From NCBI GenBank assembly GCA_963965975.1, contig OZ014421.1:315001-379000 (forward strand): DNA of 64,000 bases. The letters are read 5' to 3'. Under the pieces are notes generated by a model. That model was given only the letters and a program-made list of their open reading frames with translations. It ran no database searches and was not told the origin of the DNA. The stretch's first letter is position 1. Every line of letters starts with the position of its first letter. Positions 1 to 64,000 of this stretch are shown in pieces. Origin of the DNA: Xestospongia bergquistia (taxonomy: Eukaryota > Porifera > Demospongiae > Haplosclerida > Petrosiidae). Made by a program: the position numbers and the translations under genes.

Positions 1-50
1 AACATGATAGAATATAATACCACAAAATACAACAAATGACATCATATTAG
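1..50 (-). pseudogene. 3' fragment of a beta-helix membrane protein gene (cut by window edge)
   Basis: The first bases of the window match the segment at 9815-9864, which encodes the last membrane segment (FCGIIFYHVWD) of the large membrane proteins at 17-25 kb. Homology stops after about 45 bases, exactly where the fragment at 9601-9852 also loses homology. It is therefore probably the same kind of short 3' fragment, continuing off the left edge. The call rests only on comparison inside this window. Confidence 0.5.
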
Positions 51-602
51 TTTTATCCCACCTACTTTTGATACAACTATTGTTATAACAAATTTAAAAT
101 AACAGTTTACCAATTCCCACGTCTTAGTAGAGGTTCCAATGTCAGGACCAATAACCATATGTAGATATCAAATCTTTTTAATATAATATGTATTACTAAC
201 TAAAAGGTTCAATAATATCACAATTATATGTGGATATATACATGTACTGGAATGTGACAGTGTAGTATCTTCAGGTCAATTTATAGATGTAGTATTGAAC
301 TGAACAAATCACAAAGTTAAAGTATATTAGATTAATACTGCAAAGAACTGACATAATTCAATATTACAATGCTTCAGTCATTATAATAGTACTTATAAAT
401 AGGACAATGTATGAGAACAGTCAATTTCATAGTACGTAATATATACTGACAATATTGTAAGATATATAGTAATTACCAGTTTACAACTTTTGATATTAGT
501 TGATTTCTTAGTTAGTTAGTAACTTGTATGACTATAAATTGATTGAATTAATATATAGACACTGGTATTAAAAGAGATAGAGAAATATAGATGGTACAGT
601 TA
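51..602. other. Intergenic 3' flank, duplicated
   Basis: No gene seen. The stretch is nearly the same as 9866-10425, the 3' flank of the TRIM-NHL gene at 10426, and its right half is also found at 6265-6443. It is part of the large tandem duplication. Confidence 0.7.
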
Positions 603-2875
603 TTAATATTTAACTAGTCTATTGTTATATGTATCAGCTATCCACACTGATCCATTAGAAGCCACTGCTGCTCCTGTTGGATACTTGAACCCTCTTATTG
701 AGTGGATATAATTGCCATGTGGATCAAAAATAGAAAGAGAATTACTACTATAGTTTACTACAAGTGAATTACCAGTTGAATCAATAGCTATACCGCATGG
801 TCTATTAAGATGAGACTGACCATACTGACGAATATATTGACCTTCTGGAGTAAAGACAGCAACTTTGTTAGAATGATAACAAGTCACATGAAGGTAATGC
901 AAATGATCAAAGCATAGTCCACCAGGAGATAAGAACTCTTTATTACCTGATACATTACTGTCAATGTTATGTGAGAATGTTTCATCTTGATGAAATACCT
1001 GGATACGATGATTACTATAATCAGTAACATATATTCTACCATCAGGTCCAATACATATATCATAGGGATGAGAGAATTGTCCTTTACCAGATCCTTTACT
1101 ACCAAAGGTACCTAAAAACTTTCCTCCTAAAGTTAACTTGTAAATCCTATGTCCTCCATACTCTGCCACATACATTATGTCATCATTAATAGTTATACCA
1201 GTGGGATTATTAAAATGTAGATGACCAGTTCCATATGAACCAATGGTAGTCTTCTGTCTTCCATTGCTGTCATATACATATATATAGTGGTTACTAAAAC
1301 TAGTGACAAACATATCATCATTATTTGAAAAGGCTATGAACCGTGGTGTATTTATTCCAGTAATAGTCTGTACTGGGTTCTTGAGGATAGTGTAATCTCG
1401 AGTAGCAACTACAGAAAGATTGAAAGGGCTACCTTGGATAGACTGATCTTTGATAGTAAGAGAGAGCTTGTGCTGTCCTAACTGTTGTGGTGTCAAAGAG
1501 ACAAGGTAAGTACCATCACCACAATCTGTGCTATTAGCTTCAATTGGTGTCCCTTTCTCTTCAACTGGAACAAACCTACCACTCACTATTGCACCTCCTT
1601 TAGATAACTCCTTCCCTTTACTATCTCTAGATATTATTCTAATAGTTGATTCTTTGTCAACTAAAACATCATTGAAAGGTACCACTGCTGTTGTATTATT
1701 AGGAGATATCTCATTAAATGTAATGTCCACATTTGCTATCTTTGTAGCTACTTCATCTGTATTAATATCTACTGATATAGTTGGTGACTCACATACTTCA
1801 AAAGAGGTCTTAGAGAACTCTTGTTGTAGTTGGTTTGCTCTGGTCTGTAGTGTGTGAGCAACTGATAGTAACTCAACATCATTGTACTCTCCTATAGCAC
1901 TGGTTACAAGACTCTCACAGTAAGTCATTGTATCCAAGAGATGGTGAATCCCTTCCAATTGAAGAGAGAGACAAGCTTCTTTACTGTTAGCTACCTCATT
2001 ACTCTGAGCTAATAGAGCCTCTTCACGTTCATGTAAAAGTTGATGAAGAGTGGCAAAGTTTTGATGTATGATTGTATCTATCTCATTTTTACGAGCATTG
2101 ATCTTCTCCTTCATTTCTTCTCCTGATATCAAGACTTTCTTAAGTTGTTGTTGAGCTACTTGGAAACCTTGTATGCTCTCATGAACTGTTGCTTTATTGC
2201 TGTCTACCTGTTTACTTACCTCAGTAACAGGATGGTCCTTGTGGTTGATGATGGTACATTTGATACATACTGGGATAATACATTGTTGGCAATAAAAGTC
2301 AAGTTGCTGGTCATTGTGATCTTGACAGGTATGGATAAAAGATGGAATTAATTTAGTTAACTTATCTTGGGACATAGCATGAGCATCTTCCAGAGTGAAA
2401 GAAGAGTGTGTGCGAGAAGAACGAACTATTTGATGAGCATCCCAACATCGTTTACAAAGAAAGTCTGTACATTCAGTACAATATGCTATTGAAGTATTCT
2501 CACTACATGAGTCACATGAAGGAGGAGGATTAGAAGTAATCTTATGAAGAGTCTCACCTTGTTTGTTGACAAGATGAAGATTACGTGGGAGAGAAGTAAC
2601 TCCACCATTAGGTAGTGGTGTGGTCTGGTGACAAAAGGGACAAGTGATGGAGTTAATTCCAGTACTTTCAGTGATAAGAGACTGGATACATTGAGTACAG
2701 AAGGAGTGACAACAAGACAGCATACGAGGATCATGATAAGGTTGACTACATTTTAGACAACAAGTAGAACTCAAATTAGTCTAAGTATGTAGACAGTCAT
2801 ATCAAATCCTATCAATAATATACTACTTACATGTTTAAGAGGTCCACTAGCAGTATTACTACTAGTACAAGACAT
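603..2875 (-). CDS. TRIM2/3/71-like RING, B-box, filamin, NHL protein (copy A)
   Basis: Two exons: 2831-2875 (MSCTSSNTASGPLKH) and 603-2780, joined across a 50-nt GT-AG intron, giving about 740 aa. The large exon alone has only a TTG at its front, so the short upstream exon supplies the ATG; all five paralogs share it. Order of domains: RING with its Cys/His ladder (about 22-67), two B-boxes (about 100-140 and 165-205, with NHKDHP), coiled coil (215-330), filamin repeat (365-470, ending GSPF) and six NHL blades to the end (for example DGRIYVTDYSNHRI). The family acts as RING-type E3 ubiquitin ligases and RNA or protein binders in the cytoplasm; the target here is unknown. First of five tandem copies, intact. 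Ubiquitin-ligase activity is inferred from the RING only. Confidence 0.92.
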
Positions 2876-2942
2876 TACTAAATTCAAATCGGAAGGATTG
2901 GCAGAACAGGAGAGAAGTAGATGACAAGAAGACAACCAAGAT

Positions 2943-2967
2943 CACATGATAGTTATGATAATAACTA
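2943..2967 (-). promoter_or_regulatory. Shared upstream element (E-box plus ATAGTTAT)
   Basis: The string CACATGATAGTTATGATAAT lies about 70 bp before the ATG of copy A. Close matches stand at 75-86 bp before the other four TRIM-NHL genes (5917, 8789, 12774 and 16430) and upstream of the beta-helix genes (20888 and 26046). The core is an E-box (CATGTG or CACATG) followed by an AT-rich part. Its function is not shown by sequence; position and repetition suggest a promoter element. Confidence 0.45.
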
Positions 2968-2972
2968 GTTAC

Positions 2973-3025
2973 TAGTCTATCGTAGCCAGCCCCTCCTTTT
3001 ATCGGGAAAGGAGGGGCTTAGACTA
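2973..3025. repeat. Hairpin repeat, MITE-end-like
   Basis: Inverted repeat with arms AGCCCCTCCTTT and AAAGGAGGGGCT, and outer TAGTCTA/TAGACTA. The same element is at 12994-13046, where the outer part reads AGTCTCGCGTAGCCAG, a form I associate with miniature inverted-repeat elements. It marks the start of a duplicated noncoding block. Confidence 0.5.
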
Positions 3026-3169
3026 TATATACACACACTGTATTTCTAGTCTTTGCGTCATTTATATAAAAATACACTATTTAGTTTCTCAATATCAGTG
3101 TTAATAACACTGTATTAGCCGTAGAACAGTCCCAAGAATATGGATACAAGGGTCAGAAAAAAAGCAATT

Positions 3170-3330
3170 TAGATTTTTAATTCCTAAATCAATGATATGA
3201 GAGAAAGTCTCATAATAATGAAATATTTGGACATGTTTATTACAATTGTCAGCAACATATACCCTACTATTAAGACCAAACCTATCCTATGGCCAGGTAT
3301 TATAGAATTGTCCTTTTATTGTTAAAATAG
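3170..3330 (-). pseudogene. Relic of an NHL-repeat coding region
   Basis: This noncoding stretch resembles the NHL-coding part of the neighbouring TRIM genes on the same strand: it keeps the series agaaagtctcataat, gaaatatttggacatg, cagcaacatatacc and gaattgtcctttt, but is no longer open. The same relic, equally decayed, lies at 13205-13365, so decay came before the block was duplicated. It probably marks a lost sixth TRIM-NHL gene. Confidence 0.5.
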
Positions 3331-4192
3331 CTTTATATTTACTATTAAAAAATGTTATATATCCTAAAATGTACATTTGCAATTATAGCTATCATGATGT
3401 AGCAAAGATCAAACATAATAAGTTCATTCATTATATAGTTTATCAATAGATATGGAAGTTGACAAACAGATGATAATTCAACATAAAATAAAATTTATAT
3501 GTGACTTGATTTGCAAAAAAGGACCACTAGAATAGTAATACATATATAACAGCTCTATGTATACAAAACTATTCTTTTAAATGTCTTAACAAGTTTTTTC
3601 CACAAATCAAGTTATAAATGTTTTGACAGAAGTGGTCCCTAAATCAGATCACATATTCTGATATACTTGTACAATCCCATAGAGATTAGTGTATATTATA
3701 TGTAGTAATAATACATATACACTCATAACACTATGTAATAATTTTATATATACTTTTGGTATATAGTGAAAGCATTTATAGTGTTATTTATATACTAACA
3801 CAACACATGTAGTATAAAATCAATACTCATTCCATTATTTATTAAACATAATTTATAATTAAAGCAAAATCTTAAAAGCTACTCTTTCATTTCCAATGCA
3901 CATTATTAGGCGAAAATAAACAAGATTAAACATGGTGTTAACCAATATGTCCAGTCACTGGTCAAATACAATATGAAGTTATGAAGCATATATGCAATGA
4001 TCATATACTGTGTATACATATGCAATGATAATTATTCACATTTTACACATATTCTTCTTGTAGCACTAAGTTCACCAGTACAGATCAAACTTGAGTTAAT
4101 TGTTAAATTAGTTTATTTATAATTCACACTAAATAAAACCATTCAATGTTATGTTTATGCTTCCTCAGTAATAACATGTGAATTGACTGTTT
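3331..4192. other. Intergenic, duplicated, no gene seen
   Basis: AT-rich sequence nearly identical to 13366-14119 apart from small gaps. No open frame, RNA gene or clear regulatory site was seen. Confidence 0.6.
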
Positions 4193-5842
4193 TCAATACT
4201 TAACTATTCTATTACTGGATTTTTCAGTTACCCAAATTGATCCATTAGAAGCCACTGCTACTCCTATTGGAGTATTGAGCCCTCCTATTGAGTGTATATA
4301 CTTGCCATTGTGATCAAAAATAGAAAAAGAATTGCCTCTATAGTTTACAACAAGTGAATTACCAGTTGAATCAATAGCTATACCATGAGGTCTCAGAAAA
4401 TGGCCATATTGACGACTCATTTGACCTTCTAGAGTGACAACAATAACAGTGTTAGATGATTCATCAGTTACATGAAGATGACCAGAAGGATCAAAGGAAA
4501 GACCAATAGGATGAAGTGTTCCAATACCTAATTCTCTACTACTAATGATATGAGAAAAGGTTTCATCTTGATGATATATTACAATACATTGATTACCATA
4601 GTCAGCAACATACATTCTATTATTAGGATCAATACATATATCATAAGGATTTGAAAATTGTGCATGCCCTCCTCTGATGCCAAAATAACCTAAGAAATCT
4701 CCACCTAAAGTAAACTTAGAAACTTTATTTCCAATATGTTCTGTCACATACATTATCCCTCCATTGATAGCTATTTTTAAAGAACTCTTGTTGTAGTTGG
4801 TTTGCTCTGGTCTGTAGCGTGTGAGCAACTGATACTAACTCAACATCATTGTACTCTCCTACAGCACTCGTTACAATACTCTCACAGTAAGTCATTGTAT
4901 CCAAGAGATGGTGGATCCCTTCTAATTGAAGAGAGAGATGAGCTTCTTTAGCATTAGCTACCTCACTATTCTGAGCTAACAAAGCCTCCTCATGTTCATG
5001 TAAAAGTTTTTGAAGAGTGGCAAAGTTTTGACGTATGATTGTATCTATCTCATTTTTATGAGCTTTAATCTTCTCCTTTATCTCTTCTCCTGATATTAAG
5101 ACTTTCTTAAGCTGTTGTTGAGCTACTTGGAAACCTTGTATGCTCTCATGTACTGTTACCTTATTGATGTCTACCTGTTTACTTACCTCAATAACAGGAT
5201 GGTCCTTGTGATTGATGATGGTACATTTGACACATACAGGAATAATACATTGTTGGCAATAAAAGTCAAGTTGCTGGTCAGAGTGATCTTGACAGATATG
5301 GGCAAAAGGTGGAATTAATTTATCAATATTGTCTTGGGACATACAGCAAATTTCTTCAAGAGTGAACGAAGAGTGTGTACGAGACATTCGAAGTTTTTTG
5401 TGTGCATCCCAACATTGCTTACAGAGGAGATCTCTACATTCAGTGCAGTATGCTATTGAAGTATCCTCACTACATGAGTCACATGGAGGAGGAGGATTAG
5501 AGGTGATCTTGCTAAGGATGTGACTTTGCTTGCTAATGAGACAAAGATTATAAGGGAGAGAGGTAACTCTTCCTTTAGGTACTGGTGTGGTCTGGTGACA
5601 AGAGGGACAAGTGAGGGTGCTAGTCCCAGTATCTTCAGTGATAAGAGACTGGATACATTGAGTACAGAAGGAGTGACAACAAGACAGCATACGAGGATCA
5701 CGATAAGGTTGATTACATTTTAGACAACAAGTAGAATTCAAATTAGACTAAGTATGTAGACAGTCATATTAAATCCTATCAATAATATACTACTTAGATG
5801 TTTAAGAGGTCCACTAGCAGTACTACTACTAGTACAAGACAT
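4193..5842 (-). pseudogene. Broken TRIM-NHL gene (copy B)
   Basis: This is the sister of copy E (14120-16356). Its RING, B-boxes and coiled coil (4790-5747) and its last NHL blades (4193-4780) are well kept. The end of the coiled coil, the whole filamin repeat and the first NHL part, about 600 bp in copy E, are missing at about 4780, and the two halves are in different frames. In addition, the splice donor of the 45-nt first exon (5798-5842) reads CT in place of GT (at 5797), unlike the other four copies. Both changes argue for a dead gene. A short RING/B-box/coiled-coil product ending with 17 or so new residues could still be made from another start, so a truncated protein is not excluded. 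Confidence 0.8.
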
Positions 5843-5977
5843 TACTGAAATTCAAATTGGAAGGGTTGGCAGAACAGGAGAGAAGTAGATGACAAGAAGT
5901 CTATGGAAACCACCTGATCATGTGATAGTTATGATAATAACATAATTGGTTTAATCATGGTTATAAAGGTTTCATGC

Positions 5978-6117
5978 AATTATTTGATGTAAATTGAAAG
6001 CAAATATCTACTGCTTTGATTACTAATACACTATCAAATAGAATGTTTATGTTAACAGTAAACTGTTTACATTAATAATCAAAACAACATATGATATTTG
6101 CTTTACATCAAATAATT
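5978..6117. repeat. MITE-like hairpin with AATTATTTGATG ends
   Basis: A 140-bp imperfect palindrome. The left arm starts AATTATTTGATGTAAA and the right arm ends TTTACATCAAATAATT, with matching inner sequence around GCAAATATC. A second copy starts at 16493 (right end damaged), a right half lies at 16749-16812, and a longer relative with the same ends is at 40739-40988. No coding capacity. Confidence 0.6.
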
Positions 6118-6443
6118 AGTTATATTTGCATAATCATCAACTCAATTTTATGTTGTACTATCACTTGTCTACTACTAGAGAATGTTTTGAGTCATGACCA
6201 ATCCACATGAAGGTAGATATGTAGAGGTAATCTTATGAACAATATTACTATAAAATATCCTTTATTATTATAGTATGTAATATATACTGACAATATTGTA
6301 AGATATATAGTAATTACCAGTTTACAACTTTTGATATTAGTTGATTTCTTAGTTTTTTAGTAACTTGTATGACTATAAATTGATTGAATTATTATATACA
6401 CACTGGTATTGAAGGAGATAGAGAAACATAGATAGTACAGTTA
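6118..6443. other. Intergenic, 3' flank of copy C
   Basis: No gene seen. From about 6270 on it matches the 3' flanks of copies A (430-602) and D (10255-10425). Confidence 0.6.
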
Positions 6444-8705
6444 TCAATATTTAACTAGTCTATTGTTATCTCTATCAGCTACCCACACTGATCCATTGGA
6501 AGCCATTGCTACTCCTACTGGACAATTAAATCCTCCTATTGAGTGGATATACTTGCCATCTGGATCAAAAATAGAAAAAGAATTTCCTCTATTGTTTGCT
6601 ACAAGTGAATTACCAGCTGAATCAATAGCTATACCATGTGGTTCATTAAGATGAGACTGACCATACTGACGAATATATTGACCTTCTGAAGTGAAGACAA
6701 TGACTATGTTAGAACAATTACAAGTCACATGAAGGTAATCCAAATGATCAAAGCATAGGCCAACAGGACCTGAAAACTCTTTATTACCTGATACAATGTT
6801 ATGTGAGAATGTTTCATCTTGATGAAATACCTTGATACAATAATTACCATAATCAGCAACATATATTCTACCATCAGGTCCAATACATATACCCCAGAAA
6901 GAAGAGAATTGTCCTTTTCCAGATCCTTTACTACCAAAGGTACCCAAAAAGTTTCCTCCTAAAGTTAATTTGTGAATCCTACGTCCTCCATTCTCTGCCA
7001 CATACATTATGTCTCCATTAATAGCTACTCCGATGGGATTAGTAAACTGTAGAGGACCAGTTCCCTTTGAACCAATGGTAGTCTTCTGTCTTCCATTGCT
7101 GTCATATACATATATACAGTGGTTATTACAACTAGTGACAAACATATCACCATTATTTGAAAAAGCTATAAACCGTGGCTTATTTACCCCAGTAATAGTC
7201 TGTACTGGATTCTTGAGGATAGTGTAATCTCGAGTAGCAACTACAGAAATATTGAAAGGGCTACCTTGGATAGACTGATCTTTGATAGTAAGAGAGAGCT
7301 TGTGTTGTCCTAACTGTTGTGGTGTCAAAGAGACAAGGTAAGTACCATCACCACAATCTGTGCTCTTAGCTTCAATTGGTCTCCCTTTCTCTTCAACTGG
7401 AACAAACCTACCACTCACTATTGCACCTCCTTTAGATAACTCCTTCCCTTTACTATCTCTAGATACTACTTTAACATTTAATTCTTTTTCTATACCAACA
7501 CTTCGAGGTACCACTGCTGTTGTATTATTAGGAGATATCTCATTAAATGTAATGTCTACATTTGCTATCTTTGTAGCTAGTTCATCTGTATTAATATCTA
7601 CTGATATAGTTGGTGACTCACATACTTCAAGAGAGGTCTCAGAGAACTCTTGTTGTAGTTGGTTTGCTCTGGTCTGTAGTGTGTGAGCAACTGATAGTAA
7701 CTCAACATCATTGTGCTCTCCTACAGCACTAGTTACAAGACTTTCACAGTAAGTCATTGTGTCCAAGAGATGTTGGATCCCTTCCAATTGGAGAGAGAGA
7801 CGAGCTTCTTTAGTATTAGCTACCTCACTATTCTGAGCTAACAAAGCCTCCTCACGTTCATGTAAAAGTTGTTGAAGAGTGGCAAAGTTTTGATGTATGA
7901 TTGTATCTATCTCAATTTTACGACCTTTGATCTTCTCCTTCATCTCTTCTCCTGATATAAAGACTTTCTTAAGCTGTTGTTGAGCTACTTGGAAACCTTC
8001 TATACTCTCATAAACTGTTGCCTTATTGCTGTCTACCTGTTTACTTACTTCAGTAACAGGATGGTCTTTGTGGTTGATGATGGTACACTTGACACATACA
8101 GGAATGATACATTGTTGACAATAAAAATCAAGTTGTTGGTCAGTGTGATCTTGACAGGTATGGATAAAAGGTGGAATTAATTTAGTTAACTTATCTTGGG
8201 ACATAGCATGAGCATCTTCCAGAGTGAAAGAAGAGTGTGTACGAGAAGACCGAACCCTTTGATGAGCATTCCAACATTCCTTACAGAGGAGATCTTTACA
8301 TTCAGTACAATATGCTACTGAAATATCCTCACTACATGAGTCACATGAAGGAGGAGGGTTAGATGTAATCTTATGAAGAGTGTCACCTTGTTTGTTGATA
8401 AGATGAAGATTACGTGGGAGAGAGGTAACTCCACCTTTAGGTACTGGTGTGGTCTGGTGACAAAAGGGACAAGAGAGGGTTTTAGCCCCAGTACCTTCAT
8501 TGATAAGAGACTGGATACATTGAGTACAGAAGGAGTGACAACAAGACAACATACGAGGATCATGATAAGGTTGACTACATTTTAGACAACAAGTAGAACT
8601 CAAATTAACCTAAGTGTGTAGACAGTCATATTTAAATCCTATCAATAATATACTACTTACATGTTTAAGAGGTCTACTAGCAGTACTACTACTAGTACAA
8701 GACAT
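6444..8705 (-). CDS. TRIM2/3/71-like RING, B-box, filamin, NHL protein (copy C)
   Basis: Exons 8661-8705 (MSCTSSSTASRPLKH) and 6444-8609, intron 51 nt, about 736 aa. Domain order is as in copy A: RING (CCLKCSQPYHDP onward), two B-boxes, coiled coil, filamin repeat and six NHL blades ending DRDNNRLVKY. Closest by eye to copies A and D through the filamin and NHL parts, with changes concentrated in the loops of the NHL blades (for example GGRRIHKL, NYCIKVFH), the face that usually binds ligand. Intact. Its upstream region (8706-8930) is shared with copy D, including a decayed extra first exon. Confidence 0.92.
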
Positions 8706-8887
8706 TACTGAAGTATCAATTTAAAGATAATAAATCAAGAACAGGTCAGAAATAGAAGACACAGGTCAGACTTAAGGTCAGGAGATGAGATCATGTGATA
8801 GTTATGATAATAACATCATAAACTATTTAGTTATACAATTGATCAAATAATAAGACAATGAAATAAGTTGTATTAGTAGTACAAATA

Positions 8888-8921
8888 GTCCACTACCAGT
8901 ACTACTACTAGTACAAGATAT
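8888..8921 (-). pseudogene. Decayed extra first exon upstream of copy C
   Basis: On the minus strand this resembles the 45-nt TRIM first exon (TGTACTAGTAGTAGTACTGG) but its start codon is ATA and it lacks the splice donor. The matching copy upstream of D (12871-12904) keeps the ATG but also lacks the donor. It indicates an older promoter and first-exon duplication. Confidence 0.5.
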
Positions 8922-9334
8922 TGTTGAAATAAATTTTAAAGGCAACAAAAGAGGACAATTCAATTGATGTAATAGAAGGAAGACCACATCATGTGATATG
9001 TTATAATTATATTATTAAGGTTTCCATTTTTATAGTATTCTTTCACTATATTGTGTACTTCCACTTTGTATTTTATAGTTCAATCTCTTTTAGTATAATG
9101 ATATCTTGGACTAAATTATTGGTAACCAAATCACTTGAATTTTTATGAAGTTAGCTATATAGGTCTTTGCTAAGTAGAACAATTGATTGTCCTCAGAAAT
9201 AATATTAAAATGACGTTGATATATTCCATTGAAAGAAAACATATGAATTCAAATGTAAAACATTATCTGACACTACTCATTAAACTATTATTGTAATGTA
9301 CTACATAAGACATGTTAATAATAAGTCAATACAA
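8922..9334. other. Intergenic, no gene seen
   Basis: AT-rich. The part after about 9255 matches 17060-17130, the downstream flank of the beta-helix gene at 17163. A CATCATGTGATATGTTATAA string at 8985 resembles the shared upstream element. Confidence 0.5.
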
Positions 9335-9571
9335 ATTCACTGTAAAAATTAATATGTCATTTTAACAACTAATTTGTAGTTTACATGTATAGATTACTAT
9401 GGAATGTAGAATTCTTGAGAATTGCTCACTACGTAATTTGTTGGTATGTTGTACTTGTACATACTAACAAATTATACAATGAGTAATTCACATAAATTCT
9501 ACATTCCATAGTAATCTATCAATGTAAACTACAAATTAGTTGTTAAAATGACATTAATTTTTATAGTGAAT
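9335..9571. repeat. Foldback (MITE-like) element, 237 bp
   Basis: Two arms of about 110 bp pair almost fully: ATTCACTGTAAAAATTAAT at the left and ATTAATTTTTATAGTGAAT at the right, around a short loop near 9455. The paralogous flank at about 17131 runs directly from GTCAATACAA to TGACATATAG without it, so this is an insertion after the duplication. No coding capacity. The family cannot be named from sequence alone. Confidence 0.75.
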
Positions 9572-9600
9572 GACTTATAGTCAGTACTATGTAGTAGAAA

Positions 9601-9852
9601 TCAATGTTTGTCATTTTTATTGAACAGTAGTGTTTCTTGTCTCATTTCTACTGATACAACTGATACTGAAGTTGTATTACATACAACAGCAGGAGATCCT
9701 GGACTTGATGGAGGACCTTCAATATCATTAAATTGAGAAAATGGTGGAAACTTCTTGAATATCTTCCTGACTTTTACTATTAGTTGTTGTGAATTAGACT
9801 TTAACAGATGATCCCAAACATGATAGAATATAATACCACAGAATACAACTAA
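9601..9852 (-). pseudogene. 3' fragment of a beta-helix membrane protein gene
   Basis: Encodes about 83 residues matching the last membrane segment and cytoplasmic tail of the protein at 17163-20771 (LVVFCGIIFYHVWD ... FPPFSQFNDIE ... VVCNTTSVSVVSVEMR). Homology ends sharply at about 9852, in the membrane segment, so the ectodomain and the other membrane helices are absent. The remaining frame is open and very like the parent, which suggests a recent partial duplication; it lacks a signal peptide and most likely makes nothing. Confidence 0.8.
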
Positions 9853-10425
9853 TGACATCATATCAGTTTTATCCCACCTACTTTTGATACAGCTATTGTT
9901 GTAACAAATTTAATATAACAGTTTACCAATTCCCACGTCTTAGTAGAGGTTCCAATGTCAGGATCAATAACCATATGTAGATATGAAATATTTTAATATA
10001 ATATGTATCACTAACTAAAAGGTTCAATCATATTACAACTATATGTGTATATATACATGTACTGGAATGTGCCAGTGTAGTTTCTTCAGGTCAATTTATA
10101 GATGTAGTATTGTAGTATTGAACTGCACAAATCACAAAGTTAAAATAGATTAGATTAATACTGCAAAGAACTGACATAATTCAATATTACATTGATTCAG
10201 TCGCTATAATAGTACTTATAAATAGGACAATGTATGAGAACAGTCAATTTCATAGTATGTAATATATACTGACAATATTGTAAGATATATAGTAATTACC
10301 AGTTTACAACTTTTGATATTAGTTGATTTCTTAGCTAGTTAGTAACTTGTATGACTATAAATTGATTGAATTAATATATAGACACTGGTATTGAAAGAGA
10401 TAGAGAAATATAGATAGTACAGTTA
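9853..10425. other. Intergenic 3' flank of copy D, duplicated
   Basis: Nearly the same as 38-602. No gene seen. Confidence 0.65.
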
Positions 10426-12689
10426 TTAATATTTAACTAGTCTATTGTTATTTGTATCAGCTACCCACACTGATCCATTGGAAGCCACTGCTACTCCTAT
10501 TGGAAATTTGAACCCTCCTATTGAGTGGATATAATTGCAATGTGGATCAAAAATAGAAAGAGAATTTCCACCATAGTTTACCACAAGTGAATTACCAGCT
10601 AAATCAATAGCTATACCATATGGTCCATTAAGGTAAGACTGACCATACTGACGAATATATTGACCTTCTGGAGTGAGGACGGTGACTATGTTAGAATGAT
10701 GACAAGTCACATGAAGGTAATCCAAATGATCAAAGCATAGGCCAACAGGATATGAAAACTCTTTATTACCTGATACATTACTGTCAATGTTATGTGAGAA
10801 TGTTTCATCTTGATGAAATACCTGGATACGATGATTATAATTATCAGCAACATATATTCTACCATCAGGTCCAATACATATATCCCGGGGATGACAGAAT
10901 TGTCCTTTACCAGACCCTTTACTACCAAAGGTACCCAAAAAGTTTCCTCCTAAAGTTAATTTGTGAATCCTATGTCCTCCATTCTCTACCACATACATTA
11001 TGTCTCCATTAATAGCTATTCCAATGGGATTAGTAAACTGTACAGGACCAGTTCCTTTTGAACCAATGGTAGTCTTCTGTCTTCCATTGCTGTCATATAC
11101 ATATATACAGTGGTTACCACAACTAGTGACAAACATATCAGCATTATTTGAAAAGGCTATGAACCATGGATTACTTATCCCAGTAATAGTTTGTGCTGGG
11201 TTCTTGATAGTAATATAATCTCGAGAAGCAACTACTTTAAAGGGACTACTTTGGATAGACTGACCTTTGATAGTAAGATAGAATTTATGTTCACCTAATT
11301 GCTGTGGTGTCAAGGAGACAAGGTAAGTACCATCACCACAATCTGTGCTCTTAGCTTCAATTGATCTCCCTTTCTCTCCCACTGGAACAAACCTACCACT
11401 CACTATTGCACCTCCTTTAGATAACTCCTTCCCTTTTTCATCTTTTGATACTACTTTAATCTTTAATTCTTTACCTACTGCAAAACCAAAAGGCATCACC
11501 GCTGTTGTATTATTAGGAGATATCTCATTAAATGTAATGTCTACATTTGCTATCTTTGTAGCTAGTTCATCTGTATTAATATCTACAGATATAGTTGGTG
11601 ACTCACATATTTCAAGAGATGTCTTAGAGAACTCTTGTTGTAGTTGGTTCGCTCTGGTCTGTAGTGTGTGAGCAACTAATAGTAACTCAATGTCATTGTA
11701 CTCTCCTACAGCATTGGTTACAAGACTCTCACAGTAAGTCATTGTATCCAAGAGATGGTGAATCCCTTCCAATTGAAGAGAGAGACGAGCTTCTTTAGTA
11801 TTAGCTACCTCACTACTCTGAGCTAACAAAGCCTCCTCACGCTCATGTAAAAGTTGTTGAAGAGTGGCAAATGTTTGATGTATGATTGTATCTATCTCAT
11901 TTTTACGAGCATTGATCTTCTCCTTCATCTCTTCTCCTGATATCAGGACTTTCTTAAGTTGTTGTTGAGCTACTTGGAAACCTTTTATGCTCTCACGAAC
12001 TGTTGCCTTATTGATGTCTACCTGTTTACTTACCTCAATAACAGGATGGTCCTTGTGGTTGATGATGGTACATTCAATGCATATTGAAATAATACATTGT
12101 TGACAATAGTACTTTAGTTGTTGGTCAGTGTGATCTCGACAGGTATCGATAAAAGATGGAATTAGTTTAATTAGCTTGTCTTGAGACATAGCATGAGCTT
12201 CTTCCAGAAAGAAAGAAGAGTGTGTACGAGAAGAACGAACTCTTTGATGAGCATTCCAACATTCCTTACAGAGGAGATCTGTACATTCAGTACAATATGC
12301 TATTGAAGTATTCTCACTACATGAATCACATGGAGGAGGAGGGTGAGAGGTGATTTTGCTAAGAATATCAGCTTGTTGATTGATAAGATGAAGGTTACGT
12401 GGGAGAGAGGTAACTCCACCTTTATATACTGGTGTTGTCTGGTGACAAGAGGGACAAGTGAGGGAGTTAGTTCCAATACCTTCATTGATAAGAGACTGGA
12501 TACATTGAATACAGAAGGAGTGACAACAAGACAGCATACGAGGATCATGATAAGGTTGACTACATTTTAGACAACAAGTAGAACTCAAATTAGCCTAAGT
12601 ATGTAGACAGTCATATCAAATCCTATTAATAATATACTACTTACATGTTTAAGAGGTCCACTAGCAGCACTAGAACTAGTACAAGACAT
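10426..12689 (-). CDS. TRIM2/3/71-like RING, B-box, filamin, NHL protein (copy D)
   Basis: Exons 12645-12689 (MSCTSSSAASGPLKH) and 10426-12594, 50-nt intron, about 737 aa. RING, two B-boxes, coiled coil, filamin repeat and six NHL blades are all present (for example NPIGIAINGDIMYVVENGG). It occupies the same place in its block as copy A does in the left block, so A and D are the duplicated pair. Small differences: the second B-box reads CIISICIECTIINHKDHP, and the filamin repeat is shorter before the first NHL blade (SSPFKVVAS). Intact; expected to act as a cytoplasmic E3 ligase or adaptor like its family. Confidence 0.92.
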
Positions 12690-12870
12690 CACTGAAGTAT
12701 TAATTTAAAGATAATAAATCAAGAACAGGTCAGAAATAGAAGACACAAATCAGACTTAAGGTCAGGAGATCAGATCATGTGATAGTTATTATAATGACAT
12801 CATAACTATTTAGTTATATAATTAATCAAATAATAAGACAAAGAAATAAGTTGTTTTAGTAGTACAAATG

Positions 12871-12904
12871 GTCCACTACCAGTACTACTACTAGTACAAG
12901 ACAT
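12871..12904 (-). pseudogene. Decayed extra first exon upstream of copy D
   Basis: Minus-strand ATGTCTTGTACTAGTAGTAG matches the live first exon at 12645-12689, but the following CTTAAACAT and GTAAGT donor are lost. It sits about 215 bp upstream of the live one. Confidence 0.5.
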
Positions 12905-12993
12905 TACTGAAATATTAAGTTAAATAGGTTTGCAGAGCAGGAGAGAAGTAGATGACAAGGCCAGGCAACCACTAGATCATATGATAGTTATGA

Positions 12994-13046
12994 TAGTCTC
13001 GCGTAGCCAGCCCCTCCTTTTATCAGGAAAGGAGGGGTTTAGACTA
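12994..13046. repeat. Hairpin repeat, MITE-end-like
   Basis: Second copy of the element at 2973-3025: AGCCCCTCCTTT and AAAGGAGGGG arms, outer AGTCTCGCGTAGCCAG at the left. Confidence 0.5.
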
Positions 13047-13204
13047 TATAGATCATATATACACACACTGTATTCCTAGTCTTTGCGTCATTTATATATA
13101 AATACATAATGTAGTTTCTCAATGTCAGTGTTAATAACACTGTATTAGCAGTAGAACAGTCCCAAGAATATGGCTACAAGGGTCAGAAAAAAAGAAATTT
13201 AGAT

Positions 13205-13365
13205 GTTTAATTCCTAAATCAATGATATGAGAGAAAGTCTCATAATAATGAAATATTTGGACATGTTTATTACAATTGTCAGCAACATATACCCTACTAT
13301 TAAGACCAAACCTATCCTATGGCCAGGTATTATAGAATTGTCCTTTTATTGTTAAAATAGTTTAT
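13205..13365 (-). pseudogene. Relic of an NHL-repeat coding region
   Basis: Duplicate of the relic at 3170-3330, with the same decayed NHL-like coding series. No open frame. Confidence 0.5.
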
Positions 13366-14119
13366 ATTTACTATTAAAAAATGTTATATATCCTAAAATG
13401 TACATTTGCAATCATAGCTATCATGATGTAGCAAAGATCAAACATAATAAGTTCATTCATCATATAGTTTATCAATAGATATGGAAGTTGATAAACAGAC
13501 AATAATTCAACATAAAATAAAATTTATATGTGACTTGATTTGCAAAAAAGGACCACTAGAATAGTAATACATATATAACAGCTCTATGTATACAAAACTG
13601 TTCTTTTAAATGTCTTAACAAGTTTTTTCCACAAATCAAGTTATAAATTTTTGACAGAAGTGGTCCCTAAATCAGATCACATATTCTGATATACTTGTAC
13701 AATCCCATAGAGATTAGTGTATATTATATGTAGTAATAATACATATACACTCATAACACTATGTAATAATTTTATATATACTTTTGGTATATAGTGAAAG
13801 CATTTATAGTGTTATTTATATACTAACACAACACATGTAGTATAAAATCAATACTCATTCCATTATTTATTAAACATAATATATAATTAAAGCAAAATCT
13901 TAAAAGCTACTCTTTCATTTCCAATGCACATTATTAGGCGAAAATAAACAAGATTAAACATGGTGTTAACCAATATGTCCAGTCACTGGTCAAATACAAT
14001 ATGAAGTTATGAAGCATATATGCAATGATCATATACTGTGTATACATAATTCACACATAATAAAACCATTCAATGTTATGTTTATGCTTCCTCAGTAATA
14101 ACATGTGAATTGACTGTTT
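13366..14119. other. Intergenic, duplicated, no gene seen
   Basis: Matches 3331-4192. Compared with that copy about 70-80 bp near 14045 are missing. Confidence 0.6.
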
Positions 14120-16356
14120 TCAATACTTAACTATTCTATTACTGGATTTTTCGGTTACCCAAATTGATCCATTAGAAGCCACTGCTACTCCTACTGGACG
14201 ATTGAGCCCTCCTATTGAGTGTATATACTTGCCATCGTGATCAAAAATAGAAAAAGAATTGCCTCTATAGTTTATAACAAGTGAATTACCAGTTGAATCA
14301 ATAGCTATACCATGAGGTCTCAGAAAATGGCCATATTGACGACTCATTTGACCTTCTAGAGTGACAACAATAACAGTGTTAGATGATTCATCAGTTACAT
14401 GAAGATGACCAGAAGGATCAAAGGAAAGACCAATAGGATGAAGTGTTCCAATACCTAATTCTCTACTACTAATGATATGAGAAAAGGTTTCATCTTGATG
14501 ATATATTACGATACATTGATTACCATAATCAGCAACATACATTCTATTATTAGGACCAATACATATATCATAAGGATTTGAAAATTGTGCATGCCCTCCT
14601 CTGATGCCAAAATAACCTAAGAAATCTCCACCTAAAGTAAACTTAGAAACTTTATTTCCAATATGTTCTGCTACATACATTATCCCTCCATTGATAGCTA
14701 TTCCCATTGGGCCATTTGGACAAGGAATGATAGCCTTTTGTCTTCCACTGCTGTCAAGTATATATATGCTGTTTGTACTATAGCTGGTAACAAAGATGTT
14801 ACTATTATCAGCTATGGCTATAAACCATGGGGTAATTATCCCAGTAATAGACTGTACTGGTTTGTTAAGGTTAGCGTAATCTCGAGAAGCAACTACAGAA
14901 ACATTGATGGGGCTACCTAGAAGAGGCTGACCTTTGATAGTAAGAGAAAGCTCATGTTCACCTAACTGCTGTGGTATTAATAAGACAAGGTAAGTACCAT
15001 CACCACAATCTGTGCTCTTAGCTTCAATTGGTGTCCCTTTCTCTTCGGCTGGAACAAGCCTACCACTCACTATTGCACCTCCTTTACATAACTCCTTCCC
15101 TTTACTATCTCTAGATACTACTTTAACTTTATGCTCTTTGCCCACTATGATGTGAGAAGGTACCACTGCTGTTGTATTATTAGGAGATATCTCATTAAAT
15201 GTAATGTCCACATTTGCTATCTTTGTAGCTACTTCATCTGTATTAATATCTACTGATATAGTTGGTGACTCACATATTTCAAGAGATGTCTTAGAGAACT
15301 CTTGTTGTAGTTGGTTTGCTCTGGTCTGTAGTGTGTGACCAACTGATAGTAACTCAACATCGTTGTACTCTACTACAGCACTAGTTACAAGACTCTCACA
15401 GTAAGTCATTGTGTCCAAGAGATGGTGGATCCCTTCCAGTTGGTGAGAGAGACAAGCCTCTTTACTATTAGCTACCTCACTACTCTGAGCTAACAAAGCC
15501 TCCTCACGTTCATGTAAAAGTTGTTGAAGAGTGGCAAAGTTTTGACGTATGATTGTATCTATCTCATTTTTACGAGCTTTGATCTTCTCCTTGATCTCTT
15601 CTCCTGACATCAAGACTTTATTAAGTTGCTCTTGAGCTACTTGGAAACCTTGTATGCTCTCATGTACTGTTGCCTTATAGCTGTCTACCTGTTTACTTAC
15701 CTCAATAATAGGATGGTCCTTGTGATTGATGATGGTACATTTGACACATACAGGAATATTACATTGTTGGCAATAAAAGTCAAGTTGCTGGTCAGTGTGA
15801 TCATGACAGGTATGGGCAAAAGGTGGAATTAATTTAGCAATATTGTCTTGGGACATACAGCAAATTTCTTCAAGAGTGAACGAATAGTGTGTACGAGACA
15901 TTCGAAGTTTTTTGTGAGCATCCCAACATTGCTCACAGAGGAGATCTCTACATTCATTGCAGTATGCTACTGAAGTATCCTCACTACATGAGTCACATGG
16001 AGGAGGAGGATTAGAGGTGATCCTGCTAAGGATGTGACTTTGCTTGCTAATGAGACGAAGGTTATGAGGGAGAGAGGTAACTCCTCCTTTAGGTATTAGT
16101 GTGGTCTGGTGACAAGAGGGACAAGTGAGGGTGCTAGTCCCAGTACCTTCATTGATAATAGACTGGATACATTGAGTACAGAAGGAGTGACAACAAGACA
16201 ACATACGAGGATCATGATAAGGTTGACTACATTTTAGACAACAAGTAGAACTCAAATTAGCCTAAGTATGTAGAGAGTCATTTCAAATCCTATCAATAAT
16301 ATACTACTTACATGTTTAAGAGGTCCACTAGCAGTACTATTACTAGTACAAGACAT
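14120..16356 (-). CDS. TRIM2/3/71-like RING, B-box, filamin, NHL protein (copy E)
   Basis: Exons 16312-16356 and 14120-16261, 50-nt intron, about 728 aa. RING, B-boxes (CQQCNIPVCVKCTIINHKDHP), coiled coil, filamin repeat and NHL blades are complete. This copy forms its own branch with broken copy B: the first NHL blades are shorter (SGRQKAIIPCPNGPMGIA) and the later ones differ strongly from A, C and D (RELGIGTLHPIGLSFDPSG, SRQYGHFLRPHGIAIDS). The propeller face, and probably the ligand, should therefore differ, while the RING and B-boxes stay nearly constant. Confidence 0.92.
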
Positions 16357-16492
16357 TACTAAAATTCAAATTGGAATAGGTTTGCAGAACAGGAGAGAAA
16401 TAGATGACAAGAAGCCTATTGGAAACCACCTGATCATATGATAGTTATGATAATAACATAATTGGTTTAATCATGGTTATAAAGGTTCATGC

Positions 16493-16812
16493 AATTATTT
16501 GATGTAAATTGAAAGCAAATATCTACTGCTTTGATTACTAATACACTATCAAATAGAATGTTTATATAAACAGTAAACCCAACAGTACATTAATAATCAA
16601 AACACCATATGTTATTTGCATAATCATCTACTCAATTTTATAGTGATATATTTTACTCCCACTTGTCTACTACTAGATAATGTTTTGATAATAGATAATA
16701 TTTATGACCAATCCACCTGAAGGTAGATGCATAGAGGTGATCTTATTAAACAGTAAACTGTTTACATTAATAATCAAAACAACATATGTTATTTGCTTTG
16801 CATCAAATAATT
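16493..16812. repeat. Damaged and partial MITE-like copies (AATTATTTGATG family)
   Basis: A copy of the hairpin of 5978-6117 starts at 16493 and loses its right end. A separate right half (16749-16812) ends with GCATCAAATAATT. The region is duplicated flank of copies B and E. Confidence 0.5.
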
Positions 16813-17162
16813 AGTTATATTTGCATAATCATCAACTCAATTTTATGTTGTACTCTCACTTGTCTACTACTAGATAATGTTTTGTGTCATATTTATGATG
16901 AATCCACATGAAGGTAGATGCATAGAGTTGATCTTATGAACAATATTACTATAAAATATCCTTTATTATTAATACTCATTAAAAACAAAAATAGCATTGA
17001 AGGAAACAATAGATTATAACATTTAACTAAAATTATATATAAGTATACATACAACAATTTATCTGACACTACTCACTAAACTACTATTGTGTCATGTACT
17101 ACATAAGACATGTTAATAGTAAGTCAATACAATGACATATAGTCAGTACTATGTAATAGAAA
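16813..17162. other. Intergenic, no gene seen
   Basis: AT-rich flank between copy E and the beta-helix gene. The part 17060-17160 is duplicated at about 9255-9600. Confidence 0.6.
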
Positions 17163-20100
17163 TCAACGTTTGTCATTTTTATTGAACAGTAGTGTTTCAC
17201 GTCTCATTTCTACTGACACAACTGATACTGAAGTTGTGTTACATACAACAGCAGGAGATCCTGGACTTGATGGAGGATCTTCAATATCATTAAATTGAGA
17301 AAATGGTGGAAACTTCTTGAATATCTTCTTGACTTTTACCATTAGTTGTTGTGAATGAGACTTTAACAGACAATCCCAAACATGATAGAATATAATACCA
17401 CAGAATACAACAAATGATATTGATACTAAAAAAATATTTGATGCATGCCTTTTTAACATTCTTGTGGTTTGTGCATTTGTATAAGCCATTAATATGAGGT
17501 TAAAAATGAATGACACCTCAAGAAAAAACAAAACATTATGTCGATACATTCCTTTGAAAAGGAAATGCATGGAGGGAATAAAAATTAAGATCCATATTAA
17601 TACATCCAAACTTATTGTAGCCTCAGTATCTAGTGACACCAATGCTAATACAACACGAACTAGTAGTAAAAATCCAGTCCAAAAACGACACTTGTCCTTA
17701 TATGGACCTCCATATGCATCAAAGAAAGGCTTCATATATGTTGACAACTTTTTGCAGCACATGTATTTTGATAAAGGTCCTTCAAGTAATGGTATTGTAA
17801 GAAGATAGAGGGTGTATGGAACAATTAGTAAAATGAGTACAGCCAGTGAGAACAGGAACAATGATAGATGACAACCTCTTAGATATTGGACATTAGGATC
17901 AATATACCACGTCAATAATGTGACATTATTATTACCACTACACTGAATATTGGTGACATAAAGGGTCTTGAAAACAGTACGTATCAGTTTGGTATATGAG
18001 AGAAGGATCATAGTGGCTAGTACTGGAATTGCTTGTCTTCCCACAAGTCGAACCACTTTGCTGGAATATTGTGATAATATTATAATGAGTATTACTAGAA
18101 ACCAAACATAGCCTGGAAAGATAAACTGTAGCCATGTCTTACTGCAAGAATCCATGCCATCAAAGAAGCAAGTCTCAATACCTAGATCTAGATTAAGCCA
18201 GGAAATGAACAGACTAAGAAATGGTATAGGACCTTTGGGAAAGAAGATGGGTTCATATATTTTGACAACATTAGCATAGAATATAAGTCCATTGATTGTA
18301 CCCACAGACACAGTTAAGTTTAAAGCAATGATAAAAGCTATCAATGCTATACCAGCTAAAGCAAATGGAATGATAAGAGCTATGTAGTTATTAGAACATT
18401 GTCCACATTGATTGGAACCTAACATGAGACTAAGTCCTTCACTACATTGTCCACAGAGTATGCCAGATCGATTAAGAAGACATTGTGGATCAGGAAAAGT
18501 GATTTTAAATTGAACTTTTCCATCATTGCAGTAATTAAAGGGGCAATGAGGATAAATAATAAGACAGTCTGAGTCATTTTGATAACCAATCCACATATCA
18601 CCATCTCTAGTTATAATTTGAGTGTTAATATCGCAAGTTATTGAAGATGTATTTAATTCAGATCTACAAACACAAGTATCATTTACCAATGGAAACCCAA
18701 TTGGACAGAACTCAATGTTAACTTCAATGACTTTGACTAATAAGTCTGATGAAGGTTCAATTGAACTCTCAATTGTTACATAGATTTGTGTTGTGTTCAA
18801 TGAAGGCTTTGTTCTTATCTTATAAGTGATATTGGTACAAGACGCAGACAGTACTTTGTAGACAACGTGGTCATTGGATAAGCTATCTGTGAATTTTATC
18901 ATGCCTTTTGTTAAGCCATTTCTTAAACCAACAGTAGCTAGTGATATACTGACATCAATACCAGGCTTTGCTCTTTTATTAATACTGGTAATAGAGCAGT
19001 TATGTCTTTCAAATTCACAAAAACACACTTGAATAGGATCTGAAGACACTACTGATAGACCTGTTTGTTGTGAGTAGTGAAAAAGCCGATCAAAGTCAAG
19101 ATGGTTTGAGCAATAATCCACATTACCACCATATAGGACATCACCTGATATATCAGCAGTATTGTTAACAAAATAAAATGACGCATTACTGTTGTCAGGT
19201 ATAACTTGAAAGAAACACATAGAAGGAACATTTAAAGTGGCAACTCGAGACACAAATATTCCTCCACCTGATTCACTAGCATGATTATTAATAAATGATA
19301 CATTGGTATCTTCCTTTATCAGTAAACGTGTTGAATCGTATAATGCAATACCTCCACCAGTAATCCCAGAATTGTTGACAAATATACTACTTCTAACAAA
19401 AGTAAACAAACTATTGAAAACAAGTAAACCAGTTATATCATGATTTTTAACTTCAATTTGTTCAAATGTAACATTGTGAATATTTGCTATTATAACTGCT
19501 GCTTGAAGTTTACTAATCTTGTTGGGTACCTGGTTGGAATCGAATACAATATTTGCAAAATAGAAGCTAGTGTCAACAGCCTCTGATAAATGGAGGACCA
19601 ATCCAGACCCTAAGTTTCCACTATTATTGTATATAATGCAATTCCGAAACTCAATATTACCAGAACCTCTAGCCCAAATAACTAACACTCCACCTCCAAA
19701 GTTCTGAGCGACATTATGTGAAAAAGTACTATTTTTAATGATTACATCAGCTTCATTATCAGGGAGATTATTTCTCTGAATCAATATCATACCAGCTCCA
19801 AAAGAACAATGACGTTTCAATGTTTTACCATAAATACTAACTGCATTGTTCATTGTTAAAGAATATCGACCCACAAAAATGTAAAAATGAAAGTTTGCTC
19901 CTGCCTCAGCAATATTATTGTAAAACACAACAGAATCAATATAAAACTGTACCCTATATGATTGTGTATTTAAATAAATACCCAAGCCAGCACCTAGTCC
20001 ATAAGAAACGTCACCATTTTCATTTATTGTACAATATATAGAGTTTAAGCCTAGTGTAAAATTTGAGTGAACAATGTCAACACTGTATAATGTGTCAATA

Positions 20101-20771
20101 GGTTGGTCATAGATATAGTCAGAATTGTAATAATAGTCATCATACCTTATTTGGACATTGCCTCCTGAACAATATAAACATGTTTCTGAAGGTTGATTTT
20201 GAGCAAATGTGGAGTTAGCAATTAAGACATCAAAAGCATTGTAAAGATAGAGTCCGATACCAGAACCATTCTGGACTGATACCCATTCCAATGTGATGTT
20301 ATTCGTGTCAACAAAGAGTAAGCTAACATTAGCTTGTTGATAACTATTATTATAAAATACTCCACAATTTTCTATTGTTAATGATCTCAGTACAATATTT
20401 GTGTTATTAGTAAATTGTATACCACCTCTATTGTAATCACTACATCTTATTACTGAGGTAGATTGCATAACTGTCTCATGAAAGCCTTGTTCTATATGAC
20501 CCAGTCCCTGTAAAGTTATATTACTTATACCACTGATCTCCAATGTACCTTGTAGAATATGAGTTCCCTCTAGGAAGTAGAAGAATGTGTCATCAGTGAA
20601 GAAAGATGTATAATCATCAGTATAGTAGGAGAGGTTGTGACAAGGTAGGTGAGTATGAGAACAAGGTACTCCATTAGGAGATGCAGAGACATAATATTCA
20701 GAAGCAGTAACATATCCACTGTAGATATACAGTATAACTGATGTTATATAATAGATATGACACCAGCTCAT
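17163..20771 (-). CDS. Beta-helix ectodomain multi-pass membrane protein (copy 1)
   Basis: A single coding exon of about 1202 aa starting at MSWCHIYYITSVILYIYSGY, a good signal peptide. A 5' UTR intron (20798-20847, GTAAGT ... TTAATAG) precedes it, and no ATG occurs in the upstream exon, so this ATG is chosen. After EYYVSASPNGVPC comes a long right-handed parallel beta-helix region (about 60-570) with GGGI/GGGV and NNT turns of the Chlamydia-Pmp or pectate-lyase type. A Cys-rich stalk follows (CPIGFPLVNDTCVC ... RSGILCGQCSEGLSLMLG), then 8-9 hydrophobic helices from about residue 830, with YKDKCRFWTGFLLLVR between two of them, and a cytoplasmic tail. Many N-glycosylation sites. Likely a cell-surface receptor or adhesion protein; its ligand and signalling are unknown. 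I know of such predicted proteins in sponges but of no assigned function. Confidence 0.85.
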   Translation of the reverse strand: MSWCHIYYITSVILYIYSGYVTASEYYVSASPNGVPCSHTHLPCHNLSYYTDDYTSFFTDDTFFYFLEGTHILQGTLEISGISNITLQGLGHIEQGFHETVMQSTSVIRCSDYNRGGIQFTNNTNIVLRSLTIENCGVFYNNSYQQANVSLLFVDTNNITLEWVSVQNGSGIGLYLYNAFDVLIANSTFAQNQPSETCLYCSGGNVQIRYDDYYYNSDYIYDQPIDTLYSVDIVHSNFTLGLNSIYCTINENGDVSYGLGAGLGIYLNTQSYRVQFYIDSVVFYNNIAEAGANFHFYIFVGRYSLTMNNAVSIYGKTLKRHCSFGAGMILIQRNNLPDNEADVIIKNSTFSHNVAQNFGGGVLVIWARGSGNIEFRNCIIYNNSGNLGSGLVLHLSEAVDTSFYFANIVFDSNQVPNKISKLQAAVIIANIHNVTFEQIEVKNHDITGLLVFNSLFTFVRSSIFVNNSGITGGGIALYDSTRLLIKEDTNVSFINNHASESGGGIFVSRVATLNVPSMCFFQVIPDNSNASFYFVNNTADISGDVLYGGNVDYCSNHLDFDRLFHYSQQTGLSVVSSDPIQVCFCEFERHNCSITSINKRAKPGIDVSISLATVGLRNGLTKGMIKFTDSLSNDHVVYKVLSASCTNITYKIRTKPSLNTTQIYVTIESSIEPSSDLLVKVIEVNIEFCPIGFPLVNDTCVCRSELNTSSITCDINTQIITRDGDMWIGYQNDSDCLIIYPHCPFNYCNDGKVQFKITFPDPQCLLNRSGILCGQCSEGLSLMLGSNQCGQCSNNYIALIIPFALAGIALIAFIIALNLTVSVGTINGLIFYANVVKIYEPIFFPKGPIPFLSLFISWLNLDLGIETCFFDGMDSCSKTWLQFIFPGYVWFLVILIIILSQYSSKVVRLVGRQAIPVLATMILLSYTKLIRTVFKTLYVTNIQCSGNNNVTLLTWYIDPNVQYLRGCHLSLFLFSLAVLILLIVPYTLYLLTIPLLEGPLSKYMCCKKLSTYMKPFFDAYGGPYKDKCRFWTGFLLLVRVVLALVSLDTEATISLDVLIWILIFIPSMHFLFKGMYRHNVLFFLEVSFIFNLILMAYTNAQTTRMLKRHASNIFLVSISFVVFCGIIFYHVWDCLLKSHSQQLMVKVKKIFKKFPPFSQFNDIEDPPSSPGSPAVVCNTTSVSVVSVEMRRETLLFNKNDKR

Positions 20772-20797
20772 GATGGCAGACCTTGAAGGCAACTGCT

Positions 20798-20847
20798 CTA
20801 TTAATAAAAAGAGTGTAAAAAGTCATATCAAATGATCTATGACTTAC
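20798..20847 (-). other. 5' UTR intron of beta-helix gene copy 1
   Basis: GTAAGTCATAGA donor and TTTTTATTAATAG acceptor on the minus strand. The same arrangement is kept at the 5' fragment near 25950-26000, which supports it as a real intron. Confidence 0.6.
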
Positions 20848-21326
20848 ATATTTAGTGATACTCCAGCTAACAGAGGTTGATCATATATGTCACTGATCAT
20901 GTGATATAGTTATAATAATGACATCATTACTAATAGTAGTTTGTGTAGTTGTAAATACATATTATAATGGTTTCCCATGATGAGTATGATAATAATGTAG
21001 AGTAGAGTAAGAGGTGACCAGTACATTAGTTGTAACTGTACTGTTAACTGATATGTCACTAAATAGTACTAGTACTTATAACAGTAAGAGTTAGTTATAA
21101 TATAAAATGTACCTTTATAATTAATAGTAAATAACAATAACAACAATAACAAATACAATATTAATAGTAAGTTTAGTAATACATAATAACACACTTCTAT
21201 GATATTATTATTTACATTACATACTGTTATTGTTGTTAACTACACATCAAAAATAAAGTTATACAAATCAAAACATAATTGGTTTTATGAGGTAGAATTC
21301 AAACAATTATATCAAGAAATCAAACA
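20848..21326. other. Promoter and intergenic region of beta-helix gene copy 1
   Basis: Contains the shared element GATCATGTGATATAGTTATA at about 20886. The stretch 20772-21190 is repeated at 25923-26300 upstream of the 5' fragment. An (AAC/AAT)n-like run lies at about 21125-21180. No gene seen. Confidence 0.55.
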
Positions 21327-24300
21327 TTAGTCATCTTCATCATCCAGTAGTGATTCTCGTCTTATTACTACTGATACCACACTCACTGAACTAGTATTAC
21401 ATATTAAAGCAGGGGATCCAGGACGCATTAAAGAAATGACTGCATCATTAGTAAAAGGATCTGATGGAGGCTTCTTAAATACCCTTGTAATTTTTGCAAA
21501 TGGTCGTTTTAAACAAGATTTAGACAGTTGATCCCAGACATGATAGAGGATAATACCACAGAATACTACAAATGATACTGTTACTAAAGCAACACTTAAT
21601 ACTTGCCTTGAATTTGACGCTTTGTAGGTTTGTACACTGACATAAGCCATAAACATGAGATTAAGAAAGAAAGACATCTCTAGACAAGCTAAAGGTAAAT
21701 GTCGATATATTCCTTTCAAAAGGAAGTACATTGATATAATAACAAATAAAAGAGATGTTAACACATCCAAACTTATAGTAGCCTCTATATCTAGAGACAT
21801 AACCAGTGCTAAGACAATACGAACTAGTAGTAGAAATCCAGTCCAAAAACGACACTTGTCCTTATATGGACCTCCATATGCATCAAAGAAAGGTTTCATA
21901 TATGTCCATAACTTTTGGCAGCAATGCACGTATTTTGATAAAGGTCCTTCAAGTAATGTTATTGTTAGAAGGTAGAAGGTGTATGGAACAATTAGTAAAA
22001 TGAGTACAGCCAGTGAGAACAGGAACAATGGTAGATGACAATAACCTCTAAAATATTGGACATTAGCATCAATGTACCACCTCAATAATGTGACATTATT
22101 ATTACCATTACATTGAATATTGATGAAATAAAGAGCTTGGAAGACAGTACGTATCAGTTTAGTATAAGAGAGAAGGATCATAGTGGCTAGTACTGGAACT
22201 GCATGTGAACCAACAAGTCGAACCACTTTGCTAGAATATTGTGTTGATATTACAATGAGTATTATTAGAAACCAAATATAGCTTGGAAAAATAAACTGTA
22301 GCCATGTCTTACTGCAAGAATCCATACCATCAAAGAAACAAGTCTCAATACCCAGATCAAGATTAAGCCAGGAAATGAACTGACTAAGAAGTTTTACAGG
22401 ACCATTGGGAAAGAAGATAGGTTCATATATTTTGACAACATTAGCATAGAATATAAGTCCATTGATTGTACCCACAGACACAGTTAAGTTTAAAGCAATG
22501 ACAAAAGCTACCAGTGCTATACCAGCTAAAGCAAATGGAATGATAAGAGCTATGTAGTTATTAGAACATTGTTCACATTGATTGGAACCTAACATGAGAC
22601 TAAGTCCATTAGTACATTGTCCACAGAGTATGCCAGATCGATTGAGAAGACACTGTGCATCAGGAAAAGTGATTTTAAATTGAGTTTTTCCATCATTACA
22701 GTAATCAAAGGGGCAATGAGGATAAACAATAAGACAGTCTGAGTCATTTTTATAACCAATCCACATATCACCATCTCTAGTTATAATTTGAGAGTTAATA
22801 TCGCAAGTTATTGAAGATGTATTTAATTCAGATCTACAAACACAAGTATCATTTACCAATGGAAACCCAATTGGACAGAACTCAATGTTAACTTCAATGA
22901 CTTTGACTAATAAGTCTGATGAAGGTTCAATTGAACTTTCAATTGTTACATAGATTTGTGTTGTATTCAATGAAGGGTTTGCTCTTAACTTAAAGGTTAC
23001 ATTGGTACAAGTTGCATTTAGTCTAGGATTATCAGTTTGTACAGTAGATGATGAACTATCTGATGTTGTCAATTTTATCACACCCTTTGTTAAGCCATCT
23101 TTATTACCAACAGTAGCTAGTAATATATTGACATTAATTCCAGGTATTGCAGTTATAGTGATGTTTCTAATAGAGCAATTTTGTCTGTTTGATTCACAAA
23201 AACACACTTGAATAGGATCTGATGACACTACTGATAGACCTGTTTGTTGGGGATAATGAAATTGGAGATCAAAGTCAAAGTTTAGACAAAAGGAGATTCT
23301 ACTTCCATACAAGACATCACCAGATACATCAGCTGTATTGTTGACAAAATACAACATTGTCTTAGCAATAGTATTATAATAAAGAAAATTCTTAAAGGAA
23401 CAAATTATCAAGTTATTGTCATCAATAACTTGTGACACAAAGATTCCTCCACCTGACTCACTGGCATGATTATTGACAAATGATATGTTCGTATTCTGCT
23501 TTAGTAATAATTGGGAGAATCCATATAAAGCCATGCCCCCACCATTAATGCCAGAATTGTTTATAAATGTATTATGTCCATCAAACATCATTAGACTATT
23601 GATACTGAGTAAACCAGTTGTGTCATGATTACTGATGTCAATTTGGTCAAAAGTAACATTTTTAATGTTTTCTAGTAACAAAGTGGAATGATATTTATGA
23701 TGCTTGTTTGATACTTTATTGAAATAAAACGAAATGTTTGTAAAATGAATCCTACTTGTTGAAGCATCTTGTAAAGCGTTGAGACCTGATGCATAGTGTG
23801 CAGTATTGTTGTATATAGCGCAGTTACTGAAGTCAATACTACCACTTCCATCAGATAAAGTAATCCCCACTCCTCCTCCATACTGAGCAGTATTGTCATA
23901 TATAATGCAGTTACTGACCTCAATACTACCACTTCCATCAGATAAAATAACCACCACTCCTCCTCCATACTGAGCAGTATTGTCATATATAGTGCAATTA
24001 CTGACTTCAATACTACCATTACCATTAATTAAAGAAATGTCCATTCCTCCTCCACTCTCCTGAGCAGTATTGTCATATATAGTGCAGTTACTGACCTCAA
24101 TACTACCACTTCCATCATGTAAATAAGTCACCACTCCTCCACCAGTCTGAACAGTATTGTCATATATAGTGCAGTTACTGACCTCAATACTACCACTTCC
24201 ATCATGTAAATAAATCACCACTCCTCCACCAGTCTGAGCAGTATTGTCATATATAGTGCAGTTACTGACCTCAATACTACCACTTCCATTATGTAAATAA

Positions 24301-25346
24301 ATCGCCACTCCTCCTCCAATCTGAGCAGTATTGTTATATATAGTGCAGTTACTGACCTCAATACTACCACTTCCATCAACGAAATAAATGTTCACTCCTC
24401 CTCCTCCATACTGAGCAGTATTGTTATATATAGTGCAGTTACTGACCTCAATACTACCACTTCCATCATCGAAATAAATGTACACTCCTCCTCCATACTG
24501 AGCAATATTGTCATATATAGTGCAGTTACTGAACTCAATACTACTACTTCTAGCATAAGAAGTAATTCTAATTCCTCCTCCATATTGAGCAGTATTATAT
24601 GAAAATTTACTTTTTTCAATGATTACCTCAACTTTATTATCACTAAAATATGAATAATTCATGCCACTTCCTAAGCCCAGTGTAAAATTTGATTTCACAA
24701 TATTTACACTGGACAGTCTTTTAACCTGATCATCATAGAAAATTACTGCATTGCCTGCATCATCCTTAAGACCTCCATTATTAGCAAATGTTGAATTAGC
24801 AATTAACACATCAAAAGCATTGTAAAGATAGAGTCCAATACCAAAACCATTCTGGACTGATACCCATTTTAAAGCAACATTGTTGATGTCAATAAAGAAT
24901 AAGCTAACCTTTATATAATACATATTCCAGCTAAGCCCACAGTTTGCTATTGTTAATGATTCCAATACAATATTTTTGCTACTAATAAATTGTATACCAC
25001 TTCTGTCATAATCACTACACATTATTACTGAGGTAGATTGCATAACTGTCTCATGAAAGCCTTGTTCTATATGACCCAGTCCCTGTAGAGTTATATTACT
25101 TACATGACTGATCTCCAATGTACCTTGTAGAATATGAGTTCCCTCTAGGAAGTAGAAGATTGTGTCATTAGTGAAGTAAGATGTATAATCATCAGTATAG
25201 TAGGAGAGTTTGTGACAAGGTAGGTGAGTATTAGGACAAGGTACTCCATTAGGAGCTGCAGAGACATAATATTCAGAAGCAGTAACATATCCACTGTAGA
25301 TATACAGTATAACTGATGTTATATAATAGATATGACACCAGCTCAT
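21327..25346 (-). CDS. Beta-helix ectodomain multi-pass membrane protein with internal repeat array (copy 2)
   Basis: A single exon of 1339 aa with the same signal peptide, beta-helix, Cys-rich stalk and 8-9 membrane helices as copy 1; from CPIGFPLVNDTCVC onward the two are close to identical. The ectodomain differs: about nine tandem 29-residue units (SIEVSNCTIYDNTAQ then YGGGVVIYLHDGSG) occupy 23800-24590, each expected to make one helical rung or so, so this copy is longer by homogenised rung duplication. The tail differs from copy 1 (VISLMRPGSPALICNTSS). The sequence upstream of the ATG does not match copy 1, so its promoter is not the shared one. Probably an extended cell-surface receptor or adhesion protein; function unknown. 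Confidence 0.85.
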   Translation of the reverse strand: MSWCHIYYITSVILYIYSGYVTASEYYVSAAPNGVPCPNTHLPCHKLSYYTDDYTSYFTNDTIFYFLEGTHILQGTLEISHVSNITLQGLGHIEQGFHETVMQSTSVIMCSDYDRSGIQFISSKNIVLESLTIANCGLSWNMYYIKVSLFFIDINNVALKWVSVQNGFGIGLYLYNAFDVLIANSTFANNGGLKDDAGNAVIFYDDQVKRLSSVNIVKSNFTLGLGSGMNYSYFSDNKVEVIIEKSKFSYNTAQYGGGIRITSYARSSSIEFSNCTIYDNIAQYGGGVYIYFDDGSGSIEVSNCTIYNNTAQYGGGGVNIYFVDGSGSIEVSNCTIYNNTAQIGGGVAIYLHNGSGSIEVSNCTIYDNTAQTGGGVVIYLHDGSGSIEVSNCTIYDNTVQTGGGVVTYLHDGSGSIEVSNCTIYDNTAQESGGGMDISLINGNGSIEVSNCTIYDNTAQYGGGVVVILSDGSGSIEVSNCIIYDNTAQYGGGVGITLSDGSGSIDFSNCAIYNNTAHYASGLNALQDASTSRIHFTNISFYFNKVSNKHHKYHSTLLLENIKNVTFDQIDISNHDTTGLLSINSLMMFDGHNTFINNSGINGGGMALYGFSQLLLKQNTNISFVNNHASESGGGIFVSQVIDDNNLIICSFKNFLYYNTIAKTMLYFVNNTADVSGDVLYGSRISFCLNFDFDLQFHYPQQTGLSVVSSDPIQVCFCESNRQNCSIRNITITAIPGINVNILLATVGNKDGLTKGVIKLTTSDSSSSTVQTDNPRLNATCTNVTFKLRANPSLNTTQIYVTIESSIEPSSDLLVKVIEVNIEFCPIGFPLVNDTCVCRSELNTSSITCDINSQIITRDGDMWIGYKNDSDCLIVYPHCPFDYCNDGKTQFKITFPDAQCLLNRSGILCGQCTNGLSLMLGSNQCEQCSNNYIALIIPFALAGIALVAFVIALNLTVSVGTINGLIFYANVVKIYEPIFFPNGPVKLLSQFISWLNLDLGIETCFFDGMDSCSKTWLQFIFPSYIWFLIILIVISTQYSSKVVRLVGSHAVPVLATMILLSYTKLIRTVFQALYFINIQCNGNNNVTLLRWYIDANVQYFRGYCHLPLFLFSLAVLILLIVPYTFYLLTITLLEGPLSKYVHCCQKLWTYMKPFFDAYGGPYKDKCRFWTGFLLLVRIVLALVMSLDIEATISLDVLTSLLFVIISMYFLLKGIYRHLPLACLEMSFFLNLMFMAYVSVQTYKASNSRQVLSVALVTVSFVVFCGIILYHVWDQLSKSCLKRPFAKITRVFKKPPSDPFTNDAVISLMRPGSPALICNTSSVSVVSVVIRRESLLDDEDD
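23800..24590 (-). repeat. In-frame tandem repeat, 87-nt unit, about nine copies
   Basis: The unit encodes SIEVSNCTIYDNTAQ plus YGGGVVIYLHDGSG, 29 residues. Neighbouring units differ by only a few bases while the flanking rungs are diverged, which shows recent unequal crossing-over or conversion. One or two units carry an extra Gly codon. Confidence 0.9.
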
Positions 25347-25804
25347 AATGACAGTAGATTCAACAGTGAAAGATCAGATGAACAATAGAGAATTAATGTC
25401 AAACTAACAAGATAATTTAAGTTGTATTACTGCAGCCTTTTATAAACTGAAAATATTAATGTGAAACTAATGAACAAACAAGATAATTTATTTGTTACTG
25501 CAGCCTTTTATAAACGGAAATACTATAATTATTATTATATTATAATTAAATATAATTTCTTTATAATAAATAATATATCATTAATAAACAATCATTAATT
25601 ATATAATAAACTTTATAACAATAACATCATTATAAAGTAATATAATAATATTATAAATAATATTAATAAACAATCAATAAACTTTATAACAATAACATTA
25701 TTATAATAAAGTAATATAATAATAATAATAATAATTATAATTATAAAGTAATATAATAATAATTATTATAATTATTGTTATTATTACTATAATTTTACAA
25801 TAAC
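25347..25804. repeat. Direct repeat followed by AT-rich low-complexity DNA
   Basis: 25395-25525 holds a direct repeat of about 60 bp (GATAATTTA ... TACTGCAGCCTTTTATAAAC twice). 25540-25800 is almost pure A/T, made of TAATAATAA and TTATAAT runs able to fold on themselves. No gene. Confidence 0.7.
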
Positions 25805-25922
25805 CATAAGGACAAGGTACTCCATTAGGAGTTGCAGAGACATAATATTCAGAAGCAGTAACATATCCACTGTAGATATACAGTATAACTGATGTTATAT
25901 AATAAATATGACACCAGGTCAT
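25805..25922 (-). pseudogene. 5' fragment of a third beta-helix gene
   Basis: Encodes MTWCHIYYITSVILYIYSGY then EYYVSATPNGVPCPYG, the signal peptide and first residues of the family, and then runs into AT-rich DNA. The upstream 5' UTR exon, its intron and the promoter (25923-26300) are kept almost unchanged from copy 1. It is therefore a promoter plus signal-peptide stub with no ectodomain. Confidence 0.75.
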
Positions 25923-26608
25923 GATGGCGGACCTTGAAGACAACTGCTCTACTAATAAAAAGAGTACAAAAAGTCATATCAAATGATCTATGACTTACAT
26001 ATTTAGTGATACTCCAGCTAACAGAGGTTGATCATATATGTCACAGATCATGTGATATATAGTTATAATAATGACATCATTACTAATAGTACTCCTTGTA
26101 GTTGTAAATACATATATAATGGTTTCCCATGATGAGTATGATAATAAGTAGAGTAGAGTAAGAGGTGACCAGTACGTTAGTTGTAACTGTACTGTTAACT
26201 GATATGTCACTAAATAGTACTAGTACTTATAACAGTATAAGAGTTAGTTATAATATAAAATGTACCTTTATAATTAATAGTAAATAACAATATTAATAGT
26301 AAGTTTAGTAGTGGACAATAACAGTCTTTAATATTATAACTTACACTGCATATTCCTATTGGTATGCACTATATAATACCTGACAATAGTAAGTCTATAT
26401 GTGTGACAACTAATAGCTAATAATAGTGTTTGTTACAATGTTAAGTATACTTTTATAATTAATACTTGGATCCCATAGCTTCATAAAGGAGAAATGAGTA
26501 TGCGATTGCCATTGAAGTATTAGAATAGAATATTAGATCCGTATATTTTCGTGTACTAAGACATAGACGATTTTGTATACTCTCGTACATCACCGGATAC
26601 TAACAGGT
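25923..26608. other. Duplicated beta-helix promoter region and SKP1-like upstream region
   Basis: 25923-26300 matches 20772-21190, including GATCATGTGATATATAGTTA. 26320-26608 is unique and lies before the SKP1-like ATG; no TATA box or other clear signal was seen there. Confidence 0.55.
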
Positions 26609-27892
26609 ATGGCCTCTCCTTCTAACATTATATTGATCAGCAGTGATGGAGAGAGACACGTAGTCTGTGAGAGAACAGCTAGAGTATTTCGTGCATTAGC
26701 TACAATGATAGATAGTAAGTTAGTAATAGAAATGATAAACTATCATTAAGCCACACCCATTTAATTAATAGGTCTGGGTGGAGTCACAGATGAACCTATA
26801 CCATTACCAAATGTCACTGGTCGTATTCTAGGAAAAGTAAGTTTCAGATGCCATACTACAAGTTTTGAAATCTTCATTCCTGAATCTTTATTCTGAGTTT
26901 TTTTTTTATTTTTTATTTCAATCTATTAAAACGTTTCATTCAGTGACATATGTATAACATGTACTATTGTTGCTAGATGCTTGCTTGGGCTGATCATTAT
27001 GTAACAACTTCAATTAATGACGTCACAACAACACAATTAAGTACCACACCCACTGGTGCCTCGGCAGACTTACCTGTTCAGCCAGTTATACAACCTCGAG
27101 TACCAAAACGTACAAGACCTCAAATGCCATCGGCTGTGATAGTACCCACGCCATGGGAAAGAGAGTTTTTAGAGAAAAATAGAAGTGAATTATATGAGTT
27201 ATTACTAGTAAGTTACCTGGACAATACTGGGTTTAATTAATTCTACTTATTAAAGGGTTCCCTCTCATAAAGGAGAATCTGAATTAATAACAACCTCTAT
27301 ATTGAGGACACTTGTTCTAGTCCCATACTAATACTTTAGTGTATTATACAACCTCTATATTGAGGACACTTGTTCTAGTCCCATACTAATACTTTAGTGT
27401 ATTATACAATCTCTATATTGAGGACACTTGTTCTAGTCTCATACTAATACTTTAGTGTGTTATACAACCTCTATATTGAGGACACTTGTTCTAGTCTCAT
27501 ACTAATACTTTAGTGTATTATACAACCTCTATATTGAGGACACTTGTTCTAGTCCCATACTAATACTTTAGTGTATCATACAACCTCTATATTGAGGACA
27601 CCTTTATATTAAGGACATCTCTGTATTATGTACGAACAGAGTCCTACTTTTTCTACTATAAAATGGTTTATAATATTGTTTTTTTATAAGAATAGCTTTA
27701 AATTTCATTTCTTTTGTTTCATAGGCTGCCAACTATTTAGATGCTAAGAGATTAATGGACATATTATGTTGTACAGTTGCTGGATTAATAAAGGGTAAAG
27801 ATCCGGCAATGATAAGAAAAACATTTCATGTTCCAGAACCTCATGAATCTGATGATGTACACCATCCCTCATCAGAACATGATACTGCATAA
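26609..27892 (+). CDS. SKP1: SKP1-like protein (SCF ubiquitin-ligase adaptor family)
   Basis: Four exons: 26609-26714, 26772-26836, 26977-27207 and 27725-27892, all GT-AG with continuous phase, about 189 aa. The POZ part starts [20 protein letters not shown] and continues [16 protein letters not shown]. The Skp1 dimerisation part is [19 protein letters not shown] then [20 protein letters not shown] and [17 protein letters not shown]1 bridges cullin-1 and F-box proteins. Odd points: the linker between the two parts is long and basic/Pro-rich (about residues 72-112), and the usual C-terminal NQWCEEK helix that grips F-box proteins is replaced by a short His/Asp/Ser tail. It is thus a divergent SKP1 paralog that may bind another partner set. 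Family assignment firm; orthology to SKP1 itself uncertain. Confidence 0.85.
27291..27601. repeat. Minisatellite, 60-bp unit, about five copies
   Basis: The unit starts AACCTCTATATTGAGGACAC and continues TTGTTCTAGTC. It lies inside intron 3 of the SKP1-like gene, with few differences between units. Confidence 0.9.
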
Positions 27893-27949
27893 CAAAAATT
27901 TATTTATTTTTTAAAGGGAATAAAAATGTTATATAATTTGCGAATTTTT

Positions 27950-27955
27950 AATAAA
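27950..27955 (+). terminator. Polyadenylation signal of the SKP1-like gene
   Basis: AATAAA 58 bp after the stop codon. Confidence 0.5.
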
Positions 27956-28193
27956 GAAACTGCTCTACACAGGTATTGTAAACATTGGAGTATTCTTCAC
28001 TCCAGTCTTCGTAAAAAGAACAGTCTTGCTTACAATAGTGAATAGGCTCGCATTGTGTAAGCTCCACCTATCAGCCACTCCCTCTTCATACAGCTCTCCA
28101 CGAGGTCTATAGCCCTAAGGTAAGAATCTTCTACCATCTCGCTCATGTTATAGTTTATAAACCTCTCTTTTTCATTTTTGGTTCTTATTTCAG

Positions 28194-29290
28194 ATGACTA
28201 ACAGGCTGAAATATCGTAGAAGATTATCTTACAATACAAAATCTAACAGGAGAAAAGTGTACGTACTTATAATGGTATTTTAATGTATCTGATGTTAATG
28301 TGTTGTATCTCTAGGTCTAAGACTCCTGGTGGTAGGCTGGTATATCTGTATCCTGGTAAAAGAGGTACTGTCGCTAAATGTGGTGATTGTAAATGCAAGC
28401 TACGTGGGGTAAGACCCTCCTAATTACAAGTTAATTTACTAAATAGTAGATCATTGTTATAACAAACAGTTTGGGGTATTAAAACTCTCAATAATAATAT
28501 ACAGGAACTATTTGACTACCTGTTTGTAAATACATTTAGAAGATATATTAGTGTTTGCTTATTGTCTTTATAAATATTGAAGCTTTTCAAAAATATAAAA
28601 AAATTATTGTGATTTTATTTGAATAATACATTTACTATCAAAGGTTAAAAATCCATAAAATCAACATTATCTGATAGTAAAAATTCTAAAGTTATGTTTC
28701 TATTTGTTCAATAGATTGAATAAAGCCCCTTTAATTATGATAATTCATTAGATCCGATAAAGTATAGATGATATTGTACTGTGGGTTTTTCCCTAGGTAC
28801 CAGCAGTACGTCCTAAGAAGTTAATGGCATTGTCCAGACCAAAGAAAACTGTTAACAGATCTTATGGTGGATCACGTTGTCACAAATGTGTCAGAGAAAG
28901 GTAGAGACTACATTTATATTGTTAGTTTGTTTATATGCGTCATTTATATTTATCTATTGAAGCATCTATATATCCATTTATCACTAGACAACAATATTTA
29001 TTAGTAATGAATGGATCAATGGACATTGTGCCTCTCTATTGATCCATTTATCAAAGTATCTATCCATTTTCTGTCTGTTAGTTAGGAAGATTCATCTATC
29101 TATCCATTTTTTCTTCCATATATTTATCCATCCATCTTTCTTGCCTATTTATCCATTATTCATCTGTCAATCCATTTCTTTTCTATGCATCCATTTTTCT
29201 AGGATCATAAGAGCTTTCTTAATTGAGGAACAAAAGATTGTAGCTAGAGCAGTGAAAGCTCAGCAACAAAAGACAGTAAAAAAGAAATAA
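28194..29290 (+). CDS. RPL34: 60S ribosomal protein L34 (eL34)
   Basis: Coding exons 28194-28258, 28315-28408, 28797-28900 and 29203-29290, 116 aa. The ATG directly follows the acceptor of a 5' UTR intron (28120-28193), as is common in ribosomal protein genes. The protein carries all family marks: [31 protein letters not shown], the zinc-type [10 protein letters not shown] and CHKCVRERI pairs, [11 protein letters not shown] and [11 protein letters not shown], and ends with a Lys tail. It is a structural component of the large ribosomal subunit. Full length for the family. The next gene starts only about 160 bp downstream. Confidence 0.97.
28631..28681. repeat. Hairpin in RPL34 intron
   Basis: Perfect 10-bp arms TTTACTATCA and TGATAGTAAA around a 31-nt loop. 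CTGA stands beside the right arm, as the D box does in C/D snoRNAs, but no C box (TGATGA) is present, so an RNA gene is not called. Confidence 0.35.
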
Positions 29291-29319
29291 CTTTGTCTTT
29301 TATGAGCTTGGATTATTAA

Positions 29320-29325
29320 AATAAA
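29320..29325 (+). terminator. Polyadenylation signal of RPL34
   Basis: AATAAA 30 bp after the stop codon. Confidence 0.5.
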
Positions 29326-29447
29326 TGATATTTAAAGTAAATACATATATTGGGTGTGTCACTGGTTGTGGGCGTCACCAAGGTGTGCACTTGTGTGTGG
29401 GTGTGGTCATATTCTCTGCTGAGCTGGTATCTGCTGATTATGAGGAG

Positions 29448-30830
29448 ATGGCAACTGTAGAAGAAGGCTCAGACGAACTGCGTCGGTTTACAAGTGAAAG
29501 AGAGGTATGTCAGATTCCATTTTTACTTCATATTGTGTTATATTTCTTTCTATAGGAAGTTGAAGACTGTTTATTTCACGATGCTGAGATTAACGAAGAA
29601 CTATCGTTGTCAGTAAAGCCTGCTAGGTTATGTCGACTGTTAGAGGAGCGTTCAGCTGGTGGACTGGTATCAGTCACAGACAGAGAGGAGGTTATTGCGG
29701 GTAACAGCCCTGCTGAGCGAATGGATGCCTTGATTCAAACTATATTACGACAAAGATCAGACAATAATAGTGCCATCCAACTTCTAGATTGCTTGAGAAT
29801 GACCTCTTTCCGACTACCTCAAAATTTATCAATTACACATACCATCATATGGGTTGTACCCACGGCAGAATTTGCTGCTTGTGTTGTCCATTCTGTTCAG
29901 ACGAGTTCCGTATTAAAGGAACCAGTACAGCCATACTTTTGGCCTGTTCAATGTAGCAGTAGTCTAGTTGAAGCTACTCCTCAAGGGTATTTGTTTCGAT
30001 TGTCCAATGTATTTACGTCAATACGTACGAATCTTGTGTTAGTGTTCCCTGAAAGTCCACGTGAAGAGGATGTGAGGCGTGCAGTACAGGGAGCCAGGTT
30101 AAAATGGGGATCTGAGATAGGATCATCTCAATCTAATGTACTGTATGTGTTCAGTGATGTTATTACAAGTTCTCAGTCTATTTCACCTGTGTTGTATCGT
30201 ACAGCATCTTGTACTGACCACTTAGTTGGGTCACTTCGAGATATTGAAAGAGATGGGAGAGCTCCGTGGGTGACAGCTGGATTCGATGGCTTGAGAGGAG
30301 AATTATCTCTGTATCATCAGATGTTATGGCTGACCAAATTATTAGTTGAAGAGGAACGAACATGGAGAGGAGAAGAATCACAATGGTTACATGATATAGG
30401 ATGGCCAAGACGATCACCTCCTTCTCTAACGGATTCAAAAGAGCGTGTCCTAAGAAGGAGGTTGAAAGATTGGGAAGGTAATCGTCTTTGTAATTACTTG
30501 AAAACCAGTTATCTCTGGTCATGTGATCCTAATAGCCTCGTAGGATTTGTACCCTCATCCCAACTAAAGGACTATGTCATTCATCATCCTGACTTGTCTT
30601 TTGATCCTCCATTAATAAGAGATTCTCCATTTCAACTTCAAGACACCAATGAATGTACCTTACAATCAAAATGGTTTCTCGATGAGATCCCAAGAGGTGC
30701 TCCTTCATTAATCACTACAGGTTCTGTACGTACTGACATAGCCACGCCTACCTTAATTAAGCTGGCTAGCTTTAATTGTTGTCAATTAACAACACAGTGT
30801 ATAATATCATATTTACAACAACAACAATAA
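29448..30830 (+). CDS. CARD-containing protein of unknown function
   Basis: Exons 29448-29504 and 29556-30830, giving about 443 aa (MATVEEGSDELRRFTSERE joined to EVEDCLFHDAEINEEL). The first about 100 residues fit a caspase recruitment domain: six-helix spacing with ARLCRLLEERSAGGLVSV, TDREEVIAG, SPAERMDALIQTIL and AIQLLDCLR. The remaining 340 residues match no family I know: predicted alternating strands (IIWVVPTAEFAACVV, TNLVLVFPESPREEDVRRAV, NVLYVFSDVI) and a Trp-rich segment (WRGEESQWLHDIGWPRR). CARDs form homotypic filaments in death and NF-kB signalling, so an adaptor or sensor role is inferred. An in-frame ATG at 29325 would add 41 residues; the later one is chosen because the extension is hydrophobic and unlike the rest. 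Confidence 0.75.
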
Positions 30831-30958
30831 TATAATATATATATTATATTATACAAAAAACAATATTTTATAAATGTGCTTGTATATTTTATCAATGTAT
30901 TCTATTTTAATTAAATGAGTGGGTGTTTAATGATGACGTAATACTACAACGTTGCTAA

Positions 30959-33786
30959 ATGGCTGATCAATCATTAGGAGATGTACAATTATGTCAGACA
31001 AGAGGCTGTGATAAAGAAGCTGCTCTACAATGTCCTACTTGTATTAAACTTGGTATTAAAGGAAGTTTCTTCTGTACACAAGTAAGGAGATGAAATTTAG
31101 CTAAACAGTTTATATGTAATAGTGTTGATAGTTTAGTGGTTTACATACTTAGTGACTGATGTTAAGTAATATCTAGTAAGAGGACTATTATGATGGGAGA
31201 TTATGAGGTAATGATTGTGTCATATATATTGAACTGTACCTTGTTTTATTGGAAATTAGTGACCACACCCACTTAAAAGGATTTATTTTTTTAAAATGTC
31301 GTCATTGTTCTATCTACATGATCCAACAAGTGAATTTGTTAGACTTCACAATATCTGATAAAAATAAAATATATTTCTTTTCATATTATCATTTATACTG
31401 ACATATATTTAATATTCAATGTTATTTCTTTTCTAGGATTGTTTTAAAGGTTATTGGAATGATCACAAAACTATTCATAAAAAACCAGTTTACAATCCAT
31501 GGCCCTCCTTTAAATACACTGGTCGACTTAGACCAGCTCCAGTAGTAAGTATTATAACATGTACTATTATTAGAATACAATACTTAACTTTACATTGTAT
31601 ATTGAGGACATCTTTATATGGAGGTTTAGTATTTAAATGCAGGAGTCTTTTGTAATTGCATTTAATTAATAGGGGCCAGATAATAGAAGCTTTAATAAAA
31701 TGAGAATACATAATGTAGGAGGTACTTATTTATAACTTCCTCCCATTCATTAGACACCAATGAGGTCTGTTCCTAGCAGTATTCCTAGACCTGATTATGC
31801 TGAAGATGGTGTACCACGTTCTGAGAGAGTGGCTAAATTTGCTGGATATATTAAACAGTTAACTGATGAAGAGATAACAAAGATGAGAAGAACATGTCAG
31901 GTACACATGTAATATGTGTTTAATGTAGACAGTCCCATTGTTCAATAATAAATGATAAGTAGTTTCCCATCATACTAGTAGCTATATAAAGTATTGCTTA
32001 ACTTCAATGACTGGTATAGTAGTTATACCACTAGACTATTATTCGGTCATAGTTCTAGGTAGTATACACATTTAAAATAAGCTATTGTATATGTAAGATC
32101 TATCTGTATAATATAGTCATTATATTACTGTGTTTATCAGCTAGTATTAGTCGCTCAATAAGAACAACTTAGAATATTTACAGTTCAAATCCTAGCTTCA
32201 TTGCTATTCCTATATTTCTCACTTAATCTTCATTTTTTAGTTGGGACGTGAGGTACTAGATATAGCAGTCAAAGCTATTAGACCTGGAGTTACAACTGAT
32301 GAAATTGATAGAATAGTTCATGAGGTAAGATAGTACTAACATATTATAAAGATATCCAACTACTTATTAAGAAGAAGTGATCAAGTCTTAAGAATTATAC
32401 TAAAACTCCAAAAGAGGATGTCCCTCTATAATTATATAAGATTGATATTCTATTGTCTTATTTCTTCTCTCTCTAGGCTTGTATAGAGAGAGAATGTTAT
32501 CCTTCTCCACTTAACTACTGTAAATTCCCAAAGTCCTGTTGTACGTAAGTGACCACACCCATCAGTAATTAACTGGTTACACTCCATCTCTATTATTAGT
32601 TCTGTTAATGAGGTCATTTGTCATGGTATTCCTGATACCCGCCCATTGGAAGATGGTGATATATGTAATGGTATGTAATAATAGATGGATTATGAATAAA
32701 TTAATAGAGATTGGTGACAGATATATTAAAATTGTTTTTCTCTAGTGGATATCACAGTGTATTATGATGGTTTCCATGGTGACCTTAACGAGACTATGTT
32801 TGTTGGTAAAGTAGATGATAATAGTCGTAATTTAGTTGAAACTGCTTATGAGTGTATGATGAAGGGGATCAGTATAGGTTTGCCCCTCTAATTATATTGC
32901 TAATAATAATTTATTTGTATCTTTAGTGCGTCCTGGTGTCCGATATAGAGATGTTGGTAATGAGATACAAAGCCACGCCCATTCTAATGGATGTAGTGTA
33001 GTACGTAGTTATTGTGGTCATGGCATTAATCAGTAAGAGGTAGCCCCTTTAATTAAACTTATTATTATAATTTATTTAGGTTGTTTCATACAGTACCTAA
33101 TGTACCACATTATGCAAGTAAGTCTAACTATTACCATATATGGAGATAGCTCACTTATCATATATGAACATTACCATATATGGAGATAGCTCACTTATCA
33201 TATATGAACATCACCATATATGGAGATAGCTCACTTATCATATATGAACATTACCATATATGGAGTGGACCATTTAATATTAAATAACATTTTTATGATA
33301 TTATGTTCCTATTATTAGAGAACAAAGCTATTGGTGTAATGAAGCCAGGACATACATTTACTATTGAACCTATGATATCTGAAGGTAAGTTATTAACTAG
33401 TTATTAAAAATAGTAGTTTATAATAGAACATATGTGTAAAGACATCTCATTAATAAGGACAGATTATAGATAGTATAATTAACCTCAATAGAGGGGTGTC
33501 CCTTTAATTTGTTCAATCCCATGTGTCCAAATTATTACCTAGTTATTAAGTAGTTATTAATATATCTAGGTGTGTGGCAAGATGTAACTTGGCCTGATAA
33601 TTGGACAGCAGTAACAACAGTATGTTAATTATATTATTATTGTTATGGGGGCTAACTCTTTATTAGGATGGTAAACGTTCAGCTCAGTTTGAACATACCA
33701 TACTGGTTACTGAAACTGGTTATGAAATCTTGACAATACGAGAAGGAGGTAAACCTCATTTTAAAGATCAACTTAGTACATTATAA
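30959..33786 (+). CDS. METAP1: Methionine aminopeptidase 1
   Basis: Twelve exons (30959-31081, 31437-31544, 31754-31900, 32241-32324, 32477-32544, 32600-32670, 32746-32877, 32927-33032, 33080-33117, 33319-33384, 33570-33619, 33667-33786) with unbroken phase, 370 aa. It removes initiator methionine from new proteins at the ribosome. The N-terminal Cys/His zinc finger ([17 protein letters not shown] onward, residues 12-53) is typical of type 1 eukaryotic enzymes. In the pita-bread fold the metal ligands are D202 (NVDITVYY), D213 ([10 protein letters not shown]), H276 (YCGHGIN), E309 (FTIEPMI) and E340 (QFEHTI), with catalytic H283 ([11 protein letters not shown]). Complete and clearly functional. 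Its last exon has been copied twice downstream. It starts only 129 bp after the CARD gene. Confidence 0.97.
32001..32215 (+). repeat. Possible tRNA-derived (SINE-like) relic
   Basis: In METAP1 intron 3: an A-box-like TGGTATAGTAGTTATACCAC, then an anticodon-arm-like ACTATTATTCGGTCA, and further on a B-box-like AGTTCAAATCC. The spacing is not that of a tRNA gene, so at most this is a decayed tRNA-derived repeat. Confidence 0.25.
33130..33265. repeat. Minisatellite, 40-bp unit, 3.4 copies
   Basis: The unit starts ATTACCATATATGGAGATAG and continues CTCACTTATCATATATGAAC. It lies in METAP1 intron 9. Copies are nearly identical. Confidence 0.9.
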
Positions 33787-33954
33787 ATAATAACTTGTAA
33801 TTATAAAAGTAATAAATCGAAAAGGTCACAAAAAAAGGATTATTATAACTAATAGTAAATACTGTCATACAGTCCAAATATGGTATTACTATTATAACAG
33901 TCTATTATAATAACCTCACTATTAAAATTATAACACACACTATATTATTGTGTA

Positions 33955-36900
33955 CTAATAAATGGTTTCATTGAAGTCTGTTATGATCTCTGACATTGTC
34001 GGACGTTCTCTACGATTCTCTTTCAAACATCGTTTAATAAGAGCTTTAAACGTTGGTCGTCTAATACTGTTAATATGAAGTTGTCTCTGAGCTATTTCAG
34101 GAATACGACAGATCATCATTTCAATCAAGACAACACCATAACTGTAAACATCCATTGCAGGAGAATGGTCTCTTGGTACACCAGCTTCTGGAGCAGAATA
34201 AATTGGATTACCTGGATTGACTGTACGACCAATCATTGGTTGAAGATTAGCTGAACCATAGTCTGATACCTTGGCTCTCCACCTACCAACAATTGGCAGT
34301 AACAGAACGTTAGCAGTGCTGACATCTCTATGTAGTATAGGGTCTGGTTTAAAGAGGTGGAGATAGTTGAGACCACAGGCTATATCTTGACTGATAGCTA
34401 AAACAGCATGATAGGGTAGAGGAGCAGTTTCTAGCTCTTTTCGAAGACTAGTTGGCATTAGTTCTGAGAGGATGATAGGAGTACCCACTTTAGTGGCTCC
34501 TATGAACTGAAGGAGATTAGGATGACGTACTCGAGCAGCAATCTCCATTTCTCTTGTAAAAACTGATTTGTTATATGGTGACAGGATAACTTCATGAAGA
34601 CATTTGGCAGCTACTCTAAGGCCACGAAATTTAGCCACCTTGACTTCTCCCCAACCTCCTTTCCCAAGGATCTCCTCAGTCATCTCAATCTCCTCCTTCC
34701 TTACTACCCAGTGAGACTGTTGTTGTAAGTGTTGAACCTGTTGAAGAGTAGTGTCAGCTTGATGTGTTTGTTGAAGAGCAGATGTTGACTCTTGGAGTTG
34801 TTGACGAAGATCATCATGTTCTCTGTGAAGTTCATCACACTCTTGACGTAGTACTCTTTCTCTCTCTTGACTATCTTGTAGCTGTTGTTGAAGAAACCAT
34901 TCTCTATTTTCATGTTCATGTTGAAGTGTAGCTTGAGTTTGTTGTTTCTCTTGAAGTTCTTGACGTACTTGATTTAGTTGTCTTTCTTTTGTTTGAAGGT
35001 CCTCTTGAAGCGCTCTTGTCAAATCTATCTGCTGTTGTTTGGTATCTTGTAGCTCTTTGTTGGTAACTTCAAGTTGTTGTGTTAAATGTTGTATTTCTCT
35101 ATCTTTCTCTTGTAAATCTTGATGTAATGAAGATGAAGGTTGAAGATGTGTAGGAGATTGGACAGTAAGTTGAGGTTTTTCATGTCTCACAAATGGTTGT
35201 ACAGATATTTCTTGTCTCTTCTGTTGTAGCTTAAGTTGATATTCTTCAGTAGATGTTAGGTTAGTTATTACATCTCCTACAGTCCACTGGTCATCATTAC
35301 ATACTACAGTGAGAGATATAGTATGTTACAATAGTATTGAGTTATGAGACTAGTTTGTAATATAAACAGTTAGTGTTCAATACTCCTATATCATACTGTA
35401 ATATTACTGATAATGTGTGTGTGTGTGTACTATATAACAAATACTATCATGAATAGACACTACTTACTAAGTTCTATCACTGTAGTATCATTGACTTTAC
35501 CCCTATAGAGTCCTAAAAGAGAACTTTTTATTCCACCAAATTGTACTACCCATACAGTGGTAGGTGACACATTCCATAATGAGAGGGAGTGACCATATCT
35601 CATAGTCACTGACTCTGGTATATTGAGCTATAAGATGGAATATAGCGTACTATATGACATTATAATAATGATGTTATGATATTACTACAAAACTAGTCAT
35701 TATACATGTAACATCAGTGGATACATGTACTCTAGTAACAGACTATAACTTTGTATGAACTGGTAGAGTTGATATGTTACAATACTTTAAAACATGAACA
35801 TAAGTACTTATGTACAGTCTTTAATAACTGAATTATAACTATAAACAAATCAGATATATCAATAGACTATACTATCATAAATGTTAACATACTATAGTGT
35901 CAGGACTACAGGTATAAAACCAGGTCATAAAAAAACAATAACTATTATTAATTATAAATTTTCTATAGATGAGGGTTAACTTCAGAGGTCAAAGTTTAAA
36001 TAGTCACACTTTATTATATCTCTTCATACTGTAGATCACAGACATTAACTCACTTTGTGTTAGTGTTAGGTCACATGATAACTAGTAACTAACCTTTGTC
36101 CATGTCTTTGTATCAGTGTTAAATAACCAGCTGTCATATGTACCAATTCCACCTACTATCATCACATGTAGGCCACTGATAATAGTAGTAGCATGATCAT
36201 ATCTACTCTGAGGCCAATTCACAGATTTAGGAAGTGGTTCACTTATCTTCTCCCAGTGCTAGGTAGATAATATTCAACTTAACATATTATACAATTAACA
36301 TAGGAGTAATTAATACTGTATAATGGGAAATGTTTAAGAATATTGTTCATTTTATAGTTTATGTGGATATTAATTTAGTTACAATATTTTATTGAAGACC
36401 TGGGACATCTATTTTAATATTGAACAACAACAGGAAAATTTACTTTTTGAGGATAATATTTTAAATATAATTGTGAATTATTAAAAGTTTCTAGAGTTAA
36501 AAGTGATTATGAACATTCCTAATAAACAATAGCTTTAAACTTTGTATATCAGTTAGTAAATGATAGATCAAGCATTGATACGACTTTTAAACAAATATTA
36601 CCTCCTTGTGAACTCAATTGTTTAAGGAATTTATCAAATTCTACCATTTCTGAATAGAAAAAATTTAATAAACTGCTTTTTTGTGTTGTTCACTTTCAGA
36701 CAAAACAACTTAACAATAGACAATTTTGTTGAGCAGTCATTATAGCATTTATTCAAGGATAGCATTTAACTTTGTTGGCTTACAGAAAAAAGGGAGGCTA
36801 CTTTTCAAGAGTGACATCTAGTCAAGGAAATATGGTATCACTATATAGTTGACTACAGGAATGTTTCAGTTATCAATATAACCTCTAAGTTGATTAAAGA

Positions 36901-37886
36901 AATATTAACAAACAATAAATCACTTGTTTATTAATAAAACAGTTCCTAATAATAATATAAAGACATTATATACTATAAATTTAGTTCTTTAAACTTGATT
37001 ACTCCACAATATTATATAGTAACTAAATACTTTAACTTAATACATATTGTACTCACCACTGCAGTCTTTGTACATTGAGCAATATACACAGTATTAATAG
37101 AACCATTACGAGTATTACCACCAAATAACAGAGCTCTGTTATATGGTAGTGATGTAAGAGTGAAGCCATTACAAGGAGGTGGGTGTTTTCCACTGATATC
37201 TGGTATTATCCATTGACCTGAAATACAAACAGTTATAAAATTGTACTTAATATATAATGTATTGATAACATGATATATTGATCTTCTTACCACTGGATAA
37301 CTGATAATAGTGGTGTTCATTTGTACGAACATTAGTACTAGGAGTATCACTATACTGAGCACCAGGTTGTGGAGAGGTTGGACGTGGACCATATCCACCA
37401 ACTACCAGTAGATAATCCACTTTATTGAATGTAAGAGATATCATCCCACAGTGTGACTTCATCATTGGACCCATACTTGGATTAGTTGGGAACAGTTCAT
37501 TCCATGTAAGTGAATCTGTTATTAATGAGTTGAGACTATTGTGATGACACTCACCACAATAGCCTCCAAAATAGTATATCCTGTTACTGATAACAGTAGA
37601 GGCATAGCAATAGACACACAGTGGAGGTTTTCCATTAGTAGGTCGTTGTTTCCATCTACCAGTTGGTAAGTGAAATAATTCAATAACAGAGGTCATCCTC
37701 TGTTTGACTTCATTATAATGTATTCTAGGGAGACCATCTATATTACCACCCCACATGTAGAGGTAGTCACCCACTATATATGTGGAGTGATGAGACCTCT
37801 TTGTAGGTACATAATAATCTGTAGAACATGATACACACACACACATAACAATAGATAATTATTATTATCATACCTGATCTGAACAT
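33955..37886 (-). CDS. Kelch, coiled-coil, TKL-like protein kinase (K1)
   Basis: Six exons: 37874-37886 (MFRS), 37291-37818, 37057-37217, 36094-36258, 35468-35627 and 33955-35303; the phases join to 791 aa. Residues 5-345 form a six-blade Kelch propeller (DYLYMWGG, RIYYFGGYC, DYLLVVGGYG, RALLFGGN, HVMIVGGIG, VWVVQFGG). Residues 400-540 are a Gln/Glu-rich coiled coil. A kinase domain follows from about 545: GKGGWGEV loop, VAAKCLH lysine, HRDVSTANVLL catalytic loop, SDYGSANL in place of DFG, SAPEAG and DVYSYGVVLIEMM. All catalytic residues (K, E, HRD, N, D) are there, so it should be active, probably as a TKL-group kinase. The long intron 3 (36259-37056) holds nothing I recognise. It lies head to head with the caspase gene at 39404. 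Confidence 0.85.
35414..35428. repeat. (GT)n microsatellite
   Basis: A TG run in the last intron of K1. Shorter versions stand at the same place in the paralogs (about 44775, 51500 and 57011). Confidence 0.8.
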
Positions 37887-38680
37887 CTTAGCTATTTCAG
37901 AGCTGGTGGTAGTTACACATACTTCCTTCAGGCAGCAATTCCATGCCCTCTTAATAATGAGCCACACCCTTTTTAAGATTTTAAGCTTGCCAAAATCTTC
38001 TGCAAGCGACCGTTAGGAACAATCATTATACATATCATATAGTACCATTATTGTCAAATTAGTACAGGTACTGTTAAGTGTGACAATATATTGAGAATGA
38101 TCCTCTACATTGATGTATTACTTCAGTGGTTTAGTAGCTGAATTATAGTCTATGAACTTAAAGATCATTATATAAGTGTTCTGTAGTATCCTATTGACAA
38201 TGACATCATACTAATATATTTAGCTATTATAAGCCAGGACAATATTATATAAGTTTCATACATTGTTATTAGTACAATTATAAGACAGATTTCATGCATT
38301 GCCTGCTCCTTCATATATAGAGAGTGTTCCTCTCTATTTGAAGGAGCTGGATATGATTGAAGAACAAACAAAGAATGGCCTAATGGACTATGATAGAGCT
38401 AGTTAATTCTTACTGCATGAAAACTGCATGTCGTCCATATTATACTATATTTGATTACATTAACCCTATGTGTGTTATCATTAACACACTTACGACAAAA
38501 TGTCTGTGTGAGAGTCAACTTGCTTACATTTCCACAAATGCTCACAAAACTTCGAGAAACAGACTCTTACTTCTCCTGTTCCTCTAATGATAAGAAATCA
38601 TTAAGACGATGAAAGCATATAATATCTATTGCAAAATTATTGTATACATGTACAACAATATAGTAGAAAGAAACTCAATA
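37887..38680. promoter_or_regulatory. Divergent promoter region of K1 and the caspase side
   Basis: No gene seen. Two blocks are kept among the duplicated units: 38005-38160 (GCAAGCGACCGTTA, TAGTACCATTATTGTCAAAT) matches 47340-47500 and, more weakly, 53690-53800 and 59815-59880; 38285-38400 (TGCCTGCTCCTTCA) matches 48665-48775 and 60070-60110. The open frames here are not kept between copies, which argues for noncoding sequence. Confidence 0.5.
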
Positions 38681-38712
38681 AGAAGAGGAAGTATATATAG
38701 TTACATATATGA
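38681..38712 (+). promoter_or_regulatory. Caspase-type core promoter box (now before a relic)
   Basis: AGAAGAGGAAGTATATATAG followed by TTACATATATGA. The same string lies exactly 183 and 176 bp before the ATGs of the caspase copies at 49227 and 60455. It joins an ETS/PU-box-like GAGGAAGT with a TATA-like run. Confidence 0.5.
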
Positions 38713-38898
38713 GGAGTGGATACAAGTTATCCTATTACTACTAATGTAATATAATACTCTACTATCAATGTTGGGACTGTACATCTGTCACAATACAAAG
38801 AACAGTCTTAATTTCTACAATAGGCTTGCATTGTGTAAGTTGTAATGGGTTGGTTTATCCATGTAATAAATCTCAAGGTCAGTTTACTAGGGCAAATA

Positions 38899-39070
38899 AT
38901 GGGCGAATATAGGAAGAGATGCTATGACAACTATTGATACTTATATTACTGATCTAGTAAATGTTATATCTGTAGGACTTGTGACAATAGTATTTGCATG
39001 TGCAGAAATAATTTAATTCCTACACTTCTCTGAAATAAGCTCACTGATACTTTAGTAGATGGTCATGACA
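38899..39070 (+). pseudogene. Relic of caspase exon 1
   Basis: Resembles 60455-60620 of the intact caspase (ATGGGCGAATATAGGAAGAG, TGCAGAAATAATTTAATTCC, CTCACTGATACTTT) but has stops and gaps, and its end runs straight into GATGGTCATGAC, the start of exon 2. After it, a second caspase upstream region leads to the live gene at 39404. The first-exon region was thus duplicated in tandem here and one copy died. Confidence 0.65.
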
Positions 39071-39403
39071 TATGGAAAACAAAATTAGTTATCTTATTAC
39101 TACTAATGTAATATAATACTCTACTATCTATATTGGGAGTACGGTGTACACCTGGGTTAGAGTGGGTTGGTTTATCCTTGTTAAAAATATCAAGGTTGAT
39201 TTACTAGGAAGTCTGTCAGGGCAATAGTTTTGATAATACTTGACATAATGACACCAAGATATATATAAACACCATTTACTGTATTAGAGTCTGTATGTAT
39301 TATAAATACTTGGTTGGTTAATAGTCTTTATTCTGTTAGACGATAGCATCAGATAATATTTGTGTACTTTCAATAGCTATTCAGACTGTATTGTGCACAA
39401 GTC

Positions 39404-42400
39404 ATGGATGAATTCAAGAAAAAGCTGGGAAGAGATGCAGATAATGCTATTACTTCTAACAATGTTGCTGTCATAGATGTTATAGCTAAAGATCCAAAAC
39501 CCTATGTAGAGGCTTGTAAAGAGAGTAGCATAATCACCAAATCCTTTGCAAAAGACCTTAATGATCATCTTAATAATTGGAGTGCTAAAGAGAGAGCAAG
39601 AAATCTAGTTAGTGATTTGCAGACAACTGTCAAATATAGTCCAGAATATCTGGACAAGTTTCTTGTCATTTTAGTCGATCAAGGTGGTGCAGTTGGTAAA
39701 AATATAGCTGCTGACATTGTTAAATGTTTGAAATTCAGTAAGTGTAAATATTTGTGATTTTTTAAATTTCTTATATTTTTTTAGAAGATCATAATTTACA
39801 ATCTTACTATGAATTAGTAGGAGATAATAAAGGACAAGAGACTCTTGCCATCTCTACCGACTCCAAAAAAGGTATTTATTCATTTTTCTCATGTTATACA
39901 GTTATGGTATTGGTTGTATAAGAAATGGCAGAGTCACTAGTCTAGCATTATTTACTCATTAGAGCTCTAGATCACATTGGAGGTGATATATATTGTAATT
40001 TAAGAACAAACTATAACTTTATACACCCAATATATATTGGGTGTATAAAGTTATATATGTCACACTACTAAATGGATATATTGTACAACATTATTTGTAA
40101 TTGTGAGGTAGTGAAGCATATTTATTGTAGTTTGTAGGAGGACATGTATGTGCAAACTTGTAATAACTTTGGCTTGTATCTTATAACTTTCACTCTGATA
40201 ATAATTCTACCTTTTTGTGGTATACTGTAGCTGATTATCTAATTAATGTATGGTTAATACTTTATAACTGATCTGGGCATGCTTGTTATGATATGAGAAG
40301 ACCTTGTGTATCTTCGTTTACATAGTGTTATTATAGCAGTGTGCTTTCCCTCTATTAAATCTTTGTCAATCTGATATAAAACTCTAACCTTTTTGTGCTA
40401 GCAATAGAACAGTGATACAGTTATAAGTTTATATGTTTATGCATCAAGATTAGGTGTTGTCATTGTGAGATAGAAATATAAACATTTAACTGAAAATGGA
40501 GATTGACAGTAGCACTATATTTTTAGCCTTGTAAATGATGATGAAAATGTAGTTAACATAGAATATTAGCAAAAGAGAGATTGTTGAGTTAAAAAGAAAA
40601 GGAACGATGACAGAAATTATATTCTGTTCAATTGTTCAATAAGTACATATCTTAAAGTTGTCAATTGTTTTAAGATTATGCTTTGTAAAAGTAATTGGTT
40701 ACTTTAACCAATACGTGGTTATAGAGGATGTATTTAACAAAATTATTTGATACAAACTGAAAGTAAACATAATACTATTTATTATACTAATTAATTGTAC
40801 TATGAAATTGACTGTTTATCAAAAGTTAGAATTAAGAGACTTTATTTTGTCTTACAATAAAAATAATATCATTATTATTTTATTATCTAACATTTGTTAT
40901 CTAAACAATCAATTCCATAGGACAATAGTAATCATAACAGTATATATATATATATTGTACTTACTTTCAGTTTCATCAAATAATTTTTCTATATGAAATT
41001 GATAAAATTAAACTATGAAGTGGTTTTATCAATTATATGGTTTAACTGAGCACAGAATTAAAAACAAACTGTGTTTCTAATTCATTTGTAGGTTATGTAT
41101 AATGTCCCATGATAAACTTAAATAAAATATATAGACAACTTAATATACTCACCATGATTTCATTAAATAGTTACCACTGGACAAAGTGGCGAAGTAAAAG
41201 AATCAAATGACAAAACTAAGGTAACTATAACACATAAATAGACTAAATAATTTTATGAACTATCAAATATCTATGCATGCATCTATGCTGGGAGTCCACA
41301 AGGTAATATTGAAACTGTTTTGAAATGCTCACTATATGTGTGCTTTAATATATAGGTGGAGCCTTTGCACAGTGCTAAAATTGGACAGAGTGTTGGAAGT
41401 GATGAAACAGATAGTAATACTAAAGGGCAGAGTCATGGAGTAGAGGAAACAGATGGGAAGACTATAGTAAGTATAACATCTGTACAAATGAAAAAAGGCT
41501 ATTGATCATCATATGGAGTCAATGCATTTATCATTACTTTTTTATATACCTTAACCATTATTAATTATGACTAATAATTTTATAGTGTACATATACATGT
41601 GTCAAAATCAGTATATGATATATCCAACTAAAAATACATATAACTTTAGTTATGTAAGCAAGCTGGATCAACTGATATTAACTATTATGCCTATTTTATT
41701 ATATTGGTATATGAACTGTAAAGTCATTAGAAAGGCATATATATGTACATTATTATCATGCACTATTTATTACTATAGGCTCAAGGTGGCAGCCTACCAG
41801 GCTGTTATGATATATCTGATAAACAAGATCATGGCATAGCTCTCATCATTGCTAATATTAAAGACCGTGATGGAGCAGAAGAACATGAAGAGATGCTTTC
41901 TGAAACCTTCAAAAAACTTGGTTATATGGTTGTCTGCAATCATGACCTTACTGGTCAGGAGATGAAAGATTGTTTGTCTAGTGTAGCAAAGTTTTGGATT
42001 AAGTGTGAGCATGACAGTTTTATATGCTGTATTTCATCTCATGGTAATGCATCCAGTGTAGTAGGAGTTGATGGTGTCGCAGTTAAAGTTGGTGATTTAG
42101 CTAAAATAGTTAATGGCTCTGGGTGTTCCAAGCTCAATGGAAAACCTAAAATGTTCTTTATTCAGGCATGTAGGGGTGAGGAGGCTATTGCACCAGTAGA
42201 TACATTGTTGGGAAGTGAGAAGAGATCATTGCCATCTGAAGCTGATTTCTTCTTTGGGTTTAGTACTTGTCAAGACAAAGTTGCTGTACGCTCAGCCTAC
42301 ATCCCAGTGCTGTGTGAGACATTTAATTGTTATGCTTCACATATGAGTCTCTATGATATGATGATACTTGTTAATGACAAAGTGTCACAACCCAAACACC

Positions 42401-42489
42401 GAGTTGAATTACCAAGTGGAAATACGGAGGACCATCAGCAAATTCCTGAGATTGTCAGCCGATTACGACGCAAAGTTTTCTTCAAGTAA
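39404..42489 (+). CDS. Caspase with death-fold (CARD-like) prodomain (C1)
   Basis: Five exons: 39404-39737, 39785-39871, 41171-41220, 41356-41466 and 41779-42489, about 430 aa. The prodomain (residues 1-112, LGRDADNAITSNNV ... ARNLVSDLQ ... LDKFLVILVD) looks like a CARD-type helical bundle. A Ser/Thr/Glu-rich linker follows, then the peptidase C14A fold: HGIALIIAN, catalytic His in CCISSHGN, catalytic Cys in FFIQACRGE, and SEADFFFGFSTC with a kept Arg (VAVRSAY). It cleaves after Asp in apoptosis or inflammation if typical. Compared with the caspase at 60455 it is much diverged, has extra linker exons, and its p20 and p10 loops are shorter (RSAYIP lacks the KEKG insert). Intron 2 (1.3 kb) carries a palindrome and a foldback element. 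Confidence 0.85.
40013..40054. repeat. Perfect 42-bp palindrome
   Basis: Half-site ATAACTTTATACACCCAATAT followed at once by its exact reverse complement, in caspase C1 intron 2. No spacer. It could be a replication-slippage product or the ends of a tiny element. Confidence 0.85.
40739..40988. repeat. Foldback element, 250 bp, AAATTATTTGAT ends
   Basis: Left arm AAATTATTTGATACAAACTG, right arm the reverse complement type CAGTTTCATCAAATAATTT. The ends resemble the 140-bp hairpins at 5978 and 16493, so one MITE family seems to be present in both halves of the window. Inside: AT-rich, no gene. Confidence 0.6.
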
Positions 42490-42867
42490 CAAACTGTGTG
42501 ACTTTTGTATAGCTGCTGAGTTTTTGTACTAATACTGTAGTTAACTATATAAGTATTTTTTTAATAATAGTTTTTTTGTGAAGAAGAGATTAAATTCCAA
42601 ACTGTGTATGTTGTATATTATCTCATGGAGATATGGAAGGTGTTGATGGTGAACATATTTCAATGTTCCTATATGCCTCATGATTGAAAACAGATGAAGA
42701 AGGATTCAAGAAGCTAATAGAGTAGCCTGAGTTAATGGATGAATATTACATATGATACAAAATACACTATCATAACATACTTAACAAAAGAACTGACTTA
42801 TAACAAAATGTCTGTGTAAGAGTCAACTGGCTTACATTTCCATGCACCATTAGCTCACAAAAAAATA
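42490..42867 (+). pseudogene. Caspase relic and scrambled upstream fragments
   Basis: 42605-42662 matches the catalytic-His coding region of the caspase at 60455 (TATCTCATGGAGATA, GGAAGGTGTTGATGG, GAACATATTTC), but it stands alone with no catalytic Cys part. It is joined directly to 42663-42830, which resembles caspase upstream DNA (TATATGCCT..TGATTGAAAA; AAAATGTCTGTGT). This is a rearranged remnant of a further caspase copy. Confidence 0.65.
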
Positions 42868-43060
42868 TATTATTATTATTATGGGGGCTAACTCTTTATT
42901 AGGATGGTAAATGTTCAGCTCAGTTTGAACATACCATACTGGTTACTGAAACTGGTTATGAAATCTTAACATTACGAGAAGAAGGTCAACCTCATTTTAA
43001 AGATCAACTTAGTACATTATAAATAATAACTTGTAATTATAAAATTAATAAATCAAAAAG
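42868..43060 (+). pseudogene. METAP1 last-exon fragment (copy 1)
   Basis: Repeats 33636-33830: the end of METAP1 intron 11 (TATGGGGGCTAACTCTTTAT), the whole last coding exon ([20 protein letters not shown] ... FKDQLSTL) and the 3' flank, with a few changes such as REEGQP. There is no promoter or other exon, so it cannot make the enzyme. It marks a duplication joint. Confidence 0.9.
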
Positions 43061-43326
43061 GTCACAAAAAAGGGATTATTATAACTAATAATAAATACAG
43101 TCATACATACTGTTATTATTATAATAATCACACATTACCACTACCAATATAACATTAGTAACTATCATAATATTCACTATAACAATTATGTTAAAATCCA
43201 CTCATAATCAAAATGTCCAAATATGGTAATATTATTATAATAATCACACACAGTACAATACCTAAACTAACTATTATAATAACCTTACTACTAAAATTAT
43301 AACACACACTATATTATTGTACACTA

Positions 43327-46300
43327 TTAAATGGTTTCATTGAAGTCTGTTATGATCTCTGACATTGTTGGACGTTCTCTACGATTCTCCTTCAAACATC
43401 GCTCAATAAGAGCTTTAAATGTTGGTCGTCGAATACTGTTAATATGAAGTTGTCTCTGAGCTACCTCAGGAATATGACAGATCATCATTTCAATCAAGAC
43501 AACACCATAACTGTAAACATCCATTGCAGGAGAATGGTCTCTTGGTACACCAGCTTCTGGAGCAGAATAAACTGGATTACCTGGATTGACTGTACGACCA
43601 ATCATTGGTTGAAGATTAGCTGAACCATAGTCTGATACCTTGGCTCTCCAACTGCTACCAATTAACTGCAGAAGGACATTAGCAGTGCTGACATCTCTAT
43701 GTAGTATTGGGTCTGGTTTAAAGAGGTGGAGATAGTTGAGACCACAGGCTATATCTTGACTGATAGCTAAAACAGCATGATAGGGTAGAGGACCAGTTTC
43801 TAACTCTTGGCGAAGACTAGTTGGCATTAGTTCTGATAGGATGATAGGAGTACCCACTCGAGTGGCTCCTATGAACTGAAGGAGATTGGGATGACGTACT
43901 CGAGCAGCAATCTCCATTTCTCTTGTAAAAACTGATATGTTATATGGTGACAGGATAACTTCATGAAGACATTTGGCAGCCACTCTAAGGCCACAAAATT
44001 TAGCTACCTTGACTTCTCCCCAACCTCCTTTCCCAAGGATCTCCTCAGTCATCTCAATCTCATCCCTTCTTACTACCCAGTAAAATTGTTCTTGTAACTG
44101 TTGAACTTGTTGTTGAAGTGTGGTATTAGCTTGATGTGTTTGTTGAAGAGCAGTGGTTGACTCTTGGAGTTGTTGACGAAGATCTTCATGTTCTTGGCGA
44201 AGGTCATCAAACTCTTGACGTAGTACTCTTTCCCTCTCTTGACTATCCTGTAACTGTCGTCGTTCCCTCTCTTCTTGATCTTGTAGTTGTTGTTGAAGTA
44301 ACCTTTCTCTATTTCTGTGCTCACGTTCAAGATTAGCTTGAGTTTGTATTTTCTCTTGAAGTTCTTGACATAGTTGATGCAGTTGTCTTTCTTTTGTTTG
44401 AAGGTCCTCTTGAATTGCTCTTGTCATAACTATCTGCTGTTGTTTGGTATCTTGTAGCTCTTTGTTGGTAACTTCACATTGAATTTCTCGATCATTCTCT
44501 TGTAAATCTTGATGTAATGAAGATGAAGGTTGAAGACGTGTAGGAGATTGGACAGTAAGTTGAGGTTGTCCATGTCTCTTCTGTTGTAGCTTAAGTTGAT
44601 ATTCTTTAGTAGATGTTAGGTTAGTTATTACATCTCCTACAGTCCACTGGTCATCATTACATACTACAGTGAGAGATATAGTATGTTACAATAGTATTGA
44701 GTTATGAGACTAGTTTGTAATATAAACAGTTAATGTGTCAATACTCCTATATCATACTGTGATAATACTGATAATGTGTGTGTGTACTATATAACAAATA
44801 CTGTCATCAATAGACAGTACTTACTAAGTTCTATCACTGTAGTATTATTGACTTTACCCCTATAAAGTCCTAAAAGAGAACTTTGTATTCCACCAAATTG
44901 TACTACCCAGACAGTAGTAGGTGACACATTCCATAATGAGAGGGAGTGTTTATCTATCTTAGTCACTGACTCTGGTATATTGAGCTATAAGATGGAATAG
45001 AGTGTATTATATGACATTATAATAATGATGTTATGATATTACTACAAAACTAGTCATTATACATGTAACATCAGTGGATACATGTACTCTAGTAACAGAC
45101 TATAACTTTGTGTGAACCAGTAGAGTTGACATGTTACAATACTTTAAAACATGAACATAAGTACTTATGTACAGTCTTTAATAACTGAATTATAACTATA
45201 AACAAATCAGATATATCAATAGACTATACTATCATAAATGTTAACATACTATAGTGTCAGGACTACAGGTATAAAATCAGGTCATAAAAACAATAACAAT
45301 TATTAACTATAAAATGTCTATAGATTAGGGTTATTTCTGGAGGTCAAACTTTAAATTGTCCCCTCATACCGTAGATAATAGACATTAACTCACTTTGTGT
45401 TAATGTTTGGTCACAGGATAACTAGTAACTAACCTTTGTCCATGTCTTTGTATCAATGTTAAATAACCAGCTGTCACCAACAGTACCAAGTGTTATATCA
45501 TATCCACCCACTATCATCACATGTAGGTCACTGATAATAGTGGTGGCATGATCATATCTACTCTGAGGCCAATTCACAGATTTAGGAAGTGGTTCACTTA
45601 TCTTCTTCCAGTGCTAGGTAGATAATATTCAAGTTAACATATTATATAATTATCATAGCAGTAATTAATACTGTATAGGAAATGTTTAAGAATATTGTTC
45701 ATTTTATAGTTTATGTGGATTTTCATTTAGTTACAATATTTTATTGAAGACCTGGAACATCTATTTCAATATTGAATAACAACAGGAAAATTTACTATTT
45801 GAGGATAATATTTGAAATATAATTGTGAATTATTAAAGTTTCTAGAATTAAAAGTGAGTCTGAACATTCCTGATAAACAATATCTTTAAACTTTGTATAT
45901 CAGTTAGTAAATGATAGATCAAGCTTTGACAGTTTTAAGCAAATTGTTTAAGGAATTTATCAAATTCTACATTTTCTGAATAGAAAAAACCCCTACTTTT
46001 TGTGTTGTTCACTTTCAGACAAAACAACTTAACAATAGACAATTTTGTTGAGCAATCATTGTAGCATTTATTCAAGGATAGCATTAAGGCTCATTGACTT
46101 ACAGAAAAAAGGGAGGCTACTATTCATGAGTGACATTTATTCAAGGAAATATGGTATCACTATATAGTTGACTAAAGGAACGTTTCAGTTATCAGTATAA
46201 CCTCTAAGTTGATTAAAGAAATATTAACAAACAATGAATCACTTGTTTAATAATAAAACAGTTCCTAATAATAATATAAAGACATTATATACTATAAATT

Positions 46301-47224
46301 TAGTTCATTTAATAATATCAAACTTTAAACTTGATTACTCCACAATATTATACAGTAACTAAATACTTTAACTTAATACATATTGTACTCACCACTGCAG
46401 TCTTTGTACACTGAGCAATATACACAGTGTTAATATCACCATTAGGAGTATCACCACCAAATAACAGAGCTCTGTTATTAGGTAGTGATGTAAGAGTGAA
46501 GCTACTACAAGGAGGTGGGTGTTCTCCACTGATATCTGGTAGTATCCACTGACCTGAAAAACAAACAGTTGTAAAATTGTACTTGATATATAATGTATTA
46601 ATAACATGATATATTGATCTTCTTACCACTGGATAACTGATAATAGTGGTGTTCATTAGTACGAACGTTACCACCGAAAACATCACTATACTGAGCACCA
46701 GATTGTGGAAAAGTGGGACGTAAACCATATCCACCAACTACCAGTAGATAATCCACTTCATTGAATGTAAGTGATATCATCCCACAGTGTGACTTCATCA
46801 TTGGACCCATACTTGGATTAGTTGGGAACAGTTCATTCCATGTAAGTGAATCTGTTATTAATGAGTTGACACTATTGTGACGACACTGCCCATGATTACA
46901 ATAGCCTCCAAAATAGTAGATCCTGTTACTGATAACAGTAGAAGCATAATAATAGAGACCCAGTGGAGGTTTTCCATTAGTAGGTCGTTGTTCCCATCTA
47001 CCAGTTGGTAAGTGAAATAACTCAATAACAGAGGTCATCCTCCATTTGAATTCATTATCATGTACTGTAGGGAGACCATCTACATCACCACCCCACATGT
47101 AGAGGTAGTCACCCACTATATGTGTAGAGTGATCTGACCTCTTTGCAGGTACATAATAATCTGTAGAACATGACACACACAGATAACAATAGATAATTAT
47201 TGTTATCATACCTGATCTAAACAT
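43327..47224 (-). CDS. Kelch, coiled-coil, TKL-like protein kinase (K2)
   Basis: Six exons: 47212-47224, 46627-47160, 46393-46553, 45434-45613, 44825-44984 and 43327-44663, phase-consistent, about 794 aa. Same plan as K1: six Kelch blades, a Gln/Glu-rich coiled coil, then the kinase domain (GKGGWGEV, VAAKCLH, HRDVSTANVLL, SDYGSANL). Differences from K1: two extra residues in a Kelch loop (CNHGQCRH), a longer fourth exon (VGGYDITLGTVGDSW), and a slightly different coiled coil with extra QEERERRQ. The kinase domain is over 90 percent the same by eye. Intact. Its partner caspase at 49227 is broken. Confidence 0.85.
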
Positions 47225-47631
47225 CTCAGAGCTGGTGGTAGTTACACATGCTTCCTTTAGGCAGCAATTCCACGCCCTCTTATTAATGAGCCACTCCCTT
47301 TTAAAGATTTTGTCAGTGAAAACTTGACAAAAATCTTCTGCAAGCGACCGTTACTTAGGTACAATCATTATACATATCATATAGTACCATTATTGTCAAA
47401 TTAGTACAGGTACTGTTAAGTGTGACAATATATTGAGAATGATCCTCTACATTGATGTATTACTTCAGTGGTTTAGCAGCTGAACTATAGTCTATGAACT
47501 TAAAGATCATTATACAAGTGTTCTGTAGTATCTTATTAACAATGATATCATACTAATATATTTAACTATTATGAGTCAGGATGATATTGTACAAGTTGTA
47601 TAGATTGTTATCAGTACAATTATAATACACT
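47225..47631. promoter_or_regulatory. Promoter-side region of K2
   Basis: 47340-47500 keeps the conserved block seen at 38005-38160. No gene seen. Confidence 0.45.
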
Positions 47632-48648
47632 AGTGTTGTTTTAATTTACCTTTTTATAATTTTAGTTAGTTATAGTTAGTTTTTCTGTAAGAGGATTAAT
47701 TTTACTTTGTTTCTCAGTTTAAGAATATTTTTAGTTAGTTATAGTTAAATTTAATACATGTATTATTAGACTAAAGGTATTGTTTGTTTGTCTTAAGAAG
47801 TATTTCATTCTCTAGTTTGTACCTGCCAATTGGTTCTTCTACCATTTGATGCATACTAAACTTTGGAAAAAAATCTTGTTGATAAGGCAAGAATAATGAG
47901 AATATCCTGAGCCATATGTGCTAAAGTTGCATATAACTTTTCATTTTCTACCCAAAAATCTAATTGGGTAGTTGTCATCTAGATCTAGTGTAAAAATACT
48001 CTTGTATAGTAGTGATAATACTATCATTATTGTCTTCCTCTTCTACCCTATTATGCACCCAAGGTGAAAGGTATACACATGGTCTTACTGGTCACTTGTA
48101 TAGCAGTAATAGCACTATCATTATTGTTTTCCTCTTCTAACCTATTATACACCCAAGGTGAAAGGTATACATCTGGTCTTACTGCTCACTTGCATAGCAG
48201 TAATTAGCACTATCATTATTGTCTTCCTCTTCTACTACACCCAAGGTGAAAGGTATACATGTGGTCTTACTGATCACTGTTGCTGCCCTATATATGGTTG
48301 CATTGAATAGTGCCATTTTTTTAGTTATCAGTTATCACTTACAAGTTATCATCTCATAACTTAGTTTATCTTTTGCGCAGTTCTGACAGTTATTTATTGA
48401 GTACAGGTATCTGTTGTTTTAGTTCAATACTAACTATACTAGTTAGTTATAGTTAGTTTTGGCCATTATTGCATTAATTTTAGTTAGTTTGAGTTAATTT
48501 TCTTGGTGTCCAGAAACTTATAGTTAGTTTTAGCTAGTTAGTTAAATGTCAGATGAAAAAGATTTAGATATAGTTAGTTAACTAAAAGTCAAATAGACTA
48601 AACTAAAAAGGTTTTAGTTATAGACTTATAGTTAACTAAAACAACACT
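47632..48648. mobile_element. Non-autonomous DNA transposon-like insertion, about 1 kb
   Basis: Ends AGTGTTGTTTTA and TAAAACAACACT are inverted repeats. The inside is rich in TAGTTAGTTATAGTTAGT and has a minisatellite of three about 90-bp units (48000-48285, AGCACTATCATTATTGT ... CACCCAAGGTGAAAGGTATAC). The equivalent sites in the first and last kinase/caspase units lack it, so it entered after duplication. No transposase is encoded; superfamily not assignable. Confidence 0.6.
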
Positions 48649-49226
48649 TTAAGACAATATTAATGCATGGCCTGCTCCTTCACATAGAGAGAGTGTTCCT
48701 CTCTATTTAAAGGAGTTGGATATGATTGAAGAACAAACAAAGAATGGTCTAATGGACTGTGATAGAGCTAGCTATAGCCTCAGTTAATTCTTACTGCATG
48801 AAACTGCATATGGTCCAAACTATACTATATTTGATTACATCAACACTGTGTGTGTTATTATTAACATACTTATGATAAATTCTCTGTGTTAACTGAATTA
48901 CACATTCATACATGCATTAACTCACCAAAGTTTAAGAAGTACACTCTACTTCTCCTTTTCCTCTGATGGTACAAAATCCTTAAGATTGTGAAACATAGAG
49001 TATCTGTTGTTTATACAATTATCAAGTAGGAAGGAAACACAATAAGAAGAGGAAGTATATATAGTTACATATATGAAGAGTGGACACTAGTTATCTTATC
49101 ACTACAAATGTAATATAATACTCTACTATCTCTATTAGGAGTGTACCCCTTTCATAATCATAATTGGGTTAGAGTGGGTTGGTTTATCCATGTACTACAT
49201 ATCAAGGTCAGTTTACTAGGTGAAAA
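48649..49226 (+). promoter_or_regulatory. Upstream region of the broken caspase C2
   Basis: 48665-48775 holds the TGGCCTGCTCCTTCA block; 49044-49075 holds AGAAGAGGAAGTATATATAG followed by TTACATATATGA, the caspase core-promoter box also seen at 38681 and 60279. The promoter therefore survives although the gene is broken. Confidence 0.5.
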
Positions 49227-49990
49227 ATGGCTGATAACAGATTAGGAAGAGATGCTAAGGTAGCTTATATTACTGAGATAGTGAAAGTTATATTTGAAGC
49301 ATTCGAGGCAATAGTAGATGCATGTACAGAAAGGAATTTAATTTCTATAGCACCTTCAAAAAATCTTACTGATACTTTTAGTGGTCAAACTACAGAACAA
49401 AGAACTGGAAAACTTATTCAATCTATTTTGTCATCTGTTGAATTTGAATTTATATCCAGTATAGATTATTATAACTCTCTAATTAATATGTTCTTATTAT
49501 AGTTGACTATGATCTACCTTCTTACAACAGTCTAATAGGTGATCATACTGATATAGAAGAAAGTGTCCCTACTACTACCACTGGAGGATCAGGTATGACC
49601 TTCTTGTATCTTACTATTGGCATTTTGTTTTCCATGTAGATGAAGGTATTGTTTCTGGTATAAAAAGAAAAAAAGATGAAAATGTATGTCATATACTTTT
49701 TCTTAATTACATGTATACATTTCATAGACTGAAACTGATTGTTTGTGGCCATTTAGTAAAAAACGTCATGTTGATGATAATGATCCTTTCTATTACTATC
49801 ATATGGAAGCTAAATCAGGACATGGAATAACTTTAATCATTAACAATGAATATTGGAATGATCTTGATGGTAAACACACTGGATCAAAAGAAGTCATTGT
49901 CACCAGAGGATGATTTTTTTAGCTTTAGTACTTGTTGAGACAATGTTGCTTTGTGCTCAAAGGAAAAAGCTCTGTTTATATTTAAGCGCT
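49227..49990 (+). pseudogene. Broken caspase (C2)
   Basis: Very close to the intact caspase at 60455 but incomplete. Exon 1 (MADNRLGRDAKVAY ... SGQTTEQRTGKLIQS) loses about 60 bp at its end together with the splice donor. Exons 2 and 3 are kept (about 49504-49593 and 49640-49682). Exon 4 starts normally (ETDCLWPFSKKRHVDDND) and then jumps from near TGSKE to a bit of the FSTC region, losing the catalytic His and Cys, and ends where the 3' flank of kinase K3 begins (about 49990). At most a free CARD-like prodomain could be made. Confidence 0.85.
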
Positions 49991-50050
49991 CTAACTATTA
50001 TAATAACCTCACTATTAAAATTATAACACACACTATATTATTGTATAATA

Positions 50051-53000
50051 TTAAATGGTTTCATTGAAGTTTGTTATGATCTCTGACATTGTTGGACGTT
50101 CTCTATGATTCTCTTTCAAACATCGTTCAATAAGACCTTTAAACATTGGTTGTCTAATACTGTTAATATGAAGTTGTCTCTGAGCTATTTCAGGAATACG
50201 ACAGATCATCATTTCAATCAAGACAACACCATAACTGTAAACATCCATTGCAGGAGAATGGTCTCTTGGTATACCAGCTTCTGGAGCAGAATAAACTGGA
50301 TTACCTGGATTGACTGTATGACCAATCATTGGTTGAAGATTAGCTGAACCATAGTCCGATACCTTGGCTCTCCACCCACCACTAATTGGCTGAAGAAGGA
50401 CATTAGCAGTGCTGACATCTCTATGTAGTATTGGGTCTGGTTTAAAGAGGTGGAGATAGTTGAGACCACAGGCTATATCTTGACTGATAGCTAAAACAGC
50501 ATGATAGGGTAGAGGACCAGACTCTAGCTCTTTACGAAGACTAGTTGGCATTAGTTCTGATAGGATGATAGGAGTACCCACTCGAGTGGCTCCTATGAAC
50601 TGGAGGAGATTAGGATGACGTACTCGAGCAGCAATCTCCATTTCTCGTGTAAAAACTGATATGTTATATGGTGACAGGATAACTTCATGAAGATATTTGG
50701 CAGCTACTCTAAGGCCACGAAATTTAGCCACCTTAACTTCTCCCCAACCTCCTTTTCCAAGAACCTCCTCAGTCATCTTGATCTCCTCTGTCCTCACTAC
50801 CCAGTGAGATTGTTCTTGTAACTGTTGAACTTGTTGTTGAAGAGTGGCATTAGCTTGCTGTGTTTGTTGAAGAGCAATGGTTGAGTCCTGAAATTGTTGA
50901 CGAAAATTATCACGTTCTTGACATAGTTGTCTTTCCCTCTCTTCTTGATCTTGTAGCTGTTGTTGAAGTAACCTTTCTCTATTTTCATGATCTCTTAGTT
51001 CACGTTGAAGTATAGCTTGAGTTTGTTGTTTCTCTTGAAGTTCTTGATGTAGTTGATGTAGTTGTCTTTCTTTTGTTTCAAGGTCCTCTTGAAGAGCTCT
51101 TGTTATATCTATCTGCTGTTGTTTGGTATCTTGTTGCTCTTTGTTGGTAACATCAAGTTGTCGTGTTAAACATTGAATTTCTCTATTTTTGTCTTGTGGC
51201 TCTTGATGTGATGAAGAAGGTTGAAGATATGTAGGAGATTGGACAGTAAGTTGAGGTTCTTCATGTGTCATAAAAGGTTGTATAGATGTTTCTTGTCTCT
51301 TCTGTCGTAGCTTAAGTTGGTATTCTTCAGTTGACCTCAGGTTAGTTATTACATCTCCTAGAGACCACTGTTCATCATTACATACTACAGTGAGAGATAT
51401 AAAATATTATAATATTATTGAGTTATGAGACTAGTTTGTAATATAAACAGTTAGTGTGTCAACACTCCTATATCATACTGTGATAATACTGATAATGTGT
51501 GTGTGTACTATATAACAAATACTTAATACTATTATCAATAGACAGTACTTACTAAGTTCTATCACTGTAGTATTATTGAGTTTACTAAAATCTTTAAATC
51601 CTCCAAATTGTATTACCCATACAGTGGTAGTTGACACATTCCATACTGAAAGTGAGTGTTTATCTATCTTAGTCACTGACTCTGGTATATTGAGCTATAA
51701 GATGGAATATAGTGTACTATATGACATTATAATAATGATGTTATGATATTACTACAAAACTAGTCATTATACATGTAACATCAGTGGATACATGTACTCT
51801 AGTAACAGACTATAACTTTGTATGAACTGGTAGAGTTGACATGTTACAATACTTTAAAACATTAACTCACTTTGTGTTAGTCATAGGTCACATGATAACT
51901 AGTAACTAACCTTTGTCCATGTCTTTGTATCAATGTTAAATAACCAGCTGTCAGTAATAAATTTTAATGATTTGTCCATTCCACCTACCACCAGTACATG
52001 TAGGTCACTGATAATAGTGGCAGCATGGCCATGTCTTCTCTGGGGCCAATTCACAGAGTTAGGAAGTGGTTCACTTATCTTCTGCCAGTGCTAGGTAGAT
52101 AATATTCAAGTTAACATATTATACAATTAACATAGCAGTAATTAATACTGTATACTGGGAAATGTTTAAGAATATTGTTTATTTTATAGTTTATATGGAT
52201 TTTTATTTAGTTACTATATTTCCTTTATAAGACCTGGGACATCTATTTCAATATTGATCAACAACAGGGACATTTACTATTTGAGGTCAATATTAAAAAT
52301 TTAATTGTGAATTGGACAACTTTGCAATAGACAAATAACTAAATGTCCCTTTTTAGACAAAAAATTTAGCAATAAACCCTTTGTTGAGGAGCCATTACAG
52401 CATTTATTCAAGGGCTGTGTCAATTTCACTGACATACAGAAAAAAGGAGGCTACTATTCAAGAGTGACATTTATTCAAGGAAATATGGTATCACCATATA
52501 GTTGACTAAAGGAATGTTTCAGTTATCAATATAACCTCTAAGTTGATTAAAGATATTAACAAAACAATGAATGACTTGTTTATTAATAAAACAGTTCCTA
52601 ATAATATTATAAAGACATTATATACTATAAATTTAGTTCATTCAACAATATCAAACTTTAAACTTGATTACTCCACAATATTATACAGTAACTAAATACT
52701 TTTAACTTAATACAATATTGTACTCACCACTGCAGTCTTTGTACACTGAGCAATATACACAGTGTTACCATAACCATCAGGAATATCACCACCAAATAAC
52801 AGAGCTCTGTTATTAGGTAGTGATGTAAGAGTGAAGGAATAACAAGGAGGTGGGTGTTCTCCACTAATATCTGGTAGTATCCATTGACCTGAAATATAAA
52901 CAGTTATTTGATGTATAATGTATTGATAACATGATATATTGATCTTCTTACCACTGGATAACTGATAATAGTGGTGTTCATTAGTACGAACATTATTACT

Positions 53001-53556
53001 AGGAGTATAACCATACTGAGCACCAGGTTGTGGAAAGGTGGGTTCTAGACCAATACCACCAACTACCAGGAGACAATCCATGTTACTGAATGTAAGAGAT
53101 ATCATCCCACAGTGTGACTTCATCATTGGTCCCATACTTGGATTAATTGGGTACAGTTCATTCCATGTAAGTGAATCTGTTATTAATGAGTTAAGACTAT
53201 TGTGACGACACTCGTCATGACTACAATAGCCTCCAAAATAGTAGATCCTATTACTGATAACAGTAGAGGCATAACTAGAGATACCCAGTGGAGGTTTTCC
53301 ATTAGTAGGTCGTTGTTCCCATTTACCAGTTGGTAAGTGAAATAACTCAATAACAGAGGTCATCCTCTGTTTGACTTCATTATCATGTACTCTAGGGACA
53401 CCATCTATACTACCACCCCACATATAGAGGTAGTCACCCACTATATGTGTGGAGTGATGAGACCTCTTTGTAGGTACATAATAATCTGTAGAACATGACA
53501 CACACACATATAACAATAGATATTATTATTATCATACCTGATCTACGTGTAGCCAT
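50051..53556 (-). CDS. Kelch, coiled-coil, TKL-like protein kinase (K3)
   Basis: Six exons: 53538-53556 (MATRRS), 52952-53485, 52728-52888, 51911-52090, 51553-51694 and 50051-51384, about 789 aa. Kelch blades, coiled coil and kinase motifs as in K1 (GKGGWGEV, VAAKYLHE, HRDVSTANVLL, SDYGSANL). Odd: the second intron is only 63 nt, a multiple of three without a stop, so its retention would add 21 residues and keep the frame; in the other copies it is 73 nt. The fifth exon is six codons shorter than in K1 and K2. No caspase partner follows; a METAP1 fragment comes directly upstream of its promoter. Confidence 0.85.
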
Positions 53557-53869
53557 TTCAGAACTTGTAGTAGTAATGTTTACTCTTTGTTGTCTTGTGA
53601 CTTTGAAATGGATACGCCCTCTAAATAATTAGACACACCCTCTCTTTAGATTCTATTAGTGACGAGCCTTGTCATTTGCAAGTAATTTAATAGACTATTA
53701 AGTACCATTATTATATATTATATGTGGTACCATTATTGTAAAGTTAGTACAGGTGCTGTTATATGTGACAATATACTAAGATTGATCCTCTATAAGTGGA
53801 TTAGCAGCAGTCAATGGATTTAAAGATCAATATATAATTAGACAGCAGAATGTTAGTTATGTTATTATT
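53557..53869. other. Promoter side of K3
   Basis: Keeps part of the kinase promoter block (GGTACCATTATTGTAAAGTT, 53727-53800). No gene seen. Confidence 0.45.
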
Positions 53870-54020
53870 ATTATGGGGGCTAACTCTTTATTAGGATGGT
53901 AAACATTCAGCTCAATTTGAACATACTATACTGGTTATTGAAACTGGTTATGAAATGTTGAGATTACGAGAAGGAGGTTTACCTCATATAAATAATAACT
54001 TGTAATTACAAAATTAATAC
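53870..54020 (+). pseudogene. METAP1 last-exon fragment (copy 2)
   Basis: Second copy of the METAP1 3' piece ([40 protein letters not shown]), more diverged than the one at 42868. Its last residues before the stop are shortened. No promoter. Confidence 0.88.
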
Positions 54021-54460
54021 CGTAAACGTCAAAATTTTCGCGGTAGTTATATTTTCGCGGTTGAGTGACATCGCGAAAATTAGATTCGCGAATAATTAAA
54101 TTTAATATTTCACCACGTGCTATGATGTCTTTGCTTTGATACATGAAAAGATTGGATACAACAAACGATGATCTCCCCCACTCAAGAGGCTCGCTTTCTT
54201 CCTGTATATCTTCAATAGCTATTGAGAGAGCAAATGAGGAAGTAAGAACTCAAAAAAGAAGTCTAATAAACGTGGAGCATACCAAAAGTATTCTGAAGAA
54301 TCGAGAGCAAAGATTGCTCTTTATGCTGTTAGACACGGCGTGCCTGCTGCAGTCAGGTACTGTTCAAGAGAACTGAGGATCAACATTAATGAATCTACAA
54401 TAAGATCATTTAAGTCTGCTTACATAGAAGAGCTAAAGTCACAAAGAATAATGTAAATGA
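54021..54460 (+). mobile_element. DNA-transposon-derived insertion with HTH-like domain fragment
   Basis: Interrupts the METAP1 3' flank, which continues at about 54463 as in the other copies. It starts with ATTTTCGCGG/CGCGAAAAT motifs (54033-54090). A short open frame follows (MKRLDTTNDDLPHSRGSLSS ...), then in the next frame AYQKYSEESRAKIALYAVRH and INESTIRSFKSAYIEEL, a helix-turn-helix type seen in sponge transposon proteins. A frame change near 54240 separates the two parts and there is no catalytic domain, so this is a broken fragment. Confidence 0.55.
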
Positions 54461-54614
54461 AAACAGTCACAAAAAAGGATTATTATAACTAATAATAAAT
54501 ATAGTCATAGATTCCATTATTAATGTAATAATCACACATAGTACAATAACTAAACTAACTATTATAATAACCTCACTATTAAAATTATAACACACACTGT
54601 ATTATTGTATATTA

Positions 54615-57600
54615 TTAAATTGTTTCATTGAAATCTGTTATGATCTCTGACATTTTTGGACGTTCTCTGCGATTCTCTTTCAAACATCGTTCAATAAGAG
54701 CTTTAAACATTGGTCGTCTAATACTGTTAATATGAAGTTGTCTCTGAGCTACCACAGGAATACGACAGATCATCATTTCAATCAAGACAACACCATAACT
54801 GTAAACATCCATTGCAGGAGAATGGTCTCTTGGTACACCAGCTTCTGGAGCAGAATAAACTGGATTACCTGGATTGACAGTATGACCAATCATTGGCTGA
54901 AGATTAGCTGAACCATAGTCGGATACCTTGGCTTTCCATTTACCACTAATTGGCTGAAGAAGGACATTAGCAGTGCTGACATCTCTATGTAGTATTGGGT
55001 CTGGTTTAAAGAGGTGGAGATAGTTGAGACCACAGGCTATATCTTGACTGATAGTCAGAACAGCAGGATAGGGTAGAGGACCAGTTTCTAGCTCTTTTCG
55101 AAGACTAGTTGGCATTAGTTCTGAGAGGATGATAGGAGCACCCACTCGAGTGGCTCCTATGAACTGAAGGAGATTGGGATGACGTACTCGAGCGGCAATC
55201 TCCATTTCTCTTGTAAAAACTGATATGTTATATGGTGATAGGATAACTTCATGAAGACATTTGGCAGCCACTCTGAGGCCACGAAATTTAGCCACCTTGA
55301 CTTCTCCCCAACCTCCTTTCCCAAGGACCTCCTCACTCATCTCAATCTCATCCCTCTTTACTACCCAGTAAAACTTTTCTTGTAACTGTTGAACTTGTTG
55401 TTGAAGAGTGTTATTAACTTGCTGTGTTTGTTGAAGAGCAGAGGTTGACTCTTGGAGTTGTTGACAAAGATCTTGTTCAATGATGTCATGTTGTTGACGA
55501 TAATCATCAAGTTCTCGGTGAAGATTATCACACTCTTGACGTAGTACTCTTTCTCTCTCTTGACTATATTGTAGCTGTCGTTGAAGTAACCTTTCTCTAT
55601 TTTCATACTCATGTTGAAGAGTAGCTTGAGTTTGTTTTTTCTTTTGAAGTTCTATGCGTAATTGATGTAGTTGACTTTCTTTTGTCTGAAGACCTTCTCG
55701 AAGAACTCTTTCTCTCTCTTGATTATCTTGTAGCTGTCGTTGAAGTAACCTTTCTCTATTTTCATGCTCATGTTGAAGAGTAGCTTGAGTTTGTTTTTTC
55801 TCTTGAAGTTCTATACCTAATTGATGTAGTTGTCTTTCTTTTGTCTGAAGATCCTCTCGAAGAACTCTTTCTCTATCTTGATTATCCTGTAGCTGTCGTT
55901 GAAGTAACCTTTCTCTATTTTCATGCTCATGTTGAAGAGTAGCTTGAGTTTGTTGTTTCTCTTGAAGTTCTATACCTAATTGATGTAGTTGTCTTTCTTT
56001 TATCTGAAGGTCCTCTTGAAGGACTCTTTCTCTCTCTTGACTGTCTTGTAGCTCATGTTGAATTTTAGCTTGAGTTTGTTGTTTCTCTTGAAGTTCTTGA
56101 TGTAGTTGATGTAGTCTTAGTTGATCTGGTTGTATTTCTTTTGTCTGAAGGTCTTGACATAGTTGAAGTTGTTGTTGAAGAGCGGTATTAGCTTGACGTG
56201 TTTGGTGAAGAGCAGTGGTTGACTCTTGGAGCTGTCGACGAAGATCTCGTTTGACATTGTCACATTGTTGACGGTAATCATCATGTTCTCGCCGAAGGTC
56301 ATCACACTCTTGACATAGTATTTTTTCTCTCTCTCGACTATCCTGTAGCTGTTGTTGAAGTAATCTTTCTCTATTTTCTTGCTCATGATGAAGAGTAGCT
56401 TGAGTTTGTTGTTTCTCTTGAAGTTCTGTACGAAGTTGATATAGTCGTAATTGATCTAGTTGTATTTCTTTTGTCTGAAGGTCCTCTTGAAGAACTTTTT
56501 CTCTCTCTTGACCATCTTGTAGCTCATGTTGAAGTGTAGCTTGAGTTTGTTGTTTCTCTTGAAGTTCTTGACGTAGTTGATTTAGTTGTCTTTCTTTTCT
56601 TTGAAGGTTCTCTTGAAGAACTCTTGTCATATCTATCTGCTGTTGTTTGGTATCTTGTAGCTCTTTGTTGGTAACTTCAAGTTGTTGTGTTAAATGTTGT
56701 ATTTCTGTATCTTTCTCTTGTGACTCTTGATGGAGTAAAGAAGAAGGTCGAAAACGTCTAAGAGTTTGGACAGCAAGTTGAGGTTGCCAATGTCTCCAAG
56801 AAGTTTGTGCAGACATTTCTTGTGTATATCTTTTTTGTTGTAGCTTAAGTTCGTATTCTTCAGTGGACATCAGGTTAGTGATTACATCTCCTAGAGACCA
56901 CTGGTCATCATTGCATACTACAGTGAGAGTTATAGTATTTTGAGACTAGTTTGTAATATAAACAGTTAGTGTGTCAATACTCCTATATCATACTGTGATA
57001 ATAATGATAATGTGTGTGTGTGTACTATATAACAAATAATAGACACTACTTACTAAGTTCTATCACTGTAGTATCATTGAGTTTGTTAATAAATTTATAT
57101 CCTCCAAATTGTATTACCCATACAGTGGTAGGTGACACATTCCATACTGAGAGGGAGTGGCCATCTCTCATAGTCACTGACTCTGGTATATTGAGCTATA
57201 AGATGGAATATAGTGTACTATATGACATTATAAAAATGATGTTATGATATTACTACAAAACTAGTCATTATACATGTAACATCAGTGGATACATGTACTC
57301 TAGTAACAGATTATAACTTTGTATGAACTGGTAGAGTTGACATGTTACAATACTTTAAAACATGAACATAAGTACTTATGTACAGTCTTTAATAACTGAA
57401 TTATAACTATAAACAAATCAGATATATCAATAGACTATACTATCATAAATGTTAACATACTATAGTGTCAGGACTACAGGTATAAAACCAGGTCATAAAA
57501 AACAATAACTATTATTGATCACATGATAACTAGTAACTAACCTTTGTCCATGTCTTTGTATCAATGTTAAATAACCAGCCGTCAAGTGTCACTGATGTAG

Positions 57601-59650
57601 CACCCATTCCACTCACTATCATCACATGTAGGTCACTGATAATGGTGGTAGCATGACCATATCTACTCTGAGGCCAATTCACCGATTTGTGAAGTGGTTC
57701 ACTTATCTTCTCCCAGTGCTGGATAGATAATACTCAAATTAACATATTATACAATTGACATAGCAGTAATTAATACTGTATACTGTATACTGGGAAATGT
57801 TTAAGGAAATTGTTCTTTTTATAGTAATTTAGGTATTATTTTTCATTCAATAAAACCTGGGAATCTATTTCAATATTGAACAACAACAGGGAAATTTACT
57901 ATTTGAGGACATTACCTAATCAAGGACAGTATTTAAAATATAATTGTGAATCATTAAAGTTTCTAGAGTTAAAAGTGATTCTGAACATTCCTGATAAACA
58001 ATAGCTTTAAACTTTGTATATCAGTTAGTAAATGATAGATCAACCATTGACAGAACTTTTAAACAAATATTACCTCTTAATTGTTTAAGGACTTTATCAA
58101 AATACAGTTATTTCATGACTGAATAAACATTTTTTAAAAATAAAAATTATCTTTTTTTTGCATTTTCCACTTAGACAAAACAACTTAATATTAATTAATA
58201 TAATATTATATATGTTATTATTATATATATATAATATTAATATTAATAATCAATTATGATGTAATTGACAGAGTTTTAAGTAAATGTCATTTCTTGTGAA
58301 CTTAATTGTTTAAGTAATCTTGCAAACTGTAGCTATTTTCTGACTGATAAAATTTTTTTGTAATGAAACTTTTTTTGTGTTGTTTGCTATTAGACTGGAC
58401 AACTTTGTAATAGACAATTTTGCCAAGAAGCATTACAGAATTTATTCAAGGTAGCACCAATTTAGCTGACATATAGAAAAAAGGAGGCTTCTATTGGCTA
58501 CTCCGCAAGAGTGGCATTTAATCAAGGAAATATGATATCACTTTAATTGACTAAAGGAATGTTTCAGTTATCAAATTCTTTAATCAACTTAGAGGCTATA
58601 TTGACAATATAACCTCTAAGTTGATTAAAGAAATATTAACAAACAATGAATCACTTCTTTATTAATAAAACAGTTCCTAATAATAATATATAAAGACATT
58701 ATTTACTATAAATTTAGTTCATTTAATAATATCAAACTTTAAACTTGATTACTCCACAATATTATGCATTAATTAAATACTTTAACTTAATACATATTGT
58801 ACTCACCACTGCAGTCTTTGTACACTGAGCAATATACACAGTGTTAATAGGACCATTAGGAGTATAGCCACCAAACAGCAGAGCTCTGTTATTTGGTAGT
58901 GATGTAAGAGTGAAGGAATAACAAGGAGGTGGACATTCTCCACTAATTTCTGGTAGTATCCATTGACCTGAAATTCAAACAGTTATAAAATTGTACTTGA
59001 TGTATAATGTATTAATAACATGATATATTGATCTTCTTACCACTGGATAACTGATAATAGTGGTGCTCATTAGTACGAACATCACCACCCATTATTCCCT
59101 TATCACTATACTGAGCACCAGGTTGTGGAGAGATAGGATGTGGACCAATACCACCAACTACCAGTAAATAGTCTGCTTTCTTGAATGTAAGAGATATCAT
59201 CCCACAACTTGACTTCATCATTGGACCCATACTTTGATTAGTTGGGAACAGTTCATTCCATGTAAGTGAATCTGTTATTAATGAGTTCAGACTATTGTGA
59301 CGACACTTGTCATGATTACAACGTCCCCCAAAATAGTAGATCCTGTTACTAATAACAGTAGAAGCATAGCTATTGACACCCAGTGGAGGTTTCCCATTGG
59401 TAGGTCGCTGTTCCCATTTACCAGTTGGTAAGTGAAATATGTCAATAACAGAGGTCATCCTCCATTTGACTTCATTATCATGTACCTTAGGGAGACCATC
59501 TATATTACCACCCCACATGTAGAGGTAGTCACCCACTATATGTGTGCAGTGACGGTTCCTCTTTGTAGGTATATAATAATCTATGGAACATTACACACAT
59601 TCATAACAATACATAGCTACTATTATCATACCTGATAAAGGTGTAGTCAT
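54615..59650 (-). CDS. Kelch, long coiled-coil, TKL-like protein kinase (K4)
   Basis: Six exons: 59632-59650 (MTTPLS), 59041-59580, 58807-58967, 57542-57718, 57054-57195 and 54615-56917, about 1113 aa. Kelch and kinase parts as in K1-K3. The coiled coil is over 300 residues longer: it contains three nearly identical 53-residue units (LQDNQERERVLRE..LQTKE, QLHQLGIELQEKKQTQATLQ, HEHENRERLLQRQ) and older, more diverged ones, all within the last exon (repeat array about 55560-56040). A longer rod would set propeller and kinase further apart or change oligomer state. Kinase motifs are complete (GKGGWGEV, VAAKCLH, HRDVSTANVLL, SDYGSANL). Head to head with the intact caspase at 60455. Confidence 0.85.
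55560..56040 (-). repeat. In-frame tandem repeat, 159-bp unit, three near-identical copies
   Basis: Encodes the 53-residue coiled-coil unit of K4. Units start at about 55580, 55740 and 55900. Absent from K1-K3. Confidence 0.85.
58576..58632. repeat. Inverted repeat in K4 intron
   Basis: TTCTTTAATCAACTTAGAGG pairs with CCTCTAAGTTGATTAAAGAA around a 17-nt centre. K1-K3 have only the right arm at this place, so the left arm is a local inverted copy made in K4. AT-rich palindromic runs also lie at 58190-58255. Confidence 0.8.
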
Positions 59651-60454
59651 TTCTGAACGTAGTGGAGGTTACATATAATCTTTGATGTTGTTTCTTGTTA
59701 CAGCAAACTATGCAAGAAATGTTAAAAATGGACACGCCCTAACATAATAATCCAAGATTAGGAACATTGCCAAAGAATAGAAAAATTTTTATTCAAGTGA
59801 TCTAATAGACTATTAGGTAGCCATTATTATACATCATTATGATACCATTATTGTCAAGTTAGCACAAGTGATGTACAATGCTGTCCTGGTCCATAATAGT
59901 TATATGATGTCTGTTATAAAGACACTGCACAGCACTTATGTACTGATCTTTATCTCTTCACTTAAGCAGTTTGTCACTTATAGATGATCAATCTTTTGTT
60001 GATTCCAGTACATTGTTGAACATTACCAGTACAACTATAAGACAATACAGTCTGGATGCACAAGGCAACATGGCCTGCTCCTTCACATATGTAGAGAGAG
60101 TTCCTCCCTATGTGAAAGAGCTAGACATATATCCCTATATGCCTAATGATTGAAAACAGATGAAGAAGGATCCAAGAAACTAATAGAGTAGTCTGAGTTA
60201 CTGCTTAAGACTATGAAAACATAGAATATCTATTGTGAACATACATCATATACAATCATCAGGTAGGGAGGAAACTCAAGAAGAGGAAGTATATATAGTT
60301 ACATATATGAAGAGTGGACACTAGTTATCTTATCACTACTAATGTAATATAATACTCTACTATCTATGTAGGAGTGTACACCTGTCATAATTGTGTTAGA
60401 GTGGGTTGGTTTATCCATGTACTACGTATCAAGACCAGTTTACTAGGGTGAAAA
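59651..60454. promoter_or_regulatory. Divergent promoter of K4 and caspase C3
   Basis: An 800-bp shared upstream region. It holds a weak copy of the kinase-side block (59815-59880), the TGGCCTGCTCCTTCA block (about 60070), and the caspase core box AGAAGAGGAAGTATATATAG at 60279-60298 with TTACATATATGA to 60310. A 60-codon open frame at 59971-60153 is not kept in the other copies and is not called a gene. Confidence 0.5.
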
Positions 60455-61893
60455 ATGGCTGATAAAAGATTAGGAAGAGATGCTAAGGCAGCTATTCGTG
60501 CTAACATTACTGATCTAGGGAAAGTTATATCTGAAGCACTTGTGACGATAGTAGGTGCATGTGCAGAAAATAATTTAATTCCTACAGCCCTTTCAAACAA
60601 CCTCACTGATACTTTTAGTGGTCAAACCACTGAACAAAGAACTAGAAAACTTATTGACTCTATCCAGTCATCTGTTGAATCTTTTCCAAATAATCTGGAC
60701 ACTTTTCTTTGTATATTGATTGACAGTCAAGACAGTATACTTACTCAAACAGTAGCAGCTAATATTGCTAGAAAATGTAAGTACTTATAGTATTGTAACT
60801 GTCTAATTCATATGCTACTATTATAGATGGTCATGACCTACCTTCTTACAACAGTCTAATAGGTGATCATACTGATATAGGAGAAAGTGTCCCTACTACT
60901 ACCACTGGAGGATCTGGTAAGTCTTCTTCCTGTATCTTACTATTGACATATTGTTTTCCATGTAGATGAAGGTGTTGTTTCTGGCGTAAAAAGAAAAAAA
61001 GAGGAAGAAAAAGATGAAAATGTATGTCATATAATTTTTCTTAATAACATGTATACATTTCATAGACTGAAGCTGATTGTTTGTGGCCATTTAGTAAAAA
61101 ACGTCGTGTTGATGATAATGATCCTTTCTATTACTATCCTATGGAAGCTAAATCAGAACGGGGAATAGCTTTAATCATTAACAATGAATATTGGAATGAT
61201 GATCCTGATGGTAAAAAAACTCGCACTGGATCAAAAGAAGATGCCGAAAAACTCAAAAAAACCTTTGAAGATCTTTGTTATGTTGTTGAAGTCCTTCCTA
61301 ATCTAGAATGTGAGGAGATGAAACAAAAATTATATAAGTTAGCAAAAGGAAGGATTTCTAAAGATCATGACAGCTTTATATGTTGTATACTATCTCATGG
61401 AGATACATCAGGTGTGGAAGGTGTTGATGGGGAACATATTCCAGTGGGTGACTTAGCCTCTTTAGTAAATGGCAACAATTGCTCCAAACTCCTTGGAAAA
61501 CCTAAAATTTTCTTTATCCAAGCTTGTCGTGGTGAAAATATACCTGAACCACTTGAACTAGATAATACTAAAGATGAGGACATTGCTACAGTGGATGGAG
61601 GAAAATACAAGTCATTGCCACCAGAGGCAGATTTCTTTTTCAGCTTTAGTACTTGTCAAGATAATGTTGCTTCACGCTCAAAGGAAAAAGGCTCTGCTTA
61701 TATTCAAGAGCTCTCTGCTGTCCTTAACAAGTATGCTTCAACTCTTAGCCTTGATGAGATGGCAATGCTGGTACATGACAGAGTGTCCAAAGAGAAGCGT
61801 ACAGTTCGTCATGGTGGGAAGGATTACCCATTTCAACAAATACCTGAGATTATCAGTCGACTACGAGGCAAAGTATACTTCAAGAAAAACTGA
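60455..61893 (+). CDS. Caspase with death-fold (CARD-like) prodomain (C3)
   Basis: Four exons: 60455-60776, 60827-60916, 60966-61021 and 61066-61893, about 431 aa. Prodomain residues 1-108 (DKRLGRDAKAAIRANI, NNLTDTFSGQTTEQRTRKLI, ESFPNNLDTFLCILID) fit a CARD-like helical bundle. A short linker with a basic patch (GVKRKKEEEK, SKKRRVDD) may be a nuclear signal. The peptidase C14A domain is complete: GIALIINNEYW, RTGSKEDAEKLKKTF with the substrate-binding Arg, catalytic His in CCILSHGD, catalytic Cys in FFIQACRGE, an Asp-rich intersubunit linker (LELDNTKDEDIATVD, a likely self-cleavage site), then SFSTCQDNVASRSKEKGSAY with the second Arg. An active initiator-type caspase is expected. Pairs head to head with kinase K4. 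Confidence 0.9.
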
Positions 61894-61995
61894 AAATTTT
61901 GTATACATTACATATTTTTGAACAGTAAGAGTTGTTAGCAAAATTTGTTTAATTATTAAATATTTTATGCACACATTTATAATATTGAGGTTTTG

Positions 61996-62424
61996 CTATT
62001 TACTATAAAAAGGTCGTGATTGTATGTAATTGTCCAATTCTTTGGTGAATAGTTCCGATTCAATCCATTCTCCTGGTTTGTATAATGGATTCTTAATCAC
62101 CAAATCAACATAAAACTTTGCATAAATATGTTGTAATATATCACGGCAATCACCAACTTTATTGCCAGTATTTAAAATAAATTTAACTCCAGTAGGTGTC
62201 TCAAAGAAATGGAGTTTATATTTATCAGTAGAATAAGAGAGAAAGCCATCTTTAGTACTGGTCGGGGAGAGACGTGATATGAGTGACTTGAGGGAATAGA
62301 CCATGCCATACATAAGTTTGCGTTCTTCTTCTTGAGATATACCTGTGTTCTTACATTTTGACCATTGTCTGTAGTAAAGACACGTACAGTTTCTATCAAA
62401 AATGTACAAATTGAAGACAGTCAT
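61996..62424 (-). CDS. TRAPPC1: Trafficking protein particle complex subunit 1 (Bet5)
   Basis: A single exon of 142 aa. Starts MTVFNLYIFDRNCTCLYYRQW and carries EEERKLMYGMVYSLKSLISR, KDGFLSYSTDKYKLHFFETP, TGVKFILNT, ILQHIYAKFYVDLVIKNPLY and ends LDNYIQSRPFYSK; length and longin-like fold fit TRAPPC1 (145 aa in man). It is a core subunit of the TRAPP complex, the exchange factor for Rab1/Ypt1 in ER-Golgi transport. It ends about 100 bp from the convergent caspase C3 gene and shares a 160-bp promoter with RPL5. Confidence 0.96.
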   Translation of the reverse strand: MTVFNLYIFDRNCTCLYYRQWSKCKNTGISQEEERKLMYGMVYSLKSLISRLSPTSTKDGFLSYSTDKYKLHFFETPTGVKFILNTGNKVGDCRDILQHIYAKFYVDLVIKNPLYKPGEWIESELFTKELDNYIQSRPFYSK

Positions 62425-62586
62425 TTTGTAAAGAAGGGCACGCCCACCTTATAAAGTTTCATTCCCGGTCCTCGTTTGGGGGTGAGACTGGCTCCAACGC
62501 ATGTGCACTCTTATATGAAGACCACATGGTCTTAGTGAAGGCTAGTGAAGATCTGAAGTTTTGTATTTAATCCAAGCATTTGCAAG
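62425..62586. promoter_or_regulatory. Bidirectional promoter of TRAPPC1 and RPL5
   Basis: 162 bp between the two start codons and more GC-rich than its surroundings (GGTCCTCGTTTGGGGGTGAG, CCAACGCATGTGCAC). It holds both 5' UTRs. No TATA box clearly placed. Confidence 0.55.
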
Positions 62587-63917
<1,331 letters not shown>

Positions 63918-64000
63918 GTAAGTGTGACATTGTATGTAGCCCCCTTTTTAATCTGCTACTCCCACAATTCGTAGTAAGATAATTGAACGAATAATGGTAG

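Follow-up and report, generated by a model that had tools for sequence, protein, structure and literature searches.

CARD caspases have been reported in Porifera (PMC11508797). In Amphimedon, another report puts head-to-head genes at 45%, which bears on the present locus if the animals are comparable, and defines bidirectional pairs by 1 kb between transcription starts (PMC4773876). Our literature search, with most subscription papers outside its scope, found neither Kelch-coiled-coil-TKL kinases nor the present kinase/caspase pair described. Here, we named the four Kelch-kinases K1-K4, the caspases C1-C3 and a caspase relic C0, and numbered the units 1-4 after the kinases. The window (the whole 64-kb stretch of DNA analyzed) also carries an array of TRIM-NHL genes and a pair of beta-helix genes that has been duplicated. 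The GC content of the DNA is about 28-37%, which together with the gene content suggests a sponge.

The sequence-only reading had described a minus-strand Kelch/coiled-coil/kinase gene lying head-to-head with a plus-strand caspase that has a death-fold prodomain. This order was borne out by the reconstructed starts and gaps. Kinase start codons reconstructed from splice sites lie at 37886, 47224 and 59650 on the minus strand, opposite caspase starts at 39404, 49227 and 60455 on the plus strand. The start-to-start gaps are 1517 bp for K1-C1, 2002 bp for K2-C2 and 804 bp for K4-C3. The three divergent placements that had been counted were thus recovered, but the kinases number four, as K3 had been left out. 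Upstream of K3 (53557-54614), pieces of C1 and C3 gave no tblastn match at E values up to 1, and K3 is directly followed by the 3′ flank of K4.

The four kinases are near-identical and all had open frames after splice reconstruction, each with six exons on the minus strand: K1 (33955-37886, 798 aa), K2 (43327-47224, 801 aa), K3 (50051-53556, 796 aa) and K4 (54615-59650, 1120 aa). K1 comprises six Kelch blades, then a coiled coil, then a TKL-type kinase domain. The Pfam scan identified Kelch in exons of K1 and K3 and Pkinase in K1 (E = 4e-30) and K4, and K2 was assigned by alignment. The coiled coil of K4 is extended by a 159-bp tandem repeat (55546-56053). VAAK, HRD, DYG (in place of DFG) and APE are present in all four kinase domains, and the solved kinases nearest to K1, among the best 60 of 1651 matches, start with TAK1, CTR1 and IRAK4. 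Judged from the catalytic motifs and the best solved matches, the kinase domains of K1-K4 are assigned to the TKL group. The solved Kelch proteins nearest to the K3 frame were KLHDC3 and KLHDC2 (E = 4.6e-20 and 2.4e-14). Among pairs of kinase domains, Ka/Ks ranged from 0.22 to 0.35 (0.27 pooled), which indicates a conserved domain under purifying selection. This domain was also sought in prokaryotic and viral contig collections and not found, a result that is silent on other sponges. No recognised death fold was found on the kinases, either in the exons scanned with Pfam or in the spliced proteins, which consist of Kelch blades, coiled coil and kinase. No direct route for recruiting a caspase is therefore visible. 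We also considered a RIPK-type death-fold kinase and rejected it, because neither a death domain nor a CARD was found on the kinase polypeptide.

Two caspases have an intact caspase domain. C1 (39404-42489, plus strand) has a CARD-like exon and a Peptidase_C14 match at 4e-39. C3 (60455-61893, plus strand; four exons, 431 aa) has a CARD-like prodomain and a Peptidase_C14 match at 7e-54, and is the only intact colinear caspase partner. Both keep SHG and QACRG, with the catalytic His and Cys. Five splicing choices were tried for C1, of which two were open (395 aa and 358 aa) and three were not, so the predicted frame across its linker exon is uncertain. Among solved structures, the caspase domains scored best against the effector caspases 3, 6 and 7. 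Searches for the caspase domain in viral contigs and for the prodomain in prokaryotic genome contigs found none, and they too are silent on other sponges.

The other copies are broken. C2 (49227-49992, plus strand; alignment junctions 49443/49460, 49891-49893 and 49991-49992) is a pseudogene with a stop codon, in which the prodomain exon lacks its end and the segment bearing both catalytic residues is missing. Its homology to C3 stops at the 3′ flank of K3. C0 (38899-39065, plus strand) is a scrap of a first exon, in colinear position to C2 and C3 and at 82% to exon 1 of C3 and 72% to C2, and stops close its frame. It lies within 38281-39065, a stretch aligning to 48650-49387. Scraps of a further unit were found at 42607-42737 on the plus strand: a caspase catalytic fragment (42607-42665) resembling C3 (81% to 61379-61446) and a spacer fragment (42668-42737) resembling the K4-C3 spacer (93% to 60134-60203). 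The earlier statement that confined the breakage to the middle unit was therefore incorrect, because the relic in unit 1 is also broken and the caspase of K3 is gone.

The death-fold prodomain that had been proposed was supported by predicted models, which match CARDs best, but no sequence model detected a CARD. Pfam CARD gave no match at E values up to 10 in the three prodomains, in a search where the HMMER filters drop most weak matches, and a profile search gave no match to a solved CARD. Structure models of two prodomains had pLDDT values of 85 and 91. Among the 50 matches listed for each, of 348 and 118, nine and eight had a probability of 0.80 or more, and CARD was named in 8/9 and 7/8 of them. 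The remaining two, ICEBERG and a chain of the Apaf-1-caspase-9 holoenzyme, we take to be CARDs. The best E-values of the structural matches were 0.45 and 0.44, neither of them significant, and Fas/FADD death domains appeared further down among the matches listed (probability 0.30-0.44). Structure prediction alone thus supports a CARD-like prodomain.

We compared Ks for the kinase domains, Kelch exon 2 and the caspase prodomains, linker and catalytic exon. Ks was 0.115-0.167 for the kinase domains and 0.104-0.223 for Kelch exon 2. Between C2 and C3 it was 0.24 for the prodomain, comparable to the kinases, and 0.02 for the linker. Comparatively, C1 and C3 differed by 0.83 in the prodomain and 0.955 in the catalytic exon, and C1 and C2 by 0.96. 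The claim that the pair was amplified as a unit therefore fails for 37886/39404. C1 as the co-duplicated partner of K1 was excluded by Ks and by the C0 relic; by these comparisons that partner is the dead scrap C0, and C1 is an older paralog. Spacer blocks are colinear among units 1, 2 and 4, for example an unstranded element at 38297-38354, 48666-48723 and 60069-60128, so an ancestral divergent pair was indeed copied. A caspase 5′ core (38724-38891, 39086-39208, 49088-49220 and 60322-60447, plus strand) is common to C0, C1, C2 and C3, at 78-93% pairwise. The head-to-head arrangement here arose once and was copied afterwards. All four kinases survived, compared with one of the four colinear caspases.

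The amino-acid changes in Kelch were clustered, with 72 neighbor pairs against 47.6 expected and none of 5000 shuffles as high. No such clustering was found for synonymous changes or for kinase-domain changes. With loop labels that were drawn after the variability was seen and that leave 27 of 342 codons unlabelled, 57 of 117 codons were variable in the D-A and B-C loops (Ka/Ks 1.25), 7 of 42 in the opposite-face loops (0.58) and 21 of 156 in the strands (0.22). The concentration of changes in the D-A/B-C loops relative to the opposite-face loops was one-sided (P = 2e-4). Top-loop Ka/Ks exceeded 1 in five of six pairs, and its bootstrap range (0.83-2.03) spans 1. In the codon models, Kelch gave a signal for positive selection (2dL = 26.4, P = 2e-6), M2a being significantly better than M1a on all three topologies, and no such signal was seen in the kinase domain. 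Leaving out triple-difference codons weakened the Kelch signal (2dL = 13.1, P = 0.001, 328 codons), and leaving out the multi-hit codons, 43 of 342, abolished it. We therefore dropped established positive selection on Kelch, which these alignments leave as suggestive and not robust. Recombination between paralogs can mimic selection. The coiled coil was at least as variable as Kelch (67/174 versus 92/342 codons). The TRIM-NHL paralogs, taken as a control, likewise varied more in the propeller (Ka/Ks 0.60 versus 0.37); their filamin-like part was clustered as well (35 versus 20.7 expected, 0/3000 shuffles), and their NHL part only weakly so (125 versus 115.5, P = 0.056). Loop-focused change in Kelch together with a conserved kinase domain suggests a diversifying family of intracellular sensors.

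The reading we prefer, with a probability of about 0.6, is that the kinases were kept and diversified in their loops, that the co-copied caspases mostly decayed, and that the kinases would work as Kelch-ligand receptor kinases, with CARD-type caspases activated by partners elsewhere. It starts from the observed gene anatomy, array history, decay and loop-focused divergence. One ancestral neighborhood, a Kelch-coiled-coil-TKL kinase on the minus strand and a CARD-caspase on the plus strand, was copied by tandem segmental duplication. Retained kinases with constrained kinase domains and mostly decayed caspase copies form a birth-and-death pattern. From this we infer ligand binding, oligomerisation and a pathway. 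The kinase would most likely be a cytosolic receptor-type protein that uses one face of its six-bladed propeller to bind a variable ligand. Its coiled coil would oligomerise it and so bring TKL kinase domains into contact, in the manner of TAK1- or IRAK4-like kinases, and the paralogs would vary the ligand loops and keep a single signaling output. C1 and C3 would be initiator-like caspases of the CARD type, probably switched on by CARD partners elsewhere (e.g. CARD-NLRs) and not by the kinase directly. Contrary to this reading, K1 and K4 each still face an intact caspase as the next complete divergent gene, so the two may be linked.

It is also conceivable, though rather unlikely, that functionally unrelated neighbors hitchhiked passively in a duplication-prone, gene-dense region and that the Kelch loops vary under relaxed constraint. 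The other duplicated genes of the window, the decaying caspase copies, the dependence of the M2a signal on multi-hit codons and the TRIM-NHL paralogs, likewise most variable in the propeller, all fit such a history. However, it accounts poorly for the one-sided loop changes and for a kinase domain that is under purifying selection and lacks clustered changes.

A co-regulated module of sensor kinase and death caspase, amplified and kept as a pair for immune or allorecognition cell death, seems improbable to us. The ancestral divergent pair in three colinear units, the conserved caspase 5′ core, the prodomains modeled as CARD-like and the persistence of K1-C1 and K4-C3 are in its favor. The linked duplication from which the sequence-only reading had derived a functional module did happen, but the unequal fates of the copies misfit retention as a pair. 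In a co-amplified functional pair, each duplicated unit would keep the two genes intact and the two would have diverged equally, and we found neither. In addition, C1 was not co-duplicated with K1, the kinase has no recognised death fold, and head-to-head genes are frequent in Amphimedon. No exact motif of at least 7 bases occurred in every one of the eight upstream stretches, four of kinases and four of caspases. Three exact 6-mers were common to them, fewer than the 12 and 17 in the intron controls, which have larger conserved sets. That hypervariable receptors with a constant TKL output and a positively selected Kelch face form, with the adjacent CARD caspases (K4-C3, K1-C1), a polymorphic system of cell death for immunity or allorecognition in a sponge, whose caspase copies were pruned against self-killing, is very improbable.

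The two-gene circuit is replaced by a better-supported story, in which sensor-like kinases were retained and are diversifying, whereas most copies of the death protease were lost. Should diversifying selection truly act on the Kelch face, a sponge-like animal would offer in this family a concrete and testable candidate for recognition inside the cell by variable receptors.

Compared with the bidirectional pairs of the compact Amphimedon genome, the locus shares the head-to-head order, and the K4-C3 gap is 804 bp between start codons, whereas those of K1-C1 and K2-C2 exceed 1 kb. C1 and C3 resemble the CARD initiator caspases of sponges and other animals (caspase-1/2/9, CED-3 type) in a prodomain predicted to be helical and CARD-like, followed by a caspase domain that keeps SHG and QACRG, but the three prodomains have no Pfam CARD match and the caspase domains are, among solved structures, nearest to effector caspases. 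K1-K4 share a TKL-like kinase domain with VAAK/HRD/DYG/APE with IRAK4 and TAK1/MAP3K7, the RIPK family being a functional analogue. They differ from all of these in an N-terminal Kelch propeller and coiled coil and in having no recognised death domain or CARD. Among solved structures, the Kelch frame of K3 matches the six-bladed receptors KLHDC2 and KLHDC3 best; here, however, Kelch is fused to a kinase, and the loops of one face, with putative ligand binding, vary among tandem paralogs.

Between 33.6 and 62 kb of the window, four minus-strand genes shared one plan: a tiny exon 1, a six-bladed Kelch propeller with six GG motifs encoded by exons 2-5, and a last exon encoding a coiled coil and a kinase domain. 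Their frames, reconstructed from splice sites conserved in all four genes, were open in K1 (33955-37886, 798 aa), K2 (43327-47224, 801 aa), K3 (50051-53556, 796 aa) and K4 (54615-59650, 1120 aa). Only in K4 did a 159-bp in-frame tandem repeat (55546-56053) lengthen the coiled coil, giving 1120 aa compared with about 800 aa. Pfam, applied to exons of K1, K3 and K4, recognized Kelch in K1 and K3 exons and a protein kinase in K1 and K4 exons. Among solved structures, TAK1, CTR1 and IRAK4 headed the kinases matching the K1 kinase domain (best 60 of 1651), and KLHDC3 and KLHDC2 were the Kelch proteins closest to the K3 frame 52728-53486 (13 matches). The kinase domains were constrained (pooled Ka/Ks 0.27). 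Reading the K1-K4 proteins by eye gave no sign of a signal peptide or membrane span, and no death fold was recognized in the kinase protein. To the left of the array lies a plus-strand 424-aa open frame (29556-30830) that matched neither Pfam nor NCBIfam families (E up to 0.01). A minus-strand sybindin-like gene (61996-62448), tail to tail with the caspase C3, bounds the array on the right.

On the plus strand, intact caspase domains were found in C1 (39404-42489) and in the four-exon, 431-aa C3 (60455-61893). C2 (49227-49992) is a pseudogene in which a deletion takes out both catalytic residues, C0 (38899-39065) is a first-exon relic, and further scraps lie at 42607-42737. The sequence-only reading had described three head-to-head kinase/caspase pairs amplified as a unit. 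Its three pairs of start positions proved exact, and the gaps between them measure 1517, 2002 and 804 bp. Around K1, K2 and K4 (units 1, 2 and 4), the start of the kinase is followed in one colinear order by spacer elements, the 5′ region of the caspase and its exon 1, which indicates that an ancestral divergent pair was indeed copied. The count of three had omitted K3, which has no caspase: no piece of C1 or C3 matched 53557-54614 (tblastn, E up to 1), and the K3 upstream region passes straight into the 3′ flank of K4. Nor is K1-C1 a copied pair, because what lines up with C2 and C3 in unit 1 is the dead relic C0 rather than C1. All four kinases have open frames. Of the colinear caspases, C3 is intact, C2 lacks both catalytic residues and C0 is only a scrap, while K3 has none. 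Breakage was not limited to the middle unit; the kinases were retained through duplication, and the kinase-caspase pairs mostly were not.

Pairwise Ks among the four genes was 0.115-0.167 for the kinase domains and 0.104-0.223 for Kelch exon 2 (six pairs each; K4 most distant in the latter). The C2 and C3 prodomains, at Ks 0.24, were in line with the kinases. For C1 against C3, Ks was 0.955 across the catalytic exon and 0.83 across the prodomain; the C1 and C2 prodomains gave 0.96. Exon-1 DNA identity was 82% between C0 and C3 and 72% between C0 and C2, compared with 57% between C1 and either C2 or C3. By these values C1 is an older paralog located behind C0, and the caspases co-duplicated with the kinases were C0, C2 and C3. 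Despite a C1 coding Ks of 0.83-0.96, some 45 bp within the caspase 5′ core (39086-39208) hardly differ between C1 and the other copies; this is either a conserved element or a gain by recombination. Across a 48-codon linker, C2 and C3 showed a Ks of only 0.02, compared with 0.24 in the prodomain, so they may have exchanged sequence. Identity between units 1 and 2 was 89% on the kinase side, as far as 38287/47629, and 75% from there toward the caspase, which makes later homogenization of the kinase half likely as well.

Sequence searches detected neither CARD nor any other death-fold family in the caspase prodomain. The prodomain exons of C3 and C1, modeled from a three-sequence alignment in each case, came out all-helical (mean pLDDT 85.4 and 91.3). 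In Foldseek comparisons with the PDB, eight of the nine C3 matches with a probability of at least 0.80 were titled CARD (50 listed of 348), as were seven of eight for C1 (50 listed of 118); we take the remaining two to be CARDs as well. Among the matches listed, the best E-values (0.45 for C3, 0.44 for C1) are not significant alone, and Fas/FADD death domains ranked lower for C1. The modeled prodomain is likely, although not proven, to be a CARD.

According to PMC4773876, 18,054 genes (45%) of Amphimedon queenslandica are so placed that head-to-head transcription is possible; for 11,379 of these the transcription starts lie no more than 1 kb apart. Neighboring genes in that genome are separated by a median of 587 bp. 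If the present sponge is comparable, one such adjacency would be ordinary, and a copied adjacency is one history rather than three independent observations. All four kinase and all four caspase upstream stretches (about 280-340 bases each) had three exact 6-mers in common and no exact 7-mer to 10-mer. Two intron controls, which drew on larger conserved sets than the kinase upstream stretches, had 12 and 17 6-mers and 2 and 4 7-mers in common with the caspase set. A 94-bp tandem repeat in three copies (48001-48278) lies within about 1 kb unmatched in the other spacers.

Amino-acid differences among K1-K4 affected 90 of 336 Kelch codons and were clustered, with 72 near-neighbor pairs where 47.6 were expected, a count that none of 5000 shuffles reached. 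The same test revealed no clustering of Kelch synonymous changes or of kinase-domain changes. Loops and strands were assigned by blade grammar, with 27 of 342 codons unlabelled. Under these labels, drawn after variability had been inspected, 57 of 117 codons varied in the D-A and B-C (top) loops (Ka/Ks 1.25), 7 of 42 in the A-B and C-D (bottom) loops (0.58) and 21 of 156 in the strands (0.22), with P = 2e-10 for top loops against strands and 2e-4 against bottom loops. In Kelch proteins such as KEAP1, the ligand face is built from the D-A and B-C loops. The bootstrap range of top-loop Ka/Ks (0.83-2.03) includes 1; top-loop Ka was 1.32 times the domain-wide Ks (1.01-1.66). Under three topologies, site models supported a class of codons under positive selection (2dL 26.4-36.4); 2dL fell to 13.1 without triple-difference codons, and the support vanished once the 43 multi-hit codons among the 342 were removed. 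The coiled coil was at least as variable as the propeller (67 of 174 codons, compared with 92 of 342 in Kelch and 35 of 250 in the kinase domain). In four TRIM-NHL paralogs elsewhere in the window, variation was likewise greatest in the propeller (Ka/Ks 0.60 against 0.37 in RING/B-box/coil), where it was only weakly clustered (P = 0.056); none of 3000 shuffles reached the clustering of the filamin-like part. Their minus-strand tandem array (603-16261) comprises four long open frames and a split copy broken at about 4725-4834, with RING, B-box, filamin and NHL domains (Pfam, one copy scanned). Two large paralogous genes at 17163-25373 match a right-handed beta-helix and have hydrophobic C-terminal stretches by eye; the second carries a tandem array of 87-90-bp period at about 23714-24715.

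The array is best read as encoding cytosolic receptor kinases of one tandem Kelch family whose ligand recognition would be diversifying among copies, with a divergent CARD-caspase neighbor that was co-copied and then mostly discarded. The functional module proposed earlier is possible as a kinase-caspase circuit for K4-C3 and K1-C1; it has no direct support, because the kinase has no recognized death fold and no common promoter motif was found. The available portions of three publications on sponges (PMC11508797, PMC13012725, PMC6208332) make no mention of a Kelch-kinase/caspase pair. They report that sponges have CARD/Death NLRs as well as caspases with a CARD (PMC11508797), test Amphimedon FADD and CASP8 proteins (PMC13012725) and, in two other sponges, place Kelch-motif genes and kinases among the genes responding to microbial signals (PMC6208332).
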